The notes beneath the pieces are model-generated. The model ran no database searches. It was not told where the DNA came from and saw only the letters and a list, made by a program, of their open reading frames with translations. Made by a program: the position numbers and the translations under genes. Shown piece after piece: positions 1 through 45,099 of a DNA stretch of 45,099 nucleotides. The stretch is from the NCBI GenBank assembly GCA_019240655.1, contig JAFAXX010000055.1, positions 1 to 45,099 of the forward strand. Reading direction: 5' to 3'. Within the stretch, counting starts at the first letter, position 1, and the number at the start of each line of letters is the position of its first letter. The DNA comes from Solirubrobacterales bacterium (GTDB lineage Bacteria > Actinomycetota > Thermoleophilia > Solirubrobacterales > Solirubrobacteraceae).

Positions 1-273
1 AACGGGAACGACGGTTTGGAGGTCATTACGACTCCACGCTCGCGACCTTCGCTGTCAAGGCTACCGAGACACACCGGAGCCGCAATAGCGCTGCCGTCGA
101 GGCCGAAGCGCCTCGCCCGCGCCAAGCGATCCGCGCTTCCCTTCACCTCTCCTCGGTGATCGGCTGTCAGGGTCTGATGCCATCGCCAGGTCAAGCCCCG
201 ACCGGATGCGTTCGGCGCACACGACCGTCGCCGAAGCCCCCGCAGTGTCTCGTCATCGTGTCTCGCGACGGGG

Positions 274-279
274 TAGAGT
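274..279 (+). promoter_or_regulatory. -10 box of a probable leaderless promoter for the STAS gene
   Basis: TAGAGT fits the actinobacterial TAnnnT -10 pattern and ends 7 nt before the first ATG at 287, which would place the transcription start at or next to the start codon. There is no good Shine-Dalgarno sequence in front of that ATG. No convincing -35 is visible. Nothing else was recognised in positions 1-273. Confidence 0.45.
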
Positions 280-286
280 CGCGCGC

Positions 287-604
287 ATGATGGCTGAGTT
301 CTGGATCGACCGCACAGATGACCCCGGGGAGGTCGTGCTGACGCTCCACGGAGCCCTCGATCTTGCATCGGGGCCGGAGCTCGAGCGTTGCTTGAACGAG
401 GTATTGGCGCAACAGCATGCTCGCGTGCTGGTTGATCTGAACGAACTGACCTTCGTGGACAGCGCTGGGATAAGTGTGCTGATCCGGGCCAAGAAGCAGG
501 CGGAGGAGCGCGCGCGGCGGCTGCTCTTGCGCCGACCAACCGCCCAGGTGCAGCGGTTGTTCTCGGTCGTCGGCCTAGCAACCTGGCTCGAGCCCGAGGA
601 CTGA
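287..604 (+). CDS. STAS-domain protein (anti-sigma factor antagonist type)
   Basis: A single STAS domain of about 105 residues, the usual size for SpoIIAA/RsbV-like anti-anti-sigma proteins. These bind anti-sigma kinases and are switched off by phosphorylation of a serine. The diagnostic loop FVDSAGISVL near the middle carries the DSAG serine that is the phosphorylation site in this family. An in-frame ATG at 206 exists, but the extra N-terminal residues are arginine-rich and unlike the family. The ATG ATG at 287 follows a -10 box at leaderless distance and starts right before the first beta strand. No cognate anti-sigma kinase is adjacent, so the partner is unknown. The 224 bases after the stop show no gene that I can support. 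Confidence 0.85.
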   Translation: MMAEFWIDRTDDPGEVVLTLHGALDLASGPELERCLNEVLAQQHARVLVDLNELTFVDSAGISVLIRAKKQAEERARRLLLRRPTAQVQRLFSVVGLATWLEPED

Positions 605-828
605 GCCACGAGCAGGCGCACGAGGTCGCCAGCCGGCGCGGGCGCTCGAGGCGCTTCGTCGCCTTCGACCTCCTCCGGTTGCCGGTCAAGACGTGCGTCC
701 CTTTGTGCCGGAGGAGCGCGATGCGCGCCTGCGCGAGGCCCTTCCGGTCTGTGTCCGTGACGGACGGCCCTCGCGTTTAACCGCCCAAGCCTAGATGCAC
801 ACGCGCGTGCGAGAACCTCAGCGGCGAC

Positions 829-1053
829 TCAGGCATCCGGGAAGGCGTCCGTACGAGCCGCGCCCCAACTTCCGTACACCTCGCTCACCGTACTCGCCGC
901 CGGCCACGCGCCGTCCTGCAGCCGGGCCAGCGCCTCGCGCCCGCGCCTGCTCGCGTGTGAGACCGACCAGTCATAGGAGCTCGGTGGGCTGCCGTAGCGG
1001 GCGTACCATGCGCGCATCGCTTCGCGCAAGCGTTCGCGCGTCCATTCCCGCGC
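829..1053 (-). pseudogene. Fragment of a homing-endonuclease-associated repeat (HNH_repeat-like) protein
   Basis: Read on the minus strand this stretch encodes a compact helical module: WTRERLREAMRAWYARYG, then PPSSYDWSVSHA, then a RRG-EALARL segment and a final GSWGAARTDAF. This spacing of a W-x-R start, a PPSSYDW motif and a terminal GSW-AAR is the repeat found near HNH homing endonucleases and in many actinobacterial DNA-binding proteins. The frame is open upstream to about 1080 with only TTG at 1029 as a start; sensible repeat sequence begins near 1050. It directly abuts, in the opposite direction, the transposase fragment that follows, so I read it as the 3' end of a gene cut by an insertion or rearrangement. 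The plus-strand frame across it is only the antisense of this coding sequence. Confidence 0.55.
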
Positions 1054-1064
1054 GATCGCGCCGG

Positions 1065-1640
1065 AGCCAGCCTGGCGAACTCGTGCAGATGGACTGCTTC
1101 TTCATCGGCCGCCTGTCCGAAAGCAAAGGCTCGGTCTGGCAGTACACCGCGATCGACGTCGCCTCGGGCTATACCTGGGCCGAGCTGCACACCTCCGAGC
1201 CCAACCCCAGATCCCGCCACTGCCAGGCGCTGCTTCACCGTCTCGGGGAGGGGACGGCGCGCGCTCGTAGGGCTCGCGGTGGCGGGCGATCAGATGCGGG
1301 CTGGAAGCTCGCAACCGTGACGAGCGACAACGGCTCGGAATTCGTCAGCCAAGACTTCGCCACCGCCGTGCGCGCCGCCGGCGCCCACCAGCGGCGAGTC
1401 AAAGCCGGACGCCCCACCTCAAACGGCTGTGTCGAGCGCGTCCAGCTCACGATCCTCGAGCGGTGCTGGCGACCAAGCTTCGCTCGCTCACTCGTGCCCA
1501 AGGTCACCGCCCTCCGCCGCGACCTCGACGAATACCTCACCTACCACAACACCGACCGGGCGCACACCGGCCGCCACACCCAAGGCCGCGTCCCCGCCGA
1601 AATCGTCTACGGTGCCCCCAAGATGCGAGCAGCGCGATGA
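1065..1640 (+). pseudogene. IS481-like transposase, 5'-truncated integrase catalytic domain
   Basis: Catalytic core of an IS481/IS3-type DDE transposase. The three acidic residues are visible: Asp in QMDCFF (codon 1092), Asp in TSDNGSEF (codon 1326) and Glu in CVERVQ (codon 1434). The second and third are 35 residues apart, the classic DD(35)E spacing. The C-terminal YLTYHNTDRAHTGRHTQGRVPAEIV block is the normal end of the family. The N-terminal helix-turn-helix half is missing: the open frame continues upstream to 795, but that part is the antisense of the repeat-protein fragment. A low-complexity Arg/Gly-rich insertion lies between the first and second Asp. No terminal inverted repeats or target duplication could be found, so this is a dead remnant. 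Confidence 0.75.
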
Positions 1641-1725
1641 CCTGTCGCGCCTACTCCGGGTTAGCGCACCCTAGAGCACCCGGCGTCGAAGCGGCTGATC
1701 CGGCCGCGGGCCTCGCCCGGCGCGG

Positions 1726-2529
1726 TCAATCCTCGAGCCAGCGCTGGATCCGTGGGGAGGATCGGAGCGCCGAGAAGTCGCCCTCGTCGCGGATTTGCTC
1801 GGCCGCGCTCACGAGCGCCTCGATCGCCGCCCACGCGAGCGCGCCGCCGACGCTGATTCGCTGCGCGCCGGCCTCGAAGACCTCAGCCGCGCGGAGCCCG
1901 CGATGGGCGAGTACGTTCACCGGCTTCTCCGTGGCCGCGCAGATGGCTTGGACCTCCGCGGCGGTCCGCAGCCCCGGCGCGTAGAGAACATCCGCGCCAG
2001 CCCGCTCGTAGGCCTGTAGGCGGGCGATCGTGTCGTCAAGGTCGGGGTTGCCGCGGATGAAGTTCTCCGCCCGGGCGGTGACCATGAACGGGAAGCTCAA
2101 CCGGCGAGCCGCCGCGCACGCCGCGGCGACGCGGTCGGCCGCGCGCTCGACGGGATAGAGGCCGTCGTCGGCGTCCCAGTCCTCGATCGATCCGCCCACC
2201 GCCCCCGCCGCGGCCGCGCGGTCGATTGCCCGCGCGGGCGCGTCGGGATCCGGACCGTGCCCGTTCTCGAGGTCGACGGAGACCGGCAGGCCGCACGCGC
2301 GATCGAGCGCGCGCACGTGCTCGGCAAGCTCGTCGAGCGACGCGCCCCCGTCGCGGCGCCCGAGCGTGAACGCGAACCCCGAGCTCGTCGTGGCGAGGGC
2401 GCGGAAGCCGAGCGCCTCCAGGACCTTGGCGGATCCGACGTCCCAGGGATTCGGAATCACGAACGGCTGACCCTTATGAAGCGCCTCGAAGGCCGCCGCC
2501 TTGCGCACCTGGTCGGAGTCCGTCGTCAC
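1726..2529 (-). CDS. Isocitrate lyase / PEP mutase family protein
   Basis: A complete 267-residue protein of the PEP mutase/isocitrate lyase superfamily (TIM barrel that makes or breaks C-C or C-P bonds next to a carboxylate, with Mg2+). Family signatures in order: IPNPWDVGSAKVLEALGF near residue 25, TTSSGFAFTLG near 47, SVDLENGHG near 83 (metal-binding Asp/Glu), GGSIEDWD near 113, VTARAENFIRG near 150 and GADVLYAPGL near 178. The usual KxxGxxCxG loop of true isocitrate lyases is absent, as in the short 2-methylisocitrate-lyase-like and carboxyphosphonoenolpyruvate-type members. The substrate cannot be told from sequence. It stands alone on the minus strand; no neighbour suggests a pathway. 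Confidence 0.85.
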   Translation of the reverse strand: MTTDSDQVRKAAAFEALHKGQPFVIPNPWDVGSAKVLEALGFRALATTSSGFAFTLGRRDGGASLDELAEHVRALDRACGLPVSVDLENGHGPDPDAPARAIDRAAAAGAVGGSIEDWDADDGLYPVERAADRVAAACAAARRLSFPFMVTARAENFIRGNPDLDDTIARLQAYERAGADVLYAPGLRTAAEVQAICAATEKPVNVLAHRGLRAAEVFEAGAQRISVGGALAWAAIEALVSAAEQIRDEGDFSALRSSPRIQRWLED

Positions 2530-2571
2530 GGACGACGAAGCCTAGCCGACCGACGGCCCACCGCGGGCCGG

Positions 2572-2646
2572 GGAGCGCCGGCGCGCTCAGTGCGAACAGC
2601 CGCGTACCTGCGGGAAGCGCTCGACATCGGTGACGAGATTCCGACG
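2572..2646 (-). repeat. Partial copy of the 3' end of the secreted-protein gene at 3772-4623
   Basis: About 75 bases here match 3756-3831 with only a handful of differences, including the shared block AAGCGCTCGACATCGGTGAC. In the other copy this sequence encodes the last 17 or so codons (TDVERFLQAHGYSH) and stop of the secreted protein plus 15 bases beyond. Here it has no attached gene and lies between the PEP-mutase-like gene and the amidotransferase gene. It is the trace of a duplication whose remaining part has been lost. Confidence 0.75.
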
Positions 2647-2839
2647 TTGGTCGTGGTGCTTCCTTGTGCGTAGATCGGCCGGCCGCACGGCCACCGGTTA
2701 ACCCACGCATCACCTGATCGCGGCTAAGCGAGGCGGTTCGGATGCCCGCTTGTCCAATCGACACGTGCACACCTCCTTGTCGGGAGCTCGCGCCGGCACG
2801 AGGCTATGAGCCCCTGCCACCAATGAAGGGAGCGCTCCT

Positions 2840-3694
2840 ATGTGCCGCTGGCTCGCCTACTGCGGTTCACCCGTCCTGCTCGAGAAGGCTCTCTACTCGC
2901 CGGCGCACTCGCTGATCGAGCAGAGCCTGCATTCCACCCTCGGCGCCGAGGCCACCAACGGCGACGGGTTCGGGATCGGCTGGTACGACGAGCAGCCCGC
3001 GCCGGGCGTGTTCAAGAGCATCGAACCGGCCTGGAACGACCAGAACCTCCGCGAGCTCGCGGCGCACGTGAGCTCGGGACACTTCTTCGCCCACATTCGC
3101 GCGGCGATCGGCTCTGCCGTACAGCAGACCAACTGCCACCCGTTCCGGCACGGGCGGTGGCTGTTCATGCACAACGGCTACCTGGCCGAGCTGCCCCGGG
3201 TCAAGCGCGACCTGGTGCTCGCCGTCGACGAATCGCTCTACCCCGAGATCAAGGGGCAGGCCGACACCGAGATCCTCTTCTACCTGGCACTCACGTTCGG
3301 GCTCGAGGCTGACCCGCTCGAGGCGCTCGCGCTCGCGATCGGCCTGGTCGAGGACGTGGGGCACCGTAAGGACGTCAAGTTCCCGTTCCAGGGAACGGTG
3401 GCGACGACTGACGGCGAACGCATCTGGGCGCTTCGGTACTCGAGCGAACGCCGGTCGCGGTCGCTCTTCTATACGACCGACGTGCCCACCCTGCGCCAGC
3501 TCTACCCCGAGCAGCACATCCTGGGCGAGATCTCCGACGACGCACGGCTGGTTGTCTCCGAGCCGCTCGGCGACCTTCCCGGGGTGTGGAACGAGGTCCC
3601 CGAGTCGATGTGCGGCGTCGTCGGCTGCGGCGAGCATCACATGCAGCCGTTCCAAGTCAAGCCGCCCACGAAATCGGTGGCGGTCGAGGTCTGA
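2840..3694 (+). CDS. Class II glutamine amidotransferase (YafJ/EgtC-like)
   Basis: An N-terminal-nucleophile amidotransferase of 284 residues. Cys2, exposed after Met removal (MCRWLAY), is the catalytic nucleophile that releases ammonia from glutamine or a related gamma-glutamyl amide. Further family motifs: NGDGFGIGWYD near residue 46, FAHIRAA near 82, CHPFRHGRWLFMHNG near 98. The length fits stand-alone GATase_4 proteins such as YafJ and EgtC. EgtC removes the gamma-glutamyl group in ergothioneine synthesis, but no egtA, egtB, egtD or egtE gene is nearby, so I do not give that name. The start is fixed by AAGGGAG placed 8 nt upstream. It lies between the two copies of the 75-bp repeat. Confidence 0.88.
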   Translation: MCRWLAYCGSPVLLEKALYSPAHSLIEQSLHSTLGAEATNGDGFGIGWYDEQPAPGVFKSIEPAWNDQNLRELAAHVSSGHFFAHIRAAIGSAVQQTNCHPFRHGRWLFMHNGYLAELPRVKRDLVLAVDESLYPEIKGQADTEILFYLALTFGLEADPLEALALAIGLVEDVGHRKDVKFPFQGTVATTDGERIWALRYSSERRSRSLFYTTDVPTLRQLYPEQHILGEISDDARLVVSEPLGDLPGVWNEVPESMCGVVGCGEHHMQPFQVKPPTKSVAVEV

Positions 3695-3755
3695 GCCGAC
3701 AGACGAACAGCGGAGCTTCGCGCGGCGGAGGGGCGATCCGTAGCTGAGCGGGCCG

Positions 3756-3831
3756 CGGAGCGCCGGCGCGCTCAGTGCGAATAGCCGTGTGCCTGCAGGA
3801 AGCGCTCGACATCGGTGACGAGATTGCGACC
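3756..3831 (-). repeat. Parent copy of the 75-bp duplicated segment
   Basis: The 3' end and stop of the secreted-protein gene, nearly identical to the orphan piece at 2572-2646. The two copies are in the same orientation and flank the amidotransferase gene, which makes this about a 1.2-kb direct-repeat-bounded unit. Confidence 0.75.
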
Positions 3832-4623
3832 GGCGGCCGCCGCGAGACTGAAGGCGCTGTTCAGGTGGCCCGCCGCGGCCTCGGCCGCCAGGTAGCTTCG
3901 CGTGAGCGTGTCGTGGCCGAGCATCTCCTCGTCGGCCGCCCACGCCGCGATCAGCCCGATGCTGTCCTCGTAGTGCCGGCGCGCGGTGCTCTGGTAGAAG
4001 CGCAGCCACGTCGCGGCGTCCTTGGCGATCAGCCGAGGGTACTTTCGGGTCACGTTCTTGAAGTGCCGATTCGCGAAGGTGAGGATCTGGATCGGCAGTC
4101 CCGATGCCGCATAGTCGGTGAACGCGTACGCGAACGCATCGTCCGCGGTCAGGAACTGAAAGCGGCCGTTGTGCCGCAGATCGACGATTCGCGCGCCGGG
4201 ATCGCCGAAGTTGCGCCCGGTTTCGACGTAGGTCTTCCCGGTCGGGTCAGCCGAGAAGATCTGCTCGATCGAGCAGCAATGCGCGCCACCGCTGTAGAGG
4301 TCGAGCACGACGTCGCGCCGGCCGTTGTGCTCCAGATCGAGGACGTGCACCGAGGATCTCCGGCTCAACAGCGAGCCAGGGGCGCACTCGGCGTGGCAGA
4401 ACCTCGAATCGACCGCCCGCTGGTAGAAGACGCTGCTGCCGCGGGTGATCGTCAGCCGCTCGCCGCTGTAGTCGGGGAGATGGCCGCGAAACTCGAACGT
4501 TGCGGCGACGTCGCCCGAATGAGCCGTCTGTGTCGTCGCGCCCGCCGGCGTGGCGGCTCCGAGCGAGGCCGCGACTCCAAGCGAGACGGCGAGTACGCAG
4601 ATCATGGTCATGATCGGCCGCAT
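3772..4623 (-). CDS. Secreted protein of unknown function
   Basis: A 283-residue exported protein. The first 30 or so residues are a typical Sec signal peptide with a hydrophobic core (MTMICVLAVSLGVAASLG) and an Ala-x-Ala cleavage region near ATPAGA. The mature part has beta-rich blocks such as VHVLDLEHNGRRDVVLDLY and VDLRHNGRFQFLTAD, which resemble FG-GAP/VCBS-like strands where D-x-N/G-x-D loops may bind calcium, and a conserved-looking GGAHCCS. The C-terminal third is helical. The open frame extends far upstream to 5346, but that part is the antisense of the esterase gene; the ATG at 4623 immediately before the signal peptide is the sensible start. I do not recognise a specific function. 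Confidence 0.8.
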   Translation of the reverse strand: MRPIMTMICVLAVSLGVAASLGAATPAGATTQTAHSGDVAATFEFRGHLPDYSGERLTITRGSSVFYQRAVDSRFCHAECAPGSLLSRRSSVHVLDLEHNGRRDVVLDLYSGGAHCCSIEQIFSADPTGKTYVETGRNFGDPGARIVDLRHNGRFQFLTADDAFAYAFTDYAASGLPIQILTFANRHFKNVTRKYPRLIAKDAATWLRFYQSTARRHYEDSIGLIAAWAADEEMLGHDTLTRSYLAAEAAAGHLNSAFSLAAAAGRNLVTDVERFLQAHGYSH

Positions 4624-4745
4624 CGCCACGATGCTAACCGGAGCCCACGACGCATCCGCCGGGCGACCGGCTCCCCAACTGTCGGCGGTCGCCGGCCGAC
4701 GTGGCGGCTCACGGACAGTCGGCGGTCGCGGCCGGACGCGGCCGC

Positions 4746-5804
4746 TCACGGCGCCGGCGTGCCCGCAGCGGTCAGCGCGAAGAAAGCCCAGACCGCCTCG
4801 GTCGCCGATGGGCCGCGCGGATCGGTGTAGGAACCGCCGGGTGTCCCGCCGGACCACGCGTGCCCGAGCCCGTCGACTTCGATCAGCTCGTGCCTGAGCG
4901 AGCCGCCGGCATCGGTCCACCGCGACTGAGTGTAGGGATGACGACCGGGACGGTCGAAGCGGTGCGAGGTGGTGGGTCGGGCGAGGTCGTGCTCGCTCGC
5001 GTGCCGGACGGCGAGGTGGTTCGCATACATCGATTGGCGAAGAACCCGGCGCCCGTTGGCGGGAGCCACCGTGCGGTCGGCGGTGCCGTGGATGACCAAG
5101 CTCGGCACCGGCCGCGCATGCCGGCCCATCGCGGCATGGGCGACCTCGCCGTCGGCATTGCCGCCGGTTTCCGGGCGGGCCATCGCCTGAAACGCCGCGC
5201 CCGCGTTCTCGGCGCAGCCATAGGGGAGGCCGGAGTGGACGGCAACGGCGGCGACCAGGTCGGGGTAGCACGTCGCCACGATGAGCGCCATCGCGCCGCC
5301 GGCTGACAATCCGGCTACGAACACCCGCGCCGGGTCGATCGTGCACCGGGAGTCGCCAGTCGCGAGTTCGCGGATAACCGCAGCGATTGCGTCCGGCTCA
5401 CCGGCTCCGCGCCGTTGATGCTCGGGCAGGAACCAGTTCCAGCAGCCCTGCGGGTTGCGGCGTCGGTCTTGTCCGGGGTAGACGACCACGAAGCCGTGAC
5501 GGTCGGCGGCATCGTTCATTGCCGTCGCCGCCGCGAACGTCGCCGGGTCCTGAGTGCAGCCGTGAAGCATGCAGACGAGCGCCGCCGGCGTCGACGGGTC
5601 GAGGCCGCGCGGGACATGGACCAGCGCGCGCGCCCCGCTCTGGCGCAGAGTTGGTCCGCGCCCACGCGCCGGGGGAGGCGCCGGTCGGCGGCTCGCCTGG
5701 TGGGCGGGCGCGGCAGGCAGGCCTGACTCGCCGATTGGAATCCCTGCGCGAGCGATGCTGGCCTGGTTCGCCGCAAACAGCTCCCGCCAATCGATGCCTG
5801 TCAT
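4746..5804 (-). CDS. PHB-depolymerase-family esterase (LpqC-like)
   Basis: An alpha/beta hydrolase of 352 residues of the extracellular/intracellular PHB depolymerase family (also feruloyl and acetylxylan esterases). Motifs in order: LVCMLHGCTQDPATFA near residue 82 (oxyanion hole), VVVYPGQD near 107, the nucleophile elbow GLSAGGAMA near 170, the acid in VIHGTADRTV near 240 and the histidine in DGLGHAWSGG near 319. The catalytic Ser-Asp-His triad is therefore complete. No signal peptide is visible, so an intracellular substrate (stored polyester or a short ester) is more likely than a secreted role. It is the second gene after the XRE regulator and has its own leaderless-type promoter in the 31-bp gap. 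Confidence 0.87.
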   Translation of the reverse strand: MTGIDWRELFAANQASIARAGIPIGESGLPAAPAHQASRRPAPPPARGRGPTLRQSGARALVHVPRGLDPSTPAALVCMLHGCTQDPATFAAATAMNDAADRHGFVVVYPGQDRRRNPQGCWNWFLPEHQRRGAGEPDAIAAVIRELATGDSRCTIDPARVFVAGLSAGGAMALIVATCYPDLVAAVAVHSGLPYGCAENAGAAFQAMARPETGGNADGEVAHAAMGRHARPVPSLVIHGTADRTVAPANGRRVLRQSMYANHLAVRHASEHDLARPTTSHRFDRPGRHPYTQSRWTDAGGSLRHELIEVDGLGHAWSGGTPGGSYTDPRGPSATEAVWAFFALTAAGTPAP

Positions 5805-5805
5805 T

Positions 5806-5839
5806 CGCTCAATATATCGAGCGGCGTCTTATATTTCAA
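5806..5839 (-). promoter_or_regulatory. Leaderless promoter with overlapping palindromic operator for the esterase gene
   Basis: On the minus strand TTGAAA (5834-5839), a 17-base spacer and TATATT (5811-5816) make a near-consensus housekeeping promoter, rare in DNA of this GC content. The -10 box ends 6 nt before the esterase ATG, so the mRNA should begin at the start codon. The -10 sits inside the imperfect 18-bp palindrome CGCTCAATATATCGAGCG (5806-5823), a natural operator site. The -35 box overlaps the stop codon of the upstream XRE gene, whose product is the obvious candidate repressor. Confidence 0.65.
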
Positions 5840-6213
5840 GCGAAAGGGGAGCGGCTGGCGAGGAAGCTCCGGTAAACGCTCAGTAGCGCAACGCGTTGAG
5901 GCTCGCTGAGCGCCGGGTCCGCCACGATCGCCGCCTCCGTGTCGCCGACGGCGCCTGCCGGCTTGGCCTCACCGCTCCCTTCGAGCAGCCCGGCGCGCGC
6001 GAGCAGTGGCCCAAGCGGTGTTCCCAGCGCGGAAGCGATCGCCCGCAGCACGGTCAGCGACGGCTCGTGCAGCCCGCGCTCGAGCTCGCTCAGATATGCG
6101 TTGGAGACATCGGTGCGGGCGGCGAGATCCCGCAGCGAGAGTCCGTTGGCCAGGCGCTGCGCGCGCAGCAGCACGCCAAGAGTCTCGAGCGCGGTCTTCT
6201 CGCCGTTGCTCAC
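5836..6213 (-). CDS. XRE-family helix-turn-helix regulator
   Basis: A 125-residue DNA-binding protein. Residues about 8-65 form a Cro/CI-type HTH: TLGVLLRAQRLANGLSLRDL, then the recognition part TDVSNAYLSELERG, then EPSLTVLRAIASALG. A short C-terminal tail follows. The GTG at 6213 gives the standard start right before the HTH; an ATG at 6282 would add an Arg-rich leader that looks non-coding. It precedes the esterase gene by 31 bp on the same strand, and a palindrome lies over the esterase promoter. That suggests control of the esterase (inference). It is divergent from the zinc-ribbon gene at 6357. Confidence 0.82.
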   Translation of the reverse strand: MSNGEKTALETLGVLLRAQRLANGLSLRDLAARTDVSNAYLSELERGLHEPSLTVLRAIASALGTPLGPLLARAGLLEGSGEAKPAGAVGDTEAAIVADPALSEPQRVALLSVYRSFLASRSPFA

Positions 6214-6356
6214 CACGACATCTTCGCGCGCCGCGCGTCGCCTGGCACCCGCCGGATGGCAGCGGCCTGCACTGACGTACAACCCTCGGCTGCTCTCTTC
6301 ACAAGAAATGAACTCCGGTTTACCCGCCGCAGATGAAACCGCGGCATTCTCGCGGC

Positions 6357-6560
6357 ATGCATCCCGGCTATTGCCCCAACTGCGGCGAGCGCGTCACGCC
6401 CTACGCCGCGGGGTGCTCGCTCTGCGGAGCAGATCTCGACCCAAGACGGTGGCAGCGGCCAGTGTCGGTGTCACAGCGACTCTCGGTTCGGTTCCCGGCC
6501 CGGTGGCGGCGTGCGCTGACCGCTCGGAGAGCCGAGGTTCCGCGTCGGACGGCGCGGTAA
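6357..6560 (+). CDS. Small zinc-ribbon protein
   Basis: A 67-residue protein that opens with one treble-clef/zinc-ribbon knuckle pair: CPNCGE at residues 6-11 and CSLCGA at about 21-26, four cysteines in CxxC-x11-CxxC spacing able to bind one zinc. The rest is Arg-rich. The ATG at 6357 (MHPGYCPNCG) is preferred over the one at 6333 because it starts right at the conserved domain and CATTCT lies 6 nt upstream as a possible leaderless -10. Proteins of this kind are common in actinobacteria next to membrane or signalling genes, but no function can be assigned. Confidence 0.6.
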   Translation: MHPGYCPNCGERVTPYAAGCSLCGADLDPRRWQRPVSVSQRLSVRFPARWRRALTARRAEVPRRTAR

Positions 6561-6600
6561 GTAAGCCGCCGGCGTGCAGCGCCGTGGCCGCCGTGGACCC

Positions 6601-7152
6601 TCAGGATCGACCGGTGGACAGCAGTTCGAGCTCCGCCGCACGCTGGGCGATCCGCTCGTCGTCGCTGACGAGACGCCACACCGTCGAGCGCCGGGAGCCC
6701 TCGCGGCGAACCCGACCCGATGTCTCGAGCTCGCGCAACAACTTGAGCGTCTTGTCGTAGGCGACTCCGGCCTGAGCAGCGATCGCGCTTGCGCTGAGGC
6801 CGGTGCCGGACGCGCGGATAAGCTGCTCGAGGTCCGCGAGCTGAAGCGGCGCTTCCGATCGGCGAGGACGCCGTATCTTGCTCGTCGCCGCGCGGCGGGA
6901 CTTCTTCGCCGTGCCAGTTGATGTCACCGACGAGGATGCGGCGCGGGAGCGCGCCAGCGTGGGGGTACCCGCTTTGGTGCTGTTACCGCGTGTCCGTTTG
7001 GAGATCACGCGGGCGCTGCCGTTTCGGGCGCTCACCGCATCGGCGGTGGATGCGTTCAGGGCGGCGCGGACGGTCTCGAGCTGGGCAATCTCGGCGCGGA
7101 GCTCGCCTATGCGTGTTTCGAGCGAAGTGAGGAGTGAGGAGATGTATGACAT
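6601..7152 (-). CDS. Putative DNA-binding protein: coiled coil plus C-terminal winged helix
   Basis: 183 residues in three parts. Residues 1-32 form a heptad-rich helix (SSLLTSLETRIGELRAEIAQL), probably a dimerising coiled coil. Residues about 33-100 are a basic, Ser/Thr/Ala/Lys/Arg-rich linker like those of histone-like proteins. Residues about 105-165 look like a winged helix: LADLEQLIRASGTGLSASAI, AAQAGVAYDKTLKLLRELE, then the wing GRVRREGSRRSTVWRLV. The start ATG at 7152 opens the coiled coil; the frame remains open to 7209 with Arg-rich sequence. I read it as a nucleoid-associated or transcription factor of unknown target. Confidence 0.7.
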   Translation of the reverse strand: MSYISSLLTSLETRIGELRAEIAQLETVRAALNASTADAVSARNGSARVISKRTRGNSTKAGTPTLARSRAASSSVTSTGTAKKSRRAATSKIRRPRRSEAPLQLADLEQLIRASGTGLSASAIAAQAGVAYDKTLKLLRELETSGRVRREGSRRSTVWRLVSDDERIAQRAAELELLSTGRS

Positions 7153-7259
7153 TGACACTAGAGTACGTGACCGCGCCGATTTTCGTCGCAGGCGGCGCGG
7201 AGGACCCACGCGTTGATCGGTCGGGACGACCGTGAGGCCTCGAGCTTCGCGCCGGGCGC

Positions 7260-7697
7260 TCAGCCGGTGAGGCCCTTCTCGGCGAGCTGTCGCTGGGCGG
7301 ATTCCGACTTCTCGAGCCCGTCGAGCCGCATCCCCCGCAGCACCTCCGCAGCCTTGGTGAATTGGATCTCACGGTAGTCGACGACCTGGACATGATTACC
7401 CCATGGGTCGCGGAAATCTACGGATCCCGAGGGCGGCACGCTGATCGCGGCTTGCTGCAATGCCATTCGGACTGCTTCCTTGTCGTCGACCACGAGTCCG
7501 AAGTGCCGCGCGCCGTCGCGCGGCTGGGTACGTCCCGCGGTCAGCGCGATGAACTGATCGCCAATGTCAATGAACGCCATCTGATTCCCTGCGCGTCCGC
7601 GGAGCTCGAACTCGAAGAAACGTCCGTACCAGCTCAGGGCCTCCTCCACGGTGCCCACCTCGAGCGCCACGTGATTGATTCCGACCAGCCGCGCCAT
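7260..7697 (-). CDS. VOC-family (glyoxalase/dioxygenase-fold) protein
   Basis: A 145-residue vicinal-oxygen-chelate protein. INHVALEVGTVEEALSWYGRF starts the first beta-alpha-beta-beta-beta module with the usual metal-ligand His in NHVAL; DGARHFGLVVDD opens the second module with another His, and DFRDPWGNHVQVVDY ends it in the typical way. These positions match metal ligands in glyoxalase I, fosfomycin-resistance and ring-cleavage enzymes. A helical extension (residues 115-145) follows. The substrate is unknown. The start is taken at MARLVG (7697), where the domain begins. Confidence 0.82.
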   Translation of the reverse strand: MARLVGINHVALEVGTVEEALSWYGRFFEFELRGRAGNQMAFIDIGDQFIALTAGRTQPRDGARHFGLVVDDKEAVRMALQQAAISVPPSGSVDFRDPWGNHVQVVDYREIQFTKAAEVLRGMRLDGLEKSESAQRQLAEKGLTG

Positions 7698-7890
7698 CCG
7701 TCCATACTGGTGGCTTCCGGCGCGGCTGTCCATCGGCAATCCGTCGAGATCCCGATCGCCCTCTTCCCGCGCTGCTCAGGCGCGCCGACAACACGATCCG
7801 CGTGCTCACCGGGGGTGTGACTTGCACGGCGACGTGGTCTGTAGCAGTCTGATGCCGGCAATGCCGTCCGCCAGAATCTGGCCGGTGCCG

Positions 7891-8820
7891 ATGAACGCGG
7901 GGCCACAAAGCGAACCCGACCGCGACGCTGAGCGCGGTGTGCGCCGCCTCGCGCTCGTGCTCCGACCCGACCGCGACCTGCGCCATCCGCTCGAGACGAT
8001 CAGTGCTTGGTCGGCGGCGGTGGGAGTCGAGCTCTTCGGAGCCGACCAGGAGCCGCGACTGCCGCATGGAATCGCCCGCCGGCCGGAGGCATCACTCGCG
8101 GACGGCTGCGACGCCGTCCTCGCGCTCGGCGGCGACGGCACGATGCTCGAGGCGCTGCGGGTGGCCGCCCCCCACCGTGTCCCCGCTCTGGGCGTCAACC
8201 TGGGAACGCTCGGATATCTGACCGAGATCGATGCGGCGCACTTCGAAGCGGCACTCTCGGCGCTGGCCAGAGGCGAATACACGATCGAGACGCGCGCGGG
8301 CCTCGCGCTCGCTCCTGGCAATGGGATCGAGGCGCAGATCGCCTATAACGACTTCGTCCTGACCCGGGTACCCGGCCGCGGTCAAGCCGCGCTCGCGCTG
8401 CACATCGACGGCGAGTTGCTAGTGCGCTACGCCAGCGACGGAGTCATCACTGCGACACCTCAGGGATCGACGGCGTATGCGTTCGCCGCCGGCGGCCCGC
8501 TGGTCTCCCCGCGGGCACAGGGGATGATCGTCATGCCCGATGCCCCGCATGGCTTGTTCAACCGCGCCGTCGTTCTCGCCGAGGGCGAGCGGCTCGGCAT
8601 CGAGGTCCTGCCCAGGAGCGCGCCGGTGTCACTCGAGCGCGACGGCCGGCTGCTTGGACATGCCGAGGCCGGCGCGGCGCTCGAGATTCTCGCCCACCCA
8701 GACGCGGCGCGGGTGGTGCGGGTGCACCCCGGCGGTTTCGCGAAGCGCGCGCGGCGCAAACTCGGGATCACCGATCCAGCCGGCCTGGCTGACTTCGACC
8801 TCGCCGGCCATGAGCGCTAG
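7891..8820 (+). CDS. nadK: NAD kinase
   Basis: ATP-NAD kinase, which makes NADP+. The diagnostic GGDGT motif is in ALGGDGTMLEALR, followed by VNLGTLGYLTEID; the conserved YNDFVLTR (Asn-Asp pair for NAD ribose) and DGVITATPQGSTAYAFAAGGP (GSTAY loop) follow in the usual order. The length, about 309 residues, fits bacterial enzymes. The N-terminus is uncertain: ATGs at 7891 and 7861 are both in frame and neither has a good ribosome-binding site; the long upstream frame to 7675 is antisense to the VOC gene. A C-terminal extension of about 20 residues follows the last family block. Confidence 0.9.
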   Translation: MNAGPQSEPDRDAERGVRRLALVLRPDRDLRHPLETISAWSAAVGVELFGADQEPRLPHGIARRPEASLADGCDAVLALGGDGTMLEALRVAAPHRVPALGVNLGTLGYLTEIDAAHFEAALSALARGEYTIETRAGLALAPGNGIEAQIAYNDFVLTRVPGRGQAALALHIDGELLVRYASDGVITATPQGSTAYAFAAGGPLVSPRAQGMIVMPDAPHGLFNRAVVLAEGERLGIEVLPRSAPVSLERDGRLLGHAEAGAALEILAHPDAARVVRVHPGGFAKRARRKLGITDPAGLADFDLAGHER

Positions 8821-8917
8821 CACGCTCGCTTACGTGCTCGGTAACCGTCAGCCGCTTCCGGTCTCGACGAAAGCGTCTAGATGAACCGCTTTGGTCCGGG
8901 GACGGGATAATGCACGG

Positions 8918-9104
8918 ATGCAGGCCAGAGACCTGACGATCGTTTTCTCCTGCGCGCCGCTCGTCGCCATGGTCGCGGTGGCGATAGCCACGCGTCAACT
9001 CGTGAATCGAGATCGTGGTCGCCGGGATCGCGGTCGTCGCTCTCTTCGCGGTCGGGCTGGCCATCGGCGCTCATGATTTCAACGACGGCACGCCCGAGGA
9101 CTGA
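8918..9104 (+). pseudogene. Small membrane protein split by a frame change
   Basis: Two adjacent hydrophobic reading frames. Frame one starts at ATG 8918 with MQARDLTIVFSCAPLVAMVA, a clear membrane segment, and then runs into Arg-rich nonsense. From about 9006 another frame encodes IEIVVAGIAVVALFAVGLAI and ends GAHDFNDGTPED at the TGA 9102-9104, a second membrane segment with an acidic tail. Together they would be a two-helix membrane protein of about 60 residues with one frameshift near 9000, or two tiny one-helix proteins (the second from GTG 9015). A GATAAT box ends 6 nt before ATG 8918, so the first frame has a good leaderless promoter. No function is known. Confidence 0.4.
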
Positions 9105-9153
9105 GACCGCCGTGTCGCCGCGACGCGCGGGCTAGAGCTGTTTATCACCGCCG

Positions 9154-10167
9154 ATGCGCGATCCCGCCGCCGCCCATGTCGAGGAACTGATTGACGGCTT
9201 TTGGCCGATTCACGTCCTCACCGCGCTGGTGAAGCTCGAGCTGCCTGAGGCGCTCGCGGGTGGTCCCGCCACTGCCGCAGAGCTGGCGCAACGCCTGAGG
9301 TTGCACGAGTTCGGCGTGTTTCGTCTGCTCCGTGTGGCAAGTGCCATCGGTATCTGTCGGGACCTCGGCGAGCGAAGGTTCGAGCTGACGGGTGCCGGTC
9401 GGCTGCTGCGCGCCGATGTCGAGGATTCACTCCGCGCGCAGGTGCTGTTCTACGGCGAGATGATGCGGGCGGGTCTGGCCGACATACCCGAGGTGGTGCG
9501 AACGGGCCGGGCCGGTCACTCGGTCACGCTCGGGCCGGAGGGATTCGACGAGCTGGCTGAAGCCCCCGAGCGGCTCGACGCCATGCACCGGACCATGGTG
9601 GGAAGCAGCCGTGAGGTCGGGGAGGATCTGTGCCGGATATACGACTTCAGCCCTCATCGCACGGTTATCGACGTGGGCGGAGGCTACGGCGGGCTGCTGG
9701 CGGCCGTGCTGCGGGCGTATCCGCACCTCAGCGGATCGGTCTTCGACCTGCCGTCGGTGGAGTCCGGCGCGCTGGTCTACCTGGAAACGCAGGGCCTGAA
9801 GGAACGCGCCGGCTTCGTCGCCGGCAGCTTCTTCGAAGCGTCCCCCCCACCCGCCGACTGTTACCTGCTGAAGTACATCATTCACGACTGGGATGACGAG
9901 CAGGCGCGGCGAATCCTCACCAGCTGCCGCGAGGGCGCGGGCGCCGACGGCGTGATCCTCGTAATCGATCGCCTGCTGCCGGGCCGGTTCGCCGACGTAC
10001 CGGAACACCGGCGGCTCGCCCGCGCCGACGTGACGATGATGGGCTTCGGCGGCCAGGAGCGCAGCGAGCGCGAGATGTCGACGCTGCTTGGCGCTGCGGG
10101 CCTGCGCCTGGTGCGGGTCGTCGGCGACGCCGGGGCGCTGAGCGTCATTGAGGCGCGCGTGGCCTGA
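9154..10167 (+). CDS. SAM-dependent O-methyltransferase (acetylserotonin-MT/CrtF-like)
   Basis: A 337-residue class I O-methyltransferase with the N-terminal dimerisation/winged-helix part (FWPIHVLTALVKLELPEAL, LRLHEFGVFRLLRVAS) and the C-terminal SAM domain. The SAM loop is VIDVGGGYGGLLAAVL near residue 170, the acidic residue after strand 2 is in SVFDLPSV, and the catalytic His is in LKYIIHDWDDEQARRIL near 247. This order is that of hydroxyneurosporene, acetylserotonin and polyketide O-methyltransferases. There is no biosynthetic cluster around it, so the phenolic substrate cannot be named. Confidence 0.87.
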   Translation: MRDPAAAHVEELIDGFWPIHVLTALVKLELPEALAGGPATAAELAQRLRLHEFGVFRLLRVASAIGICRDLGERRFELTGAGRLLRADVEDSLRAQVLFYGEMMRAGLADIPEVVRTGRAGHSVTLGPEGFDELAEAPERLDAMHRTMVGSSREVGEDLCRIYDFSPHRTVIDVGGGYGGLLAAVLRAYPHLSGSVFDLPSVESGALVYLETQGLKERAGFVAGSFFEASPPPADCYLLKYIIHDWDDEQARRILTSCREGAGADGVILVIDRLLPGRFADVPEHRRLARADVTMMGFGGQERSEREMSTLLGAAGLRLVRVVGDAGALSVIEARVA

Positions 10168-10246
10168 GCGAGCCCGGGCGCGCACACAGCGCCGCGCCGT
10201 GGTGCCAAACTCTCCTTCACACGGAACCGTATCCAGAGGAGGGGTC

Positions 10247-10861
10247 ATGCCGTCCGTATCGTCTCCGCGCGTCGTGGTCGCGGCCGTTGTTCTCGGTGCT
10301 GCGCTGCTCGGGCCGGGCGAAATCGCTGTCGCCGGCGCGTCGGCAAGCGCCGGCCGAGCCGCGGCCAGCCCGCCCAGCACCGTGGCGGCCGCGCGGATCA
10401 CGCGTCGGCCGGGGACGCTAGCACCTGGCACGGGGGTACGGGCGGCCGACATATTCGGACACCGGGTCTTCACCGACGCCGGGCATGGTTTCGCGCTCGC
10501 GTCCGTGGGCGACGCCGACTATCCGGTGGCGAGCGTCGACGGTGGCAGGACGTGGAAGACCGACGGGCCGGCGCTCCACCTGCACGCCGCGCAAGCACCG
10601 CTCGCTGTCGTGTACATCGACGCTGTCAATGCCAAGACGGTGTTCGCCTGGGGCGGCGGGCAGGTGATCGACGCCACCGGCGATGGCGGCAAGAACTGGT
10701 ATCGCGCGCTGTTCACCGATGGAGGTCCGCTTGGAGTAGTCCCAAGAATTGGGGGTGGGTTGGCCGCGTTTGTCGGGTCGTCTAACGGAGCAACGATCTG
10801 GCAGTACGTCTCCAAGGACAGCGGGCGGACTTGGCATTACCGAACTACCGTCGGCCAATAG
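10247..10861 (+). CDS. Secreted BNR/sialidase-repeat-like protein
   Basis: 204 residues with an N-terminal signal peptide (VVVAAVVLGAALLGPGEIAV) and an Ala-rich stretch after it. The mature part holds Asp-box-like repeats: SVDGGRTWKT near residue 102, ATGDGGKNWYRA near 144 and SKDSGRTWHYRT at the C-terminus. All have the S/T-x-D-x-G-x-T/N-W form of BNR beta-propeller hairpins. Three repeats are too few for a whole propeller, so it is either a short, open or truncated version or part of a larger assembly. The start ATG follows an AGAGGAGGGG ribosome-binding site 5 nt upstream. Confidence 0.75.
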   Translation: MPSVSSPRVVVAAVVLGAALLGPGEIAVAGASASAGRAAASPPSTVAAARITRRPGTLAPGTGVRAADIFGHRVFTDAGHGFALASVGDADYPVASVDGGRTWKTDGPALHLHAAQAPLAVVYIDAVNAKTVFAWGGGQVIDATGDGGKNWYRALFTDGGPLGVVPRIGGGLAAFVGSSNGATIWQYVSKDSGRTWHYRTTVGQ

Positions 10862-11157
10862 CCACGGCGACGGCGCCAGAGCGCCGCGTCCACGATCGTT
10901 GGACCGCAGCGAGCATAACCGGGAGATCGGTGCTACTCACGAAGATCAGAGTCGTCCTCGCGATAGCGATCATGGTTTGACGAGGCCGCCCGCCTCTGCG
11001 ATTCCGCGCGTGGGTCGACGTCGGTTCACTTGTGCCCGCGGGTCACTCGCTGAAGGTCACCGCACGGCAGTCGGCTCCCGGTTGTGCTCGTGATATCACC
11101 CGGTGTAGCAGCGAGCGGTCGTGAAACAACGCGGGGAAGACGTTCGAGGAGGCGAGC

Positions 11158-11853
11158 ATGAGAATCGGAATCATCGGTGCGGGAAACATCGGCGGCGCGC
11201 TGGCGCGACGGTTCTCCGAACTCGGTCACGAGGTTTCGGTGGCTAACTCGCGTGGGCCAGACACCTTGCGTGAGATCGAAGCCGAGACGGGCGCCACTGC
11301 CGTCACCAGGCACGAGGCGGCCCGGGGCAACGACGTGGTCATCGTCACGATCCCGGAGCGGAACATTCCGCAGCTCCCTGACGACCTCTTCGCGGGGGTG
11401 GGCGACGACGTGGTTGTCATCGACACGGGTAACTACTACCCTCGCCACCGTGACGGGCGGATAGCCGAGATCGAGGCGGGCACGCCGGAGAGCAAGTGGG
11501 TCGCCCAGCAGCTCCGGCGACCCGTCGTCAAGGGGTTCAACAACATCTACGCTCAACACCTGCGTGACCACGGCCGGCCGCGCGGATCCGCCGGACGGAT
11601 CGCGCTCCCGGTCGCAGGCGGCGATCCGGCCGCGAAGTCGACGGTCATGGCGCTGGTCGACGAGCTCGGGTTCGACGCAGTCGACGCCGGCGGTCTCGAT
11701 GAGTCGTGGCGTCAGCAGCCGGGAACGCCCGTGTACGCGACCGACCTCGACGCCGACGGTGTCCGGCGCGCGTTGGCGGAGGCGGGCCGCGAGCGGCCGT
11801 CCGATTTCCGCGCCACGCCGAACAGCCCCGGCACCTACACCGAGCCCGCTTGA
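11158..11853 (+). CDS. NADP-binding F420-oxidoreductase-like protein
   Basis: A 231-residue Rossmann protein of the NADPH:F420 oxidoreductase/pyrroline-5-carboxylate-reductase-like group. GIIGAGNIGGALARRF opens the nucleotide-binding fold; the residues after strand 2 (SVANSRGPDT) have the Asn-Ser-Arg pattern that binds the NADP phosphate. Then VVIVTIPERNIPQL, VVIDTGNYYP and KGFNNIYAQHL follow, as in the FNO-like family. It ends with a domain reading VDELGFDAVDAGGLDESWRQQPG, also typical. Without an F420-specific neighbour the second substrate is open. The start has a strong AGGAGG site. Confidence 0.82.
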   Translation: MRIGIIGAGNIGGALARRFSELGHEVSVANSRGPDTLREIEAETGATAVTRHEAARGNDVVIVTIPERNIPQLPDDLFAGVGDDVVVIDTGNYYPRHRDGRIAEIEAGTPESKWVAQQLRRPVVKGFNNIYAQHLRDHGRPRGSAGRIALPVAGGDPAAKSTVMALVDELGFDAVDAGGLDESWRQQPGTPVYATDLDADGVRRALAEAGRERPSDFRATPNSPGTYTEPA

Positions 11854-12113
11854 AGGAGCCGCGGAGGAGTTGCGCGTGGCGTGAGCCGGAGTCCGCGCAC
11901 GCACCCCGCTGCGCAATCGTTCCCGACACGATTCCCGATGGCGATCGAGCCGGTCGGCGCGGATGATCAAGTCACGCGACCGGCGGCCCAAGGTGACGTC
12001 ACGCCCTGCGGCCCACCACCCGGGACCAGCGCGATGTGCTGGCCGGCGGCATCGAAGCCGACGTTAGGGGTCCAGCCGCGGCTGCGGGAGAGCACGAGGT
12101 CGGCGGATGTGGA

Positions 12114-12470
12114 TCAGCCGCGCGATACGCCGATCACCCAGGCGGCCGCGATCGGAAGCTGCACTGCAGCATCGAGCAGATACACCGGAGAGATCCGCCT
12201 ACGGCAGACATAGGTAACGTCGACTAGGCCCATACCAACCGCGCACCCGGCGCCGAGCACCGCCGTCTCCGCTGTTACCGGCCCGCGCGCCGCGAGGGCG
12301 AGCGACCCGGCGACCGCGCCCACGAGCGCCGAGACCGTCATCACCAGCCACCACTCGGTTTTCGGTCCGGTCACGCGCTCAAACACGCGACGGCTCAGCA
12401 ATGGGGCGAGTGCGGTTGGCGCATAGTAGGCGGCCTGTGCGGCTGCCAGCGTTCGCCTGTCCAGTCTCAC
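12114..12470 (-). CDS. Small multi-pass membrane protein of unknown function
   Basis: 118 residues with three to four hydrophobic segments: WWLVMTVSALVGAVAGSLAL near residue 45, VLGAGCAVGMGLVDVTYV near 74 and LLDAAVQLPIAAAWVIGV at the C-terminus. The N-terminal part (AAQAAYYAPTALAPLLSRRV, FERVTGPKTEWW) has the look of a conserved actinobacterial membrane family of unknown role. The GTG at 12470 is preferred: TAGGAC lies 8 nt upstream as a leaderless -10 and the protein sense starts there; the frame upstream to an ATG at 12557 looks like non-coding DNA. Confidence 0.65.
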   Translation of the reverse strand: MRLDRRTLAAAQAAYYAPTALAPLLSRRVFERVTGPKTEWWLVMTVSALVGAVAGSLALAARGPVTAETAVLGAGCAVGMGLVDVTYVCRRRISPVYLLDAAVQLPIAAAWVIGVSRG

Positions 12471-12796
12471 GAGCGGTGTCCTACCCGCTTCATGCCGATT
12501 TACCGGGCCTCCGCTGAGCACTGCTTGCGTCCCCGTCTCGGCGATCATCGTCCGCACTGCGCTCGCCGTGGCGGGCTTCTGCGCGATCGTGGCTCTCGCT
12601 TTCGCCCACTGAGCGAAGCGGATGGGACCGGATCGAGCTCATCGCGCGCGCCAAGGCGCACGTGAGTGACGGCCACATCCGGGAACTCGGCCATCGACCA
12701 GGCTGACCTTCCTGGAGTGATGGGGCACCCCCGGCTGCGTCCGCCCCGTCCGGACGGGGTCGGATGGTCCCAGGGACGCCGCGCGCAGCGCGGCCC
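12471..12796. other. Gene-free stretch
   Basis: About 325 bases between two minus-strand genes. On the plus strand a short hydrophobic frame ends at 12612 (IIVRTALAVAGFCAIVALAF) with GC-rich third positions, but no start codon or ribosome-binding site goes with it. I would treat it as a chance frame or a remnant. Nothing else was recognised. Confidence 0.4.
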
Positions 12797-13327
12797 CTAC
12801 ACCATCTCGGCCCCGCGGCTAGCGGCTTGCGCGTCGGAGCGTCGGTCGTTTCGCATCGTGGTAATCGATTGGTCCACCCAGTTGCCGGTGATTTGCCTCG
12901 TCGCGGCGTTGATGCGATTCCAGGCGTTGATCGCGGCGATCGCGATCACCAGCCCGGCCAGCCCGGACGCGTCGTAGTAGCGGGCTGCCTCCTCCCATAC
13001 CTCGTCGGAAATCGGGTCGGAGCGGTCGGCGAGCCGGGTGGCGGCCTCGGTCAACGCCAGTGCGGCGCGCTCGGCATCGCTGAAGTATGGAGTCTCCCGC
13101 CAGGCGCCGACCATGAAGACACGCTCGTCCGGCTCGCCCGCGGCCTTCAGCTCGCGGGAGTGCATGTCCAGGCAGACGCTGCACCCGTTGATCTGGCTCG
13201 CTCGCATTTCGATCAGGTACAAGGTGGTGGCGGGCACGCCGGCTTTCCGGGCGGCGGCGCCAAGGTTCTGGAGCGCCTCCATGGCGCCGGGGACGGTCAT
13301 CGCCGGGTTCTTGATTCTTGGTTGCAT
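12797..13327 (-). CDS. AhpD/carboxymuconolactone-decarboxylase-family protein
   Basis: A 176-residue all-helical protein of the CMD/AhpD family. The peroxidatic-type motif is intact: QINGCSVCLDMHSRELK near residue 50, i.e. CxxC followed by His, as in the alkylhydroperoxidase AhpD. The C-terminal NAWNRINAATR is also family-typical. It probably acts as a thiol peroxidase or radical/peroxide detoxifier. It is transcribed divergently from the ECF41 sigma factor gene with 94 bp between; genes of the carboxymuconolactone-decarboxylase, oxidoreductase and epimerase type are the known neighbours and targets of ECF41 factors. The start at 13327 has a CGGGAGGA ribosome-binding site. Confidence 0.9.
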   Translation of the reverse strand: MQPRIKNPAMTVPGAMEALQNLGAAARKAGVPATTLYLIEMRASQINGCSVCLDMHSRELKAAGEPDERVFMVGAWRETPYFSDAERAALALTEAATRLADRSDPISDEVWEEAARYYDASGLAGLVIAIAAINAWNRINAATRQITGNWVDQSITTMRNDRRSDAQAASRGAEMV

Positions 13328-13359
13328 GTTCGTCCTCCCGTCGTGTGTTGTTGAGCCGC

Positions 13360-13386
13360 CGTCACACCGCGTGGATCCCGCGGGTC
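13360..13386 (+). promoter_or_regulatory. Weak candidate ECF41-type promoter before the sigma factor gene
   Basis: CGTCACA, 16 bases, then GGTC. The ECF41 consensus that I recall is TGTCACA-N16-CGTC, so this is one mismatch in each box at the right spacing, in the shared intergenic region. No equally good copy faces the AhpD-like gene. It may be coincidence. Confidence 0.25.
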
Positions 13387-13421
13387 CATCCGATTGACAC
13401 GCGACGATGGAGGAACGTGAC

Positions 13422-14300
13422 ATGACCGATCAGCAGTGGCTGGCCGAGCGGTTCGAGGAGCACCGCTCCCGATTGCGGGCGGTGGCTTACCGGATGCTCG
13501 GGTCGCTGAGCGAGGCGGACGACGCCGTTCAGGACGCATGGCTTCGGGTCAGCCGCGCCGACACCAGCGATGTCGAGAACCTCGGAGCGTGGCTGACCAC
13601 GATCGTGGCCCGCGTCGCGTTGAACATGCTGCGCTCGCGCAACTCGCGCCGGGAGCAGCCGCTGGAGGTGCACGTCCCCGACCCGATCGTGGACCCGGCC
13701 GACGGGACCGATCCGGAGCACGAGGCGTTGCTGGCCGACTCGGTCGGGCTGGCGCTGCTCGTGGTCCTGGAGAGGTTGAGCCCGGCGGAGCGGCTCGCGT
13801 TTGTGCTGCACGACATGTTCGCAGTGCCGTTCGAGCAGATCGCGCCAATCGTCGAGCGCTCACCCGAGGCCACGCGGCAGCTGGCGAGCCGGGCTCGCCG
13901 GCGCGTCCGGAGCACGGCGCCGGTCCCCGACGCCCCGCTCAGCGAGCAGTGGAAGGTCGTGGACGCGTTCCTGGCGGCGGCGCGCAACGGCGACTTCGAG
14001 GCGCTGGTCGCGGTGCTCGACGCCGACGTCGTGCTCCGAGCCGACGCTGGACTGACCGGCCTCTCGCATTACGTGCAGGGCGCGGAGACAGTCGCCGGCC
14101 AGGCGACGATGTGGGCAAACGTAGGCCTGACAATCAAGCGGGCGCTGGTCAACGGCGCCGCCGGGCTCGTGTCCGAGCGCCGCGGCAAGCCATTCTCGGT
14201 CGGCGCGTTCACGATCAAGGACGGGAGGATCGTCGAGTGCGACTTCCTCGTTGACCCCGAGCGGCTCGCCGGACTCGACCTCGAGGTGCTCCGGGACTGA
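13422..14300 (+). CDS. ECF41-family (SigJ-like) RNA polymerase sigma factor with SnoaL-like C-terminal domain
   Basis: 292 residues. Region 2: RSRLRAVAYRMLGSLSEADD and AVQDAWLRVSR; region 4: LSPAERLAFVLHDMFAVPFE then IAPIVERSPEATRQLASRAR, the promoter-reading helix. From about residue 165 a SnoaL/NTF2-like domain is fused (VVDAFLAAARNGDFEALVAV, SVGAFTIKDGRIVECDF), which defines ECF41 factors: they lack an anti-sigma factor and are self-regulated by this domain. The DGGGK motif of well-studied members is not present (LRADAG at that place), and the C-terminal NPDKL-type motif reads VDPERL. It partners with the divergent AhpD-like gene. The start follows a GAGGAACGTGAC leader; an earlier in-frame ATG at 13407 is less likely. 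Confidence 0.9.
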   Translation: MTDQQWLAERFEEHRSRLRAVAYRMLGSLSEADDAVQDAWLRVSRADTSDVENLGAWLTTIVARVALNMLRSRNSRREQPLEVHVPDPIVDPADGTDPEHEALLADSVGLALLVVLERLSPAERLAFVLHDMFAVPFEQIAPIVERSPEATRQLASRARRRVRSTAPVPDAPLSEQWKVVDAFLAAARNGDFEALVAVLDADVVLRADAGLTGLSHYVQGAETVAGQATMWANVGLTIKRALVNGAAGLVSERRGKPFSVGAFTIKDGRIVECDFLVDPERLAGLDLEVLRD

Positions 14301-14338
14301 CCCGTCTACATCGACACAACCGCCGCACGCACCCACGC

Positions 14339-14354
14339 CGGCCCGATCGGGCCG
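14339..14354. terminator. Palindrome between convergent genes, probable bidirectional terminator
   Basis: CGGCCCGATCGGGCCG is a perfect 16-bp palindrome (6-bp GC stem, GATC loop). It sits between the ends of the sigma factor gene (14300) and the convergent molybdopterin-domain gene (14371). No T-run follows, as is common in high-GC genomes. Confidence 0.4.
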
Positions 14355-14370
14355 CAACCTGATTGGTCGC

Positions 14371-14853
14371 TCAGCGCCGTAGCCGGGCGAGCGCGCGCGT
14401 CGCCGCGGTTGCGTGCTGAGGCTCGCGCGTAACCTCAATCCGGTCCACCGACTTGACGCTGAGGAAGCAGTCCCACTCGGCGGGTCCGACCAGTCGCGGC
14501 ATGCCGGCGGGACGGGGGCTCGCGGCTCCTCCGTGCTCGAGGGCGAGCAGCACCCGCTCATCCTCAGCTTGCTTTCGCGTGAGGACTGCGGTGTACTCGC
14601 CGGAGCCGACGGTGACATAGCCGGCGGCGTCGGCGGCGCCGGCAAGCGCAAGCAGGGTTGTAAGCCGCACTCCGCGCCAGCGCTCACCAAGCCGGCTCCA
14701 GCCTTCACGGCAGTGAAAGTCCGCGACCAGTTCGGCGTCCATCAGCGAGCGCAGCTCAACCGCTCCGAGGCACGCAGGTCGCTCGACGTCGCCGCAGATT
14801 GAAACCGAGACGCGGTCGGTGATCGACGTCTCGATTCTACGGCTGGCTGCCAT
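14371..14853 (-). CDS. Molybdopterin-binding (sulfite-oxidase/YedY-fold) domain protein
   Basis: 160 residues, essentially one oxidoreductase molybdopterin-binding domain. The conserved block FHCREGWSRLGERWRGVRL near residue 46 holds the Cys that coordinates molybdenum in the sulfite oxidase/MsrP family (usual form HC-x-x-GW-S), and YTAVLTRKQA followed by PAGMPRLVGP matches the later family region. There is no Tat signal and no C-terminal Mo-Co dimerisation domain, so it is about half the size of MsrP/YedY. It may be a minimal member; the substrate is unknown. It is not close to the CoxMSL-type enzyme further right, which belongs to another molybdenum family. Confidence 0.8.
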   Translation of the reverse strand: MAASRRIETSITDRVSVSICGDVERPACLGAVELRSLMDAELVADFHCREGWSRLGERWRGVRLTTLLALAGAADAAGYVTVGSGEYTAVLTRKQAEDERVLLALEHGGAASPRPAGMPRLVGPAEWDCFLSVKSVDRIEVTREPQHATAATRALARLRR

Positions 14854-14878
14854 CCCGTTGGGCGGAAAGGTGAGACGG

Positions 14879-15763
14879 TCAGGCCCGCGGCGCGCGCCGC
14901 GCGGTCACCAGGCAGGCGATCGTACTCGAGCGGATCGGCCGGGCGAGTCGCTGGTGAAGGGCGTGGTTCTCGGCGGCCAGCGCGCCGCGCTGTCGGGGCG
15001 ACAGCCGCTTCCAGAACGACATCGTGCCGAGAAGGGCGTTGAGCTCCTCGCCCGTGTGCTCAAGGAGCATCGGCACCGCGGCGACGTGCGTGTCCTCGAA
15101 CAGCGATTCCGCATACCCGCGCGCAATGTCATAGCGACCGAGCCACGCCCAAACCTCGGACACGTTGGCGCGCCGCGCCGCGACGCCCGCGAGCATGCCG
15201 TCGAGGTCCCGGTATGCCGGCCAGGCGGCGGCGAGCTCAGGCGCGATTCGGGCCATCGCGGCGCGCAGTGCCTTTTGATCCTGGCTGCTGCGCGCCTCCT
15301 CCAGCCCGAAGTAGGAGACGAGAGCGAGGGTGCCGCCGTCGGCGAGCGCGTCGGCCGCCCTGTGCCAGCTCAGATCCGGGTCGAGCCAGTGGATCGCCGA
15401 CGCGAGAAACACCGCCTGGTAGCGCGCGTGCGGCAGCGACGCATCCTCTACGCGCGCGTTGACAAACTCCACTTCGCCGAGGCCGTGCAGTTGACCCCGT
15501 GCCCGCGCAATCAGCTCGTCACCGGATTCGACCGCGGTCACCCGAAGGCCACGGGTGAGCAGAGAGCGCGTCAGCTGGCCAGTGCCGCAGCCAATCTCGA
15601 GCACCGGGACGCCGGGCCCGATACCGGCCACATCAGAGGCCTGGTCGATCAGCGCGTCCGGGTAGCCCGGACGGTGACGGTCATACTCGCCGGCGACCTC
15701 GTTGAAGACGGTGCCGTAGCTGCGGGCGTTGGCTTCGTTGGGGATGGTGGCAAGGTAGATCAT
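14879..15763 (-). CDS. Class I SAM-dependent methyltransferase
   Basis: 294 residues. YDRHRPGYPDALIDQ precedes the SAM loop VLEIGCGTGQLTRSLL near residue 54; VTAVESGDELIARAR carries the acidic ribose-binding position, and FLASAIHWLDPDLSW the later helix. This order (RPGYP ... IGCGTG ... AxHWxDP) is the ubiquitous small-molecule methyltransferase group related to trans-aconitate methyltransferases. The C-terminal half is helical and specific to the subgroup. The protein start MIYLATIP has no strong ribosome-binding site. Substrate unknown. Confidence 0.83.
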   Translation of the reverse strand: MIYLATIPNEANARSYGTVFNEVAGEYDRHRPGYPDALIDQASDVAGIGPGVPVLEIGCGTGQLTRSLLTRGLRVTAVESGDELIARARGQLHGLGEVEFVNARVEDASLPHARYQAVFLASAIHWLDPDLSWHRAADALADGGTLALVSYFGLEEARSSQDQKALRAAMARIAPELAAAWPAYRDLDGMLAGVAARRANVSEVWAWLGRYDIARGYAESLFEDTHVAAVPMLLEHTGEELNALLGTMSFWKRLSPRQRGALAAENHALHQRLARPIRSSTIACLVTARRAPRA

Positions 15764-15888
15764 GGCGGGGACGCGCCGGCCGTCAAGCGAACGAACCGTT
15801 GAGGTCGAAATAGCCCCGCACGACGCGATAGCGCAGAATCACCGCGTAACCATTGGACGACCGCGGGTGCCTGCGAAAATCAGGGTCG

Positions 15889-17106
15889 ATGCGGGCTGTC
15901 GCGACGGCGTATCCCGAGCTCGCCGCGCTCGAGGCGTCTGGTGACGTGCCCGAGCTGATCGGACAGGTTCGTGCGGCCGTCGTCGCCGATCCGGTGGCAG
16001 CGATTGCTGACGCGGTCGTCCGGGGATGGCTGGGGCGACGTTGGACGGCCCTGGCCGTCCAACGCGCGGCGCTGGACCCCGAGGCGGTAGCAATCGCGCG
16101 GGGCCGTGCGCGCCGACTCACCCCGCACGAGGCGATCGCGCGGCGCTTCGTCGTGCCTGCGTTGCGCGGCGCCCCCTGGCGGGAGCTGCCCCCCGCCGAA
16201 CGCCGGCCGCTGTCCGCAACGACCGTTGTGCTGTGCCCCGGTTTGCTCGGGTCGCTCATGCCGATGTCCGCGTTCGCCTCGACAGCGCCCCTTCTCGAGC
16301 GTGAGTACGGCGTCCGTGTCTTGGTCGCCGACAGCCATCCGGCCGCGAGCTGCCGTGCCAACGCTCGCGACATCCTGCGGGCCGTCACCCGGGGCGAGGG
16401 GTTCGCGGTCGACGGCACGGAACTGCGCCCGGGCGCGATCACGCCACGCGACGTGGTGCTCGTCGGCTACAGCAAGGGAACTCCCGACGCGCTGACCATG
16501 CTCGCCGAGCATCCCGAAGTCGCCTCACGGGTCAAGGCGTTTGTGAGTTGGGCGGGCGCGGCCGGAGGCTCATATCTGGCCGACGAGGTCGCGCCGCTGG
16601 TCGCCGACGTCGACGTCCACGCGGTCCTCGAGGGCACCGGCGGAAAGGTGCTCCGGCGGCTCATACCCGCCGCAGAGTTCAATCGCATTACGAGGCGGGA
16701 AGACGAGTTCGACCTGCCCGGCGCCATCGGCGATCTGCGCACCGACGTGCGGAGTGGGTTCCTCGACGAGCACCGAGGCCTGCTCGATGCGCTCGGCGTG
16801 CCGTTCATCAGCGTCGCGGGCGCGGTACGCGTCGGCGACGTGCCGTACTTCCAGGCCCTCGCGACGCTGCAGCTCGCCCGCCACGAGCGGATCAACGACA
16901 TGCAGGTCACGCAATCGCAGACTCGTATCCCGGTCGCTGCCTCAGCGCATCTGGGCACGCTGCGCGCCGATCACTGGGACATGGCATACGACGCTTTCCC
17001 CAGGCAGCTCAGGTTCGGCAGCCGTCGCCTGTCCCATCCTCTTCCCCGCACCGCGATGCTCGGGGCGACGCTCGCACTACTTGCAGAGATCGGGCTGATC
17101 GAATGA
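15889..17106 (+). CDS. Alpha/beta-hydrolase-like protein
   Basis: 405 residues. An N-terminal helical region (about 1-100) is followed by the core: VVLCPGLLGSLMPMSAF near residue 125 (oxyanion-hole strand, Gly-Leu-Leu-Gly), VLVADSHPAASC near 150, then the nucleophile elbow VVLVGYSKGTPDAL near 190 with Gly-Tyr-Ser-Lys-Gly, and VKAFVSWAGAAGGSYLADEV. A candidate catalytic His is in LRADHWDMAYDAF near the C-terminus. Lipase-like hydrolases with GYSKG elbows occur in many bacteria without known substrates. ATG 15889 opens the conserved part; GAAAAT 8 nt upstream may be a leaderless -10. Confidence 0.7.
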   Translation: MRAVATAYPELAALEASGDVPELIGQVRAAVVADPVAAIADAVVRGWLGRRWTALAVQRAALDPEAVAIARGRARRLTPHEAIARRFVVPALRGAPWRELPPAERRPLSATTVVLCPGLLGSLMPMSAFASTAPLLEREYGVRVLVADSHPAASCRANARDILRAVTRGEGFAVDGTELRPGAITPRDVVLVGYSKGTPDALTMLAEHPEVASRVKAFVSWAGAAGGSYLADEVAPLVADVDVHAVLEGTGGKVLRRLIPAAEFNRITRREDEFDLPGAIGDLRTDVRSGFLDEHRGLLDALGVPFISVAGAVRVGDVPYFQALATLQLARHERINDMQVTQSQTRIPVAASAHLGTLRADHWDMAYDAFPRQLRFGSRRLSHPLPRTAMLGATLALLAEIGLIE

Positions 17107-17108
17107 GC

Positions 17109-17138
17109 GCGCGCTCCGGAGCGCGCCGCGGGCCCGCG
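17109..17138. terminator. Two adjoining GC palindromes, probable terminator
   Basis: GCGCGCTCCGGAGCGCGC (17109-17126) is a perfect 18-bp palindrome, immediately followed by the perfect 12-bp palindrome CGCGGGCCCGCG (17127-17138). They start 2 bases after the stop of the hydrolase gene and precede the TAGCCT -10 box (17144-17149) of the next gene, so they fit an intrinsic terminator without a T-run. Confidence 0.45.
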
Positions 17139-17173
17139 GCAGGTAGCCTGCAGCTCAGCCATCTGCTGAGTCC

Positions 17174-18088
17174 GTGCGATTCGCGATCTCGATCCCGCAG
17201 TACGCTCGCGACAGCCGCTTCGACGGCGACGGTTTCCGCGCGCACCTGCGGCGCGTCGAGGAGCTCGGGCGGTTCGAGAGTGCGTGGGCGCAGGAGCAGG
17301 TAATCGGCGCGGCCGGCAGCCTCGCGCCGCTGCAGACCATGGCCTATGCGGCGGCGTGCACCGAGCAGCTGCGGCTGGGTTGTGCTGTGTTCGTGCTCCC
17401 GCTGCACAACCCTTTGCACCTGGCCAAGGCGATCAGCTCGCTGGACTGCCTCAGCCACGGCAGGGTCGAGGTGGGTTTGGCGACCGGTGGCCGGGGACGC
17501 CCGTTCGCCGCCTTTGGCGTCGACCCGGATAGGCCGGTTGCTCGCTTCAACGAGGCGCTGGCGCTGATGAAGGCGTGCTGGACGGACCATGAGATCAACT
17601 TCGATGGGCGGTGGTGGAAGCTCGAGGGCGCCTCGATGGAGCCCAAGCCGGTGCAGAGGCCGCACCCGCCGGTCTGGTTTGGTGGCAGCGCGCCGGCGGG
17701 GATGCGCCGCGCGGTCCGGCACGGGGACGGGTTCATGGGCGCCGGCTCGCAGACGACGCCCCGGTTTGCCGAACAGGTCAAGGTGGTCAGGGAGGAGCTG
17801 AGCGCGCACGACCGCGAGCCCGGCACGTTCCGGATCGGCAAGCGCGTCTACGTCCACGTCGAGGACGACGCGGGGCGCGGGCGTCAGCGGCTTGAGGACG
17901 CGCTTACGCGACACTACGGTTGGAGCGGATGGTCAGAACACATCCTCGCCGGCCCGGCCGAGGTGTGCAGCAACGGCATCCGTGCGGTGGCGGACGCCGG
18001 TGCGGAGTTGATCCTGCTGAACCCGCTCCTCGACGACGCCCAACAGCTCGAGCGGCTCGCGGCCGAGGTGATCCCGACGCTTAGCTGA
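17174..18088 (+). CDS. Luciferase-like (LLM class, probably F420- or flavin-dependent) oxidoreductase
   Basis: 304 residues of the bacterial luciferase-like monooxygenase fold. Signatures: GCAVFVLPLHNPLHLAKA near residue 73 (cofactor-binding bulge of the TIM barrel), LDCLSHGRVEVGLATGGR near 95, RFNEALALMKACW near 125, KPVQRPHPPVWFGGSAP near 158. In actinobacteria most such enzymes use reduced F420, otherwise FMN. The start is GTG 17174; the -10 box TAGCCT lies at 17144 and an inverted repeat CTCAGC-5-GCTGAG (17154-17170) lies in the short leader, possibly an operator. Substrate unknown. Confidence 0.87.
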   Translation: MRFAISIPQYARDSRFDGDGFRAHLRRVEELGRFESAWAQEQVIGAAGSLAPLQTMAYAAACTEQLRLGCAVFVLPLHNPLHLAKAISSLDCLSHGRVEVGLATGGRGRPFAAFGVDPDRPVARFNEALALMKACWTDHEINFDGRWWKLEGASMEPKPVQRPHPPVWFGGSAPAGMRRAVRHGDGFMGAGSQTTPRFAEQVKVVREELSAHDREPGTFRIGKRVYVHVEDDAGRGRQRLEDALTRHYGWSGWSEHILAGPAEVCSNGIRAVADAGAELILLNPLLDDAQQLERLAAEVIPTLS

Positions 18089-18230
18089 GTTCGGCCCTTG
18101 CTTCCCACTCGAGGTCGGGCGTCACAAGGTGTGTGGGCGCACCTCCCCAGCGCCACCGGCAGACAGGCGACGACCTCCTGGGTCGCCTCCGGGGACACGA
18201 CGACCTGCAACGACACCTGGAGGCCAGCGC

Positions 18231-18740
18231 ATGATGGACGGAACCCTGGAGACGATCGACGGCCGCCCGGCGCTGTGCTTCGAGCGCCGACTCGCTCACC
18301 GCGTGGAGCGGGTATGGCGCGCCATCAGCGACCCCGCCGAACTCGAGCGCTGGTTTCCCGCCGCGGCCCCATGGACGCCCGCCGCCGGCGAGACGTTCGA
18401 GGCCGGCGGGGCGACTGGGGAGGTGACCGACGTCGACGCACCGCACCGCCTCGCCTGGACCTTCGCCGGCGACCGATACAGCTTCGAGCTCTCCGCCTGC
18501 GAAGGCGGCTGCCTGCTCGTCTTCACTCACGTCTTCGACGACCGCAAGCTCGCCGCGCAGACCGCTACGGGCTGGGAGGCCTACTTCTCGCGGCTGGAGC
18601 CTCATCTCGCCGGCGGCTTCCTGCCCGAAGAGAAAGCCCACGAGCGCTGGGAGGAAGTCCACGAACGCTACGCGGAGCGCTTCGGCGTCGACCCCACACC
18701 GGGCCGACGCTTCATCGCCGCCCACCGCGCCGGCCACTGA
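18231..18740 (+). CDS. SRPBCC (AHSA1/START-type) domain protein
   Basis: 169 residues. The AHSA1 signature is clear: FERRLAHRVERVWRAISDP followed by AELERWFP at residues 17-45, FEAGGATGEVTDVDAPHRL near 60, LSACEGGCLLVFTHVF near 90 and WEAYFSRLEPHLAGG near 118. These hydrophobic-pocket proteins bind small lipophilic ligands; members paired with ArsR repressors are common, but no ArsR gene is next to it. GGAGG 9 nt upstream fixes the ATG ATG start at 18231; the frame upstream to 18129 is not coding. Confidence 0.85.
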   Translation: MMDGTLETIDGRPALCFERRLAHRVERVWRAISDPAELERWFPAAAPWTPAAGETFEAGGATGEVTDVDAPHRLAWTFAGDRYSFELSACEGGCLLVFTHVFDDRKLAAQTATGWEAYFSRLEPHLAGGFLPEEKAHERWEEVHERYAERFGVDPTPGRRFIAAHRAGH

Positions 18741-18939
18741 CACTCAAACAGCAGCGACGCCCCCCTGCGAGCGTCGACGGACTGCCGTGGGCTTAGCTCG
18801 GGTCCGCGAACGCTGAGCCGCACGGCGTGACCGAGATGCCTCCGAGGTGGCGTCGGAGGACCATGAGTGGCCCGGCGCGCGCGCAGCGTCGACTGCGAGA
18901 ATGCGGGTTCGCTGGCCTCGCGGCTCGAGCGTGACACCG

Positions 18940-19992
18940 ATGGACTCGCAGTCGACCCAGACCCAGCTTCCGGCCGCCCGGCCGACCTCTACATCCCATC
19001 CGCCGGACGCTCCGGAGGAGGATCGCCGGCCACCGCCACGGAGTGGACTGTCGCTGCTGTGGCGCGTGTTCCTGGGCAACGCGGTGGTGTTCGTGGTTGC
19101 GTTCGCGATCGTGGCGTGGACCCCGGTCACCGTGCACCGGATCGCCACGCCCAGCGAGCTGCTGGTGTTGGCGATCCTCCTGATCGTGATGCTGGCGTTC
19201 GACCTCCTGTTGCTGCGCCGCGCTTTCCGCCCTCTTCGACGCCTGGCGGCGACGATGGGCGCGGTGGATCCCACCCGGCCAGGTCGCCGGGCCGACCCCT
19301 TTGAGCACGCGGGCGCGGAGGTGCTCGCGCTCGCCCGGGCACTCAACGCAATGCTCGACCGGCTGGAGGGCGAGCGGCGCGAGAGTGGCAGGCGTGTATT
19401 GGCCGCCCAGGAGCGCGAGCGCAGCCGGATCGCCCGGGAGCTGCACGACGAGGTCGGCCAGACGCTGACGGCAATCGCGATACGAGCCGAGCGCGCCGCG
19501 GGTGATCCAGGGTCGCAGCGCGAGACGTTGGTGGACATCGGTGAGACCGCCCTGCGCAGCCTGGAAGACGTGCGCCGGATCGGGCGGGAGCTGCGGCCCG
19601 AAGCGCTCGACGATCTCGGGCTTGTCAACGCCCTGATCGCACTGTGTGGACGCGTCGATCGGCAGGGCGGCCTGCGGGTCCGTCGCGAGCTCGACTGGCA
19701 CCTGCCCGAGCTCTCGCCGGAGGTGGAGCTGGTCATCTACCGGACCGCGCAGGAGGCGTTGACCAACGTGCTGCGTCACGCCGGTGCAACCCAGGTGTTC
19801 GTCGCCCTGAAGCGCGATGACGGACGTGTCGTACTACGCGTGAGCGACAACGGGCGCGGGCTGCCGCTAGGCGCGACCGGACGCGGCTTGCGCGGGCTGC
19901 GAGAGCGCGCGATGGTGATCGACGCGCAGCTGGAGATCGGTCCCGGCGCACGCCGTGGAACCGAGATCACCCTCACGGTGCCGACGTCATAG
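18940..19992 (+). CDS. Sensor histidine kinase (NarL/UhpB type, HisKA_3)
   Basis: 350 residues. Two membrane segments (FLGNAVVFVVAFAIVAW and LLVLAILLIVMLAFDLLLL) enclose a very short external loop, so the sensed signal is probably within the membrane or inside the cell. A HAMP-like stretch follows (RLAATMGAVDPTRPGRRADP ... LARALNAMLDRL). The phosphoacceptor box is RSRIARELHDEVGQTLTAI with His at about residue 169; the ATPase domain has EALTNVLRHAGA (N box) and VSDNGRGLP, then GRGLRGLRERA. It sits 8 bp upstream of its response regulator, so they form one operon. ATG 18901 is an alternative start. Confidence 0.9.
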   Translation: MDSQSTQTQLPAARPTSTSHPPDAPEEDRRPPPRSGLSLLWRVFLGNAVVFVVAFAIVAWTPVTVHRIATPSELLVLAILLIVMLAFDLLLLRRAFRPLRRLAATMGAVDPTRPGRRADPFEHAGAEVLALARALNAMLDRLEGERRESGRRVLAAQERERSRIARELHDEVGQTLTAIAIRAERAAGDPGSQRETLVDIGETALRSLEDVRRIGRELRPEALDDLGLVNALIALCGRVDRQGGLRVRRELDWHLPELSPEVELVIYRTAQEALTNVLRHAGATQVFVALKRDDGRVVLRVSDNGRGLPLGATGRGLRGLRERAMVIDAQLEIGPGARRGTEITLTVPTS

Positions 19993-20000
19993 ACGAGAGA

Positions 20001-20660
20001 GTGCCAACGCCCCTGAAGACCCGGGTACTGCTGGCGGACGATCACGCTGTCGTACGCAGCGGGCTCCGTGCCGTGCTGGACGGCGAGCCGGACATCGAGG
20101 TGGTCGCGGAGGCGCAGGACGGGATCGAGGCGGTCGAGAAGACGCTCGCGGGCGAGATCGATCTCGCGATTCTGGATGTCTCAATGCCGCGGCTGACCGG
20201 GCTCCAGGCCACGGCCGAGCTCCGCCGGCGCCGCGGAGACCTGCGCGTGCTGATCTTGTCCGTCCACGACAACGAGCAGTACTTCTTCGAGGCGCTCAAG
20301 GCCGGAGCGTCCGGATATGTGCTGAAGTCCTCCGCCAATCGTGACCTGATCGATGCATGCCGAGCCGCCATGCGCGGCGAGTCGTTCCTGTACCCGAACG
20401 CGGTCACGGCCCTGGTCCGGGAGTATCTGGAGCAGGCCAGGCGAGGCGAGACGGCGCCCGAGGACCCGCTCACGCCGCGGGAGCTCCAGGTCGTCAAGCT
20501 AATCGCCGAGGGCCACAGCAGCGACCAGATAGCCGAGGAGCTCGTCATCAGCCGGAAGACGGTCGATCACCATCGCGCGAACATCCTCGGCAAGCTCGGC
20601 ATGCGCAATGTCGCCGACTTGACGCGGTACGCGATCCGCCGTGGCCTGATCCAGCCGTAG
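20001..20660 (+). CDS. LuxR/NarL-type response regulator
   Basis: 219 residues. Receiver domain: VLLADDHAVVRSGLRAVL (acidic pocket), LAILDVSMPRLTGLQA with the phosphorylated Asp at about residue 59, VLILSVHDNEQYFFEALKAG and GYVLKSSANRDLI with the conserved Lys. The C-terminal GerE HTH: LTPRELQVVKLIAEGHSSDQ, then IAEELVISRKTVDHHRANI. It starts at GTG 20001, 8 bp after the kinase gene. Together they form a two-component system. The KUP potassium transporter gene 336 bp downstream is a possible but untested target. Confidence 0.93.
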   Translation: MPTPLKTRVLLADDHAVVRSGLRAVLDGEPDIEVVAEAQDGIEAVEKTLAGEIDLAILDVSMPRLTGLQATAELRRRRGDLRVLILSVHDNEQYFFEALKAGASGYVLKSSANRDLIDACRAAMRGESFLYPNAVTALVREYLEQARRGETAPEDPLTPRELQVVKLIAEGHSSDQIAEELVISRKTVDHHRANILGKLGMRNVADLTRYAIRRGLIQP

Positions 20661-20731
20661 TCCACACCGGCCCCTCAAGATAGGGACTTCCACCCATGGA
20701 GTCCTGACACCGGCGCTGCCAGCCTGAATGC

Positions 20732-20989
20732 GTGGCAGAGGTCCTGATCCGTCTGGAACGACCGGCACTTCTGACGCGTGAGCTACGCGCGTGGCTGGCC
20801 GATTGCATGGAGGGAGGGCGAGCGATGCTCGCCCGCGAACGGGCCAACGGCTCGCGCGGCGCCCTGCTTCTGCGCGTCGAGGTGCCCAGCCCGTCCGGCG
20901 AGGCCGCCCAGAGCGACGTCGCCGACCTGATGACTGACCTGCGGCTGCTGGGCCTGCGCCCGGCGTTGGTCTCAGAGCAGCTCGTCTAG
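20732..20989 (+). CDS. Small protein of unknown function
   Basis: 85 residues, from a GTG start, rich in Leu, Arg and Ala with a likely helix-strand pattern (LLTRELRAWLADCMEGGRAM, then ALLLRVEVPS, then VADLMTDLRLLGLRPALV). The third codon positions are strongly GC, as in real genes of this window. It ends 6 bp before the KUP gene and is probably cotranscribed with it. I do not recognise a family. Confidence 0.55.
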   Translation: MAEVLIRLERPALLTRELRAWLADCMEGGRAMLARERANGSRGALLLRVEVPSPSGEAAQSDVADLMTDLRLLGLRPALVSEQLV

Positions 20990-20995
20990 GGCGAG

Positions 20996-23098
20996 GTGGA
21001 GGTGACCCCAGCGCACGGACGCCGCAGTCTCCACGAAGCGGGGCACAAGGCCACGCCCGCGGGAAAGAGCCGCAACGGCGAGGTCACGCCGGGAGCCGTG
21101 CGGCACACGTTCAACGAGGCCGCCCACAAACTCGGCTATTGGCCGGTGGCGCCTGCCGAGCCGACCCGGGTCGAGGGGCGCCCGGGAATCGCCGGGGTCG
21201 ACGAGGAGCGTGACGTCGTCGCGCATGCCGGCCGCATCGTGCTGGCCCTCGGAGCTCTCGGCGTCGTCTACGGCGATCTCGGTACCAGCCCCCTGTACAC
21301 CGAGCAGGTGATCTTCACGCAGCACGCGGACGCGGCGCGCCCGACCGCCGCCGGCGTCTACGGAGTCGTCTCGCTGATCTTCTGGGCTATGACGATCGTG
21401 GTGTCGATCAAATACGCCGGGTTCCTGATGCGCGCGCACAACCGCGGCGACGGCGGGGGGATGGCGCTCGCCGCGCTGATCCAGCGTAAGCGGGTCGGCC
21501 GCACCGTGCTTCTGGCGACGCTTGGCATCTTCGGCGCCGGCCTGTTCTTCGGAGACGGCATGATCACGCCGGCGATCTCGGTCACCTCCGCCGTGGAGGG
21601 CCTAAGGGTCGACTCCCCCAGCCTGGCTCACCTGGTGGTGCCGATATCCCTCGCGATCCTGGTCGCGCTGTTCGCGATCCAGAGCCGCGGCACGCGCGCC
21701 GTCGGCTGGCTGTTCGGCCCGCTGATCCTCGTCTGGTTCGTGGTGATCGGAGTCCTCGGCGCCCGCCAGGTCGTCGCCCATCCGGGCGTCCTGCAGGGTC
21801 TGTCGCCGACGTGGGGCGCGCGTTTCATCGTCGACCATGGCGGCGCCGCTTTCCTCACCCTCGGCGCCGTCGTGCTGGCGTTGACGGGGGCGGAGGCGCT
21901 CTACGCGGACCGCGGCCACTTCGGCGCCACGCCGATCCGCCGAACGTGGTTCGGGATCGTGTTCCCGGCGGTGTTGCTCTGCTACCTGGGCCAGAGCGCG
22001 CTGATCCTCGATCATCCCGATGCGATCAGGAACCCGTTCTACCTACTGGTCCCACAAGCCGACCGGATCCCGATGGTGTTCCTGGCCACGATCGCGACGA
22101 TCATCGCCTCCCAGGCGGCGATCACCGGCTCGTTCTCGATCGTCCGCCAAGCCGTCCAGCTCGGCTTCCTGCCGCGGCTGAAGATCTCGCACACGTCGGA
22201 GCTCGAAGGCCAGATCTACGTGCCGTTGATCAACTTCATACTGGCCGCTGGGGTCACCACGCTGATCCTCGTCTTCCAGCGCTCAGGGCGGCTCGCCACC
22301 ATCTACGGCGTAGCCGTGACCGGCACCTTCGTACTCGACACGATCCTATTCCTCGCCGTGGCGCGCGCGCTCTGGCACCTGGCCAGATGGAAGGTGGCGG
22401 CGATCGGCGGCGTGTTCCTCACCGTCGAGGTTTCATTCTTCGCTGCGAACGTGACGAAGGTCGGGCATGGCGCTTGGATCCCGCTCTGCGTGGGCCTCAT
22501 CACGGCCATTGTGATGGTCAGCTGGCGACGAGGACGCGAGATCGTCACGCGTAACCGCACTGAGGAGGAGGGGCCCCTGGACGATTTCCTCTACCGCGTC
22601 CGGATGAGCGACCCGCCGATCCACCGCGCGCGCAGCGTTGCGGTCTATTTGAGCCCGAGCAAGAACACCACGCCGCTGGCGCTCAAGGCCGGAGTCGAGC
22701 ACCACGGGATCTTTCACGAGAAGGTGCTGATCGTGTCAGTGGAGCCGGTCAGCATCCCGCGCGTCGACCCGGACGAACGGCTCGTCACCGAGACGCTCGG
22801 CAGCGGCCTGTTCAAGATCAGGCACGTCACGCTACGCGCCGGCTACCGCGACACGACGGACATCCCCGCGGCGCTCATGCTGGCTCGCAAACGCGGGCAG
22901 CTGGAGCGCAACCTCGACCTCGAGCACGCCTCATACTTCATCTCGCGGATCACGATCACCCCGACCAACGACGCCGGCATGAGTCGGTGGCGCAAGCTGC
23001 TGTTCGTGGCGATGGCGCGCAATGCTGCCAGCCCGATCGACACGTTCAGGCTGCCGGTTGATCGGACCGCGACCTCCGGCGCCCTGATCGGCCTCTGA
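20996..23098 (+). CDS. kup: KUP-family potassium uptake transporter
   Basis: 700 residues. A hydrophilic N-terminal extension of about 75 residues precedes the first membrane helix ALGALGVVYGDLGTSPLYTE, the strongest KUP signature. It is followed by GVVSLIFWAMTIVVSIKYAG, HNRGDGGGMALAAL and FGAGLFFGDGMITPAISVTS, i.e. the K+-binding and pore helices in order, with about 12 membrane segments in all. The C-terminal cytoplasmic domain (from about residue 530) starts after RRGREIVTRN. It imports K+ by proton symport. The N-terminal extension is longer than in E. coli Kup; a start at an internal GTG would shorten it. It lies downstream of the small 85-residue gene. Confidence 0.93.
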   Translation: MEVTPAHGRRSLHEAGHKATPAGKSRNGEVTPGAVRHTFNEAAHKLGYWPVAPAEPTRVEGRPGIAGVDEERDVVAHAGRIVLALGALGVVYGDLGTSPLYTEQVIFTQHADAARPTAAGVYGVVSLIFWAMTIVVSIKYAGFLMRAHNRGDGGGMALAALIQRKRVGRTVLLATLGIFGAGLFFGDGMITPAISVTSAVEGLRVDSPSLAHLVVPISLAILVALFAIQSRGTRAVGWLFGPLILVWFVVIGVLGARQVVAHPGVLQGLSPTWGARFIVDHGGAAFLTLGAVVLALTGAEALYADRGHFGATPIRRTWFGIVFPAVLLCYLGQSALILDHPDAIRNPFYLLVPQADRIPMVFLATIATIIASQAAITGSFSIVRQAVQLGFLPRLKISHTSELEGQIYVPLINFILAAGVTTLILVFQRSGRLATIYGVAVTGTFVLDTILFLAVARALWHLARWKVAAIGGVFLTVEVSFFAANVTKVGHGAWIPLCVGLITAIVMVSWRRGREIVTRNRTEEEGPLDDFLYRVRMSDPPIHRARSVAVYLSPSKNTTPLALKAGVEHHGIFHEKVLIVSVEPVSIPRVDPDERLVTETLGSGLFKIRHVTLRAGYRDTTDIPAALMLARKRGQLERNLDLEHASYFISRITITPTNDAGMSRWRKLLFVAMARNAASPIDTFRLPVDRTATSGALIGL

Positions 23099-23229
23099 GC
23101 GGGGCAGCGACCGCGCCCACCGCGGAGCTGATTCACGGGCACAAGACGCATAAGCCCGGTGTAACGGCTCTTCACGTCTTCTTCCCGACGGATTAGCTCT
23201 GTGTTCGGGCGCGCTGCTGGAATGCCGAC

Positions 23230-24618
23230 ATGAAGCCGGCCGATCAAACCGGCGCCGCAGCGCCCCGGACAGGGCTCACGGTGGCGCTGTGCGGGCTTAC
23301 GTTCGTCGCGGTGGCGAATCTCGTGATCACCTGCGTGCGGCTATTGTCGGTCGGGACGGGGCGTGGGTCGTCGCTCCGACTGGCCGTCGAGGTCGCGGTT
23401 GGCGCAGTAGCCGGCGCGGCGGCGTGGCACCGAGTGCGCCGTGCAGGCGGCGGCGTCGATGCCCGCGCCGCGGAGCGGGGAGACGAGCGACTCGCTCCGC
23501 TGGAGGACGCCGCGGAGCGGGGAGACGAGCGACTCGCTCTTCGGGAGGGCGCCGCGGAGCGCCGGACCGGCGGTCCTGCCCCCCGGCGTCCCTGGGCCCA
23601 GTGGCTGAGGCGCGCCCAGTGGCTGCTGGCGCCCGCTCTGATCGTCCTGGCGGTGACCTCGCTCTCCGGCCAGTGGGACACCGTCAGCGACGCCTTCGGA
23701 CAGCTGTCTCACGTGCACTGGGCGTGGGTGAGGCTCGCGGTCTACGCCGAGGCGCTCTCGATCATCGCGTTCGCGATGCTCACGCGGATCCTGTTGCACG
23801 CAGGCGGCCACAGGTTGCGCCTTCGCTCGATCATCGCGCTGACGCTCGCCTCCAACGCGCTGTCGGTGACCGTGCCGGCGGGTCCCGCGTGGGCAGCGGC
23901 CTTCTCGTTCGAGCAGCTGCGCAGGCGCGGCGTCGACCGGCGTCTGGCCGCCGGCGTGCTCGTGCTGACGATGGTGATCCTGACCGCGGCGCTGATCGTG
24001 CTGCTCGCGGTTGGCGTCGAGCTGGCCGGCGGCAGCGGGCCGGCCGCCCCGTTTCGCACGCTCGTGATCGTGGCGACGGCCGCGGGCCCTGCCGCCATCG
24101 CGGTGTACCTCTTCGTTAGGCGGCAGCGACAGCAGCCGGCACGCGGCTCGCGACCCCACCGCCTCCCGTGGTGGCGGCCCCGCGTGGCGGGCGCCGCGCT
24201 CGGCGCCGCGCTGTGCAACTGGCTCACGGATTGCGCATGTCTGGTGGCGGCGATCCTCGCCGTCGGCGGTCACGTCCCGTGGACCGGCGTGCTGGTGATC
24301 TACGCGGTGGGGCAGGTCACCGCGAACCTGCCGATCACTCCCGGTGGTGTCGGCGTCGTCGAGGGGGCGCTGTCGCTGCTGCTCGTCGCTTACGGGGTGC
24401 CAACCGGGGCCTCGGTCGCGGCGGTGCTCCTGTACCGGCTGATCAGCTTCTGGATCCTCGTACCGATCGGATGGGCCAGCGCGGCCGCGATGAAGCTCGA
24501 GCCGCGGCTGAAGGCTCGCCGACAGGCTCGATCGCACACTTTCCGGATCCCTCAGGGGACCTGGCGGTCGATCGCCGCCTCCGCCTTCGCCGATGTAGAC
24601 GACGCCGTCCGCACATAG
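23230..24618 (+). CDS. UPF0104/YbhN-type (LPG-synthase/flippase-like) membrane protein
   Basis: 462 residues. Multiple membrane helices and the family signatures SNALSVTVPAGPAWAAAFSF (about residue 215) and NLPITPGGVGVVEGALSLLL (about 366), the latter being the PGG-x-GxxE motif of YbhN and the MprF flippase domain. It probably moves lipids or glycans across the membrane. An unusual insertion of about 35 residues (about 77-113), made of in-frame 14-residue repeats AAERGDERLAPLED and AAERGDERLALREG, separates the first two helices from the conserved core. The frame stays open through it. Confidence 0.8.
   Translation: MKPADQTGAAAPRTGLTVALCGLTFVAVANLVITCVRLLSVGTGRGSSLRLAVEVAVGAVAGAAAWHRVRRAGGGVDARAAERGDERLAPLEDAAERGDERLALREGAAERRTGGPAPRRPWAQWLRRAQWLLAPALIVLAVTSLSGQWDTVSDAFGQLSHVHWAWVRLAVYAEALSIIAFAMLTRILLHAGGHRLRLRSIIALTLASNALSVTVPAGPAWAAAFSFEQLRRRGVDRRLAAGVLVLTMVILTAALIVLLAVGVELAGGSGPAAPFRTLVIVATAAGPAAIAVYLFVRRQRQQPARGSRPHRLPWWRPRVAGAALGAALCNWLTDCACLVAAILAVGGHVPWTGVLVIYAVGQVTANLPITPGGVGVVEGALSLLLVAYGVPTGASVAAVLLYRLISFWILVPIGWASAAAMKLEPRLKARRQARSHTFRIPQGTWRSIAASAFADVDDAVRT
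23467..23566 (+). repeat. In-frame 42-bp tandem repeat with palindromic arms
   Basis: Two copies of 42 bp start at 23467 and 23509; a third begins with GCCGCGGAGCG at about 23551 and then diverges. Each copy opens GCCGCGGAGCGGGGAGACGA. In the first copy GCGGAGCG pairs with CGCTCCGC some 15 bases later, so the unit can form a hairpin. Its length is a multiple of three, so the membrane-protein frame is kept. It looks like a small palindromic repeat element or minisatellite inserted in a coding sequence. Confidence 0.7.
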
Positions 24619-24920
24619 CCGTCGCGGCGAACCGCCCGCAAAGAACGCTGGAGGAGGAGTTCGACCTCACCTTCCTGCACAGCGTCAAGAAGACCGTGAT
24701 CGAGCGGCCTCGGTCAGCTCGAACTTGCGGCCGTCGTCACCGCCGCCGCTCGGGCAGTCTTGCCGGAACCGGTGGCATCGGGCGGCTACCGGTGTGGAGC
24801 GGGTCATGGCAAGCGGAGCCGCAGCGTGCGGGGTGCGAGGACGCAGATTCACATTCCGGGGTCCCGCCCTCGCGCCTACAGTGGCATGGCGTTTTGGATC
24901 CGTAGCGCGAGGAGGACGTC
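24619..24920 (+). promoter_or_regulatory. Intergenic region and likely promoter of the matB operon
   Basis: About 300 bases with no gene that I can support (a short frame with LEEEFDLTFLHSVKK near 24650 is open but lacks a start). TACAGT at about 24879-24884 is a plausible -10 for matB, with the transcript start some 30 bases before the AGGAGG ribosome-binding site at about 24909. No -35 or clear operator could be seen. Confidence 0.35.
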
Positions 24921-26378
24921 GTGCTGTTTCCGGCTCTAAGCGACCCGGTCGACAAGGTCGCGTTGCGATTTGGCAATCGGACACTCAAGTATCCGCAGCT
25001 CTGCGATGCCGCGACACGCGTCGCTGACCAGGTGGCTGGAGCGGATCGCGTGGGCGTATGGGCGGTTCCGGAGCCTGAGAGCTGTGTGGCCGTGATCGGC
25101 GCGCTACTCGCGGCGGTCCCCGTGGTCCCGATCAATCCGAAGGCCGGCGAACGCGAGCTTGGCCATATTGTCAGCGACAGCGACCCAGCCATGATCCTGT
25201 CCGCTGCGGGCGTCCAATTACCCGCGGCTCTCGGCGACCGACGGCTGCTCGAGGTCGACCTTGACGGCTCGGGCAGCAGGATCCCGCCCGAGGCGCCCGA
25301 GGAGGCCCCTGCGATTGTGATCTACACCTCCGGCACCACCGGGGCTCCCAAGGGAGCCGTCCTGCCTCGCCGCGCGATCGCCTCGAACCTCGACGCACTC
25401 GCGAAAGCCTGGGATTGGACGGACGAGGACGTGGTCGCCCACTCGCTTCCGCTCTTCCATGTCCACGGACTGATCCTCGGCGTGCTCGGCCCGATTCGGC
25501 GCGGGGGTGGCGTCCATCACCTCGGCCGTTTCTCCTCCGAGGCCGCTGGCGCAGCGCTGAGCGACGATGCGACGATGTTCTTTGCCGTTCCGACCATGTA
25601 TCACCGGCTCGCCGAGGACGCCGAGGGCTCGTCCGAACTGGCGGAACAGCTCGGTCGCGCCCGCCTCCTGGTCTCGGGTTCCGCCGCACTGCCCGCGGCC
25701 GAGCACAGCCGCATCGAGCGTCTGACCGGCCAGCGCATCGTCGAGCGCTACGGCATGACCGAGACGTTGATGAATACGGCGATTCGGGCGTCGGGGGACC
25801 GCCGGCCGGGCTACGTCGGCCCGTCGCTGGACGGCGTCGAGATCCGGCTCCTCGACGACGATGGCAACGTCGTCGAGGTCGACGATGACGAGACCGTAGG
25901 GGAGATCGTCGTCCGGGGGCCGAACCTGTTTCTCGAATACCTCAACCGGCCTGACGCGACTGCCGAGGCGCTCCGCGACGGATGGTTCTACACCGGAGAC
26001 CTCGCCACCCGGACTCCCGACGGCTATATCCGCATCGTCGGGCGGCGCGCCACCGACCTCATCAAGAGCGGCGGGTTCAAGATTGGTGCCGGCGAGATAG
26101 AGGGCGCCCTCCTCGAGCATCCAGGCGTACAGGAGGCTGCGGTCACGGGCGAACCGGACTCCGACATGGGCGAGCGGATCGTCGCCTGGGTCGTACGCCG
26201 TCCCGGCGCCTCCCCGTCGGAGGGCGAACTGGTCAACCACGTCGCCTCGATGCTGACACCCCACAAGCGCCCCCGCGTGGTCCATTTCCTGGACGAGCTG
26301 CCGCGCAACGAGATGGGCAAGGTCCAGAAGAAGCGGCTGGCGGCTCGATCCACCGCGGAAGCGGCTGAGCGCACCTGA
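24921..26378 (+). CDS. matB: Malonyl-CoA synthetase (malonate--CoA ligase)
   Basis: 485 residues, adenylate-forming enzyme: malonate (often also methylmalonate) + CoA + ATP gives the acyl-CoA + AMP + PPi. Motifs: phosphate loop YTSGTTGAPKGAVLP near residue 135; LPLFHVHGLILGVLG near 175; FFAVPTMYHRLAEDAEG near 220; ERYGMTETLMNTAIR near 275; TGDLATRTPDGYIRIVGR near 355; ATDLIKSGGFKIGAGEIEGA near 377; catalytic Lys467 in PRNEMGKVQKK. The YGMTETLMNT and KSGG-KIGAGEIE strings are those of actinobacterial MatB such as the Streptomyces coelicolor enzyme, not of acetyl- or fatty-acyl-CoA synthetases. GTG start after AGGAGG. First gene of operon A, so malonate or methylmalonate is probably an end product of the pathway next door. 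Confidence 0.88.
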   Translation: MLFPALSDPVDKVALRFGNRTLKYPQLCDAATRVADQVAGADRVGVWAVPEPESCVAVIGALLAAVPVVPINPKAGERELGHIVSDSDPAMILSAAGVQLPAALGDRRLLEVDLDGSGSRIPPEAPEEAPAIVIYTSGTTGAPKGAVLPRRAIASNLDALAKAWDWTDEDVVAHSLPLFHVHGLILGVLGPIRRGGGVHHLGRFSSEAAGAALSDDATMFFAVPTMYHRLAEDAEGSSELAEQLGRARLLVSGSAALPAAEHSRIERLTGQRIVERYGMTETLMNTAIRASGDRRPGYVGPSLDGVEIRLLDDDGNVVEVDDDETVGEIVVRGPNLFLEYLNRPDATAEALRDGWFYTGDLATRTPDGYIRIVGRRATDLIKSGGFKIGAGEIEGALLEHPGVQEAAVTGEPDSDMGERIVAWVVRRPGASPSEGELVNHVASMLTPHKRPRVVHFLDELPRNEMGKVQKKRLAARSTAEAAERT

Positions 26379-26390
26379 CACCGTCTCGCC

Positions 26391-27923
26391 GTGTCCGCGA
26401 CCGCCAGGCCCGCCAGCGCCCGCGATCGCATCGCCATGGTCGCCGACGCTGGGAGCCTCGAGGTCTGGGACGATGACGTCGTCTCGCACGACCCTTTGCG
26501 CTTCAGCGATAACCTGCCATACCCTGAGAGGCTGGCTGCCGCCGAAGCGCGCACCGGACTCAGGGAGTCGGTGCTGACCGGAGGTGTGACGATCGCCGGG
26601 CGCAGGGTCGTCGTGGTCGCCGGGGAGTTCGGCTTCTTCGGCGGAAGCATCGGCACCGCGACCGGGGAGCGGGTGGCGCTCGCAATCGACTGCGCCTGCG
26701 AGTCACGCGTGCCGGTTCTGATTCTGCCCGCGTCGGGCGGTACGCGGATGCAGGAAGGGACACCAGCGCTCATGCAGATGGCGAAGATCTCGGCAGCGGT
26801 CCGCCGCCTGCTCGACGCGGGGTTGACCTACATCGCCTACCTGACACACCCCACCACCGGAGGCGTTCTGGCATCGTGGGGCTCGCTTGGCGTGGTCACT
26901 TTCGCGATGCCCGGTGCCTTCATCGGATTCGGCGGGCCGCGCGTGGTCGAGATGATGACGGGCCGGCGGTTGCCCGATGGCATCCAGAGCGCTGAGCACC
27001 TCTTCGAACGAGGCCTCGTGGACGACGTCGTCGCGCCCGAGGACTTGCGCGAGCGAGTGCTTCGAGTCCTCGCCGTAACCGCTCCCGTGTCCGAGCCTCG
27101 AAGTCGCCGATCGTCGCCGGCCCGCGCCAGCGAGCTTCCTGCACCCGGTGACGCATGGGCGTCTGTTCGTCACGCCCGTAATCCGCTGCGTCCGGGCGCT
27201 GCCGAGCTGCTGCGCGCGTGGGCCACGGATGTCACCGTGCTCCGCGGCGACGGCGCCGGCGGCGGCGAGGACCCAGGATGCCTCGCCGCGCTCGCGCGCC
27301 TGCGGGGCATACCTGCCATGGTCGTCGCCCAGCACCGCGACCGCACAAGCCCTTCCAGAATGGGCCCGGCCGGCTATCGAAAGGCCCTCCGGGCGATGGC
27401 GGTGGCCGAGCAACTGAATCTCCCGCTGGTGACGATCGTTGACACTCCTGGCGCTCAGATGAGCGTGGCGGCCGAAGAAGGCGGCCTGTCGGCCGAGATC
27501 GCGCGATGCATGGCGAGGCTCAGCAGCCTTCGTGTGCCGACGCTGGCCGTGCTCGCCGGCGAGGGCGGCAGCGGCGGTGCGCTCGCGCTGCTGGTCGCCG
27601 ACCGCGTCATCTGTGCCGAGCACGCCTACCTCGCCGCTATCGCCCCGGAGGGGGCGTCGGCGATCGTGTACCGTTCAACCGATCGCGCCGCGGAGCTTGC
27701 GGCCGCCCAGGGCGGCGCGTCGTGGGAGCTGATGCGGTTCGGGATTGTCGACACCGTCGTCAGCGAGCAGCCCTCTGCCGACCTCGAGCCGGAAGCCTTC
27801 GCGGCGCGGCTGGGCGAGGCAGTCGAGGCCGAACTTGGACGCCTGCTCGAACAACCGCCCGACATCCGACTCACCCTGCGCACCCGGCGCTACCGGCACG
27901 TCGGCAATCCGGAAGGAGAGTGA
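26391..27923 (+). CDS. Fused AccD-AccA-type carboxyltransferase
   Basis: 510 residues with two crotonase-fold halves. Residues about 40-235 resemble AccD (beta): GFFGGSIGTATGERVALAID, LILPASGGTRMQEGTPALMQ, YLTHPTTGGVLASWGSLGV. Residues about 255-490 resemble AccA (alpha): GPAGYRKALRAMAVAEQLNL, VDTPGAQMSVAAEEGGLSAE, VLAGEGGSGGALALLVADRV, IAPEGASAIVYRS. The zinc ribbon of E. coli AccD is missing. The pair normally moves CO2 between biotin and acetyl-CoA or propionyl-CoA. No biotin carboxylase or biotin carrier gene is in this window. Placed 12 bp after matB it could decarboxylate malonyl-CoA in reverse, on a biotin carrier encoded elsewhere, or serve as a MdcD/MdcE-like decarboxylase; this is inference. 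GTG start at 26391. Confidence 0.82.
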   Translation: MSATARPASARDRIAMVADAGSLEVWDDDVVSHDPLRFSDNLPYPERLAAAEARTGLRESVLTGGVTIAGRRVVVVAGEFGFFGGSIGTATGERVALAIDCACESRVPVLILPASGGTRMQEGTPALMQMAKISAAVRRLLDAGLTYIAYLTHPTTGGVLASWGSLGVVTFAMPGAFIGFGGPRVVEMMTGRRLPDGIQSAEHLFERGLVDDVVAPEDLRERVLRVLAVTAPVSEPRSRRSSPARASELPAPGDAWASVRHARNPLRPGAAELLRAWATDVTVLRGDGAGGGEDPGCLAALARLRGIPAMVVAQHRDRTSPSRMGPAGYRKALRAMAVAEQLNLPLVTIVDTPGAQMSVAAEEGGLSAEIARCMARLSSLRVPTLAVLAGEGGSGGALALLVADRVICAEHAYLAAIAPEGASAIVYRSTDRAAELAAAQGGASWELMRFGIVDTVVSEQPSADLEPEAFAARLGEAVEAELGRLLEQPPDIRLTLRTRRYRHVGNPEGE

Positions 27924-27929
27924 CCTGTC

Positions 27930-28610
27930 ATGAACATCACCGGAGAGCACGCGTTTGTCTCGCCGCGTCCCAGGGTGTGGGAGGCGCTTCAGGATCCTCA
28001 GATGTTGGCCAATGCCCTGCCCGGCGTCAGACGGCTGGAGGTCAACGGGCCGGATGAGTACGCCATCACCGTCAACGTTGGCGTTGGATCGGTGAAGGGC
28101 ACATATGACGGCACCTTCAAGCTCACCGACAAGCGGGACGGCGAAAGTTGCAGCGTGCGCGCGAACGCCACAGGGGCGCCCGGTTCCGTTGATGCGGTCG
28201 CTCGCATGCAGATGCGCGACGGCGATGATGGAGGCGCCGTCCTGGCCTACGAGGCGGACGCGAGCGTCACCGGACCCCTAGCGGGGGTTGGCCAACGCTT
28301 GGTCGGCGCGGCGGCGCGCAAGACCACCAAGGAGTTCCTGGCTGCACTCGACCGCGAGCTCATGTCCGCAACGCAACCACATGACGCAGATCGGACCGGA
28401 GCGGAGCCTGAGCGCCCCGCTGGTGAGCCCGGCGCCGAGCCGGCCGCCGAAGCGCGTCCCCCGGCCGCCGGTGCGGTATTCGCTCCCCGGGGTCGACCGC
28501 CGTCGGAGCGAGGGGGAGTGGACCCCCTCGTGGTCGGGCTCAGCGCGCTCGGGGGGTTTCTCGCCGCGCTGGTGGGCGTCGCGTTCGGGCGCTGGACAGC
28601 TCGGCACTGA
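27930..28610 (+). CDS. CoxG-like SRPBCC protein with C-terminal membrane anchor
   Basis: 226 residues. Residues 1-140 are the CoxG-type SRPBCC fold: GEHAFVSPRPRVWEALQDPQ, MLANALPGVRRLEVNGPDEY, VGSVKGTYDGTFKLTD and TGPLAGVGQRLVGAAARK. Then comes a Pro/Ala/Glu-rich linker of about 50 residues and one membrane helix VVGLSALGGFLAALVGVAFG at the extreme C-terminus. In CO dehydrogenase systems CoxG links the molybdenum enzyme to the membrane and its quinone pool. Here it most likely serves the CoxMSL-like enzyme of operon B, 3 kb away, and ends operon A. It follows the carboxyltransferase by 6 bp. Its last 71 bases overlap the 3' end of the convergent PucR gene. Confidence 0.85.
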   Translation: MNITGEHAFVSPRPRVWEALQDPQMLANALPGVRRLEVNGPDEYAITVNVGVGSVKGTYDGTFKLTDKRDGESCSVRANATGAPGSVDAVARMQMRDGDDGGAVLAYEADASVTGPLAGVGQRLVGAAARKTTKEFLAALDRELMSATQPHDADRTGAEPERPAGEPGAEPAAEARPPAAGAVFAPRGRPPSERGGVDPLVVGLSALGGFLAALVGVAFGRWTARH

Positions 28611-30264
28611 CTGCCTCCGAGCGCAGGCCGGCTGCGACGTCAGGCCGATCCACCGCCACGATCCGCAGCGCCGCCAGCGCCAGCGCGAGCGACAGGCGGC
28701 CATCGGGCTCCTCGATCCTTCGGCCCAGCAGCCGCCGCAGACGCGCCAGACGGTGACGGATCGTGTTGTAGTGGAAATAGAGGTCCCCAGATGCGTCGAC
28801 CAGGCGCATGTTGTGTGACGCCAGGGCCGCCATCGTCGCAAGGAGGTCCTGCCGATCCGGAAGTGCCGGATCGCCGAGTGGCCCGAGCGCCTCTCGTGCC
28901 ATTGTGGCCAGGAACTCGACGTCACGGACCGCGGCCAACAGGCGTACCAGTCCAAGATCGTCGAAGTATGCGATCGATGCCTGCCCCGAGCGCAGCGGGC
29001 CGGAGGTCGTCAAGGCGAGCATTGCCTCGCGCAAGGCCTCGGGCAAATCGGTGATCTCGGTGCGCATGCTGCTCACGCCGACGCATAGCTGCCGCCTGAT
29101 CCCCGGCACCGCACACCGTGAGGCCAGCCGTCGTGTCACCGCCTCCGTGGCGGTGGTGCGATCCTCCTCACGGGCGATATGCACCACCAACCCTAGGCCC
29201 TGTCGCCGCGGGAACGGGCGTACGCGGAAGGTGCCCCCGACCAGCGCGCGAGCGAGGGCGTCGGCGCTGCGGTCGTCCAGAGAGAAGCGCGCGACGTCGA
29301 GTGGGCCCCCCTGCTCGCGCCCGCGTCGCGACACCAGCATCACCAGGTAGGGCGACCCGCGAGGCCAACGCAGACGCTCGGCGTGCTTCCGGGCCTCGTC
29401 CGGGCTGAGACTGTGATCCACGAGCTCCTCGAGGAGCTGGCGTTCAAATTTGCGGTACACGGCCTCGACCCGTTGGCGACCGACGAGCTGCATCCCGCAC
29501 ACCACGGCCGCCTGCGCCAGGGCCGCGTGTGCGTAGTTCTCATCCTCGATCACCCCGGTGGCGTAGAGCGCCCCGTAGCGTCGACCGACGGTGGAGATCG
29601 GAGCCAACAGGTAGCGTCGCCCGTCGACGTCCAGGGCGCTGCGGCGGGTGATTGCGCTGACCTCGTAGGAGAGAGCCGCCGGGCTCCATATCGCGCAGTC
29701 GCCGGTTCCCGTGACGAGCGCGCCGTACTCGTCGAACACCGCGACGTGAGCGCCGAGAGCGCGTGCAACGATCGCGGTGATCGCGGGCATCGGCTCGTTT
29801 CCCAATGCGGCGCCGGTCAGGGCATCGTGCAGTTCACCGATGCGATGCAGGCGCTCGGTCTGGCGCTCGGCGATCGCCCTCAGCAACGGATTCACGATCG
29901 CATCAAAGCGTCCGGGCGACAGCACCAATAACGGCAGCGAGTGGGCATCGCACGCGGCGAGGAGATCATCGGGTAGTCGCGCCCAAACCCTCCCGGGCTT
30001 GACCCCGAGCGCGCTCACGCGGCGCCCCGCGAGTCGCGCGACGAGCCATGCGAGGTCGAGGTTCCGGAGCGGATGGGCGCTCGACAACATCAGGCTATTT
30101 GGGGCCAGGGTCTCCAACTCGCTCAGGTCGAGCACACCTACGGAGTCGATCCGGTGTTTGAGCCCGGTTTGCCCGGCGGCGACACGCGCCTCGCCTAACG
30201 CGGTCTCGCGCAGCGCCCCGGCAACTGTCAGCGGGCCCCGGGCGCCGTAGCGGATGCGGCCCAT
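28540..30264 (-). CDS. PucR-family transcriptional regulator (first)
   Basis: 574 residues. The N-terminal PucR domain covers about 10-130 (VAAGQTGLKHRIDSVGVLDL, LMLSSAHPLRNLDLAWLVAR, LPLLVLSPGRFDAIVNPLLR), the ligand-sensing part in purine/pyrimidine regulators. A GAF-like middle part follows (AHVAVFDEYGALVTGTGDCA). The C-terminal PucR helix-turn-helix reads LYFHYNTIRHRLARLRRLLG near residue 520. The start is taken at ATG 30264; the longer frame upstream is antisense to the permease gene start. Divergent from the permease operon, with 148 bp between, so it most likely controls it. Its 3' end overlaps the CoxG-like gene on the other strand. Confidence 0.87.
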   Translation of the reverse strand: MGRIRYGARGPLTVAGALRETALGEARVAAGQTGLKHRIDSVGVLDLSELETLAPNSLMLSSAHPLRNLDLAWLVARLAGRRVSALGVKPGRVWARLPDDLLAACDAHSLPLLVLSPGRFDAIVNPLLRAIAERQTERLHRIGELHDALTGAALGNEPMPAITAIVARALGAHVAVFDEYGALVTGTGDCAIWSPAALSYEVSAITRRSALDVDGRRYLLAPISTVGRRYGALYATGVIEDENYAHAALAQAAVVCGMQLVGRQRVEAVYRKFERQLLEELVDHSLSPDEARKHAERLRWPRGSPYLVMLVSRRGREQGGPLDVARFSLDDRSADALARALVGGTFRVRPFPRRQGLGLVVHIAREEDRTTATEAVTRRLASRCAVPGIRRQLCVGVSSMRTEITDLPEALREAMLALTTSGPLRSGQASIAYFDDLGLVRLLAAVRDVEFLATMAREALGPLGDPALPDRQDLLATMAALASHNMRLVDASGDLYFHYNTIRHRLARLRRLLGRRIEEPDGRLSLALALAALRIVAVDRPDVAAGLRSEAVSAELSSARTRRPPARRETPRAR

Positions 30265-30412
30265 GTCAGCCGCCGGCCCAGCGCTAGCAGAATCTGACAA
30301 CCACCCGGGCACGGGACAACGCCCTCTGCCGTTTCCGCGCGCCGCCGCCGCTCCTAGCCTCGCGGACCAGTTGCTCGCTGCGTGGGCGCTGTTCTGAAAG
30401 GAGACGAGCCGT
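30265..30412. promoter_or_regulatory. Shared control region between pucR-1 and the permease operon
   Basis: 148 bases between divergent starts. TAGCCT (30355-30360) is a plausible -10 for the permease gene and is also found, in the context CTAGCCT, before the carbamate kinase gene. AAAGGAG at about 30398-30403 is the permease ribosome-binding site. No certain operator was found. Confidence 0.4.
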
Positions 30413-31768
30413 ATGGCGACTGTACTGGACCGGGTGTGGACGCTGCACGGGGACGGCCGCTCCGTCACCCCCGGCGAGGTAGTGCGTCCGGACGAGCGAC
30501 TGCGCTTCCCGAACATGTTGGGGCTCGGCGCCCAACACATCCTGGCGATGTTCGGGGCCACGGTGCTGGTCCCGGTACTGACCGGCTTCCCGGTCACGAC
30601 CACCTTGTTCTTCTCCGGGGTCGGCACGCTGGTCTTCAACATCGTGACCCGGAACCGGATACCGTCCTACACCGGCTCCAGCTTCGCGTTCATCGCCCCG
30701 GTCTTGGCCGCGAAGACACATGGCGGCGTGCCGGCGGCGCTGGGCGGAATCCTCTGCGCCGGGGTCGCCGTGTTCATCGTCGGTCTGATCGTCGATCGCG
30801 CCGGCTTTCGCGTGATCGAGTTCCTGCTGCCGCCGGTCGTCACGGGGGCGATCGTCGCCCTCATCGGCTTGAACCTCGCCCCGACCGCTGAGACCGAGTT
30901 CGTCAAGCAGGCGGGCATCGCCATGGTCACGCTCGTGGCGATTCTGCTCATCGGCGTGGCCCTCAGGGGCTTCGTATCTCGCCTCTCGGTGTTCCTCGGG
31001 GTGGTGGTCGGTTACGTATTCGCCGCGATCTTGGGAAAGGTCGACTGGAGCGGCGTGCGCAAGGCAGACTGGGTTGGCCTGCCGCACTTTCAGCACCCCG
31101 TCTTCAACGGCCGGGCGATCCTCCTGATCGTGCCCGCGGTCCTGCTCGTGCTGATAGCTGAGAACGCTGGGCACGTCAAGGCGGTGGCCGCCATGACCGA
31201 GCGCGACCTCGACCCGGTGATCGGGCGATCGTTCATGGGAGACGGTCTGGCCACGACCATTTCCGGAGTGTTCGGCGGCTCCGGCACGACCACGTATGCC
31301 GAGAACATCGGCGTGATGGGCTTCACGCGCGTCTACTCGACCCTGGCTTACGTCATCGCCGGGTGCGTCGCGATCGGGCTCGGTTTGCTACCGAAATTCG
31401 GCGCCGTGGTCGCGGCTCTCCCGATTGGCGTGCTCGGCGGCGCGGTCACCGTGCTGTATGGAATGATCGTGGTCCTTGGTGCCCGCATCTGGATCGAGGC
31501 GCGGGTGGATTTCCGGGATCCGGTCAACCTCGTCACCGCCGGGGTTGCCGTGATCGTCGGCGCTGGGAACTACACGCTTCACTGGGGTGATTACACGTTC
31601 GCGGGCATCGCGCTGGGCTCGCTGGCCGCGGTTGTCATCTTCCAGGTGCTGAATCGGTTGCAGCCGAAGGTCACGGTTGCACCCGAGGCCGAGGCCGGCG
31701 CCTTCGGCGATGCGCTCGTCGACCCGCTCGCCCACGAGCCCGACCCGCGGGCTCGTACGACGCCGTAG
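30413..31768 (+). CDS. NCS2-family permease, UraA-like (uracil/pyrimidine type)
   Basis: 451 residues, 14-helix nucleobase transporter fold. The pattern follows UraA/RutG rather than the xanthine (XanQ/PucJ) branch: LGLGAQHILAMFGATVLVPV near residue 37, GVGTLVFNIVTRNRIPSYTG near 69, SSFAFIAPVL near 89. The residues that bind uracil in E. coli UraA (Glu241, His245, Glu290) have clear counterparts: Glu250 and His254 in IAENAGHV, and Glu298 in TTYAENIGVMGFTRVYS. It should import a pyrimidine base with protons. The specificity among uracil, thymine and cytosine is not certain from sequence. First gene of operon B; strong AAAGGAG site. Confidence 0.87.
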   Translation: MATVLDRVWTLHGDGRSVTPGEVVRPDERLRFPNMLGLGAQHILAMFGATVLVPVLTGFPVTTTLFFSGVGTLVFNIVTRNRIPSYTGSSFAFIAPVLAAKTHGGVPAALGGILCAGVAVFIVGLIVDRAGFRVIEFLLPPVVTGAIVALIGLNLAPTAETEFVKQAGIAMVTLVAILLIGVALRGFVSRLSVFLGVVVGYVFAAILGKVDWSGVRKADWVGLPHFQHPVFNGRAILLIVPAVLLVLIAENAGHVKAVAAMTERDLDPVIGRSFMGDGLATTISGVFGGSGTTTYAENIGVMGFTRVYSTLAYVIAGCVAIGLGLLPKFGAVVAALPIGVLGGAVTVLYGMIVVLGARIWIEARVDFRDPVNLVTAGVAVIVGAGNYTLHWGDYTFAGIALGSLAAVVIFQVLNRLQPKVTVAPEAEAGAFGDALVDPLAHEPDPRARTTP

Positions 31769-31780
31769 AGCCGCACCACC

Positions 31781-32647
31781 GTGAAGCCCGCACCGTTCGC
31801 CTACCACCGCCCGCGTACCCGCGAGGAGGTCGACGGTCTCCTCGCGGAGTTCGGCGGTGAGGCAAAGATCCTGGCGGGCGGGCAGAGCCTGATCCCGATC
31901 CTGAACATGCGTCTGGCCGCGCCGGCGCACGTGATTGACATCAACGGCCTCGCCGACGAGCTCGTCGAGCCGGCCCTGCTCGGCGGTACCGTGACGATCG
32001 GGCCGCTCGTCCGCCACGCCGCAGCCGAGGGTTCGCAACTCACCGCCACCGCGCTACCGCTGCTCGCTCAGGCGCTTGCATACGTGGCTCATCCGGCAAT
32101 CCGCTCTCGTGGGACCGTGGTTGGCAGCATCGCCCACGCTGATCCGGCTGCCGAGCTTCCAGCCGCGTTCGCGGCGCTCGAGGGCGAGGCACGCGTCCGC
32201 AGTGCACGGGGCAGCCGGAGTATTGCCGCCCCCGACCTGTTCGTCAGTCACCTGGAGACATCGCTCGAGGAGGACGAGTGGATCGAAGAGGTGCGGCTAC
32301 CGGTGCAAGGCGTTCGGGGGTCTGCGGTCGAGGAGTTCGCACGCCGACACGGCGACTACGCGTTGTGCGGTGTGGTCGCGCTCGCCGAGCCACGCGCGGG
32401 CTCGCGGATCGTGCTGGCGCTGGCCTACATCGGCATGGGACCGGCGCCCGTGCGCCTCGAGTTGCCCGAACTGACCGCGAGCGACGTAGCCGGCGACGCG
32501 CTCGAGGACGCGGTGCGCACGCTGGCGCACGAGCAGCTCGAGCCCGAGGATGACATCCACGCGTCCGCGCGCTATCGGCGGTGGCTCGCTGAGCGGCTGG
32601 GAGTGCGGGCAGCGCGACGAGCTGCGGGCGCCCTGGAGAAACACTGA
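31781..32647 (+). CDS. Molybdenum hydroxylase medium (FAD) subunit, CoxM-like
   Basis: 288 residues. FAD-binding motifs of the xanthine-oxidase family are in place: AKILAGGQSLIPILNMRLAA near residue 27 (AGGQSL loop) and AHPAIRSRGTVVGSIAHADP near 103 (T-V-x-G-S-I-A-H-A-D-P pyrophosphate site). The C-terminal CO-dehydrogenase flavoprotein domain follows (about 170-285). It passes electrons from the iron-sulfur subunit to an acceptor. GTG start 12 bp after the permease gene; its stop overlaps the next start (TGATG). Confidence 0.92.
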   Translation: MKPAPFAYHRPRTREEVDGLLAEFGGEAKILAGGQSLIPILNMRLAAPAHVIDINGLADELVEPALLGGTVTIGPLVRHAAAEGSQLTATALPLLAQALAYVAHPAIRSRGTVVGSIAHADPAAELPAAFAALEGEARVRSARGSRSIAAPDLFVSHLETSLEEDEWIEEVRLPVQGVRGSAVEEFARRHGDYALCGVVALAEPRAGSRIVLALAYIGMGPAPVRLELPELTASDVAGDALEDAVRTLAHEQLEPEDDIHASARYRRWLAERLGVRAARRAAGALEKH

Positions 32648-33150
32648 TGGATGTGCGACCGCGAGAGCTCGCGCCGATCAGCCTCACCGTCAATGGCAAC
32701 GTTCACGAGCTGGAGGTCGAGCCCAGGTGGCTGCTCTGCGATGTGCTGCGGCACCAGCTTGGGCTGACCGGCACACATGTCGGCTGCGAGCACGGCGTGT
32801 GCGGATGCTGCACGGTGCTCATCGACGGTCGGCCTGCACGCTCCTGTTTGATGTTCGCCGTCACCGCCGATGGAGCTGACATCCGCACCGTCGAGGGACT
32901 GGCCCGCGGCGACGGGAAGCTGCATCCACTGCAGACCGCGTTCAGGCGCCACCACGGCTTGCAATGCGGCTTTTGCACGCCGGGATTCCTGATGGCGGCC
33001 CTGCCGATCTACCGCCGGGCGGGTGCGCTCTCCGACGACGAGCTACGGGAGGCATTGGGTGGGCAGCTCTGCCGCTGCACCGGGTACGTCGGGATCGTGG
33101 CGGCCGTCCGCGCGGCGGCGGAGATCGAGGCCGGGGACAGCGCGCCGTGA
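32647..33150 (+). CDS. Molybdenum hydroxylase small (2Fe-2S) subunit, CoxS-like
   Basis: 167 residues. N-terminal plant-type [2Fe-2S] cluster: GCEHGVCGCCTVLIDGRPAR, with a further Cys in RSCLMF. The second cluster, in the helical domain, uses CGFCTPGF near residue 101 and LCRCTGYVGI near 140. All eight cysteines are present. It wires the molybdopterin site to FAD. The gene overlaps both neighbours (1 base before, GTGA after), a sign of tight translational coupling of the three subunits. Confidence 0.94.
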   Translation: MDVRPRELAPISLTVNGNVHELEVEPRWLLCDVLRHQLGLTGTHVGCEHGVCGCCTVLIDGRPARSCLMFAVTADGADIRTVEGLARGDGKLHPLQTAFRRHHGLQCGFCTPGFLMAALPIYRRAGALSDDELREALGGQLCRCTGYVGIVAAVRAAAEIEAGDSAP

Positions 33151-35534
33151 CGACGCGCATGTTCGGCGAGCGTGTCGAGCGGCGGGAAGACCTGCGCCTC
33201 CTCACCGGGGGCGGGCGTTACACCGACGACTTCGAGCATGACGCCGCGCAGGCCGCTTTTGTCCGTTCGGAGCACGCGCACGCACGGGTTCTCGACGTCG
33301 ACGTCACGGGCGCGCTGGAGGTCGACGGCGTGCTCGGGGTCTACACCCACGAGGATCTCACCGGCGGTTTCGCCGCTCCGTTGCCGCTACTCGTCCCCCA
33401 CGAGGGCATCGTCAGACCGCGGACTCAGTATGCCCTCGCCGCCGAGGAGGTTTGCTACGCCGGGGAGACGATCGTGATGGTGGTGGCCACCGACCGCTAC
33501 GTCGCCGAGGATGCTGCAGGTCGAATCAGGGTGAGCTACGAGCCTCTCGAGGCGATCGTCGACCTCGCGCGCGCGGCCGACGCCGGGGCAACTGTCGCGC
33601 ATGCCGGCGCCCCGGACAACATCGCCGGACGGGTCTCGGAGGAGAAGGGCGACGTCGACGGGGCACTTGCCAACGCGCCGCATGTATTCGAATGGCGCTT
33701 CGAGATCGAACGGAGCGCCTCTACGCCGATGGAGGGACGCGCCGTTGTCGCGCGCTACGACGAGCGCGACGGCATGCTGATGGTCTATGACTCGACCCAG
33801 GCCCCGACGGGCATTCGCGGAGGCCTCGCCGCCCTCTTCGGCGTGGACCTCGAGCGCGTCCAGGTTCTCGCTCCGGACGTCGGCGGCGGCTTCGGGGTGA
33901 AGGTAATGCAGTTCTACCCCGAGGAGGTGCTGATCCCTTGGGCGGCGCGTCGGCTCGGGACGCCGGTCAAGTGGACCGAGGACCGTCGGGAGCATTTCAT
34001 TGGCTCCAACCATGAGCGCAAGCAGATTCACCACGTCCGCGTCGGGTGCGACGACGACGGACGGATCCTCGCATTCGAGACCCGCTTCGTGCACGACTCG
34101 GGCGCGTACTGCCCGTACGGGCTGATCGTGCCGGTGATCACCTCGGCGCAGCTGCCGGGGCCGTACAAGCTCGAGAACTACCGCTATGAGTTCCGCGCGG
34201 TCTACACCAACACCGTCTCCACCTCCCCCTACCGCGGCGCGGGGCGTCCGCAGGGAGCGTTCGTCATGGAGCGAACCTTGGACCGCCTCGCCCGCGAGCT
34301 TGCCCTCGATCCGGTGGACGTGCGGCGCCGCAACCTCATACAGCCCGATGAGTTCCCCTACGAGGTCGGCGTGACCTTTCAGGACGGTGGGCCGACCGTG
34401 TACGACTCCGGCGACTACCCTCGCGGCCTCGAGCTGCTCTTGGACGCAGTCGGCTACGCCGGCTTCGCCGCCGAACGCGAGCGGGCCGCGGCCGAAGGCC
34501 GGCGGCTTGGGCTTGGGCTCGGTTGCTACGTCGAGGGCACCGGGATCGGACCCTACGAAGGCGCGGCGATCAACGTGATGGGGGACGGGACCGTCACCGT
34601 CGCCATCGGCCTGTCGACCCAGGGCCAGGCCCATGAGACAGTGTTCGCCCAAATTGCCGCCGACGAGCTGGGCGTCGACGTCGAGCGCGTACAGGTGTCC
34701 ACCGGCGATACACGACGGATCGGCTATGGCGTGGGGACATTCGCCAGCCGCTCGGCGGGGGTCGCGGGGAACGCCGTCAAGCGGGCCGCGCGGAGCGTCC
34801 GCCACCAGGCACAGGAGTTCGCAGCCCGACTGCTGGAGGCTGCCGTGGATGACATCGAGCTCGCCGACGGGGCGGCACGCGTAAAGGGTTCGCCGCAGAG
34901 CGCGATACCGCTCGGCCGGCTGGCGCTGGTGGCCAATCCTCTGCGCTACGCCTATGGTGCCGAGGCCACGGAGGCGGCGGTGTTCGCACGTAAGGCCTAC
35001 TCCAGCGGGGAAGCGCCGCTGCACGAGGACGCCACGCCGGGACTCAACGCGGTCGAGTATTACAGCCCCAGGTCGGGCGTGTTCGGCTTCGGGATGCACG
35101 CTGCCATCGTCGAGATCGACCCCGACACGTGCAACCTGCTCGTCCGGCGGTACGTGATCGTTCACGACTGCGGCCGGGTGATCAACCCGCTCGTGGTGGA
35201 CGGGCAGGTGCAGGGCGGTTTTGCGCAGGGGCTCGGCGGCGCCTTCTTCGAGCGGATCGTCTACGACGACACAGGCCAGATCCAGAACGCTAGCTTCATG
35301 GACTTCCTGATCCCGTATGCCACTGAGGTGCCGGCACCGGAGCTTCACCACACCGAGACTCCCTCGCCGAGCAACGAGCTCGGCGTCAAGGGGGTTGGGG
35401 AGGCGGGGGCGATCGCGGTACCGGCGGTCATCGCGAACGCGGTCGCAGACGCGCTCGAGCGCCCGATCGATTCCATGCCGCTCTCGCCACTGCAGCTCTT
35501 CGACATGCTGCACCCCGACGGAAACGGACGCTGA
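33147..35534 (+). CDS. Molybdenum hydroxylase large (molybdopterin) subunit, CoxL-like form II
   Basis: 795 residues, xanthine-oxidase-family catalytic subunit. VERREDLRLLTGGGRYTDDF begins the first domain; VQVLAPDVGGGFGVKVMQFY contacts the cofactor; the active-site loop is SPYRGAGRPQGAF instead of the AYRCSFR loop of true CO dehydrogenase, so it lacks the Cys that binds copper; KGVGEAGAIAVP near the C-terminus carries the catalytic Glu752. It is thus a hydroxylase of an organic substrate, using water as oxygen source. With a UraA-type permease and a CodA-like deaminase around it, uracil/thymine 6-hydroxylation to barbiturate is my preferred reaction. Aldehyde, purine or other heterocycle oxidation remains possible. 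Start GTG 33147; the longer frame back to 32964 lies inside the small-subunit gene. Confidence 0.92.
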   Translation: MTTRMFGERVERREDLRLLTGGGRYTDDFEHDAAQAAFVRSEHAHARVLDVDVTGALEVDGVLGVYTHEDLTGGFAAPLPLLVPHEGIVRPRTQYALAAEEVCYAGETIVMVVATDRYVAEDAAGRIRVSYEPLEAIVDLARAADAGATVAHAGAPDNIAGRVSEEKGDVDGALANAPHVFEWRFEIERSASTPMEGRAVVARYDERDGMLMVYDSTQAPTGIRGGLAALFGVDLERVQVLAPDVGGGFGVKVMQFYPEEVLIPWAARRLGTPVKWTEDRREHFIGSNHERKQIHHVRVGCDDDGRILAFETRFVHDSGAYCPYGLIVPVITSAQLPGPYKLENYRYEFRAVYTNTVSTSPYRGAGRPQGAFVMERTLDRLARELALDPVDVRRRNLIQPDEFPYEVGVTFQDGGPTVYDSGDYPRGLELLLDAVGYAGFAAERERAAAEGRRLGLGLGCYVEGTGIGPYEGAAINVMGDGTVTVAIGLSTQGQAHETVFAQIAADELGVDVERVQVSTGDTRRIGYGVGTFASRSAGVAGNAVKRAARSVRHQAQEFAARLLEAAVDDIELADGAARVKGSPQSAIPLGRLALVANPLRYAYGAEATEAAVFARKAYSSGEAPLHEDATPGLNAVEYYSPRSGVFGFGMHAAIVEIDPDTCNLLVRRYVIVHDCGRVINPLVVDGQVQGGFAQGLGGAFFERIVYDDTGQIQNASFMDFLIPYATEVPAPELHHTETPSPSNELGVKGVGEAGAIAVPAVIANAVADALERPIDSMPLSPLQLFDMLHPDGNGR

Positions 35535-35613
35535 TGCCGCCGGGTCATCGTCTCCGGCGGCACGCTCGCGGCCGGTCGCGACTCCGCCACTGCGCTACCG
35601 AGGATGACGGGCG

Positions 35614-36936
35614 ATGGCAGCCGGGATGTTCGACTTGATCGTTCGCCGCGTCGCGATCGACGGACGCGACGGCTCGCACGACATCGCGATCGCCGGTGAG
35701 CGAATCGCCGCGATCGCCCCGCGGCTCGACGCAGAGGCCGAGGTCGAGCTCGACGGCGAGGACCGGCTGGCGAGCCCGGCGTTCGTACAGCCCCACATTC
35801 ACCTCGACAAGGCCCTTGTCGGGCGGCGGCTGCCGCCGAACAGTTCCGGCACGCTCGCCGAAGCTATCTCGCTGCTGCACGAGAGCAAGCGTGCGGCCAC
35901 CGTGGAAGAGATTCGCGAACGCGCCGGAATCGTGATCAGGCAAGCGGTCATCGCTGGCACGACGACACTGCGCAGTCATGTCGACGTCGACACCATCGGC
36001 GGCCTCAGGCCCCTGGAGGGCGTCGCCGCCGCCCGTGCCGACCACGCCGATCTGTGCGACATCCAGATCGTCGCCTTCCCGCAGGAGGGCATCTGGCGTA
36101 ATCCAGGCACCGATGAGCTCCTGATCCGGGCAATGCGCTCCGGCGCCGACCTTGTCGGCGGAATGCCCCACTGGGAATCCGATCACGACGCTGCCAGGCG
36201 CCACATCGCATTCTGCCTCGATCTCGCCGTGCGCCACGACGCCGACGTCGACATGCACGTCGACGAAACCGACGACGGACGCTGGCACACCTTCGAGCTG
36301 CTCATTGACGAGGCCGAGCGGCGCGGTTGGGGCGCCCGCACGAGCGCCGGCCACGTCTGCGCGATGGCCGCGTGGGAGGACGGTTTCGCCACCGCGGTCA
36401 TACGCCGCGCGGCCACGGCTGGCGTGAAGGTGATCACCAACCCACCCACGAACCTCATGCTCCAGGGTCGAGGCGACGCCGAGCCGCGCCGCCGCGGCAT
36501 TCCCCGGATCAAGGAGCTGCTCGCCGCCGGGGTAACGGTAGCCGCCGGTCAGGACTGCGTCGAGGACGCCTTCTACCCCTTTGGAACGGCGGATCCGTTA
36601 CAGGTTGCGCTCATCGTGGCCCACGCCGCCCAGCTTGGCACACCCTCGGAAATCGCCGCCGCCTTGCGCATGGTGGGCGAGGACGCCGCCCGCGTGCTGC
36701 GACTTCCTGTCTACGGACTGGTTCCCGGCGCTCGCGCCGACCTGGTCGTGCTGGATGCCGCGAAACCACAGGAGGCGCTACGCGAGCAGGCGCCGCGACG
36801 CTGGGTCGTGTGCCGCGGGCGGATCGTGGCCGAGACCATCCGCGAGCAGCGACTGCACCGGTCAACCTCGGGCCACGAGGCTAGCGGCGGCCATTGTCCG
36901 CCCTCACCTCCCGCCGCAGCAGCAGCGCAAGCATGA
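35614..36936 (+). CDS. CodA-like amidohydrolase, candidate 5-methylcytosine/cytosine deaminase
   Basis: 440 residues, aligned almost without gaps with E. coli cytosine deaminase. Metal and catalytic residues are kept: His61 and His63 (QPHIHLDKAL), Gln157 (VAFPQEGI), His215 and Glu218 (MHVDETDD), His247 (SAGHVCAM), Asp314 (AAGQDCVEDAFYPFG). The pocket differs: the CodA residue Asp314 is Cys315 here, the His before the catalytic Asp is Gln, and the CodA Trp in DPWYP is Phe. Loss of that Asp is the feature used to recognise bacterial 5-methylcytosine deaminases. Alternatives are isoguanine- or triazine-type deaminases. It follows coxL by 79 bp and ends operon B; its last 56 bases overlap the convergent second pucR gene. 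Confidence 0.85.
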   Translation: MAAGMFDLIVRRVAIDGRDGSHDIAIAGERIAAIAPRLDAEAEVELDGEDRLASPAFVQPHIHLDKALVGRRLPPNSSGTLAEAISLLHESKRAATVEEIRERAGIVIRQAVIAGTTTLRSHVDVDTIGGLRPLEGVAAARADHADLCDIQIVAFPQEGIWRNPGTDELLIRAMRSGADLVGGMPHWESDHDAARRHIAFCLDLAVRHDADVDMHVDETDDGRWHTFELLIDEAERRGWGARTSAGHVCAMAAWEDGFATAVIRRAATAGVKVITNPPTNLMLQGRGDAEPRRRGIPRIKELLAAGVTVAAGQDCVEDAFYPFGTADPLQVALIVAHAAQLGTPSEIAAALRMVGEDAARVLRLPVYGLVPGARADLVVLDAAKPQEALREQAPRRWVVCRGRIVAETIREQRLHRSTSGHEASGGHCPPSPPAAAAAQA

Positions 36937-38476
36937 GCGCGTCGAGCCGCGTGCCGTCCTCCATGAACGGACCGAGCAGCTCGGTCAAGCGGGCAACGCG
37001 GTAACGCACGGTGTTGTAGTGCCAGCCGCCGCGGCGGGCGGTCTCGGCGACGTTCAAGCCGGTCTCCACGAGGAGGCGGAGGGTGGCGGTAAGCATCCTT
37101 CCGTGATCAGGCTCCAACTCATCCAGCGGCGCCAGCGTGTCGCGCTCGAACGCCTGCAGCTTGTCGACTGGGACGTGGCTCAGCATCCGCAGCGGACTGA
37201 GGGGATCGAACTCGCAACAGCGCGAGCGCGGGCCGAAGCACTCGGCGCAGGCAACGGCCTCCAGTGCTTGCGCGTGCGCGAGCGGAAGCTGCGCGAGCTC
37301 GCAGTGGAGCCCGCTCAGTCCCAATCGCACATCGACGAGCTCGAGCTCGAGCTCGAGCTCGCGCATGAGCAGCACGGCGGCGTCGCCGGCACCGTTGGGT
37401 CCGTCCGGCACGGGGAGGAGCGTGAGGCAATCGCCGTCGCGAGCCATCACGAGAGCAGCCGGCGAGAGGCGCCGGATCGCGGCGCTCGCGGCTTCGGTTG
37501 CACCGTTCGCCGACCGCGCCAGCAGGACCCGAAATGGCGTCCCTGCCCGCCAACCGGCCGCATTGGCGCGCTCGCTCGCGGCGACTGGATCGAGGGTGCC
37601 CACCAGCAGGTCCCGGACGAACTGCTCGGTGAGCTGTCTCACCGTGGCGGCCTCCTCGAGTTCGTGCACTATCTCGAAGGCAACGCTGCGGGCGCCGCTT
37701 TGAACGGCAGCGAGCATGAGCGGCTGGCGGGGCTCGGGCAGGCGCGCGGCGACGCAGCCGAGGTGCATTCCACCCGCGAGGATCGGCCACAGGATCCACC
37801 CTTCGCCGGCGTCCGCGGGCGCGGTCCAACCCTCCGCGATCCAGGCGAAAGCGGCCTCCTGAGCCGCCTCGCGGTCGCCGTCATCGGACACGGCGAGGGC
37901 GATCCCGTCCGAGCCGATGATGGCGATGCTTCCGGCGGTCAGGTCTGCGATCGCTCTGACCAGCCGCGGCAGGCCGGCGTCGGAGATCACCAGGTCGATC
38001 AGCTCATCGCGGACCGCCCCGACCAGGCGAAGATGGCTTGCCTGCGAGGCCACGAGTGTCTCCAGAAGTTCGGTCAGCAGTGAATTCAGCCGCGAGCCCG
38101 CGGCGAGCTCGACGAGCGGAAGTGACCGGTCGTCGGCCCTGGCGAGGCCGGCCGCTCCGAGCTTTTCCAGCGTCGATCCCCGCGCCGCCAGCCCCGCGAC
38201 ACCTCGCTCGTCGAGAGCGTCGATCAGCGTAATCGGATCGTCGAGCTCGTCAAAAGCGCAGCTGGCCGCCAGGATGAGTTCGTCGCGCCGGACGAGTGCC
38301 ACGGTCGGCACCTGCATGACGTTGACCCGCGTGAGCGCACGCGACAGGCCGGAATCGCCGGCGAGAACATGCGCACCGCGTAGAGCCGGGAACGTGAGCA
38401 CATCGCTGATCCGCAGGCGACCCCCGAGCACCGGCCCCAGCGCCGTGTCCGAGAGCAATCGCAGGCGGTGGCCCAT
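36881..38476 (-). CDS. PucR-family transcriptional regulator (second)
   Basis: 531 residues. PucR sensory domain at about 20-130: LRISDVLTFPALRGAHVLAG, LTRVNVMQVPTVALVRRDEL, ILAASCAF. A middle region (about 180-420) follows, with the odd acidic run LLMRELELELELVDVRLG. The C-terminal HTH_30 domain reads NVAETARRGGWHYNTVRYRV followed by ARLTELLGPF near residue 490. It shares domain order but only loose sequence with the first PucR, so the two are not recent duplicates. Divergent from the carbamate kinase operon with about 108 bp between. A 9-bp inverted repeat reaches over its start codon, suggesting autoregulation. Confidence 0.88.
   Translation of the reverse strand: MGHRLRLLSDTALGPVLGGRLRISDVLTFPALRGAHVLAGDSGLSRALTRVNVMQVPTVALVRRDELILAASCAFDELDDPITLIDALDERGVAGLAARGSTLEKLGAAGLARADDRSLPLVELAAGSRLNSLLTELLETLVASQASHLRLVGAVRDELIDLVISDAGLPRLVRAIADLTAGSIAIIGSDGIALAVSDDGDREAAQEAAFAWIAEGWTAPADAGEGWILWPILAGGMHLGCVAARLPEPRQPLMLAAVQSGARSVAFEIVHELEEAATVRQLTEQFVRDLLVGTLDPVAASERANAAGWRAGTPFRVLLARSANGATEAASAAIRRLSPAALVMARDGDCLTLLPVPDGPNGAGDAAVLLMRELELELELVDVRLGLSGLHCELAQLPLAHAQALEAVACAECFGPRSRCCEFDPLSPLRMLSHVPVDKLQAFERDTLAPLDELEPDHGRMLTATLRLLVETGLNVAETARRGGWHYNTVRYRVARLTELLGPFMEDGTRLDALMLALLLRREVRADNGRR
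37337..37360 (-). repeat. (GAGCTC)4 microsatellite inside pucR-2
   Basis: Four perfect GAGCTC units form a 24-bp self-complementary tract encoding the Glu-Leu run of the second PucR. Its unit is six bases, so slippage by one unit would add or remove two residues without a frameshift. Confidence 0.7.
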
Positions 38477-38526
38477 CCGGACACAGCCTTACCACACCGA
38501 TGGCAAAGCGAAACAACCCGGATGGG
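38472..38526. promoter_or_regulatory. Inverted repeat between pucR-2 and the carbamate kinase operon
   Basis: CCCATCCGG (38472-38480) and CCGGATGGG (38518-38526) are exact inverted 9-mers, 37 bases apart. The left arm covers the start codon of pucR-2 (38474-38476) and the right arm lies 45 bases upstream of the carbamate kinase -10. A dimeric regulator binding both arms could repress or activate both directions. No similar pair was found before the first pucR. Confidence 0.5.
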
Positions 38527-38570
38527 ACGTCGTATCCCGATGCGCTAGTGCCGACGGTGTCGCCCGACTC

Positions 38571-38576
38571 TAGCCT
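38571..38576 (+). promoter_or_regulatory. -10 box of a probable leaderless promoter for operon C
   Basis: TAGCCT ends 8 nt before the ATG of carbamate kinase at 38585 and there is no ribosome-binding site, so the transcript should begin at or near the start codon. No good -35 is visible, as expected for a promoter needing an activator such as PucR. Confidence 0.5.
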
Positions 38577-38584
38577 TGCCCGCG

Positions 38585-39535
38585 ATGGAATCAGGCTGCG
38601 GTGAGCGGGTCGTCGTGGCGCTCGGCGGCAACGCGATCGCCGGCGAGAGCGGAAGCGATCCTATCTCTCAACAGCGCGCCGTCGAGCGCGCCGCCGAGCA
38701 GATCGCCGACCTGGTGCTGGCCGGCTATGAGATCGTCATCACCCACGGCAACGGCCCGCAGGTCGGCAACCTCCTGCTCAAGAACGACCTCGCGCGCGAC
38801 GTCGTGCCACCGGTCCCACTCGACTGGTGCGTGGCCCAGACCCAGGCCACGCTCGGTTTCCTGATCGTCACCGCGCTCGAGGCGTCGCTTCGCAGGACCG
38901 GCGCGGAGCGGCTCGTCAGTACCGTCATCACCCGCGTGCTCGTCGACTCCGCCGACCCCGCCTGGTCGCGCCCGACGAAGCCGATCGGGCGCTTCCTCCC
39001 GGGAGCTGAGGCGCGCGAGCGCATAGCCCAAGGAGAGGCGTGGGAGGACCGTGGCCCGCGCGGCTGGCGGCGCATGGTGCCCTCGCCAGATCCGATCGAG
39101 ATCCTCGATCGCGGCACGATCGAACGACTCCTGGCCACGGGGACGGTCGTGGTGGCCGCCGGCGGCGGAGGCATTCCGATGGTCCGTGAGGATGGTCGGT
39201 TACGAGGCGTCGAGGGCGTCCTCGACAAGGACCTGACCGGGGCTCTGCTGGCCCGCACTGTCGGTGCCGCTTGCTACGTGATCGCCACCGACGTCGAGGC
39301 AGCGGCCATCCGCTTCGGAACGCCCGACCAGGAGTGGCTGGGCACGGTCACTCCGCCCCGGTTGCGCGCGCTCGTTGATGAGGGTCACTTCGCGAGCGGC
39401 AGCATGGGTCCAAAGGTCGACGCGGTCCTGAGATTCGTGGAACAAGGCGGCGAGCGGGCGGTCATCACCACGCTCGATCGGCTACGCGAGGGTGTCGAGG
39501 GCACCGTCGGGACACGAGTCCAATTCGGGAGGTAA
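38585..39535 (+). CDS. arcC: Carbamate kinase
   Basis: 316 residues, about the normal length (near 310). Amino-acid-kinase fold motifs: VVVALGGNAIAG near residue 10, VITHGNGPQVGNLL near 52, VVVAAGGGGIPMV near 190, VLDKDLTGALLARTVGAACY near 214 and GSMGPKVDAVLRFVEQGG near 275. It converts carbamoyl phosphate + ADP into ATP + carbamate (then NH3 + CO2). First gene of operon C, 5 bp before fdrA. There is no arginine deiminase or catabolic ornithine carbamoyltransferase gene here, so the carbamoyl phosphate must come from the FdrA/YlbE/YlbF module, as in the E. coli oxamate route. TTG at 38576 is an alternative start. Confidence 0.94.
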   Translation: MESGCGERVVVALGGNAIAGESGSDPISQQRAVERAAEQIADLVLAGYEIVITHGNGPQVGNLLLKNDLARDVVPPVPLDWCVAQTQATLGFLIVTALEASLRRTGAERLVSTVITRVLVDSADPAWSRPTKPIGRFLPGAEARERIAQGEAWEDRGPRGWRRMVPSPDPIEILDRGTIERLLATGTVVVAAGGGGIPMVREDGRLRGVEGVLDKDLTGALLARTVGAACYVIATDVEAAAIRFGTPDQEWLGTVTPPRLRALVDEGHFASGSMGPKVDAVLRFVEQGGERAVITTLDRLREGVEGTVGTRVQFGR

Positions 39536-39540
39536 GGCAG

Positions 39541-41064
39541 ATGCACGACCGCGTAATCGTACGGAGAGGCGCCTACTATGACTCGGTCACCCTGATGCTG
39601 GTCTCGCGCAACGCGGGGGCACTCGAGGGCGCCGAGGCGGTTGCCGTCGGCATGGCCACACCGCTGAACCTTGAGCTGATTGAGAGCCAGGGCTTCGACC
39701 TGCACGGTGCTGGCGAGCTTGGCCCCAATGATCTTCTGCTCGCGGTGCGCGCGCGCGACGACGCAGCCGCCGACGGCGTCGTGGCCGCGATCGACGCCGA
39801 GCTGTCCGCCCGAAGCGCCGGGAGTGGCGGTGCGGTCGAGGAGCGACCACCCCGTTCGATCGTGTCCGCTGCCCGCCGGCACCCCGAGTTGAGCGTAGCG
39901 TTCCTCTCTGTCCCCGGACATCACGTGGCCTACGAGGCGGCCAGGGCGCTCGACGCCGGGCTTCATGTGTTCTGCTTTTCGGACGGCGTGAGCCTCGAGG
40001 ACGAGGCCGAGCTCAAGCGACGCGCGCTCGAGCTCGGGGTGCTGTTCATGGGCGCCGACTGTGGGACCGCGATCATCGACGGGGTCGCGCTGGGCTTCGC
40101 CAACGCGGTGCGGCGGGGACCGGTCGGCATCGTTGGCGCATCGGGGACCGGAATCCAGGAGGTGACATGCCTGCTCGATGCGGCCGGAGTCGGCATCTCC
40201 CACGCGATCGGCGTGGGCGGGCGGGATCTCAGCGCGCAGGTCGGCGGCGCGATGACGCGGCGCGGCCTCGAGCTGCTGGGGGCCGACGCCGGGACGGAGG
40301 CCATTGTCGCCATCTCGAAGCCACCGGATCCGGAGGTGGCGGACGAGATCGCCGTAGTTGCCGCGCGCGCCGGCAAACCGGTCGTGCTTGCGTTTCTCGG
40401 CTTCGGCGATCCGCCGGCGACCCCCCCGGGCGTCGAATATGCCACGACCCTCGAGGCAGCCGCCGCCCGCGGTGCCGAATTGCTGGGGCACTCGCTGCCG
40501 GACTTCGAAGCCCGTCTACCGCGACCACCCACACGGGGCTGCGTGCGCGGACTGTACAGCGGCGGGACGTTGTGCAAGGAGGCGATGAGCATCGTCTCTG
40601 GCGGCGTCGGCCGCATCGCGTCGAATATTCCCTTGCAGCCGGACTGGCTGCTAGCTGATATCCGACAAACCACCGGCCACGCGTTCATCGACTTCGGAGA
40701 GGATGAGTTGACCGAGGGGCGGCCGCATCCGATGATCGACAACACCCTGCGCATCGAGCATCTCCTCCAGGACGCCGCCGACACACAGGTCACGGTGATC
40801 CTCCTCGACGTGGTCCTTGGCTATGGAGCCCATCCCGATCCGGCTGCTGACCTCGGCCCTGCGGTGTCCGAAGCGGTGGCGGCGCGCGAGAACCTTAACG
40901 TGATCGTCGCCCTGTGCGGGACCGACGGCGACCCTCAGGGCCTCGAGCGCCAGCGCGCCGCCCTGCTCGAGGCGGGCGCCGCCGTCACTCGAAGCAACGC
41001 CCACGCGGCCCGGATGGCCTTGCAGGCGGCTGCGGTGAAGGAGGCGTCCGGTGTCAGAAGCTGA
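39541..41064 (+). CDS. fdrA: FdrA-family protein (oxamic-transcarbamylase-type subunit)
   Basis: 507 residues with two succinyl-CoA-synthetase-like halves. The first carries LFMGADCGTAIIDGVALGFA near residue 168 and the phosphate-binding-type Rossmann loop GPVGIVGASGTGIQEVTCLL near 193, then GVGGRDLSAQVGG. The second half has RGLYSGGTLCKEAM near 338, FIDFGEDELTEGRPHPMID near 380 and VILLDVVLGYGAHPDP near 420. In E. coli FdrA (AllF) with YlbE (AllG) and YlbF (AllH) was shown to make up oxamic transcarbamylase, which interconverts oxalurate + phosphate and carbamoyl phosphate + oxamate. No allantoin gene is present here, so another ureido acid is probable. GGGAGGTAAGG site; the next gene overlaps by 14 bp. 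Confidence 0.9.
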   Translation: MHDRVIVRRGAYYDSVTLMLVSRNAGALEGAEAVAVGMATPLNLELIESQGFDLHGAGELGPNDLLLAVRARDDAAADGVVAAIDAELSARSAGSGGAVEERPPRSIVSAARRHPELSVAFLSVPGHHVAYEAARALDAGLHVFCFSDGVSLEDEAELKRRALELGVLFMGADCGTAIIDGVALGFANAVRRGPVGIVGASGTGIQEVTCLLDAAGVGISHAIGVGGRDLSAQVGGAMTRRGLELLGADAGTEAIVAISKPPDPEVADEIAVVAARAGKPVVLAFLGFGDPPATPPGVEYATTLEAAAARGAELLGHSLPDFEARLPRPPTRGCVRGLYSGGTLCKEAMSIVSGGVGRIASNIPLQPDWLLADIRQTTGHAFIDFGEDELTEGRPHPMIDNTLRIEHLLQDAADTQVTVILLDVVLGYGAHPDPAADLGPAVSEAVAARENLNVIVALCGTDGDPQGLERQRAALLEAGAAVTRSNAHAARMALQAAAVKEASGVRS

Positions 41065-42463
41065 CTCACAACTCCTGCTGGCCCGGCCGATCGACGTCGC
41101 CAACATCGGCGTCGATCTGTTCGCTGACGAGCTCGAGCATCAGCGGGTGCACGTGTCTCGCGTCGATTGGCGTCCGCCGGCCGAAGACACCGAGGACGCC
41201 CTCGGCCGGCTGGCGCTGCAGGCGGCCGACATCGCCCGCGCTAATGACCTCGCGCTGGAGCGGATCGAGGACGCCAAGCCTCTGCTGGTCGGTGTCGGCG
41301 TCGCCGGACAGCTGCTGCCGGGGATGAGCGAACGCACCCTGCTGCATGCCGGGCCCCCGATCACCTGGCCGGACATGTCGGGGCCGCTGCGCGGCGCGAT
41401 CATCGGCGCCGCGCTCTATGAGGGGCTGGCAACGGATCCCGATGACGCGGAGCGCCAGGCCCGCGCCGGCGCGTTCGAGTTCAGCCCGTGCCACGAGCGC
41501 GGAGCCGTGGGTCCGATGGCCGGCGTCGTCAGCGCGTCGATGCCGATGTGCATCGTGGAAAACGAAACCCACGGCAACCGTGCGTACTGCACCTTCAACG
41601 AGGGCTTGGGCAAGGTGCTGCGGTACGGCGCCAACGACGCGGAGGTGCTCGACCGCCTCGCTTGGATCCGCGACGTGCTGGCGCGGGTGTTCGCGCGCGC
41701 CTTGGAACGGCTGGGGTCGCCGATCGATCTGCGGTCGATGACGGCCCAGGCGCTGCAGATGGGCGATGAGGGCCACAACCGCAACCGAGCGGGCACTTCC
41801 CTCCTCCTGCGCGAGCTGCTGCCCGTCCTGCTCGAGCTGGACGAGCCTTCCAGCGATGTCGTCGCCGCCGCCCGATTCATCGCCGGCAACGACCACTTCT
41901 ACCTGAACCTGACGATGCCGGCCGCCAAGGCGTCGGCCGACGCCGCCGCCGGTGTCGAGCGCTCGTCAATTGTCGTCGCGATGGCGCGTAACGGCACGGA
42001 GTTCGGCATACGGCTGAGCGGCACGGGCGGACGCTGGTTCACCGGGCCCAGCGGGATGATCGATGGCCTCTACCTTCCCGGTTACGGGCCGGAGGACGCC
42101 AACCGGGATATCGGCGACAGCACGATCACCGAGACGGTGGGGCTCGGCGGCTTTGCGATGGCCGCCTCGCCCGCGATTGTGCGCTTCGTCGGCGGTCGCG
42201 CCGAGGATGCCCTCGAAGCCACGCGCGCGATGTATGACATCAGCTGGGGGGAGAGCCGCAGCTATCAGATTCCGGCACTCGGGTTCCGCGGAACGCCGGT
42301 GGGGATCGACTGTCGCGAGGTGGTGCATACCGGCCTGCTGCCGTTCGTCAACACCGGGATCGCGCATCGGGAGCCCGGCGTCGGACAGATCGGCGCGGGG
42401 TTGGTCGAGCCGCCGATGGAGGCCTTCGTCAAAGGGGTGCGCGCGCTCGCGGAGTGTGTCTGA
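41051..42463 (+). CDS. ylbE: YlbE-like DUF1116 protein (transcarbamylase-type subunit)
   Basis: 470 residues of the DUF1116 family. Conserved-looking blocks: ARPIDVANIGVDLFADELEH at residues 10-30, EFSPCHERGAVGPMAGVVSA near 147, MPMCIVENETHGNRAYCTFN near 168, NEGLGKVLRYGAND near 186, QMGDEGHNRNRAGTSLLLRE near 235 and NGTEFGIRLSGTGGRWFTGP near 315. The Glu/His/Arg-rich EGHNRN stretch is a good candidate for the active site. GTG start inside the end of fdrA. It is the second subunit of the presumed three-protein complex. Confidence 0.9.
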   Translation: MSEADSQLLLARPIDVANIGVDLFADELEHQRVHVSRVDWRPPAEDTEDALGRLALQAADIARANDLALERIEDAKPLLVGVGVAGQLLPGMSERTLLHAGPPITWPDMSGPLRGAIIGAALYEGLATDPDDAERQARAGAFEFSPCHERGAVGPMAGVVSASMPMCIVENETHGNRAYCTFNEGLGKVLRYGANDAEVLDRLAWIRDVLARVFARALERLGSPIDLRSMTAQALQMGDEGHNRNRAGTSLLLRELLPVLLELDEPSSDVVAAARFIAGNDHFYLNLTMPAAKASADAAAGVERSSIVVAMARNGTEFGIRLSGTGGRWFTGPSGMIDGLYLPGYGPEDANRDIGDSTITETVGLGGFAMAASPAIVRFVGGRAEDALEATRAMYDISWGESRSYQIPALGFRGTPVGIDCREVVHTGLLPFVNTGIAHREPGVGQIGAGLVEPPMEAFVKGVRALAECV

Positions 42464-42494
42464 TCCCGGCCGGGGTCACGGCTCAGAGGGAGAC

Positions 42495-43376
42495 ATGCTC
42501 GCTTTCCTCGTGGCTACGCCGGTCCTCGAACGGGTCACCGCCACGCCAGGACACGGGATCGTGCGCGGTGTCGTCCGTAGCGCCGCCTATGTCGAGGTAG
42601 AGACTTTCATCATCGCCGTGACCGCCCGAGGCGTCCCGTTCATGCCGAATGGTGTCGCCCTGACCGAACGGCCGAGCCTAGGCGGCTGGCCGGCGAGTGG
42701 CACTCCCGTCCGTTTACAACGAGGCGGCATCGAGGCCGGGGAGCGTTCGATCATCTGGCCGGCCGATCGCCCTCCGGCGTGGGATCCGACGCTCCGCCCG
42801 GCGTCGGACGCCGGCGTCGATGCGCTCCATCGGCGGGCGATCGAGATTCTGCAGGCCCGGGGCATCGACGCGCGTGGAGACCCCGCCACGCTACCGCGGG
42901 CGCTGGAGCTCAGCGGCCTCGAGACCGCCGCGCGCGGGCCGGGAGCGAATGCCATCGCGCTGCTGCTGGAGTCCGTCGCCGCGCGCGACGGCGAGTTGGC
43001 CGCGCGTGCAGCAGAGCTGCTGCTAGGCCGCGGCTCAGGACTGACGCCGGAGGGCGACGATTTCCTGGCGGGAGCGGCTGTGGTCGTCGCAGCCTTTGCC
43101 GAAGCGGCGGGGTGGGAGGCGACCGACCGCACCCGATGGCTTGCGGCAGTGCACCCGCCGGTCCTGCGCCGGCTGACTACTCCCCTGTCGGCGACGCTGC
43201 TGGAGCTCGCGATCGCCGGCCAGATCATCGAGCCCGTCCACGGCCTTCTCGACCTGACGGATGTAGGGGGGCGCCGCTGGCCCACGGCGCTGCGACGCTT
43301 GGAAGGCATCGGACACTCAACCGGATCGGCTTACGCAGCCGCGATCGGCTCTGCAGCGCTGTTCCTCACGGGGTGA
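42495..43376 (+). CDS. ylbF: YlbF-like DUF2877 protein (transcarbamylase-type subunit)
   Basis: 293 residues of DUF2877. The family signature LGRGSGLTPEGDDFLAGAAV lies near residue 175 (Gly-rich loop with TPxGDD). The N-terminal half is beta-rich with VYVEVETFIIAVTARGVPFM-type strands and the C-terminus has the small-residue helix GSAYAAAIGSAAL. In E. coli the homologue AllH is the third component of oxamic transcarbamylase. ATG 42495 after GAGGGAG, 31 bp after ylbE; the longer open frame upstream is the shadow of ylbE. The 104 bp following it contain TAGCCT (43443-43448), a possible internal promoter for the next two genes. Confidence 0.87.
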   Translation: MLAFLVATPVLERVTATPGHGIVRGVVRSAAYVEVETFIIAVTARGVPFMPNGVALTERPSLGGWPASGTPVRLQRGGIEAGERSIIWPADRPPAWDPTLRPASDAGVDALHRRAIEILQARGIDARGDPATLPRALELSGLETAARGPGANAIALLLESVAARDGELAARAAELLLGRGSGLTPEGDDFLAGAAVVVAAFAEAAGWEATDRTRWLAAVHPPVLRRLTTPLSATLLELAIAGQIIEPVHGLLDLTDVGGRRWPTALRRLEGIGHSTGSAYAAAIGSAALFLTG

Positions 43377-43480
43377 GCGGGGCGGCGGGTTGCGCCGATC
43401 GCGCGGCGCCGGACTGTCGAAGACCGCCATATCGACCGCGGGTAGCCTGCCAGCATCAGCGACGACCAAGGGAGCAGCGG

Positions 43481-44278
43481 ATGATGCCGATCAATTCGAT
43501 GAACGTGCTCGACCTGTCCCAGGACTTCTCGATGCATACCCCGGCCTTCGCGAGCTACGAAGGCCCATCAATCAAGTGGGTGAAGCGCCTCGCGTTCGAG
43601 AAGGCAGGCGGGCAGATGCTGACCACGTCGCTGCACGTCGGCACCCACCTGGACGCGCCCGCGCACTTCTTCTCGGGCGGGAAATTCATCGGTGACCTGC
43701 CGCTCGAGTGGCTGATTGGCCCGGCATGCGTCGTCGACCTCGAGAGAATGGGGATTGGCGACTACGAGCTCTTCGGGCCCGACCAGTTCGAGCAATGGGA
43801 GCGAGACACCGGAATCACGATCGAGCGTGGCGACATCCTCGTAATCCACACCGGCTATCACAAGTACTACCCCGAGAACTGGGCCGATCGCACTGAGGTG
43901 GATGAAACGACGTATTTCATCCGACACCCCGGGCCGACGCGCGAATTCGCGGTGTGGCTGCTGGACCGCGGCGTTCGCTGGCTTGCCGTCGACGTGGGCA
44001 GCGCCGATCATCCGATGAACACCGTGATCCGAAGGCTGCGTCCGGACGAGGCTGAGGACGCCGAGGCGAAGCTCGGACGTACTCTCGACGAGATCTTCCC
44101 GAAGCAGGACTATCAGATCATGCACACGCTCCTCTTCCCGCACGACATAATCCACATTGAGAATCTCGGCGGAGCGATCGACGAGGTGCTCGACCAGCGC
44201 ATCACCTTCGGGTGCTTCCCGTGGCGCTTCCAGGGCGGCGAGGCGGCGATGTGCCGAGCGGTCGCCTTCCGCCAATAA
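43481..44278 (+). CDS. Cyclase-family metal-dependent hydrolase
   Basis: 265 residues of the Cyclase family (PF04199), which includes kynurenine formamidase and isatin hydrolase, Zn2+/Mn2+ enzymes that split N-formyl or cyclic amide bonds. The hallmark LHVGTHLDAPAHFF lies near residue 51 (His-x-Gly-Thr-His-x-Asp metal site). Further: GDILVIHTGYHKYYPENWAD near 118, and RWLAVDVGSADHPMN near 165. Since isatin hydrolase opens a cyclic imide-like ring, I propose that this enzyme opens barbiturate to ureidomalonate, in the place of the unrelated barbiturase. Hydrolysis of another amide is possible. AAGGGAG ribosome-binding site; 7 bp before the amidase gene. Confidence 0.87.
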   Translation: MMPINSMNVLDLSQDFSMHTPAFASYEGPSIKWVKRLAFEKAGGQMLTTSLHVGTHLDAPAHFFSGGKFIGDLPLEWLIGPACVVDLERMGIGDYELFGPDQFEQWERDTGITIERGDILVIHTGYHKYYPENWADRTEVDETTYFIRHPGPTREFAVWLLDRGVRWLAVDVGSADHPMNTVIRRLRPDEAEDAEAKLGRTLDEIFPKQDYQIMHTLLFPHDIIHIENLGGAIDEVLDQRITFGCFPWRFQGGEAAMCRAVAFRQ

Positions 44279-44285
44279 CTGGGTC

Positions 44286-45099
44286 ATGGCTTCGACGCAC
44301 TCGACGATGGCGACAGCCGCTTTGGAAATTTGCTCCCTGACCGCGACGGAAATGGCGAGTGGTCTCCGGGCGCGGCACGTATCCGCAGTCGAGTTGCTGG
44401 AGGCCCATCTCGCGATGATCGACCTGATCAATCCCCGCGTGAACGCCATCGTGACTTTGGCCGCCGAGCAGGCCGCGGTGCACGCGCGGCTGGCCGACGC
44501 GAGATTGAGCCGTGGCCAGAGCGGCGGTCCACTCGACGGCCTGCCCGTTGCCCACAAGGACTACACCCCGACCGCCGGGCTGCGAACAACCTTCGGATCA
44601 CCGATCTTCGCTGATTTCGTTCCCGATCAGGACGCGCTTGTGGTCGAGCGTCTCAAAGGCGCCGGCGCCATCACGGTCGGCAAGACGAACACGCCTGAAT
44701 TTGCCGCTGGCTCGCAGACCTATAACGAGGTCTTCGGCGCGACACGCAATCCCTACGATCCCGCCAAGACGTCCGGCGGGAGCAGCGGTGGGGCGGCGGC
44801 AGCGCTGGCTTGCCGCATGGTTCCACTTGCCGATGGCACCGATATGGGCGGCTCGCTGCGCAACCCGGCGAGCTTTTGCAATGTCGTCGGCCTCAGGCCG
44901 TCACCGGGCAGAGTTCCCTCATGGCCGGCATCCTCGGCCTGGTCTCCGTTTTCTGTTGACGGCCCGATGGCCCGCACGGTCGAGGACGTCGCCCTGATGC
45001 TGAGCGTGATCGCTGGAGAGGATGATCGCTCGCCGATCTCGATCACCGAACCCGCAACGCGCTTCGCCGGTCCGTTGCAACGTCGGTTCGCTGGCGTTC
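44286..45099 (+). CDS. Amidase-signature enzyme (partial, cut by the window edge)
   Basis: The first 271 residues of an amidase (AS family). The Ser-cisSer-Lys triad is complete: Lys in LPVAHKDYTPTAGL near residue 92, cis-Ser in TSGGSSGGAAAAL near 165, and nucleophile Ser in DGTDMGGSLRNPASF near 188. PVGK-like and NPYD elements follow the usual order (VGKTNTPEFAAGS, NPYDPAKTSGG). No stop is reached at 45099. These enzymes release ammonia or amines from amides (malonamidase, biuret/allophanate hydrolase, AtzE/F types). With its neighbours, hydrolysis of malonamate to malonate + NH3 is an attractive guess. It begins 7 bp after the cyclase gene, so the two are cotranscribed; the operon goes on past the window. 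Confidence 0.88.
   Translation, partial: MASTHSTMATAALEICSLTATEMASGLRARHVSAVELLEAHLAMIDLINPRVNAIVTLAAEQAAVHARLADARLSRGQSGGPLDGLPVAHKDYTPTAGLRTTFGSPIFADFVPDQDALVVERLKGAGAITVGKTNTPEFAAGSQTYNEVFGATRNPYDPAKTSGGSSGGAAAALACRMVPLADGTDMGGSLRNPASFCNVVGLRPSPGRVPSWPASSAWSPFSVDGPMARTVEDVALMLSVIAGEDDRSPISITEPATRFAGPLQRRFAGV

Follow-up and report, generated by a model that had tools for sequence, protein, structure and literature searches.

The window, the whole stretch of DNA analysed (45,099 nucleotides), is the complete contig C147. All genes named in an earlier note on this DNA were recovered within 24,921-45,099 as open frames that match Pfam or NCBIfam models, and the three operons and two PucR regulators that it described were borne out by the frames, matches and spacings. 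The features of the locus are as follows.

24921..26378, forward strand: MatB-type malonyl-CoA ligase (PRK07787 acyl-CoA synthetase, 681 bits, over cut-off)
26391..27923, forward: fused AccD/AccA-type carboxyltransferase (PF03255, PF01039)
27930..28610, forward: CoxG-like protein (PF06240, 88 bits)
28540..30264, reverse: PucR regulator 1, of uncertain 5' end and divergent from the permease operon (PF07905, PF17853, PF13556; run on 28540-30231)
30413..31768, forward: UraA-type NCS2 permease (PDB uracil permease 253 bits; uric acid-xanthine permease 49)
31781..32647, forward: CoxM, FAD subunit of molybdenum hydroxylase (PF00941, PF03450)
32647..33150, forward: CoxS, [2Fe-2S] subunit (PF01799, PF00111)
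33159..35534, forward: CoxL, molybdenum subunit (MoCoBD_1, MoCoBD_2; run from 33150)
35614..36936, forward: CodA-like deaminase (PDB 4r7w cytosine deaminase 257 bits; other cytosine deaminases 242-249)
36881..38476, reverse: PucR regulator 2 (PF07905, PF17853, PF13556)
38585..39535, forward: carbamate kinase (arcC 349 bits, cut-off 358; PRK12352 312, cut-off 266; run from 38576; 41% to E. coli AllK)
39541..41064, forward: AllF (FdrA), transcarbamylase subunit (PRK06091 452 bits, over cut-off; 41% to E. coli AllF)
41051..42463, forward: AllG subunit (PF06545 311 bits; 48% to E. coli AllG)
42495..43376, forward: AllH subunit (PF11392 60 bits; 28% over 102 residues to E. coli AllH)
43481..44278, forward: cyclase-family (PF04199) hydrolase, Cyc (128 bits)
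44331..45099, forward: amidase, N-terminal part only, cut by the contig end (PF01425 266 bits)

Operon 1 consists of MatB-AccDA-CoxG, operon 2 of UraA-CoxM-CoxS-CoxL-CodA and operon 3 of carbamate kinase-AllF-AllG-AllH-Cyc-amidase; a PucR gene on the reverse strand precedes each of operons 2 and 3. The fused carboxyltransferase and CoxG were absent from the earlier list of genes. CoxG is the link between the MatB operon and the CoxMSL operon; it lies directly 3' of CoxL in several loci that carry a barbiturase. Several equivalog and subfamily models were reached in the window only below their curated cut-offs. Clusters related to the window locus occur in many bacterial phyla, and since the same families recur together in many genomes the gene set is not a chance assembly.

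The permease would import the base. Aligned with UraA it has IAENAGH and TTYAENI opposite IAEHVGH and TTYGENI, and its NCBIfam scores lie below the cut-offs (RutG 402 against 759; uracil permease 336 against 477). The CodA-like deaminase scored 358 bits against the cytosine deaminase model PRK07572 (cut-off 438) and has a Cys directly after the metal Asp (QDC), where 4r7w has Ser. It is predicted from this 5-methylcytosine-type residue to be a cytosine/5-methylcytosine deaminase, and would deaminate either base. CoxL was ranked against PDB sequences as quinoline 2-oxidoreductase (446 bits), 6-hydroxypseudooxynicotine dehydrogenase (445), CO dehydrogenase (413) and xanthine dehydrogenase (177), the first two places thus going to hydroxylases of N-heterocycles. 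NCBIfam labels it aerobic CO dehydrogenase group 5 at 1172 bits, above the cut-off; CO dehydrogenase was rejected as the function of CoxMSL on motif, PDB ranking and context. The CoxL motif reads PYRGAGR, which we take to be of the form II type, and the active-site motif that we assume for form I, the aerobic CO dehydrogenase, does not occur in CoxL. CoxMSL is a candidate uracil/thymine hydroxylase that would convert uracil (thymine) to (5-methyl)barbiturate. We know of no reference sequence with tested uracil or thymine dehydrogenase activity.

AllF, AllG and AllH are encoded together with carbamate kinase in operon 3. The cyclase-family hydrolase of the same operon has the metal motif HxGTHxDxxxH, with H52, G54, T55, H56, D58 and H62 invariant in 57 aligned sequences. 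Its AF2 model (pLDDT 84.8) has the isatin-hydrolase fold; Foldseek returned E-values of 6e-15 to 8f9x and 1e-14 to isatin hydrolase 5nmp, the latter with a query TM of 0.70. Isatin hydrolases open a cyclic amide.

The locus probably encodes an oxidative pyrimidine-degradation pathway with the cyclase as ring opener, phosphorolysis by AllFGH and an end through amidase and MatB. The cyclase-family hydrolase would open the ring to ureidomalonate, an acyl-urea and the next homologue of oxalurate, which AllFGH and phosphate would split to carbamoyl phosphate and malonamate. Whereas the genes, their families and context, and the presence/absence and swap patterns are observed, we infer every reaction of the route, most of all the action of the cyclase on barbiturate and of AllFGH on ureidomalonate. 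Carbamate kinase would then produce ATP, NH3 and CO2. Malonamate should be the AllFGH product by analogy with the conversion of oxalurate to oxamate, and would make an amidase a required step before malonate; the truncated amidase is proposed to be a malonamate amidase, converting malonamate to malonate, from which MatB would form (methyl)malonyl-CoA. The permease, deaminase and MatB sequences point to pyrimidines and malonate. The reading of the earlier note is supported with amendments: the ring opener is no barbiturase homologue and the amidase is an added step before malonate.

E. coli AllFGH is an oxamate transcarbamylase according to PMC11326118, and a 2025 mSystems paper (PMC12625717) reads nitrifier allFGHK as oxalurate degradation. 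On a rival reading the locus would serve purine/allantoin catabolism: oxalurate would be the substrate of AllFGH, an ordinary oxamate transcarbamylase, and the cyclase would open parabanate or a hydantoin. The PucR regulators are consistent with this, as is a CoA-transferase of locus L019 that scores best, below cut-off, against CoA:oxalate CoA-transferase. The cluster nevertheless has neither uricase nor allantoinase, and no uricase, allantoinase or other allantoin-pathway gene was found among the annotated genes of the right half of the window. The earlier note had staked the pyrimidine reading on these two genes not continuing the operon beyond the window; the window ends at the contig end, and both genes of this genome lie in a separate cluster on contig C44, without AllFGH, which we interpret as leading to glyoxylate and glycerate. 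Among 31 genomes tested, uricase was found in 3 and allantoinase over cut-off in 3, and the window's genome belongs to both sets. The allantoinase model also covers related amidohydrolases, and 30 of the 31 genomes had weaker matches to it. A purine route moreover has no place for a barbiturase, MatB is of the malonyl-CoA ligase type, and on the AllG tree (drawn without the 4 longest branches) the window AllG does not fall in the set of E. coli AllG. A purine locus was rejected on the separate contig and the genome survey, and the assignment of AllFGH and the cyclase to oxalurate and its cyclic precursors is quite unlikely.

PF09663 (the AtzD/barbiturase family) was not found in the window's genome (91.5% complete; a missed gene is possible). 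It was likewise absent from 28 of the 29 further locus genomes taken from a set of 80; the search detected its positive control, the genome of L061. Actinomycetota genomes contain a barbiturase-type cluster of PucR, barbiturase, permease, carbamate kinase, AllHFG, CoxMSL and CoxG that closely matches the window cluster, the barbiturase-type gene occupying the place of the cyclase in otherwise similar clusters. The L061 ring opener scored 515 bits against PDB 'Barbiturase' 5hwe and at most 320 against cyanuric acid hydrolases, and 462 against the NCBIfam cyanuric-acid-hydrolase model (cut-off 360). In 396 sampled Actinomycetota genomes PF09663 was present in 26, AllG in 49 and both in 21 (Fisher p = 4e-17, kinship ignored). 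AllG was present in 21/21 of the barbiturase-type genomes in this sample versus 0/5 of those with other AtzD types, and lay within 10 kb of the barbiturase-type gene in 13 of the 21.

A total of 144 loci plus the window were surveyed, of which 70 (69 distinct) have AllF, AllG and CoxL; L035 and L131 are one contig, and L131 was left out of the distinct count. The ring opener was a cyclase in 46 (45), a barbiturase in 8, both in 0 and neither in 16, and no ring opener was traced in 8 of these 16. On the CoxL tree two barbiturase loci lie inside a clade with 24 cyclase loci. The swap of cyclase and barbiturase was seen on two hydroxylase backgrounds, the CoxL count being no more than 2, or 3 if a single long-branch row is included (L145 was left out of the second count). 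Two barbiturase and 7 cyclase loci have in common a thiolase, a DUF35 gene and a family, fam13, with no Pfam or NCBIfam match. No cyclase match over 60 bits was found in any of 22 barbiturase genomes apart from G506 (the genome of L011), which has both genes, its cyclase being split over two frames. The locus nearest to the window by AllG and cyclase, L009, has no CoxL or permease in the stretch examined. The preferred reading of the cyclase is that of a second barbiturase, not homologous to the first.

The barbiturase and cyclase types part by one change on the AllG tree, so AllG specificity could differ between them. This would suit an arrangement in which only the barbiturase-type clusters degrade pyrimidines and the cyclase type degrades a related cyclic ureide (e.g. 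hydantoins or creatinine-derived rings). Permeases also differ between the types, those of barbiturase loci having 25-31% identity to the window permease and lacking the IAEN..H motif, and HyuA/HyuB, a hydantoinase/oxoprolinase-family pair, lies beside cyclase locus L035. The pair also accompanies a barbiturase in L102, as does its HyuA part in L095; since it adjoins both ring openers it is no marker of a different substrate, and it was rejected as a replacement ring opener. Barbiturase loci L061 and L096 have hydroxylase and downstream genes in common with cyclase loci, and the window permease aligns with the uracil permease including its Glu and His motifs. A separate cyclic-ureide substrate for the cyclase type is unlikely, and barbiturate is preferred.

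The malonate end was examined from MatB and the amidase. MatB, the malonate-activating enzyme of the locus, scored 619 bits against PDB 3nyq malonyl-CoA ligase, followed by malonyl-CoA synthetase (251) and oxalate-CoA ligase (191), and 349 against malonyl-CoA synthase PRK07514 (cut-off 558). A search of the genome for the rest of the amidase turned up other, unconnected amidase genes and a short C-terminal match on contig C137, but no clear continuation. Companion genes near the 70 AllF/AllG/CoxL loci (stretches of ~10 kb each side, contig ends included) were a permease in 32, some amidase in 25, carbamate kinase in 11, MatB in 5 (the window among them) and CodA in 5. The co-occurrence of fdrA, a UraA-like permease and matB looked for by the earlier note thus gave a mixed result, the permease being commoner than MatB, and because MatB is scarce the malonate end rests mainly on the malonyl-CoA ligase type of the window MatB and on locus L106. 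Some cyclase loci carry CaiB-type CoA-transferases whose best scores are to glutarate or oxalate enzymes, none over cut-off. L009 has a gene 38% similar to the AccDA fusion after a CoA-transferase gene; as a guess, the fusion could perform the malonyl-CoA decarboxylation half-reaction. The earlier note had claimed a gain of one ATP per ring. This does not hold in general, since MatB, which takes ATP to AMP, spends more than carbamate kinase makes; an energy gain holds only where a cheaper activation, e.g. by a CoA-transferase, is used.

The genomes of L106, L114 and L115, all from one family, have an AtzD-family gene, an amidase and MatB without AllG, and CoxMSL adjoins in L106. These loci are compatible with the amidase being a ureidomalonase of a Rhodococcus-type hydrolytic route, with AllFGH and carbamate kinase serving another ureide. 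Against this, the L106 AtzD gene is of a third type (nearest PDB 5hy0), AllFGH, cyclase and amidase lie in one operon, and AllFGH was found in 21/21 barbiturase-type genomes. Ureidomalonase as the role of the amidase is unlikely, and phosphorolysis followed by malonamate hydrolysis is retained.

The pyrimidine reading gained from the barbiturase-type genes in closely matching clusters and from the location of uricase and allantoinase on another contig. The locus looks like an undescribed bacterial breakdown route for cytosine, uracil and thymine that combines ring oxidation, an unexpected ring opener and phosphate cleavage. The chances are slightly better than even that phosphorolytic oxidative pyrimidine catabolism, with the cyclase as second barbiturase and AllFGH as acyl-urea phosphorylase, occurs in at least 18 named phyla, including many anaerobic lineages, and that in the window it leads from 5-methylcytosine/thymine to methylmalonyl-CoA and from cytosine/uracil to malonyl-CoA. 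If so, candidate genes would be provided for uracil/thymine hydroxylation, a step that to our knowledge has no known sequence. A second, unrelated barbiturase would be added, and AllFGH, known for oxalurate, would become a general acyl-urea phosphorylase that also acts on ureidomalonate and perhaps on biuret. A nucleobase route would be revealed in many bacteria in which its genes go by names like CO dehydrogenase, cyclase or FdrA. Barbiturase is described in PMC4051656 as a rare enzyme of a limited number of bacteria. No AllFGH or PF04199 enzyme tied to barbiturate or uracil catabolism was found in the titles and abstract openings of the open-licence PMC articles listed.

The proposed route resembles the oxidative pyrimidine pathway of Rhodococcus erythropolis, which comprises uracil-thymine dehydrogenase, barbiturase and ureidomalonase and is the subject of papers by Soong. 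It shares the proposed intermediates uracil, barbiturate, ureidomalonate and malonate, and similar clusters with a barbiturase-type enzyme exist. In the window, by contrast, the hydroxylase is a CoxMSL enzyme, no barbiturase homologue was found in the genome and ring opening is assigned to the cyclase-family hydrolase, and cleavage is proposed as phosphorolysis plus amidase rather than hydrolysis to urea. In the E. coli AllFGH-AllK branch of allantoin catabolism, too, a single operon encodes these three subunits together with carbamate kinase. The K-12 cluster, however, has allantoin-pathway genes supplying oxalurate, which the window cluster lacks; the window AllG lies elsewhere in the tree, and its proposed substrate is one carbon longer. 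The window cyclase has the fold and HxGTHxDxxxH motif of isatin hydrolase and kynurenine formamidase (PF04199), but differs from them in identity (~20% in structure alignments), in its conserved AllFGH and CoxMSL context and in its proposed substrate, barbiturate. In the trzD clusters of Aminobacter and Klebsiella plasmids a ring-opening amidohydrolase likewise adjoins AllF, AllG and carbamate kinase, and AllH and a CodA-family gene follow at a greater distance. The ring opener there is the cyanuric acid hydrolase TrzD, unlike that of the window, and the AllFGH substrate is therefore probably biuret or carboxybiuret.

The window takes up the whole of contig C147 (45,099 bases) of an assembly of 4.06 Mb in 191 contigs, 91.5% complete. 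The three same-strand operons described in the earlier note, with a reverse PucR regulator gene ahead of each of the last two, were found as stated in the right half of the window, and the gene set is real. The MatB operon additionally contains a fused AccD/AccA carboxyltransferase gene and CoxG, neither of which had been listed. Because CoxG lies directly 3' of CoxL in several related loci with a barbiturase, the MatB operon is tied to the CoxMSL (molybdenum hydroxylase) operon of the window. Just 5' of the cluster (20996-24618) are genes for a Kup-type potassium transporter and an LPG-synthase-type membrane protein, apparently unrelated.

Relatives were gathered by a single profile search of genome contigs, using the AllG protein aligned with four relatives as the query. 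Among the best 80 of at least 566 AllG relatives, which were retained, the PF04199 cyclase (the proposed ring opener) was matched in 58, CoxL in 52, and cyclase, CoxL and AllF together in 44. Loci were collected via AllG or PF09663 (AtzD/barbiturase family); AllG presence is thus by design, and mutual exclusion of cyclase and barbiturase is not. Stretches extended ∼10 kb on each side of the gene, with many contigs ending sooner, so that neighbor counts are lower bounds. At least 18 phylum names, as given in the records and mostly from metagenome bins, were represented among the distinct cyclase loci that also have AllF, AllG and CoxL. Many of these lineages are anaerobic.

In locus L061, from an Acidimicrobiia assembly, the place of the cyclase is taken by an AtzD-family gene, in the following order:

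AtzD-AllH-AllF-AllG-CoxMSL-fam13-thiolase-DUF35

The AtzD-family protein matched the PDB barbiturase 5hwe at 515 bits, compared with no more than 320 bits for cyanuric acid hydrolases; the NCBIfam cyanuric-acid-hydrolase model was also above cut-off. In the column counted as Arg188 of Azorhizobium cyanuric acid hydrolase, L061 and 5hwe have Asn and all four cyanuric acid hydrolases aligned have Arg. PMC4051656 gives Gln at this position in barbiturases, so the residue is a loose fit only. Weighing the PDB comparison above the NCBIfam match, the gene was classed as probably of barbiturase type.

In 396 sampled genomes of the window's phylum, Actinomycetota, PF09663 was present in 26, AllG in 49 and both in 21 (Fisher p = 4e-17, relatedness ignored). 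Comparison with L061 and TrzD assigned every one of the 21 genomes with both to the barbiturase type, with scores of 482 bits or more to L061 and no more than 325 to TrzD; none of the five with PF09663 and no AllG belongs to that type. In 13 of the 21, barbiturase and AllG were within 10 kb of each other; in 3 more they share a contig at distances of up to 45 kb, and in 5 they are on separate contigs. The composite order, of which single loci lack some members, was:

PucR / barbiturase-(CodA)-permease-carbamate kinase-AllH-AllF-AllG-CoxM-CoxS-CoxL-CoxG-(amidase)

Near the barbiturase of L093 a gene read by eye as dihydropyrimidinase again gives a pyrimidine setting. Three genomes of one family (L106 5700-13571, L114, L115) carry an AtzD-family gene not of barbiturase type with amidase and MatB and without AllG; in L106, the only one compared with PDB, this gene is nearest 5hy0, and CoxMSL adjoins. 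These sets are possibly a hydrolytic form of the same pathway.

Among the 144 gathered loci and the window, 70 had AllF, AllG and CoxL (69 distinct, L035 and L131 being one contig). The cyclase was present in 46 (45 distinct), a barbiturase in 8, both in none and neither in 16. For seven of these 16 (L116, L117, L120, L121, L122, L007 and L008) a barbiturase lies elsewhere in the genome or replicon, ∼41 kb away for L007 and ∼18 kb for L008; for L010 the genome holds the cyclase in pieces. No cyclase match above 60 bits was found in 22 barbiturase genomes (21 plus that of L061), and the same search gave a cyclase match at 80-84% identity in G504, G507 and G091. PF09663 was not found in the window genome or in 28 of 29 other locus genomes picked from the 80, with the genome of L061 as positive control. 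The lone exception, G506 (locus L011), has a barbiturase-type gene (L145) as well as a cyclase that is split between two frames. Two Dormiibacter genomes (G505:C33 and G506:C34) have the cyclase gene in pieces or split over two frames, and in G506 the barbiturase-type gene lies beside a 34% CoxL match.

In a quick CoxL tree barbiturase loci L061 and L096 nested among 24 cyclase loci, and the main group of barbiturase loci adjoined the set holding the window (support 94). Ring-opener labels changed three times, or twice without one long-branch row. In a quick AllG tree the labels need just one change, which counts against the swap argument. L061 and L096 are hybrids, with barbiturase-type AllG and with CoxL and downstream genes of the cyclase-locus kind. 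Since the hydroxylase should supply the barbiturase in these hybrids, it probably supplies barbiturate in cyclase loci too, and the cyclase is therefore probably a second barbiturase. The fam13-thiolase-DUF35 trio (L061 15275-17548; fam13 without Pfam or NCBIfam match) is common to two barbiturase and seven cyclase loci.

The motif HxGTHxDxxxH was invariant in all 57 aligned cyclase sequences, including that of the window. An AlphaFold2 model built from 28 sequences (pLDDT 84.8) best matched a Ruegeria cyclase-family structure (E 6e-15) and isatin hydrolases (1e-14), with query TM ∼0.7. Isatin hydrolase opens a cyclic amide, chemistry that by analogy would be close to barbiturate opening.

E. 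coli AllFGH converts oxalurate to oxamate and carbamoyl phosphate, according to PMC11326118. Ureidomalonate is an acyl-urea like oxalurate, so AllFGH would be expected to convert it to malonamate and carbamoyl phosphate. Identity to the E. coli counterparts was 41% for AllF and 48% for AllG of the window. In the AllG tree E. coli AllG shared a set with 18 loci assigned to neither type; window AllG was placed in a separate set of 10 rows and the barbiturase AllG proteins in one of 29 rows. TrzD itself is the neighbor of AllFG and carbamate kinase on plasmids of Aminobacter and Klebsiella, which suggests a general acyl-urea role for AllFGH. These plasmid sets (L005 10427-24158, L006 12427-24846) comprise AllF, AllG, TrzD, carbamate kinase, a CodA-family amidohydrolase, a BMP-type ABC transporter and a DUF2877 (AllH) gene, which together might break down biuret by phosphorolysis. 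PMC12625717 (mSystems 2025) reports that allFGHK adjoins triuret genes in comammox assemblies and interprets it as oxalurate degradation. A second AllG-AllH pair in the window's own genome (L003 5814-10536, contig C188, where AllF was not found) lies beside MSMEG_0567/0568-type nitrogen-starvation genes (AIR-synthase-like, GNAT, radical SAM); AllG with all three also occurs in 4 of 19 further loci checked (L137, L141, L142, L146). On the E. coli ColV-type plasmid pAPEC-O2-ColV (L004 10435-16017), AllF (two frames), AllG, carbamate kinase and a cytosine permease lie near each other, another hint of AllFGH with pyrimidines.

The earlier note named uricase and allantoinase genes just outside the window in the same operon as evidence against a pyrimidine route. 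Those of this genome were located on a separate contig, C44 (allantoinase 578 bits), which argues against a purine role as far as the window's contig reaches, its end lying inside the amidase. Translations of C44, read by eye, suggest a pathway leading to glyoxylate and glycerate and including a separate NCS2 permease, and tblastn with the window's proteins found no AllFGH there. Among 31 genomes tested, uricase was present in 3 and allantoinase above cut-off in 3.

The window permease matched PDB uracil permease at 253 bits, compared with 49 for uric acid-xanthine permease. It keeps Glu and His of IAEHVGH and Glu of TTYGENI, which we take to be functional residues of uracil permease. Permeases of barbiturase loci are just 25-31% identical to it and have a different motif (IESFGD or similar). 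The window deaminase is nearest PDB 4r7w (257 bits; other cytosine deaminases up to 249), which we take to be Klebsiella 5-methylcytosine deaminase. The residue after the metal Asp is Cys in the window, Ser in 4r7w and Ala in a second aligned chain, presumably an engineered E. coli form. It is Asp in barbiturase-locus homologues L097, L098, L101 and L116, Ser in L042 and Cys in L009; the motif was not found in 3 of 12 rows. PMC6186785 reports Asp here in CodA, Ser in the Klebsiella enzyme, and gain of 5-methylcytosine activity in a CodA Asp-to-Ala mutant. From this residue comparison thymine, hence methylmalonyl-CoA, is a likely branch.

MatB matched malonyl-CoA ligase 3nyq at 619 bits and oxalate-CoA ligase at 191. 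Neighbors in the 70 loci included permease in at least 32, PucR in at least 23, carbamate kinase in at least 11, and CodA and MatB in at least 5 each; amidase, CN-hydrolase or asparaginase was matched in at least 25, and MatB, CoA-transferase or thiolase in at least 24. Linkage to the core is looser for the malonate end and the ATP step than for the hydroxylase and ring opener. In L106, CoxL belongs to the window's CoxL set and the AtzD gene, amidase and a 59% MatB adjoin. L009, whose AllG (78%) and cyclase (83%) are closest to those of the window, had no CoxL or permease within the 21 kb examined. Downstream of its cyclase come genes for a CoA-transferase and an AccDA-like protein, an arrangement that would suit activation of malonate followed by its decarboxylation. 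Between PucR and CodA of L009 (3368-4372) lies an asparaginase-like gene, a possible alternative malonamate amidase; a relative at 53% is located close to the L095 barbiturase (8500-9500). The proposed gain of one ATP per ring holds for carbamate kinase, which yields one; MatB spends ATP to AMP, so a net gain would arise just where activation is cheaper, e.g. by CoA-transferase.

Oxidative pyrimidine breakdown is the reading with the most support, and we consider it fairly probable. The predicted mechanism would be a novel form of a known pathway.
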